A stretch of 64,000 nt of DNA. Source: Pocillopora verrucosa. Its lineage: Eukaryota; Cnidaria; Anthozoa; Scleractinia; Pocilloporidae. The notes under the pieces are model-generated. The model worked only from the letters and a program-made list of their open reading frames with translations, was not told the DNA's origin and made no database searches. The position numbers and the translations under genes were made by a program. Shown here piece after piece: positions 1 through 64,000 of the stretch. Where the stretch lies: the NCBI RefSeq assembly GCF_036669915.1, contig NC_089323.1:10754975-10818974 (forward strand), written 5' to 3'. Every line of letters begins with the position of its first letter. Position 1 is the stretch's first letter.

Positions 1-59
1 CGCAATTGTTAAGGATCGGATCCCTCAACAATTAATAATCGTGAAAATTTGAAAATAAG

Positions 60-345
60 ACTGAGTTAGATGTAATAGTCTCCACTTTTGTTAAGACGTA
101 TACATTAATGTTGATTTGCATTTGAAAATAAGCTGAGAGCTCCAATAGTTCAGAATAGAAACATTTCTACTATCATAGACTTTATGAACGACTTGTAATG
201 GGTGTAGTTACTTCGCTCTTGTTCAGAAACTGTTTAATGTTATTTAATAAGAAAATCAGAGTAATTTTTGTGACTGGACACAACAGTCTCCACCATTGTT
301 ATGACGTTTCGTATCAATGTTAATTCGCATCAAAAGAAGCAAAGA
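60..345. repeat. Diverged direct repeat at left edge
   Basis: Two related segments, about 66-135 and 270-345, share the order TAGTCTCCAC or CAGTCTCCAC, then TGTTAwGACG, then a TCAATGTT or TTAATGTT block, then a run ending AAGC. They look like old tandem copies of a noncoding repeat. No coding potential is visible in 1-530. Confidence 0.35.
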
Positions 346-539
346 TTTATTGTAACAATTTCACTAGTTCGAATGTAGTAGTTTGTTCGCATCTAATTTT
401 TGTGTCTGCTGTACGACCCGCCATAATAAATGCGGAAGAATTGGAACGAAATGGCTGTTTTTCTTTACCTTTATCGAGGAATGTTGTGTTGTAATTGAAA
501 AGAACATCGACAAAAAGGTTGCAAATAGGATTAGTTACC

Positions 540-1600
540 AAATATGATACAAACGATTCTTAAAAGGAAAGTTTGGTCGGGGGTCCAAATCTGCGAGGGG
601 GGGGGGGTCCAAATCCGCTGCAACACCGGCTCTCTTTGCGTCAATAGGTAATCTCTGTTCCATGTCAAACATGAGCACCTTGGGGAGTACCCTGTACTCA
701 TGCGTTGATACTCGTAATGCAGAGGGAACCTAGGGAAAGTGCTGGCCCCATTCTTTCTGCTCCTCTGCAATCTTGGCAATAACATCGGCAACCATACGGA
801 TAAGTAGTTCAGGGCTCAATCAAGTTGCGTAATCAACGGAAATTCCGAGACTAAAAATTTCGACTTTCGCCACGAAGCACTCGACGAGAATAACCAAAGC
901 GGCATATAAAGCCGTCCATGACAGATTGTCCTCGGTCAAGGGATTGGCTCAATTCTGGTGCCACTTGTGTGACACGTTGTACAGTTCATCATTCGTACAA
1001 ACTATACTGACCAGTAAAAGCGTCCCTAATCTTACGCACTGACAAGTGTCTGCACTCGTCATCTAGCTCCTTCAGCAGATCTCCCTTCAAATACTGTGAG
1101 ACCCTCAACTGTAGGCTCACATGCACTGTCTTTTCATCAAACCATCGCCACTACAAAACTCTGTCCTGTGACTTCCTCATAGCCTCAGCGGCATATGCAA
1201 TTCGGCGTTGCTCGTCCTTTTGCAATTAAGACAACGCAGCAGCGACACAAGTTGTACTAGGGTCTGTTAATGGTATGAATGGAAGGTCAAATCTTGGGAA
1301 TGCTAGTACTGGACCTTCGAAGAGGACTTTTTTCAGAGTATCGTAAAAAGTTTTGACAATCAGTGGACCACGGAAATTACGTCCCTTCTTCTAAAGCTGG
1401 AAGAGAGGGGTTTCAAGTGTAGCAAAATCTGGTATGAACTTTCTGTAGTAACATAACGTTCTCAGAAAAACATTCAGCTGGGAAACACGGCTCGGTGGTG
1501 TCCAGGAATTCACTACTGAAACCTTGTCGAGGTCTATGGACACTCCTTGTGCCGACTAGTATGGACAACAAAGGGTATCTTTGGTGGCAGGATACAGCTT
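540..1600 (-). pseudogene. Degenerate Ty3/gypsy pol (RT to integrase)
   Basis: Read on the minus strand in several frames, this is a broken LTR-retrotransposon pol. Around 1400-1530 a segment reads like the RT connection region (CYYRKFIPDFATLETPLFQL). Around 1180-1320 there is a block of the type PVLAFPRFDLPF followed by AALSQ and RIAYAAEAMRK, as at the RT/RNase H join. At 1020-1100 the string CRHLSVRKIRDAF resembles the integrase zinc-finger region. At 560-800 ALRVSTHE, STGYSP and RLPID match the end of the integrase core. Stops and frame changes separate the blocks, and most of the RNase H and the integrase catalytic residues are missing. Order and strand agree with one truncated element. 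No LTRs or target duplications were recognised, so this is a dead copy. Confidence 0.72.
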
Positions 1601-1636
1601 TTCACCCTCTCTGAAAGCGTCCTGGATATTTTCTGT

Positions 1637-1884
1637 TGAATTCATTGAGTTACAATCTCGGAATTTGGTAAGTGATTAGGAACAATAACTTTATATCGGT
1701 ACTATCATTAAAGCACATTTCGGAAAGTTTTGTTAATACATTATTAGTTTACAATTCGTGAACCATCTCTGTAATCTGCTTGGATACTTTCCTTTGAATT
1801 AATTGAGTTACACCCTCGGAATTTAATCAGTAATTAAGAATAATAAATCCGTATATGTAGCACAAATGAAGCATATTTTAAACT
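1637..1884. repeat. Diverged tandem repeat, two ~90-bp units
   Basis: Units at about 1637-1727 and 1795-1884 share GAATTmATTGAGTTACA, a CTCGGAATTT block, GTATCGG/CGTATATG-like sequence and an AAAGCACAT/AAGCATAT block. It is AT-rich and noncoding. The stretch from here to 2760 shows no exon that I can support. Confidence 0.55.
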
Positions 1885-2764
1885 TTCCATACGATTTTAG
1901 GAAACTACACTTAATTAAATGCTGATTCTCGATAAAATGGCCTGGCATAACTCGTTCATTATTTGATTACTTTGTAGCCCCAAAAACCCGGCTTATGACT
2001 CTGGAGGTACCGAATTGATACATTTGATACACAAGGCACCCTTTATGGGGGAAGGTTAGAATAAAATTGCTTCGCTACCGTAGACTGTACCCGGTTTACA
2101 GATGTAATTGCACAAAAAATTTCTATTTTTTTCTATTTAAAAGGATAGAAATGTGGGTAATATGCTTCTGCTTTATTTAATTGTAATGGGTTTCTCTTAA
2201 TGTAACCATTCTATTACTGGAATTTTCTATCTAACCCGCGCGCAAATAATCAAATTTTGTCATAATTTAAGTGTGAGAAGATAAGAAGTGTTGCAGATTT
2301 CTTTTTCCAGATTGAGTTCAGGTGAGGAGACCAGTAAACTAACTGATGTCATATGCTTCTCCTGAATCTTTAATTTTATTGCCCAGGTTTTTTTACAAAG
2401 TCTCTTTTACATCTATGTGTGCCAGCTAATGATTAAAATCGCAGTGAATAGGTATGCCATACTTCAGCAGTTTTTTTTAATATTCCATCTTTAGTTTCTG
2501 GCATTTTCTATTTTAAAATGTGTAAATGGCATTGCTTTTTCATCTTTGAAAATAGGCACTACACATTTCCTTAACCAAAATCTGAATCATTAAGTTAACT
2601 TAATTTAAATTAGTTTGAAACTTCATTCTACACAAGAACACTTTCCTGGAGTATAACGTTATATTTATTTTCCATCTTTCTCGTACATATGATTACTACA
2701 TGTGTCTTAAAATGGGGATTTCATTATATTGTAATGATTAGAATACACTTATGCTTTCAAATGT

Positions 2765-3090
2765 AAAAAAGCGTGATGATACTTGCGATACCGCTGCAGT
2801 GCTCTACCAACTGAGCTAACAAGCGAACTGGGAGCCGATCACTGTGTTGGTTTCAAATAAATCCGTGAAGTAGTGAATAAACGGCTGTGGGTATACGAAA
2901 GTCATATATTTGAACTGCGCCGGCACTGCACCGGTATCGCAAAGGTCATGGGTTCAAATCTCGTACAGACCTGAATTTTTTTCAGGCCTTCTTTTCCCTA
3001 CTGCTTAAGTAGTGTTCATTACTGCGAAGATCGCTTTCGTATCCACGTCTTTATCCACAGTTCAAATATATGACTTTCATATACTCACAG
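2765..3090. repeat. tRNA-derived (SINE-like) repeat with inverted head
   Basis: On the minus strand at 2795-2818 there is a Pol III A-box-like string TAGCTCAGTTGGTAGAGC followed by a GCACTGCAGCGGTATCGC block. On the plus strand at 2913-2975 the same GCACTGCACCGGTATCGC block recurs, followed by a B-box-like GGTTCAAATC and a GACCTGAA tail with a short hairpin (CCTGAA...TTCAGG). The two halves of a tRNA-like promoter therefore lie in opposite orientations. Sequence of this kind is, from memory, abundant in coral genomes. It is not a functional tRNA gene, since no cloverleaf can be closed. The flank up to 3090 contains an imperfect repeat of TATGACTTTCATATAC-type sequence. Confidence 0.6.
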
Positions 3091-3566
3091 CCGCTTAAAA
3101 AGATTGTTTGGTATGGCCGTTGTTCGTTGTTAATCTTTGTAGCCAAAAAGCTACTGAAGGCACTGAACTTCAATCTTTATGTACACAAGGCACCCTCAAG
3201 GTGGAAGACTAAGGTATTCTTGGACAACAATTTTGGAACTCCTTTTTTCTTCTTTTTCTCCGCTCACGTTGCGTGTATTCGATGTTCCGACACGTACGTC
3301 GTTTTAGTCCGCTCTTTAGTCTTGCGTTCAATTGAAACAGAGTTCACATTACTTTTGGTTGTTATTTGATAACAATAAAACTTTCCATCCTTTTCCTTAA
3401 ACAAAGTTGCGTTTCCATCCCAATAAATCCACCATTACTATTTAAATGTGCATAGAAGTTTTAATCTATAACAAATTGTAGGTGACAAATTTTCTTTTTA
3501 AAATTAAATTCTTTACGAATGCCGCCAAAAAAGGTTGGAATCAAATTAATTTATTCCTACCGGCCC

Positions 3567-3727
3567 TCCAGCGCGGTGCTTTTAGAACGAGGAAATTTTT
3601 GTTCTTTGAGCACTTCGTGAAGTGTTTTTTTTGTAGAACGAGGAAACTCTTGTTGATTGTGCCCTTCGCGCGGAGCTTTTAGAACGAGGAATGCACTTCG
3701 CGCGGTGCTTTTAGAACGACGAATAGA
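3567..3727. repeat. Tandem repeat with GCTTTTAGAACGAGGA core
   Basis: The core GCGCGGwGCTTTTAGAACGA recurs at about 3570, 3667 and 3698, with a variant near 3634 (TTTTGTAGAACGAGGAAA). Spacing is irregular (about 31 to 65 bp), and a small palindrome (CACTTCGTGAAGTG) lies at 3619-3632. Open frames here on both strands are by-products of the repeat. Sequence 3091-3566 holds no supported gene. Confidence 0.6.
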
Positions 3728-4395
3728 CTTGCTGTTACATTCCTGGTAGAGTGAGGAACTTTTAAGCAACTCCTTTGATAACAAGAAAATAACTGACTTT
3801 CAGAGTTTGGCCCATTGCTGCGGGACTGTTAATAGTCTATTTCCCATAGTGACAGTTCTCTTAGCTTCAACCTTCTCTTTAATAATAAATAAATATACAA
3901 AGGTATTCCCTTTTCCCTAAAGTGGACACAATTATTACAACTATTTTGTCCAAGAAAAGGGTTTATTATTTCGCTTTCTCTTTTCGCCTTTTTTTCTTGG
4001 TCTTTTATTTTTACCCTCTAAATACCTGAATTGCTGCAAGGAATCGTCAGGATGAAGGTCACAGTAATACTGTCTAATAACTTAATCATGTCTCTACACA
4101 TGGGGAAAATGTAACATACTAAAAGTTCACAATGATAATAATAAAAAACTGAAGAAACTTTCATTTTTGTCAAGTGGGGGGGATGTTTGAGAGGGGACCT
4201 ACACTTAATACTTAGTGTTAAACCAAGTATTCCCAGAGGACAGTGACAAAAACCACAAGGTTTTACATTACACCCATATAGAGCTGTAACCAGAAGTCAA
4301 CACCCTTCTGCTAAGAGATAACTATAATTATTTGCTTCATTCATGTACATGTATTTACTTCTATTCACAACTTGTCTGAATGTGGAGACTGAAGT
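3728..4395. other. 3' flank of IFT25; no gene seen
   Basis: AT-rich sequence downstream of the IFT25 stop codon. It probably includes that gene's 3' UTR. I see no exon, RNA gene or clear transposon here. Confidence 0.4.
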
Positions 4396-7300
4396 TCAGT
4401 GCACAGCTGTGCCATCAACACTGACATTATGAATGGAAACAAAATGGTCAAATCCACTATTGATAAGAAATCTCAGATGACATGCTGATGTAACAGGAAT
4501 CTACAAAGGAAAAAACATACAAATAATATCAAAATGTAACAGCCCTACATTCACAGTTAGGACTGAATATTTGTACTTTTATACACTGATCAATTTTAAG
4601 TTTCAACAAGTCCCCCCCCCCCCCCCCCGAGGAACCCACAGCATTCAATTGAAAGTGCATGTCTTTCCATCAGAACACACACATGGTTCAGAATGCCAGA
4701 TACATATATTTTAGACCTGAAACACCATTGAAGCAGGATTCAATTTGCTGAATTCTAAATACTTACCTTAATCTCATCTCTCTGCATCTGACCCTCTAAA
4801 TGTTCATACTCTGTCACAGATAACAATTACACATTATTAATAAATTGCATGTATGTTTCGTTGAATTTGTTAGTTTTAAATTCTACAGTCAACCACACCC
4901 TGCAATCAGTCAGGCCTGGGCCATGTCAATGTGCATTGTACTGTACTGTCGGTGATCAAAAATAGAGGATTATTTGACTGAATGTCCTTGCTTAAACTTG
5001 TTTTAATTATTTTGTTATCATGTTCATCATTTTTTCCTAATTAAATTTTCAAATTAAAATCAGGCTATCAATTGTATCATAAATGGTAGCCTTACTTTAC
5101 ATTGTGAGACAAATGCTTTTAAAAAAAACCATTTACCTCTAATTAACCAGGATGAACAACAACATTTTCTATAACATATCTATGGCTTCTTTTTACCTTT
5201 GTCCACAAGAGGTTCAAAGTCTACTGGTTCTGTTTTTGTGCTTTTCTCAATGCAGAGGCTTTTAACTGCAAATAAAAATTCATATATGCTACAAAACCTT
5301 GAAGCTCCTGGTCTCTAATGAGCTGGTAACCCACATGTACCTGACTCCTCACGAAGACTTTTCTCAATTTTTTACATCACAATAAAAAAAAAATTACGTC
5401 TAATTTTTCACAATGCAGCACAAAAACAATGATGTAGCCCCTGTGATAAAACACAGGCATGCATAGCATGCAAGAGTTATTTTTTTGGCAGGGTGGGTTG
5501 AGATGGGACACTTTGCATACCTAATGTTTTCATTTTTGTGACAGGAAAAGAGCATAACTTTCAAAAGAACAAAAAAATATTTCATTACTTCACCATAAGA
5601 GAAAGAAAAAAATAATCTAATTTACCTGAACTCACACAGGTAGTTTTTGGTCTGTTGTTTCTATGGTATAATATTTCTAAGCAAAAATAGAATGCAGCAG
5701 TACCATGCTTATACTGTTGTCTCCTTAACACTCATTGTTTGATTTCGTCACACAATATGAGCTATTCTTCATTGAAGAGAGAGCGCGTTGCATGGCTAGA
5801 GACCAAATAATGGTTGCGAAAGGGACTATGCTTTCTACTGTTCCACTACCAGAAAGAATATCAAAATTATTTGTCTAAAGTTAGTTGCCGTAAAAATATC
5901 ATTCTATGTAATTTTACTGCAAAAAGCAAACTGAAACTCTGTTGGACAATGCTGTTACTATAAATAATGAAATGCAGGTTATTTACATGGAAATGACACA
6001 AGATTGAGCAAAGTCTAATGTGGCAAAATGGAATTTGATGGGTGGTACAATTCAAGCATGTGAAACATTGCCTACTGTTCATGTAGAGCAATGATTGGGC
6101 ATGTTCTGATTAGATTTTGGATGTTGTTTTCATGGTACGTGTTTGGCATGTGCATTGTAAGTAAAGGAGCGGAAAAGACACCTTTTAACTTTAAAAAAGG
6201 ATGCAAAAAGTTAAATGGAAACCTTTCATATCACAAGAAGTCTTGACCTTTTGATGAGGATCTTACGAAGGCCACAAACCATTGCCCTTATCAAATGAGC
6301 CCAAAATATTTGATTAATGTCATTATTTGTGCACAGCCCCCTAATTCCATGACATCATTTGCAAGAAAAGCTATGATTGGTACAAGATATCAAAATGTTG
6401 TGATATGATTGGTGTAAGATATATACCCCAATGCAGCAATCTGATTGATGTGAGATACATTACATACCCTAATGCAGGGATCTGATTGGTGCAAGAAACA
6501 TACCATTCCACTCACTAACATAGAGTTATTTATTCATTTATGAAAAAAAAAACAACTCAAAAACCATTAAATTGATAATACCCGTGTTACATTACACTAA
6601 ACACAATTTCAAGATCTTCCACCATCATCCTCACCATTTGAAGATAGGAATTTTATATTTCCAATGCTCATTAATGCACTAAAGGTGATGATGAATTCTT
6701 GAGGAAACATTCCAGTTGTTGGCCAGAAAGTATCAAGGCTTCTATGGAGCAAAATAAAAAGACAATTAGTTCTGTTTTGGCTGATCAGGATGCAGCCATA
6801 GGAGTTACAGATGGTAAAATTTGAGACTCACAGATTACAAAGACCCTTGTTTGAAAATGCAAGAGCATGACTATATATAATTTAAGCTGCTTCACATGAC
6901 CTCTCACTTTGGCTGTAAGACTTCTAGATGGGAACTTGAGTTGATTCTAAACAAGCTTTTTAGCCATAAACAATTGACGGCTCATGATCTTAAAGGTATC
7001 ATTCATCAACCTTTGCCTTAGAGTTTTCCATTTACTTGTTACTGAAATGTACTATAATAAAGTAAAACCCAGCTAACTTGAAACCCAAACTAACTCAAAG
7101 AAGATCCAATTTTCCCTGGATTTGACCCCAACTTTTTCTGTCATTGGTAAAATTTCCACACAGCCCCATACTGTTGTAAAACAAATCTGTTTTCTCAATG
7201 GCAGTGTATAGTTTTAGTCATTGTTTTCTCTATTCAACAACTGAATGCATAATGTAGTATGGGGCTGTGTGGAAATTTTTACCCTGTCATTAAATATCAC

Positions 7301-7816
7301 CTAACTTAAAGCATTTTCTGTTTCCCTTTGGAGTTTGAGTTTGCTGAGTGCTAACATAGTTTTCAACTTTTGTGTGACATTACCAAGTACAGATAAAAGC
7401 AAGCATCTGCAATATTGCGTTACTCTTCATACCTTTCTTTTCTTAAATCTTGCTTTTTCAGAATAAACAGATCATGCACATTCAAGAGGGCCACGGGTTA
7501 CCATGACAACTACTACAGTAAAAATGTTCACGATAGTACATGTAGAATGATTAGGTCATGGTCTACCAGTTTAGCAATTCCAAAAAGCATAGCATTACTG
7601 GGTTTCAGATAAATTGGAAGTGGTCTTGAAATATCTTAATTGTCCTTATCAAAACCTCAATTAACTTTGCTTGTTCGAAATTTGAAATGTTTGGCAAGAT
7701 CTTCACCGAACGTAAAATACTTACCCATCAATGATATTTTCTGGTGGATGATTTTCATCAAATGATGTGGCAAGGGCAATAGTTGCTCCAGCACTACTTA
7801 AAGCCACGTCAAACAT
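4396..7816 (-). CDS. IFT25: Intraflagellar transport protein IFT25 (HSPB11), complete, 5 exons
   Basis: Five minus-strand exons join in phase: 7816-7725, 6741-6635, 5265-5197, 4810-4767 and 4500-4396 (stop TGA at 4396-4398). They encode 138 residues; human HSPB11 is 144. All introns are GT-AG. The product matches the IFT25 jelly-roll fold along its length: near the N-terminus ATSFDENHPPENIIDG (human has ATSSDEKHPPENIIDG), then TFWPTTGMFPQEFIITF, then IEKSTKTEPVDFEP, then HLEGQMQRDEI, and near the end FDHFVSIHNVS. IFT25 pairs with IFT27 in the IFT-B complex and helps export signalling proteins from cilia. It shares a 206-bp head-to-head spacer with the gene at 8023. Intron 1 holds a hAT-type MITE (7146-7283) and a minisatellite (6374-6500). 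Nothing suggests inactivation. The match is from memory of the human protein; exon phases support it independently. Confidence 0.93.
4612..4629. repeat. Poly-C run (18 C) in IFT25 intron 4
   Basis: A pure C run within the last intron of IFT25; on the transcribed strand it is a G run. Its length is likely polymorphic or prone to assembly error. Confidence 0.8.
6374..6500. repeat. Minisatellite of GATTGGTGyAAGATA units
   Basis: Four units start at about 6374, 6416, 6442 and 6483. Each begins GATTGrTryrAGAwAyAT, and two continue into ACCCyAATGCAGsrATCT. The spacing is uneven, so the array is old or partly deleted. It lies in intron 2 of IFT25, the interval between the exons at 6635 and 5265. 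Confidence 0.65.
7060..7350. mobile_element. Possible pogo/Tigger-like remnant around the MITE
   Basis: Sequence on both sides of the MITE insertion (AACCCAGCTAACTTGAAACC on the left, TCACCTAACTTAAAGC and GGAGTTTGAGTTTGCTGAGTG on the right) resembles Tigger-type terminal sequence as I remember it. If so, the MITE landed in an older transposon remnant in IFT25 intron 1. No transposase is present. Confidence 0.25.
7146..7283. mobile_element. hAT-type MITE, copy 1, with 8-bp target duplication
   Basis: A 138-bp element with terminal inverted repeats of about 27 bp (left end GGTAAAATTTCCACACAGCC; right end its complement with one extra T). It is flanked by a perfect 8-bp duplication, CTGTCATT at 7138-7145 and 7284-7291. 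The 8-bp duplication is characteristic of hAT transposition. It has no coding capacity and lies inside IFT25 intron 1. A second copy of the same family lies at 62507-62640. Confidence 0.9.
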
Positions 7817-8022
7817 GTTTTTAGTGCTATTTTCTGAGGAGGAAAACCCTCTATCTCGCAAGTGAGGGGTTCAAAACATTTCAAAATCGATTGCCCCGGA
7901 GAATACTGGGCCGAGCTCCATGCTGAATATGCGCAGCTTGGTTTTAATTGCTGACAAGTAGCATACTCATGTTCAAGATGGCGGACGTTTCGTGCAGAAA
8001 TTGTTGCTGGCATTGATAAGAA
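7817..8022. promoter_or_regulatory. Bidirectional spacer between IFT25 and the 8023 gene
   Basis: The ATG of IFT25 (7816, minus) and the ATG of the plus-strand gene (8023) are separated by 206 bp containing no other feature. It includes CAAGATGGCGGACG (7975-7988), an ATGGCGG-type start-region motif. The arrangement implies a shared promoter; transcription starts cannot be placed from sequence alone. Confidence 0.6.
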
Positions 8023-10283
8023 ATGTTTCCACTAAATACGAAACAATTTTCTGCTGCATTCCTGGATGTAAAGCGTAATAGTCAAGGTTATAACGAGGAG
8101 GTCAGTTCAGTCGACAGGGATGCAACCAAGAAACTACTGCGGCCCTTCCATATTTCCCAAATCGGGCCTTCTTCTATTCCACAATGTCATCATCTTGGGA
8201 CCATGATGTGGAATTTCATGTGGAATTGTGCGAGAAGAGAATGTTATCCACCCGCTCATCATTTGGAATCAAGAGAAGACTCACGAATAGAATTGCGAAG
8301 AGCACCTGAACAATCATGTTATTCAGTTCTTCCGGAATTTGAATTACATCGCGTAACTTCAAAACATAAAGCACGAGAAGCAAACGAGCGACAGAGTGCG
8401 GAAAATATTGAACTTTCAAGACTAGTTAAAACACAATCTTTAAACAAGACCTCTTCTACAAGAAGTACTGATTCTTCTCGAAACAATGTTTGTTGTGTGG
8501 AAGCAGAACCACAAAACAGAGGTATCCTCCAGCAATTTAGCTGTGAAGAAGCAAATGTTTCCAATGAGACTTTTGTTAATAACAAATTAAGTAAATCGAT
8601 AAGAGCATCCCACTGGGATAGTGACATGAAATCTTCAGAGTCTGAACATTGTATTGTCTCAGATTATTTTGACAGAGAATCAAAGTTAAGTCCAACTTGC
8701 AATGTACTAAGTGAGTTGGAAACCAAGGTGGATGTTAATGGTATATATGGCAGAGAAAGTTTGCAAAGCGATTTAGTCTGTAATGGCGATTGGTGTCTAA
8801 ACAGTGACAATATTTCAAACCTCAAGGATTCGACTGCACCTCTCATACCTCATGCATATAGCATTGAGGAGGGTGATTTTGTTGGCAAAAAGAAATTTTT
8901 AGAGAGATTGCTTGAGACAGAGCTGCAAATAAAGCCTTTGACTCTGGTTAAGGATGGCATTTACAGCCAAAGGCCAGTTTCAAATACTTTTACCCTAAAT
9001 CTGAACTTGGAGACAGTGATGTCTGTGCTCTGCACTGATGAGGAACATTCAAAAAATGCTGAACACAGTGATATTGATCTATGTGGGAAGATTTCCATTC
9101 TGTATGGCATCCAGGATACAATAGTGTCAGTGGTTGCTAGTGAGGTGGTAGGAATGTATGATTATATCTCAGGAGCTGTGTATGGATTGAAGGGATGCTG
9201 TCATGATGAATCTGAATATCAGTTAAAGGTAATTTATTCTAGTAACTAGAAGGTTGGTGGCTTTGATGAACTAACATAAATGAATTGGTTGTACTAGACT
9301 CAGGTTAAATATAGAACAGGTTTCTAGTTAAAATGATGGTCAGTGTCTCTTGTCAGTGTTCAGTCAGTGTTGTGTGGGGACTCCTGCCTGTTTTGTTGAA
9401 TGATTCTGCCTTCTACAAAAATGTGTCTATGTTTGAAAATTGACTCATAAAAATTTGGCAGATTTGTCATGTAGTCTAAGCATTAGTAACTTTGTGTTTC
9501 GTCCAGTTCTAGGATGATTTGTCTTGCAATCTATTAGTAACCTTTTGTTCATAGTGAGTTCTCAATCAGGCTTTCCAACCAGTCCAGATATAAAATTGTC
9601 TGGAACTTGTTGTCAAGGTTGTGGGGAAGTGCATGTATTTCGTCTTTGTGTGTGGCTGTGGACGTTTAGCAGTAGCATAGCTAAAGCCAGACATCTTTTG
9701 TCAGCTTGTCTTGCAATGATTCCCAGTGGGCCTATGAAATTGGATGATATATCTCAGTAACTGTAGCTAAGTTGTTAACATATATTTATCAAAATTTCCA
9801 TAATATTGAAGCTAGAAATGCTGTAATTTCATAAAGTACTTTAATTCAGTGCTGAGAATTTGTTTATCTATGTAGGACAAGAAGTACCCCCTTTCATCAA
9901 AAGCAGTGAGTTTGGACCTTAAGGAATTCATAGTTCATTTTCCACAAGAACTGACAATGTCATCTCACAATGTTGACATTGACAATGTGTTAAAGGAGCA
10001 CTCTCCTGTTGCCTGGTTACTGATCTCACCAGCTCTTGGAGCGACCCTTGACTGGCAAGTACAAGAGAAAGTCCTTGAATTTATAGAAACTTTGTCATCA
10101 GAGGAATTTGCTGACAAGCAAGCATCTGATAGTTACAACGAAGGATGCTTTTCAAGCCAGTGGTACAATCTGTTGGTAGTTGTTGACCAATATCGTTGTT
10201 GTGAGAAGAATATTCCACTGATTGAGGTATTTGAGTTTTGCAGGAATGGTGAAATTAATGTTGTGAACTTTGACTTAACTTAA
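8023..10283 (+). CDS. Unrecognised two-exon protein, about 537 residues
   Basis: I do not recognise this protein. Exon 1 is 8023-9228 (402 codons, no internal stop), ending at AAG before GTAATT. Exon 2 is 9876-10283, after an acceptor ending TGTAG, and stays in phase 0 to a TAA. The first ~270 residues are polar, rich in Ser/Glu/Asn and probably disordered. The part after residue ~270 looks folded, with alternating hydrophobic stretches such as ISILYGIQDTIVSVV, and exon 2 adds HSPVAWLLISPAL and WYNLLVVVD. There is no signal peptide, transmembrane segment or familiar motif. A possible further donor exists near 10228 (GAG before GTATTT), so the 3' end is less certain. It is head to head with IFT25. 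A 408-codon open frame in AT-rich DNA plus a consistent splice makes it real; function is unknown. Confidence 0.75.
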
Positions 10284-10550
10284 ACGATTAGTTCATGTGA
10301 AACAAGCCTGACTGAAGAATGGAACAAGTGAAGTATTGCTGGTAATGCTGTGTTTTAATACATGTATGTCATCATGTAAACTATTGGTTATATTAATCTG
10401 CAAGTTTTTGTTTTACAGTACATTGTATGAGCTCTCTCATGTAGCAAAAGTTTAACATTTGTTTGTAGCAACTCTCATATTTTTGCAAGATTTTCAACTG
10501 GTATAAAGAGATTAAACTTCCTTCAGGAAGTGTTCAAAGATGAACTTTAA

Positions 10551-10748
10551 CTTTTAACCCCTAAGAGTGATTTACTTCTAATTTCTCCTTACAGTATCAA
10601 CCTTGATTCAAATGTAAAGGTTATCAGAATGTAGGAAATAATCACCAATTTAAGTAGCTCCTGATTGTCAAACAAATTCTCCTTGTCAGTACCAAATGTA
10701 AGGGCAACAGTGTGGAGACTATTAATACTATTTAGAATGTACAGGGTA
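10551..10748 (+). repeat. MITE family A copy (CCCTTTAAC-type), degraded
   Basis: Starts TTTTAACCCCTAAGAGTGATT and runs through CTAATTTCTCCTTACA, GATTGTCAAACAAATTCTCC and TTGTCAGTACC to about AGAATGTACAGGGTAA. The same internal string order is found at 16680-16873 (plus orientation) and at 41869-42076, 48600-48678 and 59674-59875 (minus orientation). It lies in the 3' flank of the 8023 gene. Confidence 0.7.
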
Positions 10749-11440
10749 AGGAACTCGAGATGAGAATTAAGCTCTTTTAATTTTTCTCAACTTGGCCAAT
10801 CAATTACTCAGCTGAAAAATTTTGAAGTGAAGGAGAAAAAAAAAGGCGAGGTTACAGTTGTATTTATTATTTCCATAACAAGAAGTGCCATTTGCCAAAT
10901 TTAAAGCAAGATCAACATTGTTAGGCACAGCTTAAGTAGACACCCCAAAAGATTTCCATTCATCAAATAGTTCCGGTTGCAACATTATGCAATTTTTTTG
11001 TTCGTATTAAAATATGCTGCTCTTATTGGGTATTGTTGTTTATCTCATAATGTACTCACTCCGAATATGGATCGCGACGTTTCAACTGCATGCTAATAAA
11101 TTTTATTATAAACTGCGGTGTTACACAGGGATTTTCATCCCTGAGAAAAGCCGTAACAACACACGTGAAAAAAAAAATACGGTTTTTCTTCAGGTGTGTG
11201 TGATATCGCTAATCAGCTGTTTACACGTCACTCGCCTTTCGCGCCACTCGGTCATGTTGATGAATGAACGGCAAAGCCCTCACTGTTGTTTGTCGGAATT
11301 TTTCTCGGATTATGGCCGCTAAAAAACCGAAAAATCCGTATCGCTTACAGACGGTAACGTTCAAACTTGCTTAGAAGGGGAAGAAAATCAAAACACGAAA
11401 AGAAAAAACGAAAGTTTAGTATTCAGTGGCTTTGGTAATG
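10749..11440. other. Intergenic, nothing supported
   Basis: An open frame of 102 codons at 11014-11322 has no recognisable domain and no splice context, so I treat it as chance. The segment 11210-11270 (ACGTCACTCGCC...) resembles ends of short repeats but was not paired with a partner. Confidence 0.3.
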
Positions 11441-12843
11441 GGTGATCCTCCATGGGGAAAACGGACACTAACGCTTTTCCGTTTAAACTGCGAAACCGTT
11501 TACTATCCGTTTAAATCCGTTTAAACGGTTCATGAAAGCGTTTAAGCGGTTTGGTCATGCGTTTAAAAAATTTGCATCCGTTTAACGCTGTGGCAAAAAC
11601 GTTTAAACAGTTTCCTTATCCGTTTTAAAAAAATTATTTCCGTTTAACGTTCCAAGGAAAACTTTTAACTGTTTATCATTCTGTTACTGGCAGTTCGAAG
11701 TATCAATCTTACGTTCGCTCGATACTCGCCGGCTCTTGAAATGCAGATTTATTTTTGTTTTATCGTTTCCGTCACATCCTTGGACAAACTAGTTAGGTTA
11801 AAATATCCGTTTGTACAAACGTAGAGTATCGACAGCCAATGAAGCCATTCATTTGACCATGATCCTGCCATCGATCTTGTTTGAACAGTGCGCCTGATCT
11901 TGATTATAGATTTGGTGAAATCAAGATAATCCTGTCTTGGTTCTCGTGTAATGGTTTTGCTAGATCGACTACTCTCTATCTGTTTATATCACTTTGATTC
12001 ATCTTTCTTGGTTTTATTGACAATTGGCCCCGCTTGGTGCGTGACACCGATTGGACCTTTTATTTGCAATGGAACTTCATTGCGCTATTTGACCCTGAAG
12101 CGTCTCGGCTTCCGACAAGGTCGCGGCATTGCGTCTGCAGATTTTTTTCGTGAAACTTTAAAACAAAAAAAAAATGAAGTTCATTTTCAATAATAATAAG
12201 AATAAACAAAGGAGGAGATTATGAGTTTCTCGCAATAGCCGATCAGGATATTTGGCAGCGAAACTATTCTCGGTAAATTGCGCTTATTTCATGAATGTCA
12301 CACGAAAACGGCAATAGTTCGCACGAAATAAAATGCGCAAGTGTATCTTAGTTATTATTTTTCAAATTATTATGCTCAAATAGTTATCGGTTATCGCCCG
12401 AAAAGTTTTTCCGCAAAAGATCTCGCCGGCTCAACCAGAACCGTTTAACATTAATTTTTAACCCTCCGTTTGTCGATTTTGGTCAACCGTTTCTTGGTTT
12501 AAGCTATCTGCTTTTTGAGACTTTTGGTCAACCGTTTAACCTTTCGAGCTAACCGCTTTTTTATTTTTGGTCAACCGTTTAGTAGTTTTAGCTATCCGTT
12601 TTTGGACTTTGGTAAACCGTTTAACGTTTCTTGCTATCCGTTTTTATTTTTGGTCAACCGTTTGAAGGCCTAAGATATCCGTTTTTGGACTTTGGACAAC
12701 CGTTTAAATTTTTTGCCACCCGTTTAAGCGGTTATGGAAACCGTTTAAACGCTTGAGTTAGTCGTTTAGTATTCGTTTAAAACCGTTTTTCTAGACCGTT
12801 TAATGGAAAAGAGTTAGTGTCCGTTTTTCCATTGAGGGTCACC
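11441..12843. mobile_element. 1.4-kb non-autonomous TIR element with arrayed ACCGTTTA sites
   Basis: Ends are inverted repeats: left GGTGATCCTCCATGGGGAAA then ACGGACACTAAC; right, read in reverse, GGTGACCCTCAATGGAAAAA then CGGACACTAAC. The identity is about 28 of 32. The interior carries many copies of a CCGTTTAA-type motif. They are concentrated near both ends (11475-11650 and 12440-12805) and include a tandem array of about 42 bp per unit at 12475-12710 (TTGGTCAACCGTTT...GCTATCCGTTTTT). The middle (11700-12400) has no transposase. Repeated subterminal motifs of this kind are typical transposase-binding sites. I could not see a clean target duplication (flanks GGTAATG and AATTTAAG share only AAT). 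The superfamily is not assigned. Confidence 0.75.
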
Positions 12844-13162
12844 AATTTAAGTATTTAGGCATGGTATTTCTCGCAGCTTAGAGTGAAAATTGACAACTTG
12901 AAGAATTGCCAGAGTTCTATTTTGGCTGTGTACCTGAAAAGATTTCTTTTGTTGGTAAGGACAAAGTCAATAACTGAGAATTTTGTATATTGAAAATTAC
13001 GCCCATTGTTGTTTTCGTAATGATTCTAGGCATTTTCCATCGTAAGCCTTAGCGCCAGCACACTTTACGATTTTTATTCGGAGATTGTCGATCCTTTTAC
13101 CTTCATTCGTAAATGAAAACGACTTTTCTTGTCAGTTAAGGGCTTTTGTGTTTGTGTGATAA

Positions 13163-13318
13163 ACAGAATAATACATGGTTGCTTGCAGATACGGAATTAT
13201 TCTTCTCGTGTTCAACTCGATAGCTCACGAGTGAGCGCAGCGAAGGAGTGAGCTATCGAGTTGAACAAACGAAGAGAAATTGCATATTAACGCGCGCCCA
13301 TGTATTATTCCGTATGAA
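13163..13318. mobile_element. Foldback MITE
   Basis: Inner arms GTTCAACTCGATAGCTCAC (about 13210-13228) and its exact complement (about 13249-13267) enclose a short loop of roughly 20 nt. Outer arms CAGAATAATACATGG (from 13163) and the complementary CCATGTATTATTCCG (to about 13313) extend the fold. The whole forms a long hairpin with no coding capacity. Confidence 0.7.
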
Positions 13319-13400
13319 AATTTCGGTTTTGTGATTTTGTCAATGCAAGCTTTTGTATCGGAAACCAGCGTTTTCCGGTTGTTAGTGATTTATTGTACGA

Positions 13401-13447
13401 GTTCAATTATCACTTTATTACATCCATTTTAAAATGGCAAATTGAGT
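13401..13447 (+). repeat. 47-bp dispersed repeat, copy 1
   Basis: GTTCAATTATCACTTTATTA followed by CATCCATTTTAAAATGGCAA and ATTGAGT. A near-identical copy lies at 16104-16150. At the second site it directly adjoins a foldback structure, so it may be one end of a larger element. Confidence 0.65.
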
Positions 13448-13554
13448 GATTTGCCTAGCTCTTTTCAGTTTCCGTATTTAGACCAACACTGCAGCAGTGA
13501 TTTGGAGTTAGTATTCATCGTGAGCTCCGGTTATGCGATCAAAGGAAAAGGTAT

Positions 13555-13660
13555 TCAGTCGTTTAGTACCCACAGTCGTTTCGTACCTAATCATTTCGTA
13601 ACCAGCCCGTACCCAAATTCAGCCGATTCGCACCCAGTCTGAGTCGGATCTAACCCGAAG
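13555..13660. repeat. Short degenerate tandem repeat (CGTTTCGTACC)
   Basis: About five imperfect units of the form CAGTCGTTTCGTACCTA, starting near 13556, with spacing of 15 to 20 bp. Overlapping open frames on both strands are by-products. Confidence 0.45.
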
Positions 13661-13678
13661 CACCCAATGCTCAATATA

Positions 13679-13813
13679 TATAGATTACTTCGTGGGCACG
13701 CGTACGGTATTTTCGCCTGAGTTCGTGATGTATCAGAAATCAAACGAGTGAGATTTCTAATACAAACCATCAAGTGCGAAAATGCTGTACAAGTGCCCAC
13801 GAAGTAATCTATA
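13679..13813. mobile_element. Foldback MITE with perfect 21-bp arms
   Basis: The arm TATAGATTACTTCGTGGGCA plus C at 13679-13699 is perfectly complementary to 13793-13813. A second inner pair (CAGAAATC and GATTTCTA) surrounds AAACGAGTGA. Both ends sit at TATA, compatible with a TA target duplication as in Tc1/mariner-type elements; that assignment is inference. Confidence 0.75.
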
Positions 13814-14128
13814 CATACATACTGAGATTTTCACTTTTTTTTTTTGTTTTATTTCACTTTTATTTTCAAATGAGCTCACAAGTCATTCAAATAAAAGTGA
13901 ATACGCTGCTTTCACTTGCAAAAACGTAGCTCTAAATGCGTGAAAATTAGCTCAAGTAGCTCTACAAAATTTCAAACGAGCTTTATTCATGATTAAGTCG
14001 ATCACTTTAATAATTTTTCAAAAAAAGGCAGTTAGTGGTAAAGTTTTTCATTGAAGTTGTGGGCTGCCGTCATCATCCGACGATTCAAGAATTCGTTTGA
14101 TTCGTTAGTAGCTTCGTTCCGTAGAAAA

Positions 14129-15420
14129 TTAACCACCTGCACAAGTGCCTGGTGACTTGTTCACAGCGTTTATAGTTATGTTGAATTGTCCACCATGGAA
14201 TACGGTTCCACTGAAGGGACTAGCGGAAGGAAACATCGAGGTTTTTATGAACGAAGCCCCTGCTTCGGTCATCAAAGCGGTGGTTGCAACAGTGCGTGAA
14301 GCATTGTTGTTTGCGTTGCTCGCGGCATTGCATATTGAAGACTTTGAGCTCAGTATCAATGACACATTCTTCTGTTGCTCTTTAGAAACAGAGCTGTAGT
14401 CGTTTACACTTTTTTCATGACGGTGACCTGAAAGCTTCATGATGTGAGTGGGGGAACATTGCTGTCGTTAAGTTTTTGTATTATCGTTTTTCTTACGCTG
14501 CGGTTCGTGAGCCGTCGCTTCTTGTCGAGTCCAGCTTTGTTTGCTTTAGTTTTCATTAACGATTTCAGTTTGTTTACCCCATTGCATTTGCCTTAAACCA
14601 ACATCTACTAGAGTCCTTTGAATAGTTGAAACTAAGATAGAAAGGGGCCTCGGTGGTCAGCATTGAGTTTAGTCTTTTCTTGCGATAAAGTTTCTAAACA
14701 AACACGGGGTTTCTCTCATCTCGCCCGTCTTAAGTAGCGAAAGCTTTAGGCTTGGCTGATCTGATATTTCGGGTTTCCGCTCCAGTTCGTGATTTGGTCT
14801 GTCGTTCAGAATATTCTAAATATTCGGTTTTGTCCACATCTCCTGATAAGTTGAACATCTCCCCAAGTCATTTGTCGGTGCTCGTCGCAGCCTCTCAACC
14901 CGAAATGAACAGAGTTCATAAACCGCAGCGTGTTCAATAAAACCTCAGCACTCGTGATTCCAAGCAGGTTTTTCATGTATAGAATGTTGACCTCCTCGTC
15001 TTTCAAAGCCTCTGCTGCGTTTGGCTTGTTGCCCTTCCCTTCCTTTTCCAGTTGTCTGCTTCGAGCCTCCAAAGCTTTTCGAGTTTGTTCAAAATCAAGG
15101 TCCTCCATTATGTTCTTTGGATATTTACAAGCTTTCAATTGACTGCTGAAGCTGAAAAGAAATCCTCTGAGGCTAGAAGGCTCGAATTCGTCTCTGTCTT
15201 TTCTCTAGACAGTTATGATAAATTCACTCCAGAAATCATTTAGCTGCTCTGACGGAATGACATCCAGTTTTCTCTCCTCATTCTTTTCTTTCAAAAACGC
15301 CATTAAAGTGGCAATGTCTCTCCGCGTTTTTGATAGCGTGTTCTTACTTTCCTGCTCCTGAATAAACTAATTTACGGGCTTTTCTAACGCAGGAAATCGT
15401 AAACTTGAGGTTTCAGCCGT
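14129..15420 (-). pseudogene. Degenerate Crypton-like tyrosine recombinase (DUF3504/ZMYM type)
   Basis: Read on the minus strand from about 15400 downward the frames give, in family order, EPSSLRGFLFSFS, then a run with FEQTRKALEARSRQLEKEGK, then GNKPNAAEALKDEEVNILY, then LLNTLRFMNSVHFGLRGCDE, then KPKAFAT, then EAPFYL, then (14440 downward) MKLSGHRHEKSVNDYSSVSK, and last FSGTVFHGGQFNI. This is the order of the tyrosine-recombinase-derived domain shared by Cryptons and by KIAA1958/ZMYM-like proteins. The HxLRH/SGH...Y arrangement is partly kept: SGHRHEKSVNDY includes the box-II His and the likely nucleophile Tyr. Stop codons near 15218 and in 14440-14800 and frame changes break it. Elements like this are, from memory, common in cnidarian genomes. 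No terminal features were recognised. Confidence 0.8.
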
Positions 15421-16004
15421 CTCAAAAAGCTAATTTTAGGAAATAAATTTGGCTACAGAACTCTAAACCCCTTTCAAAATGTTCACACAACCAACGACGA
15501 AGCTAAGTTTCAAGTAAACTGACGGGGCAGGAAGAGGAGAATTCGAAGGCGCGAAAACCCAGTACTTCTGACGGGTTCTTCGTGATTGGACGAAACGTTT
15601 TCTCCACGCGTGAAATTTTAGTTTCTCTGATTTGACTGGCTGTAAACAGCTATGAACCGGGTTTTGAGACTAAAGATTTCGTAGTGAAAATCTCTCTATG
15701 TATGAAATAAACATTCATTCGTAATACCTCACGTGCGGGAGAGTGAACAGGTGTCAGTTGTTGCGTACGACAAATTAGTAAAATCAAGTGAGTAAGATAC
15801 AAGCAAAATGATGTTGCGTATTCATGCGACCTTCTTAAAGAAAATTTCAAATCATTGCCTATCACGAGGTAGGTGCGATGTCTTTAAAAGAACAGTCTAT
15901 TGTTTATACTTCTGACTTTAGTAACCGAATAACAGCAAATGTAAGTGTAATTATTTTACTTCCTTGGTTGCTAACGGTGATAAGTAATGCTAAAAGGAGT
16001 GAAA
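15421..16004. other. Intergenic, nothing supported
   Basis: No exon or RNA gene seen. It probably contains the 5' part or flank of the Crypton-like remnant. Confidence 0.3.
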
Positions 16005-16150
16005 TTTGGTCTGAATAACGCGTGAATAATGCGTGACTTCAAATCAAACGAGTGCGCAGATTTGAAATCACAAGTATGATTTTAGACCAAATTGCACAAT
16101 AGGAAGTTCAATTACCACTTTATTACATCCATTTTGAAATCGCAAATTGA
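16005..16150. mobile_element. Foldback structure plus 47-bp repeat copy 2
   Basis: GTGAAATTTGGTCT (about 16009) pairs with AGACCAAATTGCAC (about 16083), and inside it GACTTCAAATC pairs with GATTTGAAATC around AAACGAGTGCGCA. The 47-bp repeat also seen at 13401-13447 follows directly at 16104-16150. The AAACGAGTG loop motif is shared with the foldback at 13679-13813, which suggests related elements. Confidence 0.55.
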
Positions 16151-16679
16151 GTCTCTCAGAGTCAGGATTCTTTAGTCTGTACAAATGTTTTGTTGATCCA
16201 GTAGTGAGCTGGTTTAGAGAAAGTTACAAAAGTTGTTTTTCATTTTCTTGAAATTTGTTCATTGTTGTATTTTAGTAAAGCTTCCTTACTGGTTGGGTAA
16301 AAGATACAAGAAAAGATGAGATTCGTGAATAAATCGTACCAATGGGAGCCAATCAGATTCATGGATTACCATTGATTTCAAAATGAATAGAATAAAGTCT
16401 AAGAACTAAAGTTCTCTCCGTGTGTTTTAAGACTTTGCGCATTTTCTAGTTGTCCGTTGCTTGATTAATGAAAACATAAAATCGCCAAACTGTCATCAAA
16501 GTCTGTCTCGATCCTGAAGCGGTTTATGTCAGTTTTTCGTGGCGCTGACAGAGATTGACAATAAACAAGCGATAATAAAGCCCGTTTTGTCTTGAGTAAA
16601 ATGATGATCAATTCCGACGAAGATGCCGAAAATCTGAAAATATCTCGATAAAAAATAAACACTCAAACGTCTTGAGACT

Positions 16680-16873
16680 GACTGACATCTAATTTCTAAT
16701 TTCTTCTTACAATATAAACCACGAATCACAAATTAAGGTCACAAGAATAAAGGAAATGATCACCATCCAAACAGGCTCTTGATTGTTAAACAAATCATGT
16801 TTGTCAGTACCTTAGGAAATGTTAAGAAAACAGTATGGTGAATATGTGTACTGATGTCGTGGTGTAAAGTGTT
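16680..16873 (+). repeat. MITE family A copy
   Basis: Contains CTAATTTCTTCTTACAATAT, CACAAATTAAGGTCACAAGA, GGAAATGATCACCATCCAAA, GATTGTTAAACAAATCATG and TTGTCAGTACCTTAGGAAAT in the same order as the other copies. The left terminus is degraded (GACTGACTGACATC). Confidence 0.75.
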
Positions 16874-16902
16874 AATATGGCACAGAATCTGATATTCCCC
16901 AT

Positions 16903-17046
16903 CCTTCCTTCCTTCCTTCCTTTTTTCTTTTCTTCCTTTCATCTTTCCTTCCTTCCTTTTTTCTTTTCTTCCTTTCTTCTTTCCTTCCTTCCTTCCTTCC
17001 TTCCCTCCTCCTCCTCCTTCCTTCCTTCCTTCCTTCCTTCCTCCCC
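16903..17046. repeat. Polypyrimidine microsatellite (CCTT)n/(CTTTT)n
   Basis: 144 bp of almost pure pyrimidine on the plus strand, mostly CCTT units broken by TTTTCTTTTC and CCTCCTCC blocks. Long open frames rich in Gly-Arg-Lys-Glu or Phe-Leu-Pro-Ser are translations of this tract. Such tracts can form triplex DNA. Confidence 0.95.
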
Positions 17047-18328
17047 GCAAACACATCAAACGATGAAGGGGATGGTAATTCCGATAGGACATTTTCGTGC
17101 GGTGAATACTTATGCGCAAGTTCAAAAATGAAAATGTCACTAACTTTTCGGCCAACACTCCAATTTCCATAAAGATACATTTTTTTTTATAATAAACAGT
17201 TGTTGAGTAAAGATTCTAAAACCCTTTCTTGATTAACGGCTTGAATATAGGGATTTTGTCCATTGTATGAGGTACAGACGGGCAGGCGTACATTTCAAGA
17301 GGCGAGTATGATATGACCCTTCTGTAATGGATACTGAAGTGTTAACGTTCCTCTTTTTTTTTATCACAAAGGCGGCTGGTGTTCTTTTATCGAGTTAACG
17401 TCCTGTCGAATTCAATTTCTGTCGAAAGACGGTACAATGCCCAATTTGAAAATTTTTAAGGACCATTTTGGAAAAAAAATAGAACGAAGAAAGAGAACAA
17501 TTATCATCAATATCTTTAAAATAATTGTCAACATAATTTCCATTGAATTACATTCTATACTCCCACGTTCCTCAGGAAAGAACCGAATAAACAATATTTG
17601 AAGACGCAAAGTTGAACAAATCAATTTTTAGATTTTGATCAATAAATTACACTTAAGCGAACAAGAGAGCAAAGTAATAAACTAAACTTTTGTTTCGAGC
17701 CAACAGCCTAGGTTAAGGAGCAGGGATGAAATTCTGGTTTTTGAGTCACCATCCGAGCTACCATCACTTTGACTCAGAGTTAGTATAAGTTACCGATACT
17801 CTTGAGAAACGGGTCCCTAGCGTAACAGCAGGACTGAGTTTGCTGTTGTTTTTCATCCTTATTTTAAGGTTTTTTTTTGAGTGATACGGTTTTCCTCCCT
17901 CCACCAAAACCAATACTTTGATTTACAATGATAACTTTCCAATTTTAAGACGAGTTCTAGACTGAAGTTTCAGCTTTCAGAGAAATTAAAATCTGTATAG
18001 TTTTTGTATCCGCAGTGGTGATGTAAGCTCATGTTGACTAACATTCACTCATTAGGTAAAGTAAAAGTTATCCCTTTCATTTTGTTTCACTAAACGTTTC
18101 AGTAGTCACATCCATATTGTTTGATGATATAAAACTGTCCCAGTCTCTAGTGTCTTTGCTGACGAACACTTGTATCACATAGAATCACATAAAATTATTT
18201 TTCAGGTTTCAGATTTCAGAACCTTAACCTCGCCCAGACATGTGATCATGGTTAAGAACGTGAAGGGAAGGATTCAAAAAATATTCTATTTTTCCGAAGT
18301 ATAACCTGGCACAACATCGGCTCCTCTT
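17047..18328. other. Intergenic; 3' flank of amine oxidase gene
   Basis: No supported exon. The right end is presumably the 3' UTR of the minus-strand amine oxidase gene. Confidence 0.35.
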
Positions 18329-21300
18329 TCAATTCGTCTCAGGATCTGATATTTCCCATCCTTCCTTGAGTGCGTTGTACGCACTCGACAGAGCTCCTTC
18401 ATTCCATCCAACCTGTAACGAAAACGCTTCACCAACCAAGTAAATTTCTTCTCCAGGGAAAGGACGTTTCGCCCATTTCTTCACATCGTGTCGGCTCACG
18501 TTGGACCCTGCCTTTGTTTCATGCCTGTTAAATAGAGGCGGGAACAAATATAAATATATACGAAAGTCTTAATCTCGCTACTTAAACGAATAATTAGCTT
18601 TCTATAATGGAGGGAACTCCCTCGTGCGAAACGGTGGACTAAGTCGAAGTCTATCAAGATTAGGCCGAGGAAAATTCTCTATGCGAACCACCCTACAATG
18701 AACGAGATTTACGGCAATAAAATCACAGAATCTGGTTCCCTGGAACTCAGTCGGTGAAGTAGCAGGCCATTATCTAGGAAGTGGTGAACAACGCGTCCAA
18801 CTTATGAGAAAATCTCACTTTGAAAAAGTATTTTTGAGTGAGAAAAATCAAAGACAGTACAACAGACTACTTCAGCTACGAGGTTATTCCTAAAGCGATT
18901 TAAAGTTGATCCTAAGGTAGCCTACGTACCAAGCTACTTTATCCCAAAATTTGAACACCATATCCAGTGGATCTGGCACAACTTTATCTGGAAACACTTC
19001 TTGGACAGCTTTCTTTATTTCCGCTTCAAAGATTGATCGTGGAAGCTCAGACATCTTTCCCCACTTTGCAGCGCATCCCAACCAGGCATACGACAATTGG
19101 ATAATGGCTTCTCCTTGGGGTCCTCGTCCACTTAATAAACAACAACAGGGATGAAGACAATGTCAGCTACCACAAAAAAAATAGTGCTACGCTCCTACTC
19201 TTTATGTTTGCTGATTGATATCTTAAAATAATTCTTCATGGCCACCCGACCCGTGAAAGATATATCTCCTTCTCTTTTTTTGTGTCTCCAGCGCTTTTCA
19301 ATAATAATAACAGGTTTTTTTGCTATCCATTCAAACTCATAACCGTAATTATTTTAACATCGGGAGAAAATTAGAAATAGAAGGAATATGAGAGGAAAAT
19401 GTGGTGATTGGAGGCGTTTCTTTCCATAAAAGTGGGAGCCATGCGAATGCTAAGGTAAAAGAGAGCAAACGGACTAAGGGCAGATGAAGGTGAATAATGT
19501 GTTTCTCTACGGTCTTACTCCTCTCTGGAAAGGAGTGATGATTGTCTTTCATGTTACAATGAACGTGACTAGTGACACCCCGAGGAAGTGGAAGTATCAG
19601 GGAAGCAGGGCAGCAGCAGGCTCTTCTTCTTCTTCTTTTTTTTTTTTTTTTCTCCTTAAGCCCTATGCCTTCGTTTTAGTCCCGCTCAGCCTATGCGTCT
19701 CCCGTTTGGCTTAACGGTAACAAAATGGACCGGCATAGACTATTCTAGTAGTGGTGCTGGCAGCAACAAAGATAAGATCAACAAATTTAGGAGTGAAAAT
19801 GGTGTCAGTTTAGAATTATAATAACAAAAAACTCATGATGGTCATAGAACGTAAACTAGATAGAAATTCCGCTTTTACTTACTTATAAGGGACTAACACA
19901 AGACATGTCGATGCTGACCAAAACGTTTCGACAATTGGCTCGGTTCGGTTCCGTTTGGGAAGATAATCTTCCCACCAAGGAGAACTATAAATGGCCACTG
20001 CTTTAAATGCGTTTGCTCCCTGAATGGAACCAAATAAAACATTACTTTTGACATCCGCAGCGACATCTCCCCTAATGGCTTCAAATGGAAGAGTCGGAAC
20101 AGCAATAATTAGTTTTTTGGCGGACACTTTAAAATGATCCGTATGGACGTCAAAACCATCTGCCTTCCTCTCCAAAGCATTTATTTTCTCTTTTAAAACC
20201 AGCTTTGCTCCAAAGCGCTGCGCAGAAATTTTTAATGCTGTTGTAATATCTGATATACCGCCTCTTGGTTTGTAGAAATCGTACGAAAAGTAGCTGACAG
20301 CTTCATCGTTTTCGTATTTGTCTAACGTACTCTCTTCGTAGAAATCTCTCTTGTCAACGTATCTGGCATATAGTAGCTCGCAACCTTCACTTCCAAGTCT
20401 TTCGCACATGAAGTCTCGGTAAAAAGGAAACTCAAGTGCTTTTTCTTTGGTCATGTTCCTCCAAGCAAACAGATACATTTCCAACCACGTCATATTGGAA
20501 AACGGTCCTGACATAAGCGTAGGGAAAGCTTTTTCCTTAAGAGACTGAAAGGTGTATGCACGAACACCTCTTGCTTGAAAAAAAATGTCTGTGAGTTTTC
20601 CAATAGACAACATGGGAATGTTGAGGCGTCGCGCTATATCCCTGACAACAAGAGAAGATAACGACAAACGTTCATCAATGTTTTAAAAATAAGTAAGAGG
20701 TTTTTGGACAGTTGTGCAGTGAGACATACTGAAACGGATAGATAGATAGATTAGACCAAGAAAAACATCAGACAGACGGGGTACGTTCGATGGATAGATG
20801 AACGGTCAGGCGAAAGTAAGCAGAGAAACACTGATCAGGCAAACAGAAGTAATCAAAAAGGTAGAGGCACACAGATAACCACAACCTGCTTGAAATGTTT
20901 GAAGTTTCAGATATGGATATTTATCCGCACAGCAGCGCTCGTTCGAATTTTCAAGAACAGTGCAATGGTTATAGTGAGATAAGTCACTCGGCCCTTCAAC
21001 ATTTAACACTACCTCCTCACATCATTCCGACATCATCATCAAGTACTTAGCTATAAATAGACCTAAAAGAGATATTTCCTTACATCACTCTTTTGTTTTT
21101 CTTATCCACACGCCAGGATCCTAGATCTTTTGGAAATAAGACAACAGAAATAAAAGACAAAGTTAAATAAGTATAAAGCTTTAAAAAAAAGCTAAATTGG
21201 AATTAAAGAGAGACTCTCCTCTTCCACAATAAAGTTTGATAAATAAACAGATAAATAAATAAATGAGTAGGTAAATGAGTAATCAAATCAATCGAGAAAA

Positions 21301-22214
21301 CCTTTCTTTTATTTCACCCTTTAACTCCCAGAAATAGTAAACATGAAACTTCTTCTTATAATATTCATACATTATCCAACAAAGCTGCAATGAGAGTACT
21401 AAACCGTATCAGGTAGAAGTTTTTATCCTGATCTAACACCAAATTCTCACAGCTAATTTACAAGGAAATATGTAGCAGCTAAAGGGGAGAATTTACGATT
21501 AAATCATGGGAGTTAAAGGGTTAAAAAATATATTATATGTTGTCGTGCGCCTGTTCAGTAATGGATCAAGGATAATGTCAAAATGTGGTTTGAAGGAAAA
21601 AATTGGCGCCTCCCGTATCACTGTCCTCTGTGATGTTTCATTGGATAGATTCACGGTAAGATGGAATATCTTAGTTTTATTTAATAAAAATGTTGTTAGA
21701 GGTGATGCGTCCGTCTTCCAGTAGCTCATAGTAAGAACCAATCAAAATGAGTGCACAATTCAGCTTATCACATCAATCGCGATAGGGCGAATTTGGTATT
21801 CGTTGTACTCACTTTAAGTTAAATTGTTGTTTGAAAGGACATTAGCTCTCGACGCACGTCCGTTATTATGGTTTGCATAGAGCACTATGGAGTATAGAGT
21901 TGGAACAAGGGTATCTGATTTGCCATAACCCGTGGAGAGTCGTAAATTCATTTTTTTCAGCTTACCACATACTCGCTACATATGAATTTAATCTCCTTCA
22001 TAACGGAAAAATTTGTTTCTTTGCAAAAAATAGTACATTTCTTACTAATGCTGATGTTTGGTGCTTGCTTAAACCTGACGTCGTAATTCCTTCCACCAAA
22101 TCTGGAATCTTTCTCGAACAAGCAAACGTTGTTTTCTTTTTTCAACCGCATGAGTGTCTCTGCCATGTACAATCCTGATATACCCCCACCAACCACGACG
22201 ACATTACAGGTCAT
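18329..22214 (-). CDS. FAD-dependent amine oxidase, L-amino-acid-oxidase/achacin-like (one exon not located)
   Basis: Four minus-strand exons are seen: 22214-22046 (or from an acceptor at 22231), 20641-19883, 19130-18930 and 18524-18329 with a TGA stop. The last three join in matching phases at GT-AG borders. Exon 1 gives the Rossmann dinucleotide-binding start, NVVVVGGGISGLYMAE, and then FEKDSRFGGRN with the flavin-contacting GGR. The large exon gives the substrate-domain region. The last exon holds FPGEEIYLVGEAFSLQVGW then NEGAL, the conserved C-terminal FAD-binding segment of flavin amine oxidases. Enzymes of this group deaminate amino acids or amines and release H2O2 and ammonia; the secreted mollusc relatives are antimicrobial. 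Exons 1 and 2 do not meet: about 15 residues (the GLGAW-type strand) are missing and I found no exon for them, so the model is incomplete or the gene is damaged. A possible signal-peptide exon lies at about 22740-22680. Confidence 0.8.
19621..19652. repeat. Short TTC/poly-T microsatellite
   Basis: (CTT)n followed by a run of T in the intron between amine oxidase exons 19883-20641 and 18930-19130. Confidence 0.85.
21318..21527. mobile_element. MITE with CCCTTTAACTCCCA termini
   Basis: Left end CACCCTTTAACTCCCAGAAA; right end TGGGAGTTAAAGGGTTAA. These form inverted repeats of about 15 bp around an AT-rich interior. The ends resemble family A (CCCTTTAAC) but the interior differs. It lies in the large intron of the amine oxidase gene. 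Confidence 0.7.
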
Positions 22215-22231
22215 TTGTTTCACGTGGGACT

Positions 22232-24546
22232 CTTAAAATGAAAGAAAAACCAAATGATTCATAGCCAATCCGGAGATAAATAGATACCTCTAAGTTTAAA
22301 TTCTACTCTACCCCTCTGGCCCTTTAATGATAAGGAAAACTATGAAAATTTCACGTTCATCGTCCTTAGTTTATCGTTCGGTTGCTAACCTGGAGTCCGT
22401 TTCTCAAAAGTCCTAGTAATTAAATGGGTCAAAGGTTAGGGTTGGGTTTAGGAAACAAGCTTATTCTGCTAAAATTCTCATAGATTTTCTCAAACTCAGG
22501 CTAATTAAGGCCTGGGTCAAAAATGATTTTCGCCTCCAGTGCCCCCCGAGCAAGGTTCGCGGAATTCGCGTGGACTGCGCGAGTAACCATAGTTACTTGG
22601 AATTAAGATCGCGTTATTCGTGAACGGCATCCGCCATTTTGAAGTGTCGGCTTCGCATTGGTTTTTCCCATTTTCGCTGGTGAATGCGACAATCAAGAGG
22701 AAGACATCAAAAGAAGGTAATAAAATTTTCTTTGCTATCTTCATTTCCTCAAAAAATGGCATGATATCGCTATCTTAAAGCCAAAGAGAACCATTTTGAA
22801 CCTACGAAGACTTCTAAACACCGCTCTCAACATGTTTATTGATTTCACTGCAAATAAAATGCAACATGAATTTATAATATAGCGCTCATTTCTAGAGCTC
22901 AATAGCGTTTTACAATGTTTGTAACTTTTGCATAGAAAAAAGTACCATGTTTTGTAACAAATGCATAGAAAAAAGTTTCATTGTGGATATACCATTCAAT
23001 TTTGAAATTAAATTTAGCTTGATAAATCCTCTATCACATCATGATGTGTAAACTTATGGTGTTTATCAAAATTTAAGCTTTTGAATGCTTTGGAAACAAT
23101 TTCTCCAAGAAGCAGATGAATTTACTGACAAACGTAATCCCCTAAAGCAGTTGTTAGGTAAGTTTAATTACTGACATGTAAGATGCAGATTGTCTCGTCA
23201 TAAATTGTCCCTTGAAAACTAAGAGGAAAAAAGCTGTACTAATGCGTGTTAGTTTATTCCGAGGTCCCTTACTGAATTGCTATAAATATATAATAATAAT
23301 AATAATTTTAATCACTCACACAGAAAACCAGCCAGCCCTTGCAGATTCCAAAGGGAATCTACTTGATTAAAACCAGTTTTATTTACTGTTATCCCTGTTT
23401 TTTTTCTTGAAGAGGTCCTTCCAGTTATTCCACACAACTAATTTATTGCAAGCATGTTAATGGTGTTTTTTATGAGGCTTTTTTTTGGTTTTTAAATCAT
23501 GTTATATCAGTTTTAATTATAGTCAACAGTTTGGTTTTTAAGTTTTGACTGGTAATAATTGCAACAATCATTGTCAATGATGGACTTGTAATTGATATAT
23601 GTGTCTATTTGAATGTAAATATTCTACCCACTTCACCAGTGGAGTATCTTTTAATTCAAATGCATCACAAAAGTTCTGATACATGCATATGATTCTGACC
23701 ATAGCCTTCCCTCTTTTTTGATAAGACATGATTAATTACCAGTGCTTACTGTTGCCCCAAGTGGGGCACTGTTTTTTTTGTGACAAGAGCAAACACAAAT
23801 TGGTATAAGATGTGTCATCTTCTCAGCCCTACTCATAAAAGATGTGCCATCTTAAGAGCAGGATAGGTTGCCCTTGTTACAAAGTCAGAAAGGAAAATTT
23901 TAAAATTGTATTTCTTGCTTTTTTTGTTGCTCTTCTAAGTCAATATTCCTATTAGAAGACTATGGTGGCCTAACTGGTTAAAACTCTGGTTTATAATTTT
24001 AAGTTTGATCTGCCAGTTGCTTGCCTAATTCAATCTCATAGATCAATAATTGGCAGGAATTGGGAAATAAATCGGTACATGTATGTTATCTAGCAGCAAT
24101 GTAAAATTATAGACATGAGTATGACCTAGGAAGTAATTTGTACCTGATGGACCCTAGAGCACCTTATCTGTGCATTATTAAAAATGTCCTCTAACATTCA
24201 TTCACAATTTGTAAAGCAGAAGTACAAAATTAGTTTAGACCAAGAGCACACATAAACTTGCTAAAGACATGCACATACATTGTGATTTTAACTTTGCAAA
24301 GCCCAATAAAAAGACTCCTGCCGTGACATGGCTAGGGTCACTTTACCTGATTAGAGTGTTAATTATTACTTTCTTAAGCAGAGGTTTCATTAAGATTTTG
24401 AGGTGATGGGAAATGTACAAGGAAGCAGGCAAAATATGTTTTGATTCTGATTTATGTCAGTCACAACATGCAGGAAAAATTATATTCCCAGCCAGTCAAT
24501 TTGCCCAGTGTCAGGCCCGTGAAACCCCTGCTTAAGCTTATAGTAT
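22232..24546. other. Upstream region of amine oxidase gene; one possible signal exon
   Basis: On the minus strand at 22762-22680 an ATG-initiated frame begins with Lys/Glu residues and a hydrophobic stretch (ILLPSFDVFLLIVAF), which could be a signal-peptide exon for the amine oxidase, but no donor in phase was proven. A GTAACC-ATAGTTAC palindrome lies at 22582-22595, like those upstream of the FReD genes. From 22800 to 24546 I see only AT-rich sequence with small hairpins (GCCCCAAGTGGGGC at 23754-23767). Confidence 0.35.
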
Positions 24547-25230
24547 TCAGTGAGATATTATGGAAGCCAGTGTTGCCATAATGCCTGTTGTTGTTGGTCT
24601 TCTTACAGGGCTGGCATCTAAACATTCTTGAGCCATGGAAACCAAAAATGGAATGTTTTGCTTAACACCTACTTTGAACAGAATTTTACCAAGGGAAAAA
24701 ATATCACTGGCTTCATTAATTCTTTGCAGGAGGAAAGGAGCTGTCACATGCTTTTCCAAAATCGATGATGTGGCCATGTTTGTTACTCACAAGAAAATTA
24801 TTAGCCTTCAAATCACAGTGAAGAAAACCTTTTGTGTGAATATGTGAAAGGGCTTCTGTCAAATCATGTGAAATAATTAACCAGTCATTTGTTATGAGTG
24901 AGCTTTACACATTCTGTATTGTTGCACTGTTTTTCTGACAAGACAATAGCTTGCTTATTGTTACAGATGTATTGTCTTCCCCTTTAAACTCCATTATTAA
25001 GGAAATGGGCTGCTTTTGAAGCTGCACACCTATTATGGTTGGGATATTTTTATGTGCGAGTGCCTGCATAATGTGAGCCTCCTTCATTATCTCTGTGGCG
25101 TCCTGCATCAGAGACTGTTTTTCCACAACCTTTATATCAAATCGTGTGTACTGTCTCAGAAGGCATCGACCATAGGATCCTTCTCCCAGTATTATATTCT
25201 CTTCATTGGTTGAAAGAAGTTCAGTATGAT
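24547..25230 (-). pseudogene. Broken eukaryotic protein-kinase domain
   Basis: Minus-strand translation shows kinase landmarks in order: glycine loop GEGSYGRC (25186-25163), a possible catalytic lysine in FDIKVVEK (about 25140-25117), helix C region (EIMKEAHIMQALAHKNIP), catalytic loop LHCDLKANNF (about 24830-24800; Cys replaces Arg of HRD), DFG as IIDFGKA (about 24768-24750), and a C-lobe block ASDIFSLGKILF then ARRP-like SPVRRPTTTG. An in-frame TAA at 24905-24907 separates the N- and C-lobes. A second stop plus a frame change after the DFG removes the activation segment. It has no introns, which suggests a retrocopy or a transposon-linked gene. The lone Cys in HCD and the unusual VAIK region also point away from a standard kinase. 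It lies just downstream, same strand, of the ORF at 25435-26384 and may have been its C-terminal part. Confidence 0.75.
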
Positions 25231-25434
25231 TGATTAAGTTTACAGTGGATTATTTGGTACTTGCATTCCTTTTAAAAAACTGGAAAATGAAGGCAAATAT
25301 ATTATAGAGAGTGTGCTTAAATAAATGCTAGATTGCAACACAAGTAAAGGTGAAGATTGTTGATCTCATTGTTTGGCATGCAAATTACTGCAAAGTAAGT
25401 AGAAACATTACTCCTCCTCCAGATGGACTAGACA

Positions 25435-26384
25435 TTAGCATTGGATTTTATTTTTTTCTTGGCGTGCTCTCCCTCGACGCTGCCACTTTTTCTCAATTGC
25501 GTCTTTCTCTTTTTGGAGCTGAAGTTCCTTCACTTTTGTTTGTGCTTCAGGAAAGTTTATTTTAAATATTTTCTCAAAGTGGCCATTCACTTTAGAATAA
25601 ATGTGTTTTACAGCAGTTTTAATGGCTTTTTGCGTTGGTTTCACTTTACTTTGTGTCTTCACCCCACTTTCAATAAGGGCCTCTTTTAAAAGTTTTCGGG
25701 TTTTGAAAGTTTCTCCACCAGGGAAAAAAAATATGGATGGCATAATAGTGCACTTGACAACCTCCACAATAGTCCATTTTACAGTTGTGTGCTTGGTTGT
25801 CAAGCCTTTGAACAGGAGTGAGGCTAAGGGTGACCTTGTTATGATACAAACCTTGCTGCTTTTGAAATGCAAATTAATTTGTTATCATGCTAACTAGATT
25901 CTGGTCTCTAACACAACAAGGTCACCTTCAGCCTCACTCCAAATCAAAGGCTTGGCAACTAAGTACACAACTGTAAAATGGCCTATTTGACAGTGTGTGC
26001 TGTTTCTTCTGCGCTGTATTAAGAGCTTTCCAGTCAACCATTGAAAACGTGTCTTGGTACTGGGCCCTGGCTTTTGAGTTCATCTTTCGGAAAGAGCTGT
26101 AAATTGCTTTGGATTTCTTGACGTAGGTGGAACGTTCGACTGCAAAGACTTCCTGACTGTCACCCTCGAACGCTGCAAGATAGTTCTTCCACTTTTCACT
26201 AGGGTTAGTTTCAACCCGCATTACGACTCCAGCCCGGATTATTTGTGACTTACTGAAATGGGTGACACCGCTGGATTTTTTACCTCGAAGGCTCGGTTTA
26301 TTCCTTTGGGCATTGCTTTCGGTGGCTGCCGAAAACGTGTCGAATGATTTCGGTTTTATTCGTTTTGGAAGAAGAACAAAGGAA
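25435..26384 (-). pseudogene. Unrecognised lineage-specific ORF, split by a foldback MITE
   Basis: On the minus strand, after an acceptor at about 26385-26387 (CCTTCCGCAG), a frame reads through RIKPKSFDTFSAATESNAQR, then THFSKSQIIRAGVVMRVETN, then SEKWKNYLAAFEGDSQEVF, then KARAQYQDTFSMVDWKALN, to AQKKQHTLSN (26010). There a 208-bp foldback element (25774-25981) interrupts it. Beyond the element a related frame continues with FPGGETFKTRKLLKEALIES, then a basic coiled stretch ending RRGRARQEKNKIQC and a stop at 25435. I recognise no Pfam-type domain; from memory similar ORFs are multi-copy in corals, sometimes ahead of a kinase domain. The insertion makes this copy inactive. Its 5' part is duplicated in inverted orientation at 30227-30824. 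Confidence 0.55.
25774..25981. mobile_element. Foldback MITE inside the ORF
   Basis: CCATTTTACAGTTGTGTGCT at 25774 pairs with the complementary end at 25981, and the fold continues through CAAGCCTTTG...GAGTGAGGCT...GGTGACCTTGTTG on both sides. The arms are about 80 bp with mismatches and the loop about 45 bp. Flanks (AATAGT and CCTATT) show no clear direct repeat. Confidence 0.75.
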
Positions 26385-26797
26385 CTGCGGAAGGTAAATC
26401 AAAAGACTTGGACAATAGTGTAATTAAGCTACCTTGCGCGAACAGACTTGTGATCTTGTATCCTTTTGTTTACATTGTCTTGAGATGAATGAACTCGAGA
26501 TCGATAAACTGCAATCATTTGAATGGATTTAGTTTCTATTCACGGTGTATTTTTAGCCTTAACATGTTTTTAGGATTAAAGAGCGTCGCAAAAGATTTAA
26601 AAATGGATCTTGGACGAGTTGTTGTAATCACTGCGAAGAGCAAAAGCGAAAATAGTTTATCATTTCGAGCGCCGATCGTTTTGTTTTGATCCGAATGAGT
26701 GCACTTGAATTAAACTACTTCTTTATTATGTAAATATTGCGTGTCATAAATAGTGCTCGTGTTCGCGCGCTGGCGGTTCATTCTTTCACAACTTTCG
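26219..26797. repeat. Left arm of ~580-bp inverted duplication
   Basis: 579 bp that reappears in reverse complement at 30227-30824 with very few substitutions and one 19-bp indel (present only in the right arm, near 30660-30680). Both carry the same 66-codon open frame (26489-26689 plus; 30335-30535 minus). It covers the 5' part and upstream region of the ORF at 25435-26384. Confidence 0.9.
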
Positions 26798-28288
26798 AAA
26801 GAAGAAAAGAAAAATATCTCACCCACATCAAAGAAGTTGCGCTCTTCACGATCTTCGGAAGCATGCCGGCATGTCGGCAAACTCATCGGAATGAATAAGT
26901 AATGAGAAAGAACAATAGCTTGAATATATGAATACTTAACAACCTCAATTTTTGAGGTTCACGTTTAATCCGCAATGGAGTTGTCATACGAAGCACTTCC
27001 AACCTTACGAAAGCTCTCCTTTACAGCAACTCTTGCAAATCCGGCACAATTAAAAATGACAGACATTTTCGTTTCACACGAATACACTTAGCTCGTTATC
27101 GAGTAGTACCGTTGTTAGGGAACAAAACCTTGAAGAGTTTCAAGGAATCAGTGCGATAACTTTCAAGTTTTGCGCCAAAATTGCAATTGTGTTTTATTAG
27201 AACTGTCAAAGTCGATCTAACCCTGGATTTACAGAGATGCAATCGACCTCAGAAAACGAGAAAAAGAAATAAATATCACCAAAAGTATACAAAGTTTGCC
27301 TGTATTACTTCTTAGATTGCTCCAATTAGTATTTGGTAGTGTATCAGCCGTTAAATTATTGCTTCTGAACACTCGCGTGACTCGCGTGTCAAAATGGCGG
27401 ACACTAAGTTGAATTACGTGACTGCAAATTTTCAAAATTCCCACCTCTTAAACAGTTTTAATTTGTCTTGTTTCCAAATAAATAGGAACCTGTGGGATTA
27501 CTTTCGTTGATAGCGGTTGGAACCAGGTAAAGGCTAAGATGTTTTCGGGCGAAAACCATGATAGAGGAAGCAGCTTCGCAGAGACAAAACTTGATTTAAT
27601 CTGCCTAGCACATCTCTCTTTTTTTTGGCAGCCATTCCAAGTGGGAAAACAATGAAAAACGTCTCAAATATTCATAGCGATAACTGCATTTTGATTTGCC
27701 TTGTGTTTTGTGGTGGGAATTTGTTCAAGAAAGCAACCGACGAATTTGGCGCCTAAATTAACTGTTTTGGCTGTTGAGAGTATCATATTACGCTGCCACA
27801 ATTTAGTCCGAGAGAGATGGTAGTGATACACATTTCTGCCAAGTATGAGAAAAATCCCTCGCAAAATAGCTAAGTTATTCTCAATTTTGTGAAAATATGG
27901 GTTAAAGACAGGGTGACCCAGGCCTTAATTAACCTGAGAAGTTGGTATTTTAAAAGCCGTTTCTACCTGTATCAAGCACCTCCTCAAAAAGCTTCCATTT
28001 TAATTGCATTGAACCAGATAGAGTGCACGTTGCGTGACTATATAACAGTGATACAAGTATCACTGTGGCGATAACACAGAGACAATTCCCGGGAGTAAAA
28101 ACTCTCAAGTCTTCTCTGACTTCTCGGTGTCCGATGATATGGCTGAAACTCATTATCTCTTATAAGAACAGTTTACGTCGAAATCATCTCCTGCTTGGCA
28201 GAAATCATTATAGGGAAGTCGTTGTAACACAAACGGGTCGGGTCAAACAGTTGTCATACACTGAGCTTCGACTGAGGTAAACAAATAG
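26798..28288. other. Between the inverted arms; no gene supported
   Basis: A 35-bp block at about 26950-26986 (TTTTTGAGGTTCACGTTTAA, then TCCGCAATGGAGTTGTCA) is also inverted at 30007-30041, so the inverted relationship extends in pieces beyond the main arms. A TGTCAAAATGGCGGACAC start-like motif lies near 27387. No exon could be tied to it. Confidence 0.4.
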
Positions 28289-28543
28289 CAGGGTCGCAAC
28301 AAGGTATATTTTTTCATAGCTGATCCTGTATTTTTGCCCCAAATTTTGATCCCTGATCACAAAAACGTTGAGAATTTTAATCCCTGGTCACAAAAACATT
28401 GGGAATTTTGATCCCTGATCCCAAAAACGTTCACAATTTTGATCCCTGATTCCACTAAAACACTGCTGATCCCGATCCCAAGTGTTGTGATCCCAGATCC
28501 CGGGGCTGTGATCCCTGATCTCATATACCTTGTTACGACCCTG
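28289..28543. mobile_element. MITE with 20-bp TIRs and GATCCCTGATC tandem units
   Basis: The left end CAGGGTCGCAACAAGGTATA (28289-28308) and right end TATACCTTGTTACGACCCTG (28524-28543) are inverted repeats with one mismatch. AAATAG occurs on both flanks (28283-28288 and 28544-28549) and is probably the target duplication. The interior has about five units of a ~33-bp repeat built on TTTTGATCCCTGATCmCAAA. It lies 50 bp 3' of the exon at 28594-28792, in its intron. Confidence 0.85.
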
Positions 28544-28593
28544 AAATAGACACATATTTAAAAACCACCATAGACTGCGACCTTTCCACCTAC

Positions 28594-28792
28594 CTTGATT
28601 GCCAGCTTGATTCCCTGACACTCCAGTGATATCTCCTTTACTCTTTTCGTGAGCCAGCAATGCAGCTAAAACGACAACAGCGATCAAAAACGAAACAAAC
28701 AGAAATGCAGCTACAAATGCTTTAAGTCGACTGACAAAGTAACCGTGAACTTCAAAGCTGCGTATTCCGCCGTATTCCTTATCAATTTCCAT
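28594..28792 (-). CDS. First exon of a type II membrane protein, possibly M1 aminopeptidase
   Basis: An ATG at 28792 opens a 199-bp exon ending CAATCAAG before GTAGGTGG. The 66 residues start with a short acidic/basic cytoplasmic tail (MEIDKEYGGIRSFEVHGYFV), then a transmembrane signal anchor of about 25 hydrophobic residues (AFVAAFLFVSFLIAVVVLAA), then a Lys/Gly/Asn-rich linker. That layout (short tail, single anchor, no cleavable signal) is typical of type II ectoenzymes, and the tail resembles cnidarian aminopeptidase N-like proteins from memory. No catalytic exon (HEXXH) was found downstream on the minus strand within the window. Either the rest has been lost or its exons lie beyond what I can recognise. 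Confidence 0.45.
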
Positions 28793-30226
28793 GTTAGCGT
28801 TGGGAAAAACTAATGCTAAATTCTCAGTCGACTAGATCACAACGTCAAACCTGTGCGGCCCAAAAAAAACTTTCGACAAATCGCGTGGAAGCTATATTTA
28901 GTCGGGATGATGTTGTATTTCGTGAATTGTGTAAGAATCACTGAGCTGGAAAAAATTGAAATGTTGTCAATACCCTCGAGTATTGGAGAGGTGGCTCCAT
29001 ATATAGTCAAAACGTTGCCTACCATACCAGGCCCCCACACGAGACCTTAACATACGATATCAGACCCCTTCCTTCATGTACAATAATATCAGCCCTCGAC
29101 ATACCATATGAGAACCCGATCATTGTAGGTTCTCGACACCATTTAATGTGAAACGTAATTATTGACATTTATATGAGCAATTCGCAAAATATATGTTTCA
29201 AGTCAGCATAATCAAGAAAGGGGAAAAGAAAGGGTCGTTGTAGACTGACATGTTTTTAGAGTTTAGATCAGGTATTGTCTCAGCGTATTTAAGCGCTGGC
29301 TCATAATGGAATATAGAGATGAAGGAATTACAGTGAATGATGTCTTGAAGCGAAAGTCTTTCCCCTGAAAGGCTCCGCGACAATTCATAGTGACAGGTTC
29401 AACAAATTTCTTTTTGTTTCTTGACCTTCAAATCTATTTGTTCATTAAAACTTTTTATGAGAGAGTTCAAGGAGTCACTTGCGGATGACCCCTATTTTGT
29501 TCAATCACGCAACATGCTCTGTCCGTCTGTCTGTCTGTCTGTCTTTCTCTCTCTGAAACATTTTTTTGAAATGATAGACTAGTGAGCAGTACTGCACGAG
29601 CTAAAATAGTAATTACTTGGTTTAATCTGCTTCGCCTTACGCGCAAAAAGCTTGGGATAAAGTATTTTTCAATGCTCGCGACTAGCTGTCTCAGTCTTGT
29701 GAGAAACGTATAGAGTCGGATATGTTTTTTTTATGTCTAGGTCCTGATGTTTTAGTATCACGCGAAAATTTTGGGGTCCAACGTGGTAATCTTCATGTCT
29801 AGGCCTTGCTGTTGTAGTCTTGTATCTTAGTCCTCTGAAACGTTTGCAAAGAGCTTTTACAGAATTTGTCTACGGAGCGCTTGTAGGCTGCACGAAAAAG
29901 CCCATTTCTCGAAATGTAGGGGGATATATTGCAAAAATATATTTCTCGAGATTGCTTACTTTACTAAAACTCTTCAGAATTTTTCAAGTGTTTGGAAAAA
30001 TTCATGACAACTCCATAGCGGATTAAACGTGAACCTCAAAAATAGGGGGGTTCTTAAATCATTGAGAACTTGAAATTTACAACAATTGCGTTGTCCGATT
30101 TGCTGACAACTTTCGCTTTTGTCCAAATTCCTAACTGATCGACAGCTTCGACAGAATCGCCAACACTAAACTCCATCGCGACAATAAACAACACGGTCAG
30201 ATCACAACAAGTTCATTCGAACAAGA
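28793..30226. other. Upstream of the 28.8-kb exon; microsatellite, no gene
   Basis: Contains a (GTCT)n microsatellite at about 29519-29545 and two related strings CATGTCTAGGyCyTGmTGTT (about 29732 and 29795). No supported gene. Confidence 0.4.
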
Positions 30227-30824
30227 CGAAAGTTGTGAAAGAATGAACCGCCAGCGCGCGAACACGAGCACTATTTATGACACGCAATATTTACATAATA
30301 AAGAAGTAGTTTAATTCAAGTGCACTCATTCGGATCAAAACAAAACGATCGGCGCTCGAAATGATAAACTATTTTCGCTTTTGCTCTTCGCAGTGATTAC
30401 AACAACTCGTCCAAGATCCATTTTTAAATCTTTTGCGACGCTCTTTAATCCTAAAAACATGTTAAGGCTAAAAATACACCGTGAATAGAAACTAAATCCA
30501 TTCAAATGATTGCAGTTTATCGATCTCGAGTTCATTCATCTCAAGACAATGTAAACAAAAGGATACAAGATCACAAGTCTGTTCGCGCAAGGTAGCTTAA
30601 TTACACTATTGTCCAAGTCTTTTGAAGTACCTTCCGCAGTTCCTTTGGTCTTCTTCCAAAATATCTCACCTTTTTCGAAACGAATAAAACCGAAATCATT
30701 CGACACGTTTTCGGCAGCCACCGAAAGCAATGCCCAAAGGAATAAACCGAGCCTTCGAGGTAAAAAATCCAGCGGTGTCACCCATTTCAGTAAGTCACAA
30801 ATAATCCGGGCTGGAGTCGTAATG
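30227..30824. repeat. Right arm of ~580-bp inverted duplication
   Basis: 598-bp reverse complement of 26219-26797. The homology stops abruptly at 30824, after GTCGTAATG. There the left copy continues into the rest of its ORF while the right copy enters unrelated sequence, so the right arm is the derived, truncated copy. Confidence 0.9.
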
Positions 30825-31084
30825 TGTTTGAAATTTGTGGTAGTGACATAATGAAGGTCAGACACGACACTGCTCCCCGGCTTTTTAATCGCGCTGTTCC
30901 TTTTAGCGAGCATCTATAGTAGAAATGACGCGGGATATAGCTTCCTAATATCTCAGAGACGGTCCTGGGCAACTTTTCACGTTGGAAACTGGCAAGAAAA
31001 CGCTATAATTTGGTATTTTTAAGAATTATCGCTGAGACCATGGATCTTTGACTACAGCGAATTTTACGAGTCTGTTGTTTTACC

Positions 31085-31835
31085 GTGGAACAACAATGGC
31101 AAAGCTGTCACAACTGTGTACCCAACGCGATCTGTGTCAAACAAAGGAGCCTTTGTTTTCTCCATGAAGAATAGATCTAAGCGGAGCAAGAGCCCTTATA
31201 CTTATTATACTAATAGCACCGCAACATTCCACCCGCTGTTAGGAGGAGATTTAGTTTTCAAATTAAATCCTGGTCCTTTACAACAAGACGCTAGTTCTAC
31301 TCACTTGGGGCAAGCTTCTAGAGCAAAGTGTCGGTCAGCTCGTAACACCTCCGATCTTACTGAAATCAAACGGGCTCCGTTGAATAGAACACCAGACAAT
31401 AGTCGACTGTTATCACTTTGTTTACTAAATGCGCAATTAGTTAGGAATAAGACGGAAGACTTTGTTGGCTAGACAAGCGAAAACGAATATGATCTCGTCG
31501 CAATTACCGAGACCTGGCTACAAAAGAGAGATGATGTAGTCAGAGTTGAACTTTGCCCCACTGGTTATAAGCTAATAGACCATCCTTGTTCGGGAAGGGG
31601 CGGAGGAGGCATAGGATTGCTCTTCCGTGACTGCTTAAGAGTTAATACCGTCAGATCTGCTGAGGAGGAAGCCATCGATCATTCTGAGCCACCTGTACAA
31701 CTGTCGACATCTTGCAAGCTAAGGATTATTATTGCTTATGGAACACCACCTTCGGAAAACCACAGGGTCTCGTGTGCACCTTCCTAAAGGAGTTCGCTGA
31801 TTTCATGGAATCTGTTATTCATTTATTCATTTACT
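31085..31835 (+). mobile_element. LINE fragment: N-terminal half of APE-type endonuclease
   Basis: Plus-strand frames read FHPLLGGDLVFKLNPGP (the usual GDI.xNPGP leader of CR1/L2-like ORF2), then LSLCLLNAQLVRNKTEDFV, then (after a stop at 31470) YDLVAITETWLQKRDDVVR, which holds the ITETWL catalytic motif, then CPTGYKLIDHP, GRGGGGIGLLF, and KLRIIIAYGTPPSENH. The reading ends at EFADFMESVI near 31827, where unrelated AT-rich sequence begins. The second half of the same domain appears at 62885 onward. It has several stops and frameshifts and is not functional. The upstream part begins near 31040 with no 5' end recognised. Confidence 0.85.
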
Positions 31836-31998
31836 CAACTTTAATTATACAGATCTAAATATACAAATTGAAGATAAATTAACAATTAAAATAAATAAAA
31901 AGAAAAAAATGAAAAAAATCACAAGATCTGAATAGTTAGGTCAGTTTATACAGACTACGAAGATTCCTTATAAAAATAAACTGCCTCAATTAAAAAAC
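31836..31998 (-). mobile_element. Possible 3' tail of a minus-strand LINE
   Basis: On the minus strand this AT-rich segment ends with GAGTAAATGAATAAATGAAT, a short repeated tail of the kind seen at LINE 3' ends. Both it and the 3' flank of the minus-strand LINE at 62.1 kb contain AGAyCTGTATAATT. The relation is inference. Confidence 0.3.

Positions 31999-32043
<45 letters not shown>
31999..32043. repeat. Compound microsatellite (AT)n(AG)n
   Basis: About 11 AT units followed by about 11 AG units. Confidence 0.95.
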
Positions 32044-32045
<2 letters not shown>

Positions 32046-32087
32046 GGACAAGGTTGAATACGAAGCAAACATTTTTCAACAGCGGTA

Positions 32088-32132
32088 GGCTGGGGGAGAG
32101 GGGAGGGGGGAGGGGGGAGGGGGGAGGGGAAA
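32088..32132. repeat. G-rich tandem tract, potential G-quadruplex
   Basis: Repeats of AGGGGGG (GGGGAGGGGGGAGGGGGG). At least five runs of four or more G on the plus strand meet the usual G-quadruplex pattern. A similar tract precedes the second ADCK5-like exon copy at 48043-48107. Confidence 0.85.
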
Positions 32133-32506
32133 GAAAAGGATACAGAATGTAGTTCTCCAGGAAAAAGCTCGAATCTCTAAAGCATCCCACCGGTTATCGA
32201 TGGGGAGGTGGGTGAGGGTCGGATGGTAGGTTCGATCCTAATCAAGGGCTCAGAGTCTTTTACTCTGTTCAACGTCTACGACTAATAAAGCTGCGCAATA
32301 ATTTTAGGATTTGCTATTCGGTCTGTTAACTTTAAGGAAATCCACAAATTATGACAGTTTGTAACAGTAAAAATACATAAAAAATTCAACAAAGGAAATT
32401 AGGTGAACTTGGCCTCGCTAGAGAATGCTGCCATTAACAGGAAAACGTGCAAAAAATATCTGCGGCAAGAACAAGTTATTTCGAAATGAAATAAAACTTT
32501 CCACAC

Positions 32507-32690
32507 TTGAACACAAGTAGCATGCTCTGTAGAAGCTGTTTAAGAATGATCGTCACTTTCTTGAAGTGTTCTTTAGCGAGCTTTGTCATGATTGTCAAAT
32601 CCTCTCCATTCACTCCTAAAGTAAACAGCATCCCAGCGCTTCTCCAAGCGAACGGACGTTGAAGAAGAATCTGACAAAAATTCTCGAAAC
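32507..32690 (-). pseudogene. ADCK5: Orphan ADCK5-like exon, copy Y1
   Basis: A 184-bp minus-strand exon between an acceptor (CTCCCAG, ends 32691) and a donor-like GTGTGG (from 32506). It encodes FENFCQILLQRPFAW, then MTKLAKEHFKKVTIILKQL and MLLVFK. Human ADCK5 has, from memory, EMLMQRPVRL ... MARERFEAVMAVLRELPRSMLLVLRN at the same place, in the C-lobe of the UbiB/aarF-type atypical kinase. ADCK proteins act in mitochondrial coenzyme Q biology. No neighbouring ADCK exons were found next to it, so it is a stranded fragment. It is duplicated at 48388-48571 within a longer ~500-bp homologous block (32210-32700 against 48105-48590). Confidence 0.7.
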
Positions 32691-32875
32691 CTGGGAGATA
32701 AAACGACATTTAAAACGAACATAAGTCTTAATACCTACTTTTTAAACTTACTCTGGATGGATGTATCCCACTTTAATTATAAAATATATATTGTCACGCT
32801 CAATGTCATTGTTTATGTTGAGGCTCATCTGTACATAATGCTTCATAATGACTTTGAAAAAATTCCAAATGTAAT

Positions 32876-33790
32876 TATAATAAAGTTCGGATATAACGCG
32901 CGCTGTCATTGGTTAAAAGAGCGTACTCTATAAGAGTTTATAATAAAGTTCGGATATAACGCGCGCTGTCATTGGTTGAAAGAGCGTGCTCTATGAGAGT
33001 ATAGAGCATAGAGCTGAGCTAAAGCTGTTACGCCGTCTGCCAAATTGTACTATGTTCGACCCCTTCCGGGATTTCTTTTAGCTTTTTTTCGATAATTGAA
33101 AGTGAAATTTCGGAACAAGCGAGCCGGCGAGTAGCGACAGAAGTACCAAACAAAGGTTTGTAAACATACCAGACGCCGTAATTTACGTTATTAAAACGTG
33201 AGCAGATACGAAAATCCTCAAAGGGAAAAACAAAATAGACATTCCGAGTTTTAAAGATTTTCACGCTTAGTTAGATTGCAAGCTTACGCACTGTAATACA
33301 AATCAAACACAGCTAACACTCGTATAGTATATAAAGTTCAGTGTTCAAAAACAAAACAGAAAAAAACAGAAATGATGAAAAATATAACCAAACTGGCGTA
33401 ACCTTTCAAATTCATACTAATCATGACGGTGTCTGAGCGAATATGATCATGCTGAAGTCCATCGCGGCTTGCTCATCATGGCGATCTCCGGTCATCACAG
33501 TAAAGCAAGCCTCAGAAACTACATCGGCCGCCCTTCGTGTGAAAAAATTAGAGCTTGCTCTGATATCCTTTCCGATGCGTTGAGTGGAAAGTCACATCAG
33601 TCACTGCACCGAACTATTTTAGTTTGTAAACTATCGCAGATTGTGAACTTTGATGGTTTGACACTTATGACAGTTTTTGTCCTGTACAGCCAATTAGATT
33701 ATTTGAATCATTCTAACAGGGATTCTGATTGGCTTCTCCCTACTCTTCTTTCGTGCTCTTGCCGCTTCCTGCGTGCTCTATAACAGAACA
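32876..33790. repeat. Dispersed noncoding repeat with 61-bp tandem duplication
   Basis: AATAAAGTTCGGATATAACG then CGCGCTGTCATTGGTT occurs twice in tandem (32876-32936 and about 32940-33000), followed by a long AT-rich body. Near 33770 CGTGCTCTATAACAGAACAG then AGCACAGTC mirrors the AGAGCGTGCTCTAT motif at the left. Sequence of this type is, from memory, repeated widely in coral genomes. The open frames in it (33028-33264 minus, 33469-33783 plus) lack recognisable domains. Confidence 0.55.
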
Positions 33791-35587
33791 GAGCACAGTC
33801 AAGGCTTCTCTATTTGTTAATTGGTGAGAGTAGGCGAGAACACAATAGAATAACAATAAAACATGAATTAAGGGGTGAATATCATCTGCTATGCGTTGAG
33901 AAATTTCTCTTAATTAGGTGGAAAAGTCACAAAACTAATGGAATCTCCTGAAGCCCATTGATGTGGATTGTAGAGAGGCGAACAAATCAATTGACAAGTA
34001 GAGAGAACGATAACCAGGCAAACTTTACCATTAGAACTCCTGCAAATTAAACTACGTCTTTTCCGAATAGTCATAACAAGCTAGCTATATATGTTAATGG
34101 AAAGTCCACTGTGGACCTATCACATCCTGCTTTCCAACTTGGTGGTGTTACGTGGAGGGAAAGATCACTCCACTTACACAGAGTCATCGCAAGTCAGTAT
34201 GTGGAAAGTTCAGTGCGAGGGTTTCACTGACAATGAATAGCGAGTTACTGGGGCCTATTTCATAAGTCCATTTTTGCACGAGGGTCAAAGTATTTACAGG
34301 AGTTATGTCGATCGACGATGTAAATGATGTCATCAATAACGCTCTGTTGAGGGGCGTTCAAAATGATAGCCTTTGAAAACCTTTACCGGGACCAATTTGC
34401 ATTATCAACACATTTAATAGAACTAAGTTTTTTGTCATTAATAACAGCCTGTTTTTAACAAGAGTTTAAGAAGTATCGTACAGTGCTTACTTGTAACAGT
34501 ATATCACATTCTCTGTAACACCGTATATTTTATCATCACTCTGGCCTATGGCTTCCTGAGTAAAAAAACCCTCAAAGTCGACATGTTTCCCTTGCATTTT
34601 ATCGCCATTTTCCCCAAGTTTGTGAGCACTTTCTATTAAGATCACTTTTGTTAGCGGACAGATATTGAGCCAAAATGTTGAATGTGTGATGATATCGTTA
34701 ATAATTTTTGCATGTGCTAAAACCCGAAACAGCAAAACGAAACGACCAAACCGTAACGACCGTTATGACCAAAACAAAACCACTGTAATGATCGAGACGA
34801 GTGGATGATAAAAAGTTGACTTCACCTCAGATATTCTCTCGCATTTAAGGATTTTACATATCAAGGCCGTCTCACGAAACTTAATTTTTTCCACCACGCG
34901 AGCAACTGAAACTTTAATTTGACACTTATATGTAGTTTCCAGAACGGAACGCCAGCCTCATTGAATACTGAGGCGTATATGGAAAGAAACAGATTACGGT
35001 ATTCATTGACAACGTCTATGTCCGTGACTCTTTTATTGATTGTTTTTTTTTAACTAAGGTTCCCTCGCCGCCTGATGCTAAGCCGATGGCAATCAAGAGA
35101 TAACTGAATTTCCTGTGAGGTAGATCAGGAGTAGACCATAATCTAAACAAGAAGAATATGACGCAGTTTTCCTTCTCTTTGAAATATGGAAGAAACCAGC
35201 GAAGAACTACCCAATTTTTCTATCGGCATTGACCTTTTATGTCCTGATCCAACAAGCAACAAAAATAAAGCCGAAAAAAACTCCTAAGTAGTTTCAGTCT
35301 TTGACTTTTAAAACCTTTTTTAGTGACACTTGAGTTCATTTGGCTTTGATTTTCTCCATTTTCCCCGTACATTTTGAGCTTTTCATTCGCAGTTGTCGGT
35401 TAACTGGATCAAATGTTCTCGCTCAAACCAAAGTATAAAATGTGGCGTGTCACAGTTTTTGACCAGTCAATAGGGACGTTTGTTTATTTTTTTTTTTGAG
35501 CGTTGTGAGAATTTTGCACTCTATCACAATAAAAGGCTTCTTTGCACAGATCCTTGTCGTCGCTCTGTTATAAAAGAATTTACTCTT
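33791..35587. repeat. Left edge of duplicated FReD unit
   Basis: 34385-34800 is homologous to 42605-43060 (shared TCATTAATAACAGyCTGTTT, TGCATTTTATsrCCATTTTC, AACAAAACGAAAsGACCAAA). It marks the left part of the segmental duplication that carries the FReD genes. No exon was recognised. Confidence 0.6.
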
Positions 35588-35752
35588 GCTTTTAGCTGTG
35601 CGTATATCGAGTTATGGATGCACGCGGGAAGTTTGGAGAGCACTCAAAAAGCTATAGTTGCCCTCGGTTGCGCCTCGAGCTACTCTTACGCATTTTTCGT
35701 GCTCTCCAAACTTCCCGCGTGCATCCATAACTCGATATACACACGCTAAGCA
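35588..35752. mobile_element. Foldback element with a perfect ~39-bp arm pair
   Basis: TATCGAGTTATGGATGCACG continuing CGGGAAGTTTGGAGAGCAC (35605-35643) is the exact complement of 35699-35737. The fold continues outward with mismatches (GCTTTTAGCTGTGCGTA against TACACACGCTAAGC). It is absent from the corresponding place in unit 2, so it inserted after the duplication. Confidence 0.85.
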
Positions 35753-36511
35753 TGAACAAATTCTTAAATTCACTGCAATTTCAATGATCAGTTTATTAAA
35801 CACAAATGTCTTAGCTTTCGCAGTCTGTCTTTCGGAGAATTCTGACTCAAACACATCATCACAGGTGCATCGATTTATCCAAGGTGGAGGCGGAGCTTAG
35901 AAACTGCTTTCCTAGAAAAATTAAGGTTTCCGGCCTCAACATTCAGCGTAAACAAAATTACCTCCTACAACACTACGAAAAGCCGCTCAAAATATCCAGG
36001 GAAACAAATTATTGTACAGTATTGTTCTTTCTGTCTAACTTATCGGGTAATTTTGTTGAGAGCATTTTTTGCAAGATACTTTCTAAATTAGAAAAAGCAT
36101 AACCTTATGTATAACACCATAGTTAACTCCGAAGGAAAATGCGACGTATTGTGTGGTTCTAAAAATTTATATTTTCAAAAATTTTTCATTTGAGACACAA
36201 AACTGGTCATAACACCTTAGTTACCTCCAGGGAAAATAGGAAAACATTGTGTATTTCTAAGACTTCTTACATGTCCCGCTGAAAGTGTTTTGATCAAATA
36301 ATTTGCAGCTTTGTTTAAGAGTTGCCATATACGTTTTTCAAAACATTCTCTGTTTTTCACTGCAGTATTTCGTTTACTGTCATATCCAGTGGTACTGAGA
36401 TGTGAGATCACTCATTAATTAAGATTGAAAAGCAACGAGCTGATGACTAACACAATTAGAACAGTTGGACAGGAAGAAGGACTGTGGCGTATAGAACAGC
36501 GGTTTTGTTTA

Positions 36512-36633
36512 GTAACCATAGTTACAGAAGTTCAAACAGTTTTATAAATTAAAGGAAAGCACGAAAGCAAGTTTTCACTTTTGATAATCTCGGGAACAAA
36601 ACCAAGTACGAAAAACACTGTTTCGCTCAGAGG
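36512..36633 (+). promoter_or_regulatory. FReD-1 promoter module and probable noncoding first exon
   Basis: A 14-bp palindrome GTAACCATAGTTAC (36512-36525), then TTTATAAATT (36541-36550, TATA-like), then about 80 bp ending CAGAGG before GTAAGA (donor at 36634). The partner acceptor is TTATTTATAG at 37602, four bases before the FReD ATG. The same order is found upstream of FReD-2 and, less conserved, FReD-4. The palindrome resembles an RFX X-box (GTNRCC then a spacer). Confidence 0.6.
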
Positions 36634-37605
36634 GTAAGAAATATCTCTGTGAGCTACTTATGGACCAAGCCTTTCTTGCTCAGACTAATTGCGCTGATAG
36701 CAGAAATGATCGAGAAAACTTTTGTGTAAAATTCTGTCAATTCAGCCATACGATGTTTCACATTCTGTCAAAGTTGTTATAAATTTGTTTTTTTTTGTAG
36801 GTTGAAGCTCTCAAATACCACCCGAAAGTCAGAATGCTTGCGACCAGTCTAACTAAGATAAAATCAGGTGATGTTTAATGCTAACTACCATGCTCAACTA
36901 CCATTAGCAAAACGAGCCATAAAAAACTTAGGCCTCTGTACCTTAAGGTTGCTACAAAGTTAATTTTAATTTTAATAATGTGCAATGCTGTTCTATCGTA
37001 TTGGAGAATGTTTTGAGATGAAAAAGGATAAATTGTTAAAAGTTTGTATTTCAGAAGTGATCTGACATCTTTGTCGGTAGCAAGTTTGCAGAAATTTGTT
37101 TCTCGCTCTTAACTTGATTGCCGCAGGTTCAAAGTTAAACTGGCTGAATATAACATATTGATAAACTCCTGTCACCTCCAAAAGTGTGATGTGCTCTATT
37201 CCGTTTTTCTTAGATGCTTTTGAAAATATTATGGCTTATCAGAATAAGATAAAATTTACAAGGAAGAGTAAGAATTTAAAAATACCCCAATACAGATAAG
37301 TTGCGTTACGGCGGTCTATTATTTTCCCTTTTTTGCGCCTTTTGCAGCCGTTAACACACCTTCGAAAATAAATATTTAATAAAAATAAATTCAAACTAAG
37401 GGATGAAACAAGCCTGTTAGCATTATTAACATGACTGAACGAAGTATTTGCCTTCGAGATGTTGGGCTAGTTAAGAGTCCCTTTAAGTAGACAAAGCTGG
37501 CAAATAAATGCTGAACACCTGTCTTATATTTGTCAGGATGATTTGTATTTTGGGACGCTCACTATCAGATTTTTACCTTGAATTTACAATTATTTATTTA
37601 TAGCG

Positions 37606-40355
37606 ATGCAGTTCAAGTTTTCTATTTAACCGATCATTAATATTCTCTATATCTTCCATGGAATTATTCTCCTACCATGCTTCTGTTGCACAGGTGAGTA
37701 TAAATCCCTTTTTAAATTTCTTGTATTTCATCTTTTTGGTGTCGTTTCTGCAAAAATTTAAAATTTAAATAATTTTAAATTTAAAAAATTTTAAATTTAG
37801 AAATCTAAAGCCTTATAAATGTGTTTTATATCTTCCTGTTTGTATTTCGCATGAAATTGTAATGTAATTTATTTAGTTTATACTCAGGGCTCCCATTGAT
37901 AGCAGGTGGCTCTTTAGGGCTTCTGACGGGGCTACCCTAAGGTTTATTTTTATTTTAAATAAAGGCATCCATCCATCAAAACCATGACTCAAACTATATA
38001 TGCTACCTGCTTATCAGAGCAAATGATCTTTAAGCAGACAATCTTTATCTAACTATTATGTCTACTATTATGGAATAGGCGATACAAAAAAAGCCAAATT
38101 TCAAAAAGACCCCATCGCATGCGCATCAATGGTTCAAAATGATAATTTAAACAAATGATTCACAGATATCGTGGTGTGGTAGTGAACGCTGTGAAAATAT
38201 TCTTGATATTTTCCTTAATATTTTCTTTCCGCGCGTTAATTCACAATCAAAGATTGATTTTGTTAAGTTTAATTTTCAAGAGATGACAATCACCTTTAGG
38301 GAAAATTCGTCAGGGTTCTCGTGCAGTAAAGTTTTGAAAGAAAGTGGTCTAATGTGCCTAGTGAAAATGAAAAAGTACCTCGAGTGAGTGGAAACTAAAC
38401 GATATATTTGTTTTGCCTACCACAGACGATGATTGTCGAAACATCATATTCAAGCACCCAATACCAAACATGACCATGAAAAATCACGCGATCAAAAGTG
38501 TAGAGGTGCCCAACGAAGGAAGTTGCAGAGTAATGTGTTATATGGAGCCTAATTGCCTGTCCATCAATATTGGACCTGTTGTAGGAGGAAACCAAAAATG
38601 CGAGTTGAATAACGCCACGGAGGAAAACCATGCTCCATTTCTTCTCGTGAAAAATCAGGGTTGCACATATCTTGCAATCAAGGTAACATTTCACATTCTT
38701 ACGAAACTACGGTGCCAGAAGAGATTGTTTCGTTTTCTTAGGCTAAAGACATAACTTAAGGAAGATCTGCACTATAGCTTACTTTGTTTTGTCAACAGAA
38801 TCTATGCAGCAGCAGCCCATGCTTAAACAATGGCACCTCTCAAGCCGGATTCACCAGTAAAGGATTTCGTTGTGTCTGTCAGGAAACATTCACAGGAGAA
38901 ACCTGCCAAGTTGAAGGTAAAATGGCTGGATTGTGTAGACTAGTCTCTCGTGTAGTACGTGTAGTACGCGAGGAGTTACTCACTAAAGTTTCAAAATTGA
39001 CTTCAAGAACAAAATATTAATCACTGAATGAAAGCTAAAAAGGAAAAGCTACGTACGGTCACTTTAAATGAATATAGCTGGTAGATATTAAGGAAGAAGA
39101 AATGGTATTTGCTAATGTTCAGAATCAAGTTTTATCAGCCAGAGCAACAGTCAGGAAAGCAAACAAAAAGCACTCAATATCCAAACAATTTAAAGTAGGC
39201 GTGTTGTTTTGTTTTTTGTTTTTTTTTTTTTACTGATTTTCAGTCAAAAGAAACTGCGCAGAAATCTACAAATCCGCGGGTAAACCAACTGACGGTGTCT
39301 ACGCCATTAAACCTGATAACTTGCCTGCCTTTGATGTATTCTGTGACCAAACAACGGACGGTGGAGGATGGATTGTGTTCCAGAAGAGACTGGACGGCTC
39401 GGTTGATTTCTACCGCTATTGGAACGACTACAAACGTGGCTTTGGTGACCTGTGTGGTGAGTTTTGGCTCGGACTGGACAAAATTCACCGCTTGACCTCA
39501 GATAATAATAACACGCTGCGTGTGGATTTGGAAGACTTTGAAGGAAACACAGCTTATGCTGAGTATAACTTGTTTGGTGTTATGAGTGAGAAAGACAAGT
39601 ACAAGCTGATCCTTGGTTCTTATTCAAGTAGAACTGTCATTTCGTCTCCTCTATTCTAGTCATTCTAAGAATTAAGGGGGGGGAAGGGGGAGGAGGACAG
39701 GGCTTAGTAATGTAAATATGCTTAAACTATTTTACATCAATAGCTTTGGAAGACAAAGAAGTAACCTCAGCTCATCGCTATGCAATCCTGGACAGCGCAT
39801 ACCGGACGTTGATTAGTCCAAAGGTATTCGCCTGTGAATCATGCGTAGTTAACCTGATCAACTAATCCAAATCTGAGGAGTGTCTCAGCGAACAATTTAT
39901 TGTAATTATTATATTGAGTATTTTAATCCTTACAATATTCGACAAGAATGATAGATATTACTAAGAATGCTTTTAATCCATATCATTATTGTTAAATTAT
40001 ACTTATCCTATATTTTAAGATTTCTTTTGAATTATGAACGGCTCATTGTTGGTCAAACGTAATACTCATAGTGCGGCTCATTTTGTCAGGAAATTCTGGT
40101 GACTCTCTTGCTTTCCATCGCGGTATGCCATTCACCACTAGAGATCAAGAGAATGACGATCGGGGGGATCACAACTGCGCCATTAAGTTCAAAGGAGCCT
40201 GGTGGTACCGTTGGTGTCACCGCTCAAATCTCAATGGCTTGTATCTTCGTGGCAGTCACTCCTCTTCTGGTGATGGAGTGAACTGGTTTCAATGGGAGGG
40301 TTATCATCACTCCCTCAAGAGAACCGAGATGAAAATAAGACCAAAGGATTTCTGA
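37606..40355 (+). pseudogene. FReD-1: PAN-EGF-fibrinogen lectin-like gene with disabling changes
   Basis: Five exons in the family pattern: 37606-37693, 38426-38682, 38799-38916, 39244-39627 and 40090-40355 (88, 257, 118, 384 and 266 bp). Exon 1 encodes the signal peptide but codon 8 is TAA (Gln in FReD-2). In the EGF exon the third cysteine is Ser (NNGTSQAG). The exon 4 donor has A instead of G before GTAGAA. Exon 2 (PAN/apple-like, with [15 protein letters not shown]) and exons 4-5 (fibrinogen C-terminal domain, with [19 protein letters not shown] and [17 protein letters not shown]) are otherwise open. The introns stay very close to those of FReD-2, so the duplication is recent. A downstream start would leave a protein without signal peptide. 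I call it a probable pseudogene. Confidence 0.8.
37756..37976 (+). mobile_element. LINE 3'-end insertion in FReD-1 intron 1
   Basis: About 220 bp absent from the matching intron of FReD-2. Both sides carry CAAAA (37751-37755 and 37977-37981). The right end has GGCTCCCATTGATAGCAGGT, then ACGGGGCTACCCTAAGG, then an A/T-rich AAATAAAG tail, the style of a 5'-truncated LINE tail. The left part is a palindromic AAATTTAAAATT tract. Confidence 0.55.
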
Positions 40356-41351
40356 ACTGTCATGTTTGTGGCACAACAAACAGCACCAACGTAACAAAAA
40401 AACCGAGTGTCTCGATCAAGTATATTCAGCATTAAACAATCACTCTTAAATTGGAGCTTAGTGGAACGTTGTTCAGGGTTTTTCTTGCTTCTTTGTGCGT
40501 GTTTTTCAAAATAGGAACAGTTAATTCTGTAGAATCGACCAGTTAACCAGTAATAATAATAATCATCATAATAGTAATAATGACTTAATCTATATAGCGG
40601 TACATACAAAAAGCTTCTTATCATAGTTGGAAATTGACAGTTAATCATAAGAAGCTCTGAAAAAATGCACCTTAATCTTTTCTCGAAAAACTGAAACCAA
40701 TGGACTCAATTCAAGGTCTATGGGTGAGACATTCTACAGTCTGGGGGCAGCAGCTGAATAGACCCTGTCTCCATAACATTCTAGGTGGGTCCTTGGTATT
40801 CACAGAAGTTATTCTCGAATCTCAATGGCTTGTGTCATCATGGCCATCACGACTCCTATGCTCCTTCTATCTGAGTTATACAAGTTTTGATTCTTTAAAT
40901 TTTTGACGCGTATTTTCACTTGACGGAACACAAAGCGATCACACAGCCTTCATTTTTTCAAAGTCAATATCAGAAGAGTAACCACAGTCGCTAATTCAGG
41001 TCTAGTTCCCTTTGATTTCTATAACGAAACTCCAAACAATTACCCAATGTTTTGACTCTAAAGAACGCTGTCAGAAAAACAAATATTTTAAGTTTTAGTG
41101 TACAATGTAACGTAATGTTAATGATTCTAAAGTGCTTCATATATTGCTTTTATTTGTATTTTTGCCTTGTACTGTTATTGATAAACATATTGCACATTAA
41201 ATCATAAGAACATATTGCACGCTCAAGGTCCATTTTGTAGATATGGCTCATCAGGTGATTATGTTACAAACTAAGTTTGTAGAAATACCAAATGTAAGGA
41301 TAAGTAGGTGAAATCTCTTTTGTTTTATTCCCCCCTAGCCTCGGAGCCATG
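40356..41351. other. 3' flank of FReD-1, homologous to 47255-48030 and 58480-59270
   Basis: Contains the probable 3' UTR and flank shared with FReD-2 and FReD-4, including ATAATAATAATCATCATAAT repeats near 40550 and 47440. No separate gene. Confidence 0.6.
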
Positions 41352-41612
41352 TTAGAATCTTGATATATCAAAAGTGGCGTATTGGATCACTTGTGATCAT
41401 TGGTTTGCAGGCTACAAGAGGACTCCTTACAGCTTTATTTACTTATAAATGATTAAAATCTTTGATACATAAAAAGTTTTCGTTTTAGAATCTTGATATA
41501 TCAAAAGTGGCGCATGGGATCATTTGTGATCATTGGTTTGTAGGCTACAAGAGGAATCTTAACAGCTTTGTTTATTTGTAAACGATTAAAATCTTTGATA
41601 CATAAAAAGTTT
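41352..41612. repeat. 133-bp tandem duplication
   Basis: TTAGAATCTTGATATATCAA ... CATAAAAAGTTT occurs at 41352-41484 and again at 41485-41612 with a few substitutions. The homologous region of unit 4 (59300-59425) has one copy, so the duplication is specific to unit 1. Confidence 0.85.
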
Positions 41613-41648
41613 CGATTTTTCACAATTTGAATTCGATGGGGAACGAAA

Positions 41649-41814
41649 TCAAGAAACCGAGACCGTTCTTTTGGCTCGTTCTGCGGCTATGGCGTCCAAC
41701 ACGTGCAAGGTTTTTAATTTCGACGTGAGTTCGTCCATATCTTTAGGTGCACGCCACAGGTACTGAAGAATCTGCAGGTAGCTTTCCACCATCCACGCTT
41801 TGAAACTCATGGCT
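41649..41814 (-). pseudogene. ADCK5: Orphan ADCK5-like last exon, copy X1
   Basis: Minus-strand exon from an acceptor (TCACTAG, ends 41815) to a TGA at 41649-41651. It reads AMSFKAWMVESYLQILQYLW, then RAPKDMDELTSKLKTLHVLD and ends TVSVS. The position next to the FReD 3' end and its pairing with the Y exons (32507-32690 and 48388-48571) suggest it is the C-terminal exon of the same ADCK5-like gene; the sequence itself is not diagnostic. A decayed copy lies at 59460-59623. Confidence 0.5.
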
Positions 41815-41868
41815 CTAGTGACAACAAGAAATTTGTTAGTGACAGGCTCAAACGATTCACCTTCGTTT

Positions 41869-42076
41869 CACCCTTTACACCCTAACATCAGGATGCATAT
41901 TCTCCATACTGCCCTCTATACATTTCCTAAGATGATGACAGGGAGAATGTTAACAATCAAGAGCATCTTCAGTTGGTGATAATTTCCTTTATTCTCATGA
42001 CCTTAATGTTTGATTCAGGGGCAATAATGTGAGGAGAAATTAGATGTTAGTCATTCTTAAGGGTCAAAGGGTTAAT
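41869..42076 (-). repeat. MITE family A copy, best-preserved ends
   Basis: Left end CACCCTTTACACCCTAACAT, right end GGGTCAAAGGGTTAAT, with the interior strings of family A in reverse complement. It belongs to the duplicated block. Confidence 0.8.
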
Positions 42077-42279
42077 AATCAGCACGGATTAGTTTAGGAA
42101 TGATTTTCGTTTTAAAACCGAATTCTCTACGCCAGATAACTGAATGAACAAATATATAAAGAAATAGTTAAAGAAATAACGAAAAAGATAAAAAGATAAA
42201 TTAACTGAAAAGGCTTTGAAAATACTTCCACAAAAATATCAAAAATTAGCGCGGTTAGACGTTTCGATGTCGTCCTAAA

Positions 42280-42597
42280 CATCACCATCAAGAAAGTTAG
42301 AGTCGGAGTCGGAGTAGTGACAAATGAGTATTAGAGATAAAATAAGCACAATGTTAGCATGATTATGTGAAGAGAGGATGATTACAGCTAACTATGGACA
42401 GGGGTTTCAATGAAAGCTGGTTACCGGCGGTGTCTCTCCTCATATAAGACCTCTCAGTTACCGCCGTCTGTTTAGCCCGTTAGCAGGCTCTTGTGTTTGG
42501 GTTTGTTTAAAAACTATCAGAAGTAGGAATCGAACCTTAGACCTTCGGATTCCGTTTTCCGATGCTCTACTATTGAGCCACAGAGACTCGACGGTGA
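42280..42597 (-). repeat. tRNA-derived SINE-like repeat
   Basis: On the minus strand at 42597-42515: a D-arm-like TGGCTCAATAGTAGAGCATC, an anticodon-like arm TCGGAAAACGGAATCCGA (loop of 8, not 7) and a T-arm with B-box GGTTCGATTCC. The head is followed downstream by a body with GGTAACTGAGAGG and CACCGCCGGTAACC. A second copy is at 48709-48995 (head AGCTCAGCGGTACAGCATCG). It is pseudo-tRNA, since stems are incomplete. Confidence 0.55.
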
Positions 42598-43699
42598 GCG
42601 AGGTCTATTACGAATTTATATGACACGGGGACAATTTGCATTATAAACTCAGTTGATAGAACCTAGTTATCTTGTCATTAATAACAGTCTGTTTTAACAA
42701 GAGTACAAGACCGCAAATTAGGTTTTCGCGCACGATGAGAAGTATCGTGCTACACTTATTGGAACAGTATATTAAATTTTCTGTAACACTGTATATTTTA
42801 TTCTTAGTCAGGCCAATGGCTTCCCTTGCATTTTATGACCATTTTCTCCAAGCTTCTGAGCACTTTCTAGCAAGATCGCTTATGTTAGCGGAAAGATACT
42901 GAGTCAAAATGTTAAGTTTGTGATGATATCGTTAATGATTTCGGCATGTACTAACCCGAAACAACAAAACGAAAGGACCAAAACGAAACAAGGGAAACGA
43001 CCAAAACAAAACGACCTTTATGACCAAAACAAAACCATTACAACGATCGAGCGGAGTGGAGGATGCAATGTCACATAAAATGTAAATTTCACTTCAGATA
43101 TTCTCTCACATTTAAGGCCTTTAGATATTAATTAAGGCCGTCTCACGAAACTTTATTTTCAGCTACCGCGCGAGCAGCTGAAACTATAATTTGACGCTTT
43201 TTCAGGGTTTTTATTAATGTCAATAATTTTCATGAAATTATTTCTTCATCGTGGTTGTCAAGAAAAATGAGAGTAATTTTGACGAAATTTCCCCACGGTT
43301 AACTCCGGAGGAAAATGCGACACACTGAGTAGTTCTAAAAATTCATATTTCCATAAATTTTTCAATTTGAAAGACATAAAACCGATCATAACACTTTAAT
43401 TATCTCCAGGGAAAATAGAACGACATGGTGTAATTCTAAAACTTCTTACAGGTTCCGCTGAAAGTGTTTTGACCAAATAATTTGCAGGTTTATTTAAGAG
43501 TTAGACTTGCCGTAAAAGTTTTTCAAAACAATCTACTGGATTTTCATAGAAGGATTTCATTGACTGTCATATCCAGTGGTACTAGGATGAGTCCAGTCAT
43601 TTAGATTTAAACACAGAAGCTATGATCTGGTGACTGACAACAATTAGAAGAGCTGGACAGGAAGAATGACTATGGCCTAGAAAACAGCGGTTTTGTTTG

Positions 43700-43824
43700 G
43701 TAAACATAGTTACAGAAGCTCAAACAGTTCTATAAATTAAAGGAAAGCACGAAACCACGAAGTTTTTACTTTTGATACACCCAGGAACAAAACCAAGTGC
43801 GAAAAACACTTTTTCGCTCAGAAG
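43700..43824 (+). promoter_or_regulatory. FReD-2 promoter module and probable noncoding first exon
   Basis: GTAAACATAGTTAC (43700-43713; one change from the palindrome), TATAAATTAA (43731-43740), and a splice donor AGAAG before GTAAGA (exon end 43824). The acceptor is TTATTTATAG at about 44745, just before the ATG at 44749. It closely matches 36512-36633. Confidence 0.6.
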
Positions 43825-44748
43825 GTAAGAAATATCTCTGTGAGCTACTTATCTATATATCTTAGACTAAGTCTATCTTGGTCTGACCAATTGCGCTGAT
43901 TGCAGAAATGATCGAGGAAAATTTTGTGTAAAATTTTGTCAATTCGGCCACACGATCTTTCGCATTCTGTCACATTCTTCTGGTCAAAGTTGTTACAAAT
44001 TTGAAATTTTTTAGGTTGAAGCTCTCAAATACCATCCGAAAGTCATAGAATGCTTGCGACCAGTCTAACTAGGATGAAATCGGGTGATGTTTAATGCTAA
44101 CTACCATGCTCAACTACTATTAGCAAAACGAGCCATAAAAAACCTAGGCGTCTGTACTTAAAGTTTTCTACAAAGTAACTCTTCATGTTAATAATGAACA
44201 ATGCCGTTCTATCGTATTGGAGAATGTTTTGAGATAAAAAAGGATAAATTGTTAAAATTTTGTATTTCAGAAGTGACCTAACACCCTTGTCGGTAGCAAG
44301 TCTGCAAAAATTTGTTTCTTGCTCCTAAAGTAATTGCCGCAAGTTCAAAGTTAAACAGGCTGAAAATAAACATATTGATAAACTCCTGTCACTTCCGACA
44401 AGTGTGATGTGCTCTATTTCGTTCTTCTCTGGCAATTTTGAAAATATTATGGCTTATTAGAATAAGATGAAATTTACAAGGTAGAATAAGAATTTAAAAA
44501 AATACTCCAATGCAGACAAATTGCGCTACACCGGTCTATTATATTTTCCTCTTTTTGCGCCTTTTGCAGCTGTTAACACACTTTCGAGAATGAATATTTA
44601 TTTATATATGAAGAAATTCATACTAAGTTTTCTTTGTGCAAGGAATGACACAAGCCTGTTAGCATAACAACATGTTTAAGAACAATTACATAACTGAACG
44701 AGTCTTTGTCTTCTTTTACCTTGAATTTACAATTATTTATTTATAGCG

Positions 44749-47254
44749 ATGCAGTTCAAGTTTTCTCTCCAACCGATCATTAATATTCTCTATATCTTCC
44801 TTGGAATTATTCTCCCACCCTGCTTCTGTTGCACTGGTGAGTATAAATCCCTTTTTAAATTTCTTGTGTTTTATCTTTCTGGCGTCGTTTCCTCAAAACC
44901 GTTACACGAACTACATATGCTACCTACTGATCAAAGCAAATAATCTTTAAGCAGACAATTTTTACCTAACTCAAAATGTCCACTATCATGAAGTAGAAGA
45001 TACAAAAAAAGTCAAATTTCAAAAAGACCCCACCAACTGCGCATCAATGTTTCAAAATGACGAATTAAAACAAACGATTCACAGATATCGTGGTGTGGTA
45101 ATGAAAGCTGTGAAAATATTCTTAATACTAATTATTTTTAATATTTCCTTTCCGCTCATTAATTCACAATCAAAGATTAATTTTTGTTAATGAAAGCCTC
45201 CCTGTTAAGTTGAATTGCAGTAAAGTTTTGAAATAAAAAGATTTTATGTGTCTTTTTCATCAATGAAAATAAAAAATTACCTCGAGTGAGTGGAAACTAA
45301 ACGATATATTTGTTTGCCTACCACAGACGACGACTATCGAAACATCATATTCAAGCACCCAATACCAAACATGGCCATGAAAAATCACGCGATCAAAAGT
45401 GTAGAGGTGCCCAACGAAGGAAGTTGCAGAGTAATGTGTTATATGGAGCCTAATTGTGTGTCCATCAATATTGGACCTGTTGTAGGAGGAAACCAAAAAT
45501 GCGAGTTGAATAACGCCACAGAGGAAAACCATGCTCCATTTCTTCTTGTAAAAAATTCGGGTTATACATATCTTGCAATTGAGGTAACATTTCATATTCT
45601 TACGAAACTACGGTGCCAGAAGAGATTGTTTCATTTTCTTAGGCTAAAGTGATCTTATTCTTGAAATAAAGAAAATCTGCACTATAGTTTACTTTGTTTT
45701 GTCAACAGAATTCATGCAGCAGCAGCCCATGCTTAAACAATGCCATCTGTCAAGCAGGGTTTACCTATAAAGGATTTCGTTGTGTCTGTCAGGAAAAATT
45801 CACTGGAGAAACGTGCCAAGTTGAAGGTAAAATGGCAGGATTGTGTAGACCAGTCTCTCGTGTAGTGCGCGAGGAGTTACTCACTAAAGTTTCAAAATTG
45901 ACTTCAAGAACAAAATATCAACCACTGAATGAAAGCTAAAAAGGAAAAGCCACGTACGGTCACTTTAAATGAATATAGCTGGTAGATATTAAGGAGAGAG
46001 AAATGGTATTTGTTAATGTTCAGAATCAAAATTTATCAGCCAGAGCAACAGTCGGGAAAGCAATCAAAAAGGACTCAATATCCAAACAATTTAAAGTAGG
46101 CGTTTTGTTTTGTCTTTCGTTTTTTTTAAAACTGATTTTCAGTCAAAAGAAACTGCGCAAAAATCTACAAATCCGCGGGTAAACCAGCTGACGGTGTCTA
46201 CGCCATTAAACCTGATAACTTGCCTGCCTTTGAAGTATTCTGTGACCAAACAACGGACGGTGGAGGATGGACTGTGTTCCAGAAGAGACTGGACGGCTCG
46301 GTTGATTTCTACCGCTACTGGAACGACTACAAACGTGGCTTTGGTGACCTGTGTGGTGAGTTTTGGCTCGGACTGGACAAAATTCACCGCTTGACCTCAG
46401 ATAATAATAACAGGCTGCGTGTGGATTTGGAAGACTTTGAAGGAAACACAGCTTATGCTGAGTATAACTTGTTTGGTGTTATGAGTGAGAAAGACAAGTA
46501 CAAGCTGATCCTTGGTTCTTATTCAGGTAGAACTGTCATTTCGTCTCCTCTATTCTAGTCATTCTAAGAAGTTGGGGGTCAGGGGAGGAGGAGGAGAGAG
46601 CTAAGTAATGTAAGTATGCTTAAACTCTTTTACATCAGTAGCTTTGGAAGACAAAAAAGTAACCTCAGCTCATCGCCATGCAATCCTGGACAGCGCATAC
46701 CGGACGTTGATTAGTCCAAATCTATTCGCCGGTGGATCTTTCGCAGTTAACCTGACCAACTAATCCAAATCCGAGGAGTGTCTCGGCGAACATATTTATT
46801 GTAATTATTATATTGAGTATTTTAATCCCTACAATCATCGACAAGAATCATAGATATTACTAAGAATGCTTTTAGTCCATATCATCATTGTTAAATTATA
46901 CTTATCTTATATTTTAAGATTTCTTTTGAATTACGAACGGCTCATTGTTTGTCAAACGTAATACTCATAGTGCGGCTCATTTTGTCAGGAAATTCTGGTG
47001 ACTCTCTAACCAAACATCGCGATATGCCATTCACCACTAGAGATCAAGATAATGACTTTCGGGGGGATCACAACTGCGCCATTAAGTTTAAAGGAGCCTG
47101 GTGGTACGGTTGGTGTCACCGGTCAAATCTCAATGGCTTGTATCTTCGTGGCAGTCACTCCTCTTCTGGTGATGGAGTGAACTGGTTTCAATGGGAGGGT
47201 TATCATCACTCCCTCAAGAGAACCGAGATGAAAATAAGACCAAAGGATTTCTGA
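44749..47254 (+). CDS. FReD-2: secreted PAN-EGF-fibrinogen protein, intact (370 aa)
   Basis: Exons 44749-44836, 45327-45583, 45709-45826, 46143-46526 and 46989-47254, all GT-AG and in phase. Residues 1-29 form a signal peptide ([19 protein letters not shown] at its end). Residues 30-115 form a PAN/apple-like domain ([17 protein letters not shown]). Residues 116-154 form one EGF-like domain with six cysteines ([13 protein letters not shown] ... [12 protein letters not shown]). Residues 155-370 form a fibrinogen C-terminal domain ([41 protein letters not shown]; calcium-loop-like [24 protein letters not shown]; ending [12 protein letters not shown]). Proteins with this C-terminal domain (ficolins, tachylectins, FREPs) bind acetylated sugars and act in innate recognition. 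The first PAN cysteine, present in FReD-1 and FReD-4, is Tyr here (DDDYRN), so one PAN disulfide may be lost. It is the least damaged of the two near-identical copies. Confidence 0.9.
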
Positions 47255-48042
47255 ACTATCGTGTTTGTGGCACAACAAACAGCACCAACGTAACAAAAAA
47301 CCGAGTGTCTCGATCAAGTATATTCAGTATTAAACAATCACTCTTAAATTGGAGCTTAGCGGAACGTTGTTCGGGGTTTTTCTTGCTTCTTTGTGCGTGT
47401 TTTTCAAAATAGGAACAATTAATTCTGTAGAATTGGCCAGTTAACAAATAATAATAATCATCATAATAGTAATAATGACTTAATCCATATAGCGATACAT
47501 ATATACAAAAAGCTTCTTATCCTAGTTGGAAATTGACAGTTAATCAAAAGAAGCTCTAAATAAATGCGCTTTCGTCTTTTCTCGAAAAACAGAAACCAAT
47601 GGACTCAATTCAAGGTCTATGAGTGAGACATTCTACAGCCTGGGGGCAGCGGCTGAATAGACCCTGTCTCCATAACATTTTAGGTGGGTCCTAGGTATTC
47701 ACAAAAGTTATTCTCGAATCTCAATGGCTTGTGTCATCATGGCCATCACGACTCCTATGCTCCTTCTATCTGGGTTATACAAGTTTTGATTCACAACACT
47801 TTTAACACAAAGCCATCTCACAGCCTTCATTTCTTCAAAGTCAATATCAGAAGAGTAGCAACAGTCGCTAATTCAGTTCTAGTTCCCTTTGATTTCTATA
47901 ACGAAACTCCAAACAATTACCCAATGTTTTTACTCTAAATAACGCTATCAGAAAAACAAATATTTCAAGTTTTAGTGTACAATGTAACGTAATGTTGATG
48001 ATTCTAAAATTCTTCATATATTGCTTTTATTTATATTTTCTT

Positions 48043-48107
48043 AGGGAGGAGGGGGGGTAAGGGAGGAGGGGGGGTAAGGGAGGAGGTAGGGTAAGGGAGG
48101 AGGGGGG
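48043..48107. repeat. 18-bp G-rich tandem repeat, potential G-quadruplex
   Basis: Nearly four copies of GGGAGGAGGGGGGGTAAG. Like the tract at 32088-32132 it stands directly beside the duplicated ADCK5-like exon block, and may mark the duplication breakpoint. Confidence 0.9.
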
Positions 48108-48387
48108 TTCGATCCTAATCAAGGGCTCCGATATTTTTCCCTATCCAACGTCCACGACTAATAAAGCTGCGCAACAATTTTAGGATTTGCTTTTCGGGTT
48201 GTTAAATTTAAGGAAATCTACAAGTTATGACAGTTTGCTACAGTAAAAATACATCAAATAGTCAACAAAAGAAATTAAAAATAAGTGAACTTGACTTTGC
48301 TAAAGAATGGTGCCATTTTCAGGAAAACGTGCAAAAAAATCTGCGGCAAGAATAAGTTATTTCGAAGTGAAATAACACTATCCACAC

Positions 48388-48571
48388 CTGAACACAAGCA
48401 GCATGCTCCGTGGAAGCTGTTTAAGAATGATTATCACATTCCCGAAGTGTCCTTGAGCGAGTTTTGTCATGATTGTCAAATCCTCTTCTGTTACTCTTGA
48501 AGTAAACAGCATTCCAGCGCTACCCCACGCGAACGGACGTTGAAGAAGAATCTGACAAAAATTCTCGAAAT
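48388..48571 (-). pseudogene. ADCK5: Orphan ADCK5-like exon, copy Y2
   Basis: Same 184-bp length and splice borders as Y1: acceptor TTTCCAG (ends 48572), donor GTGTGG (from 48387). It reads FENFCQILLQRPFAWGSAG, then VTEEDLTIMTKLAQGHFGNV and LPRSMLLVFR; the last string matches the ADCK5 LPRSMLLVLR motif more closely than Y1 does. The frame is open. It lies in the 3' flank of FReD-2 on the opposite strand, in the place where FReD-1 has about 1.4 kb ending in exon X1, so a deletion separates the two arrangements. Confidence 0.75.
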
Positions 48572-48597
48572 CTGGAAAATAAAACTAAATTAACCTT

Positions 48598-48995
48598 AAA
48601 TGACCTTAATGTTTGATTCAGGTGCAATAATGTGAGGAGAAACTAGATGATAGTCATTCTTAAGGGTCAAAGGGTTAATAATCAGCACGGATTAGTTTAG
48701 GAACGATTTTAGAGTCGGAGTCGGAGTCGGAGTAGTGACAAATGAGTATTAGAGATAAAATGAGCACAATGTTAGCATGATTATGTGAAGAGGGGATGAT
48801 TACAGCTAACCATGGACAGAGGTTTCAATGAAAGCTGGTTACCGGCGGTGTCTCTCCTCAAATAAGACCTGTTACCGCCGTCTTTTTAGCCTGAGAGCAG
48901 GCTCTGGTGTTTGGGTTTGTTTAGAAACTATCAGAAGGAGGAATCGAACCTCAGACCTTCGGATTCCGTTTCCCGATGCTGTACCGCTGAGCTTA
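48598..48995 (-). repeat. Truncated MITE family A plus SINE-like repeat, unit 2/3 boundary
   Basis: 48600-48678 carries only the 3' half of family A (TGACCTTAATGTTTGATTCA ... GGGTCAAAGGGTTAAT). 48709-48995 is the second tRNA-derived repeat, with B-box GGTTCGATTCC on the minus strand. It ends at the tRNA head and is followed directly by sequence homologous to 44130 onward. Confidence 0.65.
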
Positions 48996-49461
48996 GAAAA
49001 AACTTAGGCCTCTGTACTTAAAGTTGCTACAAAGTAACTCTTCATGTTAATAATGTGCAATGCCGTTCTATCGTACTGGGTAATGTTTTGCGATAAAAAA
49101 GGATAAATTGTTAAAATTTTGTATTTCAGAAGTGACCTAACACCCTTGTCGGTAGCAAGTCTGCAAAAATTTGTTTCTTGCTCTTAACGTAATTGCCGCA
49201 AGTACAAAGTTAAACAGGCTGAAAATAAACATATTGATAAACTCCTGTCACTCTGATAAGTGTGATGTGCTCTATTTTGTTCTTCTCTGGTACTTTTGAA
49301 AATATTATGGCTTATTAGAATAAGATGAAATTAACAGTAACAGTTCACATTCTTACGAAACTACGGTGGTAGAAGATATTGTTTCATTTTCTTAGACTAA
49401 AGTGATCTTATTATTGACATTAGGAAGATCTGCACAAAAGTTTACTTCGTTTTGTCAACAG

Positions 49462-50876
49462 AATCCATGTAGCAGCAGCCCATGCTTAAACAAGGGCACC
49501 TGTCAAGCTGGATTCACCAATAAAGGTTTTCGTTGTGTCTGTCGGGAAAGATTCACCGGAGAAACCTGCCAAGTTGAAGGTGAAATGGCTGCATTATGTG
49601 GGCCATTCTCTCGTGTAGTATGCAAGGAGTTATTAACTCAATTCCCAAACTTAACTTCCAGAACAAAATATTAACCACTGAAGTAAAGCTAAAAAGGAAA
49701 AGCCTATTAATGAAACTTTAAATGAATGTAGCTGGTAGATATTAAGGAAAAAGGAAAAGGTACTAGTTTACTACTAATGTTCAGAATAAATAGTCAGGAG
49801 AGCAAACGAAAAGCGTCAACATCTAAACAAATTAAAGTGGGAGTTTTGTGTTGCTTTTTGTTTTTAATAACATTCAGTCAAGAGAAACTGCGCAGAAATC
49901 TACGAATCCGCAGATAAAACTACTGACGGCGTGTACACCATTAAACCTGATAATTTGCCTGCCTTTGATGTATTCTGTGACCAAACAGCGGAGGATGGAG
50001 GATGGACTGTGTTCCAGAGAGACTGGACGGCTCGGTTGATTTCTACCGCTACTCGAACGACTACAAATGTGGCTTTGGTGACCTCACAAGTGAATTTTGG
50101 ATGGAACTGGACAAGATTCACCGCCTGACCTAAAATGATAGCAACATGCTGCGTGTGGATTTGGAAGACTTTGAAGGAAACACAACTTATGCCGAGTATA
50201 ACACGTTTGACGTCAAGAGTGAGAATGACAAGTACAGGCTGGTTCGCGGTTCCTATTCAGGTATAACGGTATTTTTCCTTTTTATTATTACGGGGGAGGG
50301 GAGCGTAAATTAGAATAAAGAAGCTTCAATTCTTTTACAGCAATGGCTTCCAAAGATGGAAAAAATGATAAACTAAGCCCATCGAAATGCAATAATCCTA
50401 GACAGTGCAGACCAGACGTTGATTAAATCTGAAAGTGTTCGCCGATGGACCTTGTCCTGTTAGCCCGACGGAACAATTCAAGTCTGATAATTATAAATCT
50501 ATAAGCAATATCAAGCTAGCGATTTCATTTCACAGGGATATTTGATAAGGATTATGTAAATTTTTATTTTATTGACTTTGTATTACCATTAATTCCAATT
50601 TTTTTAGGAAACGCTAGTTCCTCTCTCCCTCATGATCGGCCATTCACCACTAGCGATCACGATAATGATCATCACAGAAACTGTAACTGCACCACTGCGT
50701 TCAAAGGAGCCTGGTGGTACAGCGCGTGCCATGCGTCAAATCTCAATGGCTTGTATCTTCGTGGCAATCACTCTTCCTATGCTTATGGTGTGAACTGGAA
50801 AGGCTGGAAAGGCTGGAAAGGTTATCATTACTCCCTCGAGAGAACCGAGATGAAAATAAGACCAGTGAATTTCTGA
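49462..50876 (+). pseudogene. FReD-3: truncated, frameshifted fibrinogen-related gene
   Basis: Only exons 3-5 remain: EGF 49462-49579, fibrinogen N-part 49878-50260 and fibrinogen C-part 50608-50876. The signal and PAN exons are missing: sequence 48996-49335 matches 44130-44480 upstream of FReD-2, then jumps to sequence matching intron 2 (45590 onward). Exon 4 is 383 bp, one base short of the 384 in the other copies; the lost base is in the CAGAGAGACTGG segment (about 50016), and a later TCA is TAA (50131-50133, HRLT then stop). Exon 5 is open and has a small internal duplication giving KGWKGWKGY and the variant WWYSACHASNLNGLY. Introns 3-4 are more diverged from the other copies. It is a pseudogene, though exon 5 is well kept. 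Confidence 0.85.
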
Positions 50877-51311
50877 ACTGTCATAATTTTGATTAAGAAC
50901 CTACTTAGCAAAAAACGAGTGATTTGATCAAGTCTGTTGAGCGCTAAAAAAAAACATTGATGGGTTTGCCAGTTTAGTGAACGTTCGTTGAACTTTCTAA
51001 GGTTGTATATATTGTTTTTCTTTTTGTTTCGTTTTGGGTTTCATCTCGTAATTTTTTTCTGTTGAGGGATGGATATATCCCCCTTGCTATACGTTTTAAA
51101 AAACGTAGAAGGTTTGTCTCATATTATCACCAGCTTCTCGAAACATTAAACGATTTAGTACACAGGTGTTATTCTTTCAAAGAGACTTAATGAAGAGTAA
51201 GTGACCCGTCATTATTTATCACGGGGTGGGGAAGGGGGGAGGGGGGATCGAGGGTTCTTGGTTGTGCCTATTCTCCCCTAAGGTTCTGTAGTATTCGAAG
51301 ATTCCCTTCAT
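50877..51311. other. 3' flank of FReD-3; no gene
   Basis: Not clearly homologous to the flanks of FReD-1/2/4. Contains a G-rich run near 51225-51247. Confidence 0.4.
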
Positions 51312-51316
51312 TTGCA

Positions 51317-51900
51317 ATCAATGTTCTATAATTTCCACTTATTGCATGATTACGCTCGATTTGTCTTTAATGACTACTCGCGTTATAGCCACGTTACACC
51401 TATGGTACAAAGTCTTGGCTGGGATTCACTCCATCACCGAAGACTTCTTTCACAAGGCACTATGTTTTATAAAATCTATATGGGCCACGTTGGCATATCA
51501 CTCCCATCTGATGTCACACCAAATGAAAGACCATCAAGAGCTCCAAACTGTCGTCATTTCAAACAATTGAAAGTGAATAATGATATATATAAATACTCTT
51601 TTTATCCAAGGACAGTAGTTTTGTGGAACAATATATCTCTAAGCTCTTCTAAAATTGTTAATATAAATATATTTAGATCAAATGCTCTTTCATTTATTAG
51701 GTCGGTTTAGCCCATACTAATTTTATCTTTACGCTATTATATTATTTTGTTTTATCCAAGCTTTGTTTTTATTATATTGTTAAATCTTAAACTGTATAAA
51801 AACTATTAATTTTATTGTTTGTAATTAGTCCTTCTGGTATAGTTATTACTGTTTCAGGAGTATCTCGATTAAAGTATCTCGATTAAAGATTACCTACGAT
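51317..51900 (+). mobile_element. LINE 3' fragment (RT C-terminal region)
   Basis: The plus-strand frame (51312-51710) contains YARFVFNDYSRYSHVTPMVQ, then SLGWDSLHHRRLLSQGTMFY, then NERPSRAPN, YKYSFYPRTVVLWNN, the typical C-terminal end of CR1/L2-like reverse transcriptases. It is followed by a 3' UTR to about 51900 ending in the short repeat AGTATCTCGATTAA (twice). It is a 5'-truncated copy inserted between FReD-3 and the upstream of FReD-4. Confidence 0.8.
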
Positions 51901-52396
51901 TACGTATCTCACTGTTATTCATGAATATTAAACGTCACTTTCGTAGGAAAAGGGCTCATAAAGTGCATTATGCTACATTACTTCGTTAAAATACATAATG
52001 TCAGAATGAGTTTTCTCGGACAGAAAAAAAATCAAACGTATTCTTATTTTGTTTCTCTCAACTCTGTGTTTAAAGATGCAACCATATTTATAGTAAATGG
52101 ACATTTCATATTTCAGCTAAAAAATTGCTCACGTACTGACTTTGATCTTCCAATTACCAAGCTAAGTTATTTGCAACTTTGTGAAAAAGTTTGATTCTCC
52201 ACATTTTTCAAAGGCCTCTTGTACGACGGTAATTTAATGACTTCAAATTATTGGATCACAAAGTTAAAACTAGTCTAGCACATAAAAAAGAGAAAATTTG
52301 TGAGCTGGAAAACTTCCCTAAAATTTGAACAGCTGCAAACAGCAAGAAGAGCGGTGGCGTTTGTGTTCATCGCTTATAAAGCGGCGGTTTTCTTCT
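51901..52396. other. Intergenic, nothing supported
   Basis: AT-rich; the open frame at 51970-52194 has no recognisable domain. Confidence 0.3.
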
Positions 52397-52925
52397 GTAG
52401 TCATAGCTACAGCACTTACATACCTGTTTTTTTGACAATAAAATTAATAGAGTAGATTAAAAAATTTCATGTGCTCCGGTGCAGACGAATTCTATTAAAA
52501 TGATTCATTTTTTCCACTAGATGTGCTTTTTTAGCGAGTAACTCATCTGGAAAGATAAAACTTTAGTATGGAGAAATTACACCTGATTCCACCACATTCT
52601 TCAAGGAATGAAATAAACCCATTAGCAGGACGGCGTCAATGCTACCAATAACATAATTGAGAGAATTACTTGCTTGCGACTGAGTACCACGATAATTAGG
52701 ACAAAGGTCAAACATAAATACTGAAGACCTACCTGTTACTGAATTTGAGAGGGAAAAAGGTAATTCAGCTATTATGGAGAGCAGTTTTTTATCAATGTGG
52801 TCAATTCATAGTTTTCAATCATAGCGACACAGTTCAAGCTTTTCCTTGAAGCTTTCAATGGGGATCTCTAAATTATTTTCAGAAACTATTCCCCCACTAT
52901 GTTTTTTTCGTACTAGTGTTTATGA
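52397..52925 (+). pseudogene. Fossil FReD promoter and exon 1
   Basis: GTAGTCATAGCTAC at 52397-52410 is a decayed version of the palindrome upstream of the FReD genes. At 52822-52915 TCATAGCGACACAGTTCAAG then CTTTTCCTTGAAGC ... CTATTCCCCCACTATG matches the acceptor and signal-peptide exon of FReD-2/4, with ATG changed to ACA and internal gaps. No exons 2-5 follow. It is the remnant of another lost FReD copy. Confidence 0.65.
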
Positions 52926-53326
52926 TTCGTCATTAAATTCTTTTTTCTGTGTTCGCGTTCGATTTTTCTGGCGACTTTCCCTCGAAACCAGCATTAAACG
53001 AACTTAATAAGCCACCAATTAAAAAAGCAAATCATTTTAAAATTTAGCAAACACGATATTAAACTAGAAATATTAATGTTTTCTATAGTCAAACTTGACA
53101 CTAGTTTCTACTGGGTTTGTGTTCCAACAATTATTATCCACATCTAATCATTTGTGGCTTATTCATAGAGTTTGACTTTCTGGCATTTTGCAAAAACCCT
53201 CTACCGGACTATCAAAAGCATAAAAGACCAAAACCATGAGCTGATGAATATCAACAATTTGAACGACCGATTCGGAGGAAAAACTAAAGCGCCTCTGTTC
53301 ATCTCTTATTCAACGTTTCCTGTTTT

Positions 53327-53340
53327 GTAACCATGGTTAC
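53327..53340. promoter_or_regulatory. Perfect 14-bp palindrome, isolated FReD promoter element
   Basis: GTAACCATGGTTAC within TCCTGTTTTGTAACCATGG, the context found at the other FReD promoters. It is followed by TTTATTTATGATAG (TATA-like) but by no recognisable exon 1. Confidence 0.5.
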
Positions 53341-53639
53341 AGTATTTCAAATAGTTTTATTTATGATAGCACGACACTACTTTTAGCCACCAATATATTC
53401 TGGAGTACTTAAGACCTTCACTTTAATCTGATAAAAAAAGATCCCATATACTGTATTTTCGTGGTATAAATGTTTGGAACAATGACCATATCCTTTGACA
53501 GCCGATTTCCATATAATTATAGTCGTTTGAAGATTTTTCCGACGGCTCTGACATTTGGCTTGTTTTGAAATACAACTTATTACTAAATAAACCCCTTCGG
53601 GCGGCTGGTAAATCGGCTGGTAATGTCCTCGGCTGAGAT

Positions 53640-54250
53640 ACTGTCCAAAATTAGGGATGCTTGGCCGAGAAGCAGAGCCTCGAGGGAAAATGTGAAGTTT
53701 TGAGGACAATCTGTAATGTTTAACGTACGGACGGTACGTTACAAATTTATTTGTATAGATTATTTATTTCTTTTATGTCACGCGAGATCGCTCGCTCTGA
53801 TGGCGGATGCGTAATTGCGAGCAGGTTTTTAACATTTTACTGGAGTCTACACATAGAATTTGTTTTCTTCCGTGTAAGATAATTGAGAAAAATACCTGGG
53901 TTATAGCGTGGTAACTGTCCGGGTTTAACATTTCTCTTGAGACTCGGAGGGGGGGGGGGGGGCTGATATATCAGCTGATAATGTCCAAAATTTGGCCGAA
54001 AAGCAAAGCCTCGGGGGAAAATGTGAAGTTTTTGTGGACAATCTTTCAGCCAAGGACATTATCAGTTGAAATACCATCAAGCCAGAAAGGGGTTTATTTA
54101 TTTTATAACGTACCCTCTTATTAATTTTCATATGATCCGAAACCGCTCGTAGAAAGCAAGTGCTTGTCTGATGCGGATGCGTAGTTGCGACCAGCCTTTT
54201 AATATTTTACTACACTTTACAAAAAGAGTTTTTTTCTTCCGTGTAAGATA
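53640..54250. repeat. Diverged tandem duplication, ~340-bp spacing
   Basis: GGCCGAGAAGCAGAGCCTCG (53660) recurs as GGCCGAAAAGCAAAGCCTCG (53995), and GCGGATGCGTAATTGCGAGC (53803) recurs as GCGGATGCGTAGTTGCGACC (54171), with CTTCCGTGTAAGATAA at 53867 and 54236. A G run lies at 53948-53962. Noncoding. Confidence 0.7.
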
Positions 54251-54713
54251 ACTGAGTTGGCTCTCTTCCACTAGCCTTGTTTCTTTTCGTCGGAAATAAT
54301 CCGAAAGCAGACCGGGTTTATAGCGTGGTAATTGTCTGGTGATTTTGCACCACGTCATGTAAAGTAGCGATTAAAATGACGCGAGAATGAATGGGTGGAT
54401 TACAACGATATAGGTTTGAATAACATTTCACTCGACACTGTCTCGCTTGTTTGGGTTTCTACAATTACTGACCATATTTCATAATTTCAAGCTTTGTGTA
54501 AAAGTTAGACTGGCTGACTTTTTCAAAAATCCTCCTGGTCTTTTATAGAGGTATTTCATTGACTATTATACTTGTCCAATGTTACTTAGAGAAAACCAAC
54601 CACCCAGAGTTAACAGAAAAGCAATGATCCGATGACTGAAAATAGGTAGAACAGCTGAACGGGAAGAAGACCTGAGACGTTTATGTTCGCCACGCATTAA
54701 ATCGTTCTGTTTT

Positions 54714-54826
54714 GTAACCATAGTTACAGCACCTTAAACACTTCTCCAGAGGGTAGCAAAAAAGATTTCATTCCTGACACATCCGAACACAGTATCGAGT
54801 ACGACAAACATTTTGTCTGTCAGATG
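54714..54826 (+). promoter_or_regulatory. FReD-4 promoter module
   Basis: GTAACCATAGTTAC at 54714-54727 and a donor CAGATG before GTAAGA (54826), with acceptor TTCATAG just before the ATG at 55169. The TATA-like box of units 1-2 is not conserved at the expected spacing. Confidence 0.5.
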
Positions 54827-55168
54827 GTAAGAAAAATATTTGTGAGTTACTTATGGATATTTAGCTCAAATAAATTGCACTTGAATCTGTTGCAGCAAGT
54901 TAAAAGACAAACAAGTTTAAGCTAAAAACCGTAAACTCCGGTCATTAGAGTGATGTGTTCAGTCTTCGTCTGTACCGATGCTTTAGAAAAGATTATGGCT
55001 TATTAAATGGTAAAAGCAGAAATAGCTAAGAAATAAATGCTGAACAACTGCATAGCCTTTATGAGCATTTAAATTTATAAAGAAACAGAAAGTTTTATAA
55101 TTTGTGACGACTTTAAATGCTCACGATCATGTTTCTTACCTTGGAGTTATAATTTTTAATTCATAGCG

Positions 55169-57647
55169 ATGCAGTTCAAGTCTTTCCTTGAAGCTATCAT
55201 CGGCAATATCTATATTCTTCTTGGAATAACCCTTCCACCGTGTTTTTGTTGCACTGGTGAGTATAACTACACTATTATTAAACTTCTTGAGTTACATTTT
55301 TCTGGCGCTGCTCCCTCGAATCTATTAGAAGAACTAGGCCACCGGCAAACAATGCAAACAATCTTTAAGCAAATACTTATTTTTCTAACTCAAAATGTCT
55401 CCTTTAAAATCTATAAATCTCCTTTTCCTTCGCCGTATTTGAAAAAAGCCCTCAATTAATTTCGTGGTAATTAACGCCATGAAAATTATTATTTTTCAGA
55501 TATTTTCCGTAACATACACCCTTTACACTGGTTAGCTCATCTACATAGCTCTGTTTTAATAATTAAAACCTCCTGTTAGAATTGAAGTATAAAAAGATGA
55601 AAATATCCTATAAAGGTTTTCATGCGGTAAGTTGGCAAAATAGCGTGCTTTAATGTGTTACTTTACCAATTGACAATAAGAAATTTTGTACGAGTAAGCG
55701 ATAACTGGACGAGTAATTCCATTTGTTTTGCTTTCTCTAGGTGACGATTGTCGAAAAATTATATTTAGAGACCCAATACAAAACATGGCCATGAAGGATC
55801 GTGTGATCTGGAGTGCAGAGGTGCCCAATGAGGGAAGCTGCAGAGTGATGTGTTATATGACGCCTGATTGTGTGTCCATTAATGTTGGACCTGTAGAAGG
55901 AGGAGACCAAAAATGCGAGTTGAACAACGCCACCGAGGAAAACCATGCTCCATTTCTTCTTGTGAATAAACCAGGCTTCATATATCTTGCAATCGAGGTA
56001 AAAATTTCACATTTTTGCCAACCTGAGGGGAGTCAGACACATGATTTATTTTCATTTCAGGTCAAAGTGATCTTATTCTTGATTCTTGTCTAATGGAAAA
56101 GCTACAAGAGCTTTATTTTGTTATTGATCAGAGGAGGTTGTTCATTTCTTGGCGCTAAAATGATTTTATTCTTGACGTAAGGAAAAGTTTCACGAAGTTT
56201 ACTTTATTTTTACCAACAGAATCCCTGCAATAGCAGTCCATGTTTGAACAATGGCACCTGTCAAGCTGGATTCACCAGTAAAGGTTTTCGTTGTGTTTGT
56301 CGTCATGGATTTAGTGGAGAAAACTGCCAATTGCAAGGTAGCATAAACTGCGTTTTTGTTCACTAATCCTCCTGGGTTAAATGAACCACTGAAGTTTGGG
56401 TAATTTACTAACTGCTTTTAAAATCTGGTAACAGAAGTAGATTTAAACTCATTCGTAAATTGATAATTGTAGAGTATTTAGAATTGATTGAAATTTTATT
56501 CCTTGGACGAGTATCTAGTGTGCGCGGTATCGAATCCTACAATTTTCTCATATATTCATAGGCCTGAAAAAAAATTGTGCTGAAATTTACAAAGCTGGGG
56601 AAAGAAGAGATGGTATGTACACCATAAAACCTGATAACTTACTTGCCTTTGATGTATTCTGTGACCAAACAACGGAGGGTGGAGGATGGACTGTGTTCCA
56701 GAGGAGACTGGACGGCTCGGTTGATTTCTACCGCCTCTGGAACGACTACAAACATGGCTTTGGTGACCTATGTGGTGAGTTTTGGCTCGGATTGGACAAG
56801 ATTCACCGCCTAACCTCTGGCGTTAACAATGTGCTGCGTGTAGACTTGGGAGACTTTGAAGGAAAAAATACTTATGCTGAGTATGAAAGGTTTGGTGTTA
56901 TGGGTGAGAATGACAAGTACAAGCTGATCCTTGGTTCTTATTCAGGTAGAACTGTCATTTCGTCTCTTCTATCTAGTCATGCTAAGAACGGGAGGGGGGG
57001 GGGGGGGGGGGAGAGTAATAAGTGACGTAAATATGCTTAAACTCTTTTACATCAATAGCTTTGGAAGACAAAAAAGTAACCTCAGCTCATCGATATGCAA
57101 TCCTGGACAGCGCATAGGTATTCGCCGGTGGATGATGCGCAGTTAACCTGACGAACTAATCCAACTCTGAGGAGTGTCTCGGCGAACATATTTATTGTAA
57201 TTATCATATTGAGCATTTTAATCCCTAGAATCTTCGACAAGAATAATAGATATTACTAAGAATGCTTTTAATCCATATCATTATTGTTGAAGTATACTTA
57301 TCTGACATTTCAAGATTTGTTCTGTCTTATGAACGGCTCATTGTTGGTCAAACGTAATACTCATAGTGCGGCTCATTTTGTCAGGAAATTCTGGTGACTC
57401 TCTTACCGAGCATCGCGGTAAGCCGTTCACTACTAAAGATCAAGATAATAACGATTTGGCGACCGAATGCGCCATTAAGTACAAAGGAGCCTGGTGGTAC
57501 TCGAGGTGTCACCGATCAAATCTCAATGGCTTGTATCGTCGTGGAAATCACTCCTCCTATGCTGATGGAGTGAACTGGAAAGACTGGAAAGGTTATCATT
57601 ACTCCCTAAAGAGAACCGAGATGAAAATTAGACCAGTGGGTTTCTGA
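55169..57647 (+). CDS. FReD-4: secreted PAN-EGF-fibrinogen protein, intact (369 aa)
   Basis: Exons 55169-55256, 55741-55997, 56220-56337, 56562-56945 and 57385-57647 (88, 257, 118, 384 and 263 bp), all in phase. Signal peptide 1-29 (MQFKSFLEAIIGNIYILLGI at its start), PAN/apple-like domain 30-115 with the first cysteine kept ([24 protein letters not shown]), EGF-like domain with six cysteines (NPCNSSPCLNNGTCQAGF ... RHGFSGENC), then the fibrinogen domain ([33 protein letters not shown], a DQDNN calcium-loop-like segment, [18 protein letters not shown], ending MKIRPVGF). Exon 5 is one codon shorter than in FReD-1/2. Exons 1-3 are clearly diverged from FReD-2, while exon 4, intron 4 and the 3' flank are almost identical to it, which suggests gene conversion. 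Likely role: secreted pattern-recognition lectin; ligand unknown. Confidence 0.9.
56988..57011. repeat. Poly-G tract in FReD-4 intron 4
   Basis: A long G run shortly after the exon 4 donor. FReD-1 (about 39676-39695) and FReD-2 (about 46565-46590) have shorter, interrupted G-rich tracts at the same place. Confidence 0.85.
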
Positions 57648-57691
57648 ACTGTCATGATTATGGCACAACAATGAAACAGTGCCAACTTAAC

Positions 57692-58460
57692 TGTAACGGC
57701 TGCCACGCCTTTGCTACCGGAAATTATAAGTTATATATATACTAATTATATTAGTTATTGTTATAAGTTTGTTTCGTGTTAAACGTGTTAAACCGCAATA
57801 GTGACATTACTGTTTGCCCATTAGGGACGTGATCTTTAAGTTCCACTTAGAACCGCATTTTAGTTAGTTATCTTGCGTTGGACTAACGATAAGACGTGTT
57901 TATCGAAAGGCGCCCTTTTGCCCACCTTATCTCGAAGTTCGTTTTGGTCAAAATTTTTACAAGCGGGACTGTTATGTAAGTGCTTATGTTCCTTCTCTTC
58001 GTACTTGTTTAAACATCTAGTCTTTCGGTAATTTCGCCCAGTTTTTTATACCAGTTTCTTTGCAACCTTGTAACACGTGGCTTACGTTGTTCATGCTTTG
58101 TTAGGAAGTTGCTCGTTTTTCCCACTCGGTTATTAGTTTTGTTAGAATTCGTTTGCAAGCCCTTCTCCTTTATCCTTGAAGATAGTCTTTTGTGAGTTTG
58201 TTTCAGAGTTTAAGCTAGTCTTTTGAGATCTTTCCTTTATATCGGAATGATTGGAATGTTGGTCCGTATCTTAGAATTTAGCTTAGCTTCTTCCTTATAA
58301 TTTCATATTTCAGTTTACGATAATTACTTGGATACCTCGACTATGCTAATAAAACGATTCAAATCTTTTCCGCACAATATATCCTCGCTTCATAGTGCGT
58401 CTTCACTAGCGAAACTCATAGTTGTCGTTGAATTTTGCTTCGCTTGTGTCTGCCGCTACA
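57692..58460. mobile_element. Solo LTR, 769 bp, with TTAAC target duplication
   Basis: Begins TGTAACGGC and ends GCCGCTACA (TG...CA with 9-bp imperfect inverted ends). It is flanked by TTAAC at 57687-57691 and 58461-58465. The homologous places in units 1 and 2 (GCACCAACGTAACAAAAAA at about 40386 and 47282) have no insert, which proves an insertion. A polyadenylation-type AATAAA lies at 58348-58353. Five-bp duplications and TG/CA ends fit a Ty3/gypsy, BEL or copia LTR; no internal pol sequence remains, so it is a solo LTR. Confidence 0.92.
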
Positions 58461-59459
58461 TTAACAGAAAAAAAAACGAGTGTCTCGATCAAGTATATTC
58501 AGCATTAACCAATCACTCTTAAATTGGAGCTTAGCGAAACGTTGTTCAGGATTTTTCTTGCTTCTTTGTGCGTGTTTTTCAAAATGGAAATAGTTGATTC
58601 TGTAGAATCGGCCAGTTAACCAGTAATAATAATCATCATAATAGTAATAATAAATTAATATATATAGCGGTACATACGAAAAGCTCCTTATCATAGTTGG
58701 AAATTGACCGTTAATCACAAGTAGCTCTGAAAAAGAAACCAATGGACTCAATTCAAGGTTTATGGGTGAGACATTATATAGCCTGAGGACAGCGGCTGAA
58801 AAGACCCTAAAAATTTTAGTTGGGTCTTGGGTATTTACAAAAGTTATCCTAGAATCTCAGTGGCTCGTATCATCATGGCCATTAGGACTCCTATGCTCCT
58901 TCTATCTCGGTTACACAAGTTTTGATTCTTTAAATTTTTGACTCGTATTTTTACTTGACGGAACTCAAAGCGATCAGAGAGCCTTCATTTTTTTCAGAAG
59001 AGTAAACCCAGTCGCTCATTCAGTTCTAGTTCCCTTTGATTTCTATAACGAAACCCTAAACAATTACCCAATGTTTTGACCCTAAAGAACGCTATCAGAA
59101 AAACAAATGTTTCAAGTTTTGTTTTCAAGTGTACAATAGGATGCGGTAACGTAATGTCGATGATTCTAATGCTTCATGTTTTGCTTTTATTTGTATTTTC
59201 TTAGCTTTCGTTAAAGTAAATACCTTGCACTGTTATTGATATTGATAGGATGAGTAGGTGAAATTTCTTTTGTTTTATTCCCACTAGCCTCGAGCCATGT
59301 TAGAATTTTAATATCGAAAGTGGCCTCTTAGATAACTTGTGATCATTGGTTTGCAGGCTACAAGAGGACTCTTTACAGCTTTGTTTACTTATAATTGATT
59401 AAAATCTTTATTACATTAAAGTTTTGAATTTTTCACAATTTGAATACGATGGGGAACGA
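58461..59459. other. 3' flank of FReD-4
   Basis: Closely homologous to the FReD-1 and FReD-2 3' flanks (ACGAGTGTCTCGATCAAGTA; GGCTTGTGTCATCATGGCCA-type sequence), with a single copy of the sequence duplicated at 41352-41612. No gene. Confidence 0.6.
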
Positions 59460-59623
59460 AATAAAAAAACCGACACCGTTCTTTTGGCTCGTTCTGCGGC
59501 TATGGCGTCCAACTCGTGTAGATTTTTAATTTAGACGTGAGTTCGTCCATATCTTTAGGTGCACGCCCCAGGTGCTGAAGAATCTGGAGTAGTTTTCCAC
59601 CATCCACGCTCTGACTCATGGAT
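59460..59623 (-). pseudogene. ADCK5: Orphan ADCK5-like last exon, copy X4 (decayed)
   Basis: Homologue of X1: reads LLQILQHLGRAPKDMDELTS then KLKIY before a frame change, with an acceptor-like ACTAG at 59624. It confirms that each FReD unit carried this minus-strand exon in its 3' flank. Confidence 0.5.
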
Positions 59624-59673
59624 CTAGTGACAAAAAGAAATTTGTTAGTGACAGGCTCAAATGGTTTGTCTTC

Positions 59674-59875
59674 GTTTCACCCCTTACACCCTAACATCAG
59701 GTTGCATATTCTCCATTTTGTCCTCTATACATTTCCTAAGCTGATGACAGGGAGAATTTGTTTAACAATCAAGAGTTTCTTGAGTTGGTGATCATTTACT
59801 CTCCGTGACCTTAATGTTTGATTCAGGGGCAATAATGTGAGGAAAAATTAACTTCTAGTCATTCTACAAGATCAG
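59674..59875 (-). repeat. MITE family A copy, right end lost
   Basis: CACCCCTTACACCCTAACAT ... CCTTAATGTTTGATTCAGGG, in the same place relative to X4 as the 41869-42076 copy is to X1. Confidence 0.7.
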
Positions 59876-60207
59876 CACGGATTCAATGAAAGCCGATTAC
59901 CTGAGGTGTTTCTCCGCATATAAAACCTCTTACCACCGTCTGTTTAGCCTACGAACTGGCTCTTGTGTTTGGGCTTTGGGTTTAAAACCTATCAGATGCC
60001 AGTCGTAAAACGTATGCTCGGATGTGATGTAGCAGTATCATCCAGTAACTGGAAGTACAATAATCGGAAGTAGATTCGTAACAGAGAACCGGAAGTCAGA
60101 ACACTTTAAGAACAGGGAAAGTGGAAACGTCGTTCGAGCTAGCGGACTCCCTATGCGACGATAACTCGTTTTGCGAACCGTAAAAATTCTATATATCCGT
60201 CTGAACT

Positions 60208-60234
60208 ATTCTATTCTATTCTATTCTATTCCAA
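60208..60234. repeat. (CTATT)n microsatellite
   Basis: Five to six pentamer units. The surrounding sequence 59876-60545 shows no supported gene. Confidence 0.9.
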
Positions 60235-60545
60235 TATCCCTGTTGATGTGAGGGTGCAAGCTCGCACGCTACACCAACCATCTCACCTTCCTAACAAGGT
60301 GCATCAGGAACCGCGTTGTTCCTTGTTTTATTAAAACAGAAAGAAGACCACGGGATACAAATATTTTTCACCAACCATCTGGCCATGAGAACAAATTTAT
60401 CCACTGTTTCTCCTATTCTCCTAGTTCCTGATTAATGTGTCGAACTGTGTTTAAGTTCCTGAAAAAAAAAGAGAGAGAGAAAAAATGCGAGGATGGACAA
60501 CTTCTGACGTAAACTTCCACAAGATTGAGAATAAATTGTTCTGAA

Positions 60546-61383
60546 GAAATTTTTCTTGCCGAGAGAACAGCTGAGTACAAAGACGGAGTACCTTGTTAAC
60601 CAGGGCTATCCCTCTAAATTAGTTTCGGATCAATTCTCCAAAGCCTCCGCCATTCCTAGAAATGATTTACTTAGGACTCGTGGAAAAGAGACGGAGAAAT
60701 TATTTCCATTTGTTATTACATTTAATCCAAATTTACCCGACGTAGGCAACATAATCAGAAAGCATTTGTTCATTCCACAATCCAACCCCAAATTAAAAAA
60801 ACCTTTTCCTCGAGGTTCTATCATACCATCTTTTCATCGATCAAAAAATCTCAAAGAATTATGAGCACTATCTCTTTAAAACTGTCAACGAGGGACAAAC
60901 AATTCATCACATCAATGGCTGCTTCAAATGCAAGAGGAATAGATGCGATCTCTGTCGGAACTTCTTTGTTGAATTTAAATCATTTCTTAGCTTTCAAACG
61001 GGCAAAAAATACACCATTCATTCCAGACTTCCTTGTGATTCTAAAAATGTGATTTATTTGGTTTCTTGCGAGAAATATCGCTTGCAATACGTGGGATCTA
61101 CCACTACCGACTTTAGAATTAGGTTTCATCACAAATCTGCTATGCTCACAAACAAAACAACTTGTGAAGTAACAATACATTTTACCAGAATCCCACATAC
61201 CCTAGGTGATTTTTCGTTCCAGTGTATTGATCAGGTACACGCCCCAAGCGGCTCTGAAGAGATCGATAAGCTTTTAATTACAAAAGAGGCTTATTGGAGT
61301 GCTCAGCTGTTCTCTTTGGCACCCCATAGTTTAAATAAAAGAAAGGAATTTCATTCGAAAAACAGAATTTGCTATAATTAATT
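60546..61383 (+). mobile_element. Penelope-like element, 3' fragment with GIY-YIG domain
   Basis: Frames on the plus strand read TFNPNLPDVGNIIRKH, then SIIPSFHRSKNLKELL (the linker of Penelope-like RTs), then after frame changes MIYLVSCEKYRLQYVGSTTT, the GIY-YIG-type start (here YLV...YVG), then TDFRIRFHHKSAML and LLITKEAYWSAQLFSLAPHS, then a stop at 61379-61381. The reverse-transcriptase part is missing, so it is 5'-truncated; indels separate the linker from the nuclease. The 3' flank to about 61950 contains CTGAAGAAGGTCTCTGACCG, which I associate with this family's 3' end. Confidence 0.8.
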
Positions 61384-62105
61384 TTCCATTCTATATTGTT
61401 CGTTACTGATTAATCGTTCAAAGGCCCTTTTCTTGGATTTTGTCAGCCTTTTGGGTGTTGATTGGACTCAGAGGCCCTGCCAAGGGATCTTATTATGTAT
61501 AATTTTAATTAAGGGCCCCTCCAGGGATTTTGTCGCTAATTTTCCCTTTTCAGGCTCCAAAGGCCTTGTTTTGGGATTTTGGTACGGTTTACAGTTGTAG
61601 GTAAGAGTGGGTCTATGCTTTTCTAATGCTTGCCGCATTGCCTCTTCAGTTGCGCTATTCGTTTTAGCAAGTTTAATTTTTTAGTTTTTAGTTTTTATCT
61701 CTCGTATTTTGTCCATTAATTTCTTTGTGGCTTGTTTTTTTTTTTCGATATTTTTCGCTTTTTTGATTTTGTTATTTTTCATCTTTTTATTAACACCACT
61801 TTCTGCTCTTTCACGTGATTTTGTATCTTATTCATTAGTTGTCGCCTGTAATTACGTAATAAGTAGCACCTCGATCTTATTTAAAGCTCTTTTTTACTCA
61901 AAAGTTGTAAATAACTGAAGAAGGTCTCTGACCGAAACGTTTTTATTAAATTTTTTATCTTTTTTACGTCAGAAGTTGTAAATCCTCGCATTTTTCTAAA
62001 CTCTCTACGTTCGTGTTTGCTGTGAGGTTTGGACTGCGAATCTTTATTGATCCTCCTGGTGCGGTGCACCTTTTTTGACCTGAGAGTTCTAGTAACAATT
62101 TTATA
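61384..62105. other. Probable 3' UTR of the Penelope-like element
   Basis: T-rich, with no coding exon. It includes GGCCCTTTTCTTGGATTTTG-like phrases repeated with variation near 61420, 61500 and 61560. Confidence 0.45.
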
Positions 62106-62877
62106 TATATATATACACATAAAAAATTATACAGGTCTGCTCAAATAGTATGAAATATCATGACAATACAATATTAATCAATTATAAAAATCTATCTTTA
62201 TTTACGTTAAATTTATTAAGATAAAATTTATTACTACTGTTCTTAATTGATGAGAAATGTTCAATTGTTCCGATATCTAGTGGTAGGCAATTCCACAGGT
62301 CTACAATACGACTGAAGGAAGAAAACTTAAAAACATCAGGCCTTTCACCAGCCAGTGTAGGTTCACCATTTCTGATGTTATATTTGGGTGTCTTAAAATT
62401 TACACATGACAAAACATTGAAATCAGTATAACCTTTCAGGTATACTTAAAGAAAAAACAAAGATCCAAGATCTCTCTTCTATATTCTAAAGGTAAAAGTT
62501 TCAGTTGGTAACGTTTCCGCACAGCCCCATACTATTGTAAAACAAATCTGTTTTCCTAATGGCAATGTGTTTTTGTCATTGTTTTCTCTATCCAAGAACT
62601 GAATGCATAGTGTAGTATGGGGTTGTGCGGAAATTTTACCTTTCAGTTTGACAAGTCTCTCAGGATAACTTAAGTCAGTTTTCAGGATAAATTTAGTTGC
62701 ACGTCTTTGTGCACGCTCAAGTGCAGTGATCTTTTCTTTAATGTAAAGTGACCAGACCTGTGAAGCATACTCCAGCTGTGATCGAAAAGGTGATTTGTAT
62801 AAAAGTATCAATGTTTTCTGATCACATTCATTTGTACAAGTTCTTTTGATCATGCCCAGCATCTTGTTGGCAAACAA
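62106..62877 (-). mobile_element. LINE 3' fragment (RT C-terminal region), split by a MITE
   Basis: On the minus strand, from 62877: NKMLGMIKRTC, LYKSPFRSQLEYASQVWSLY, KITALERAQRRATKFILKTD, LSYPERLVKLK, then the MITE (62640-62507), then LLPLEYRREILDLC, and at 62412-62182 VNFKTPKYNIRN, FSRIVDLWNCLPLD, NKFYLNKF and a stop. This is the C-terminal end of a CR1/L2-like reverse transcriptase. The copy is 5'-truncated at 62877 and has a few frame changes. Its 3' flank ends in a short (TA)n run at 62102-62115. Confidence 0.85.
62507..62640. mobile_element. hAT-type MITE, copy 2, with 8-bp target duplication
   Basis: A 134-bp relative of 7146-7283 (shared CACAGCCCCATACT, AAACAAATCTGTTTTC, GTCATTGTTTTCTCTAT, ACTGAATGCATA). 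It is flanked by TTTCAGTT at 62499-62506 and 62641-62648. It sits exactly in the codon run of the LINE motif ERLVKLK/LLPLEY, so its insertion is later than that of the LINE. Confidence 0.92.
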
Positions 62878-62884
62878 ACATATA

Positions 62885-63860
62885 CAATCTTATCAAAGGA
62901 ATACTTGCTTGTCCTTGAGGATTTCAATATCCACGTGGATGTTCTAAATGATATCGACGCGGTGAAGTTCCTTGATCTGCTTGAATCGCTTGGGTTTGAA
63001 CAGCACGTTACCAAACCGACACATATATTTAGTCGCACATAAGATCTCTTTATCACGAGGAGAACTGAGACACTGCTGGGGTCAACTCCACGCAGTCGTC
63101 GCTACTTCTCTGATCATTCGGCTGTTTGCTGTAGTATTTGCATAAAAAAGCCTGCGCCCCAAGCCAAGAGGGTGACTTATAGGAAGACCAAGTCTGTTGA
63201 TCTTGACGGCCTCAAGCAAGATATCGCGAAGTCAAGGCTGTGTTGTCCATCCTCTTGTGAAGATTTTGACAAGTTTGTACAAAGTTACAACTACACCCTA
63301 AGCAGTATACCAGATCGCCATGCGCCACTGAAATCAAAAGTAATGAGGTCAAGGCCCCAGGTCCCCTGGTACAGCCAAGAAATTGCCGAGGCGAAAAGAG
63401 AGTGACGCAAGGCTGAGCAAACGTGGAGAAAGACAAAGTCCGCTGAAGACCTGCTGTTGTTCAAGAGATTACGAAATCAAGTTAACCGGGCACGGAGAAA
63501 TTTTTACGTGGGCTTTGTAAAGGAACAAGGTGGTGATCAGCGAAAACTTTTCAGGGCAACAAAGGCACTCCCTATGCCGAAGGATGAAATCTGTTTCCCC
63601 AATTGTCATGATGTGGCTCTGGCAAATGACATTGTCCGCTATTTCCATCGTAAGATCCTTAATATCCGTAACGAACTAGACGGTACCGATGTTACCCAGA
63701 ACAGATGTGGTGACCTGATTGACGACCCTGTTTTCAGCTCAAATCTCGAACCACCACGTGGTTTCAAGGAACAGACAGAGAAGGATGTATACCAGCTCAT
63801 TTAGGCTTCAGCTAAGAAAAGCTGTATGCTCGATCCTTTGCCAAATTCTGTCTTACTGGG
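62885..63860 (+). mobile_element. LINE fragment: C-terminal half of endonuclease plus linker
   Basis: Starts with LSKEYLLVLEDFNIHVDVLN (the GDFN catalytic motif, with Gly changed to Glu), then FLDLLESLGFEQHVTKPTHI, DLFITR, FSDHSAVCC (SDH motif), then a linker with YSQEIAEAKRE and FKRLRNQVNRARRNFYVGFV, RKLFRATKAL, and EKDVYQLI before a stop at 63802-63804. It ends before the RT core, near 63860. It has several stops. It is complementary in content to the fragment at 31085-31835. Confidence 0.85.
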
Positions 63861-64000
63861 CAGCCTTGAAGAACTCCTTCCAATAATAATGTGGTTCCCC
63901 CAAAAAGAATCCTTCCCCCATCCCCGCCCCCCTAATCATCACATGCCAGTCCGACCAGATTGTAAGATCCACACCTCGAATCGACTGCTATTTCTCTGAT
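63861..64000. other. Right edge; nothing supported
   Basis: Sequence after the LINE linker does not continue as RT. A C-rich run (CCCCATCCCCGCCCCC) lies near 63918. Confidence 0.3.

Follow-up and report, generated by a model that had tools for sequence, protein, structure and literature searches.

The 64-kb window, the whole stretch of DNA analysed here, is probably the product of three nested insertions, the last of which brought in a block that was already a multi-unit array and that entered through a break in a (TA)n tract. From left to right it holds the left half of a plus-strand LINE (LINE A), the 3' piece of a minus-strand LINE (LINE B), a (TA)11 run, the block, a (TA)7 run, the rest of LINE B and the right half of LINE A. 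LINE A encloses LINE B, and the 3' (TA)n of LINE B in turn encloses a block of ~30.08 kb (32022-62101). The initial annotation had proposed that some 31 kb separate the two halves of a single LINE, and that another LINE is nested where it was broken. This proposal holds at both levels on LINE family copies from the same genome, which stand in here for the empty site in other corals; the split of LINE B inside its own (TA)n is an addition to it.

Mechanistically, LINE A occupied the site first. The 5'-truncated LINE B then entered the LINE A endonuclease in the opposite orientation, with no LINE A sequence lost, and the block with its tandem FReD array subsequently entered the (TA)n in the LINE B 3'UTR. 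The block would have been multi-unit on arrival, brought in when a break in the (TA)n was repaired or replicated with a segment taken, by copying or by transfer, from another FReD locus; units 1 and 2 may reflect a later duplication. LINE A and LINE B would have provided the landing site, presumably without a role in FReD function.

The edges of the block are formed by the only two runs of (TA)6 or longer in the window: (TA)11 (32000..32021), the left part of the (TA)n in the LINE B 3'UTR, and (TA)7 (62102..62115), the right part of the same tract. Family copies carry one (TA)n at this place, with about 9-10 TA, and the two runs at the block ends could be a duplicated target or the result of slippage. 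The inserted ~30,080 bases, which start with (GA)11 (32022-32043), are missing at the corresponding place in two family copies, L036 and L039; the precision of both edges is limited by the lengths of the TA tracts. A simple inversion was rejected by reasoning: it would have flipped the right halves to the opposite strand and reversed their order, and neither is the case.

The two LINE copies

The left half of LINE A (31056..31819, plus strand) comprises the N-terminal part and the first part of an APE-type endonuclease, matching residues 130-385 of the L003 ORF by tblastn, and its frame is interrupted by a single TAG stop at 31470 and a single frameshift near 31775. The right half (62890..63888, plus strand) holds the second endonuclease part and the start of the following region, with three in-frame stops; it follows the L003 ORF as far as residue 743, at 63888, where the copy breaks off. 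The cut falls between two codons, the I and L of ILSKE, and this motif stands at the same point in the seven nearest relatives (L003-L007, L009, L032). The halves are one copy: when joined, they match all 28 fetched relatives gap-free across the cut, and no codon is missing or overlaps there, as the initial annotation had described. None of these relatives (the window's own halves left out) has a gap at endonuclease positions 127-148 around the cut, although by reading of the alignment they form about eight groups of near-identical copies and are not 28 independent tests. Both plus-strand fragments had been recognised correctly, but their inner ends needed revision: GAA TCT GTT ATT ends the left half at 31819 and not at 31835, and TTA TCA AAG GAA opens the right half at 62890, or at the earliest with ATC at 62887, and not at 62885.

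Nor do the halves belong to different subfamilies, in line with the earlier proposal. Both are nearest to the L003 group (0.54-0.57 for the left half with five full-length members, 0.65-0.67 for the right), and the right half scores equal to or higher than the left in every other family compared. Across as many as 229 residues the endonuclease is 58-61% identical to L003-L007 and L009, which have open frames of 396-1226 residues. Matches above 65% identity were confined to the window's own halves, the next best reaching 65%, and no third copy of the subfamily was found among the 150 scored of 487 candidates. When 351 bases from the left half were searched at the DNA level, by a method that skips very common words, the sole match was the query itself. 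The LINE A subfamily is now nearly lost; we take its clade to be CR1/L2-like.

By Pfam alone the LINE A endonuclease reaches 20.1 bits against a cut-off of 24.5. Some observations count against an exact join. With Exo_endo_phos the exact join scored 20.1 bits and a three-residue-shorter join 17.6, whereas Exo_endo_phos_2 preferred the shorter join (24.0 versus 19.4 bits), all below cut-off; this mixed test is superseded by the family comparison. The distant LINE L001 also aligns poorly at the junction. It came from the genome contigs, where this LINE of eukaryotic type is filed under a Gammaproteobacteria title, and was set aside as too distant to inform on LINE A. Besides L001, searches of viral contigs, genome contigs, phages and plasmids gave nothing useful for LINE A, and the same held for the endonuclease alignment against viral contigs; no useful relative was found among solved structures.

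The left piece of LINE B (31834..31999, minus strand) is the 3' end of its 3'UTR and is 92.7% identical to L039 and 90.9% to L036 over 31834-31997. The adjoining bases 31820..31833, where L036 and L039 differ from the window and from each other, are either target-site bases or a variable 3' tail built from a minus-strand repeat of the TAAATGAA type. The LINE-like tail noted earlier at the first break is real and part of the same minus-strand LINE, and 31820-31833 reads as its tail. The right piece (62116..62872, minus strand) contains the start of the 3'UTR and the C-terminal part of the reverse-transcriptase coding region. It is interrupted by a MITE (62507..62640) whose ends are inverted and which lies between two copies of a duplicated 8-bp target, TTTCAGTT (62499-62506 / 62641-62648). 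This MITE is 88% identical to 7144-7279 of the window and missing from L036 and L039. The two stretches flanking the MITE are 86.0% and 92.1% identical to L039, and 81.3% and 92.6% to L036, so that both LINE B pieces show similar divergence from these copies. A minus-strand, 5'-truncated LINE had been placed at the second break with an exact end at 62877; the element stands, and its family match stops at about 62872. The 17 unassigned bases that follow (62873..62889), whose final ATC could belong to LINE A, fit the behaviour of L2-type LINEs in zebrafish (PMC4245944): about half of ZfL2-2 copies have extra 5' nucleotides, and its relative ZfL2-1 has target duplications of 1-8 bp.

The pieces of LINE B are likewise one copy, since L036 and L039 carry both joined through one (TA)n. 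Against this count the presence of the left piece in just these two of the 29 fetched relatives, or two of the five near ones (L036-L039, L047), and the distribution of private changes, which make up 4/160 of the left piece but 35/552 of the right one (Fisher p 0.074). LINE B is of another family than LINE A within the same superfamily, with a reverse-transcriptase part at 81-83% amino-acid identity to L036-L039, a 3'UTR common to L036 and L039, and a short repeat-like tail. The Pfam reverse-transcriptase domain was not found in 62482-62889, and comparison with viral contigs gave nothing useful.

Content and age of the block

The block carries a tandem array of four FReD units, one of them partial, all on the plus strand: unit 1 (36122..42578), with a Pfam Fibrinogen_C match at E 2.8e-46 for 39237-39656, and units 2 (43298..48992), 3 (partial, 48997..50951) and 4 (54481..59996), recognised by DNA similarity only. 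To their right lies a 5'-truncated element (60470..62006, plus strand) that we take to be Penelope-like, with a GIY-YIG region (60797-61378) at 17.5 bits, under the Pfam cut-off of 22.6, and a 44-nt inverted repeat (60470-60513 / 61963-62006, 84%). The 95 bases between this repeat and the TA tract (62007..62101) are either a tail of the element or unrelated sequence, and match nothing else in the window at E below 0.05. At the left end of the block, 32043-32230 was searched for a Penelope terminal repeat and gave no hit elsewhere in the window, even at E up to 1. The repeat 32204-32710 / 48082-48591 was considered as the left border of the array and dropped, being missing from units 1 and 4; it is probably a dispersed repeat.

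Non-coding K2P distances between units are 0.103 (1-2), 0.156 (1-4), 0.179 (2-4), 0.179 (1-3), 0.175 (2-3) and 0.220 (3-4, 221 sites), that is, half-distances of 0.051-0.110 per lineage. The terminal branch of LINE B is 0.040, calculated by hand from distances, or 0.060 (95% 0.042-0.081) by a second method. These values favour an array that was ready-made when it arrived over expansion in place, but they are neither decisive nor proof, as the limits overlap and the upper value for LINE B covers pairs 1-2 and 1-4. Of the two histories offered initially, insertion of the whole block gains and expansion on site loses ground. The nested position of the array likewise suggests that the gene cluster was delivered in one piece rather than built up where it stands.

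The nest could be correct and yet have received a small piece, one FReD unit or the Penelope-like element alone, with the array growing in place by unequal crossing-over. We regard this as unlikely, although the units do stand in tandem, duplications at 0.051-0.078 per lineage could postdate LINE B given its upper limit of 0.081, and tandem gene duplication is pervasive in corals (PMC10236652); the half-distances for the unit 3 pairs and for 2-4 (0.087-0.110) exceed that limit, unless the units evolve faster than LINE B. Somewhat less probable still is an assembly artefact, in which reads or contigs misplaced at a simple repeat would have put the block inside LINE B. The (TA)n tracts at both edges are the kind of sequence in which misjoins typically arise, and a tandem array is hard to assemble. 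However, the window contains no N, the assembly is chromosome-scale (almost the whole of its 353.4 Mb lies in fourteen contigs of 17.7-36.6 Mb), and the outer flanks both come from one LINE copy, so that the block need not fill a gap between wrong neighbours.

Chance abutment of independent LINE copies in matching order would be easiest where related LINEs are many, as they are in this genome (150 scored of 487 candidates for LINE A; 148 matches among 150 scored of 515 candidates for LINE B). It would nevertheless demand that two independent families each be split at a matching point and in nested order, one of them a subfamily without a third copy among those scored, and we give it almost no weight.

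If the reading of three nested insertions is right, the locus offers a rare before-and-after view, in which other copies of the target LINE show precisely where a 30-kb gene array went in, and the divergence of this LINE sets limits on when that happened. One can then ask whether clustered lectin-type genes here spread as blocks besides duplicating in tandem in place.

Comparison with known systems

The nesting of LINE B in LINE A resembles insertions of CR1/L2-kind LINEs by target-primed reverse transcription (PMC4245944), sharing 5' truncation, a repeat-like 3' tail, entry into a LINE without target loss and extra bases at the 5' junction. Unlike those nests, the inner LINE here was later opened by a 30-kb gene block that far exceeds a LINE product. 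Interspersed segmental duplications and the tandem gene clusters of corals (PMC10236652) likewise involve tandem multi-gene families, with units here 10-22% apart; in contrast to those clusters, copies of the target LINE reveal the landing site and its earlier state here, with a precision limited by the TA tract.

A further parallel comes from the rotifer Adineta vaga, where PMC3846280 describes Penelope moving intron-containing host genes singly, with simple AT-rich tracts as the preferred kind of target. The window shares with it a Penelope-like fragment at the right end of the block and a simple AT-rich target, but differs in the lack of a Penelope terminal repeat at the left end, as searched in the window, and in scale, with single genes moved there and about 30 kb here. 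An improbable further reading is that the array of immune-type FReD genes, ready-made, intron-bearing and up to 30 kb long, was carried into a LINE by a retroelement of the Penelope type, or by some other large-cargo mechanism with (TA)n as its target; were it true, such elements could disperse whole tandem clusters, and not only single genes.

The two halves of LINE A

Both junctions were read directly in the sequence, and repeats were mapped across the window. Family comparisons used the source genome (353,415,432 bases, 52 contigs; the window is G000:C12:10754975-10818974), nearly all of which lies in contigs C1-C14 of 17.7-36.6 Mb each. A set of fourteen such contigs would suit a stony coral, the kind of organism assumed in the initial annotation. 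The query for LINE A, the plus-strand LINE, was the joined endonuclease (230 residues, with X at stops and one frameshift near 31775 read through). It returned 487 candidates; 150 were scored and 30 loci fetched, including the window's own two halves (98 and 99%), leaving 28 other relatives in about eight groups of near-identical copies.

The left half ends at 31819 with codons GAA TCT GTT ATT, while the right half starts at 62890 with TTA TCA AAG GAA. This cut falls between endonuclease positions 137 and 138, and positions 127-148 are gapless in 28 of 28 relatives, bearing out the proposal of the initial annotation that a single copy was split into the plus-strand fragments at ~31.1-31.8 kb and from 62.9 kb onward. 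Over the cut the window reads SVI/LSKEY versus STILSKEP in the nearest relatives (L003-L007, L009, L032). The halves match each other, with nothing else close among the 150 scored of 487 candidates: no third subfamily member was seen there, non-self matches reaching at most 65% identity. In the suggested check on divergence and subfamily, identity to the L003 group, the nearest relatives, was 0.54-0.57 in the left half, taken over the five full-length members, while the right half reached 0.65-0.67. In all other relatives compared, too, the right half scores at least as high as the left, so the gap gives no sign of two subfamilies.

Up to about four bases can be counted on both sides of the cut (left ATTC, right ATCT), and therefore the earlier claim of neither overlap nor loss stands for loss, while a duplication of 0-4 bases must be allowed at the DNA level. 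Pfam scores, all under cut-off, are divided: Exo_endo_phos prefers the exact join (20.1 bits vs 17.6 for a three-residue-shorter variant; the three remaining variants score 14.8-15.9), whereas Exo_endo_phos_2 prefers the shorter variant (24.0 vs 19.4). The poor junction alignment of a distant LINE, L001, also counts against the join. Judged from the family alignments, LINE A is a single copy.

L001 (1-3108) carries a eukaryote-like LINE ORF of 909 residues in a record titled Gammaproteobacteria MAG, probably a contamination. The N-terminal part of LINE A holds LLGGDLVFKLNPGP (31234-31277), which we take to resemble a decayed 2A/StopGo motif (ending NPGP); such motifs are known from some non-LTR elements. 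After the cut end of LINE A, an other-family LINE copy (L021-like, 48-61% identity) occupies 63932-64000 and runs on to 65525 in window numbering (flanking record L034).

A second nested LINE

The minus-strand LINE that the initial annotation placed at the break is indeed read there, as a piece at 62116-62872 coding for the reverse transcriptase end and the start of the 3'UTR. Its protein gave 148 matches among 150 scored of 515 candidates, and both LINE B pieces were compared with 29 loci, the window's own excluded. In two relatives, L039 (C13:9230276) and L036 (C8:16108437), the right piece runs unbroken through one (TA)n tract into the left piece (31834-31997). The left piece is 92.7% identical to L039 and 90.9% to L036; in the same order, the figures are 86.0% and 81.3% over 62115-62499 and 92.1% and 92.6% over 62643-62872. 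The left piece was not found within the fetched flanks of near relatives L037, L038 and L047, and six further loci gave matches of at most 41 bases. Private changes of the window copy (4/160 columns left, 35/552 right; Fisher p 0.074), though unevenly spread, are compatible with one copy. Beyond the initial observation, LINE B is a single copy as well.

LINE B also contains a MITE with inverted ends (62507-62640; second copy at 7144-7279, 88% between copies), flanked by an 8-bp target duplication, TTTCAGTT, which would presumably fit a hAT-type element. The LINE B body begins at 31834, and similarity to its family stops at ~62872, leaving 17 unassigned bases (62873-62889) before the right half of LINE A; a zebrafish study describes extra bases as common at the 5' junction of L2-type LINEs (PMC4245944).

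The FReD block and its edges

Between the LINE B pieces lie ~30,080 bases (32022-62101), bordered by the only TA runs of six or more in the window (32000-32021 and 62102-62115). The block opens with (GA)11 and contains FReD units 1 (36122-42578; Fibrinogen_C 2.8e-46), 2 (43298-48992), 3 (partial, 48997-50951) and 4 (54481-59996). Its right end is a Penelope-like piece carrying a 44-nt inverted repeat (60470-60513 / 61963-62006), followed by another 95 bases. The GIY-YIG match lies below the Pfam cut-off, and the assignment to Penelope is putative. No FReD sequence was found outside the window in the 10 kb fetched per side (L033, L034).

Within the block, a minus-strand tRNA-like match at the end of unit 1 (42515-42587; 30.3 bits vs gathering score 29) may be a tRNA or tRNA-derived SINE. 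A ~510-base repeat beside purine-rich tracts (32204-32710 / 48082-48591, 86% identical) occurs only at the block's left end and in unit 2, and 51282-51707 weakly resembles a LINE protein C-terminal part (E 0.26 to L001). Outside it lies an inverted repeat (26209-26797 / 30227-30833; 96% identical, arms of ~600 bases, ~3.4 kb spacer), one arm overlapping a minus-strand open frame.

Age and movement of the block

In non-coding sequence, the units are separated by K2P distances of 0.103 (1-2), 0.156 (1-4), 0.179 (2-4), 0.179 (1-3), 0.175 (2-3) and 0.220 (3-4, only 221 sites), with half-distances of 0.051 to 0.110. The LINE B terminal branch, 0.040 by hand arithmetic on pairwise distances and 0.060 in a three-way alignment (95% bootstrap limits 0.042-0.081), is an upper bound for the insertion of LINE B and therefore of the block. 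The unit-3 distances and 2-4 exceed this limit, 1-4 does not clearly do so and 1-2 does not, which favours an array that landed in LINE B ready-made, provided that units and LINE B evolve at equal rates. Gene conversion between units would give them a younger appearance, not an older one.

While the nest of insertions is shown, the way the block moved is inferred. Most likely, in our view, a (TA)n tract broke and was repaired or replicated, whereby the FReD segment would have been copied or moved in. The main technical doubt is an assembly misjoin at the TA tracts. The boldest reading, though an unlikely one, is a Penelope-mediated move: the Penelope-like right end and the AT-rich target would suit it, but a test for terminal repeats at both block ends was negative. 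Penelope-mediated moves of single intron-containing genes are described for a rotifer (PMC3846280); that system moves single genes, whereas here the block comprises ~30,080 bases with FReD units.
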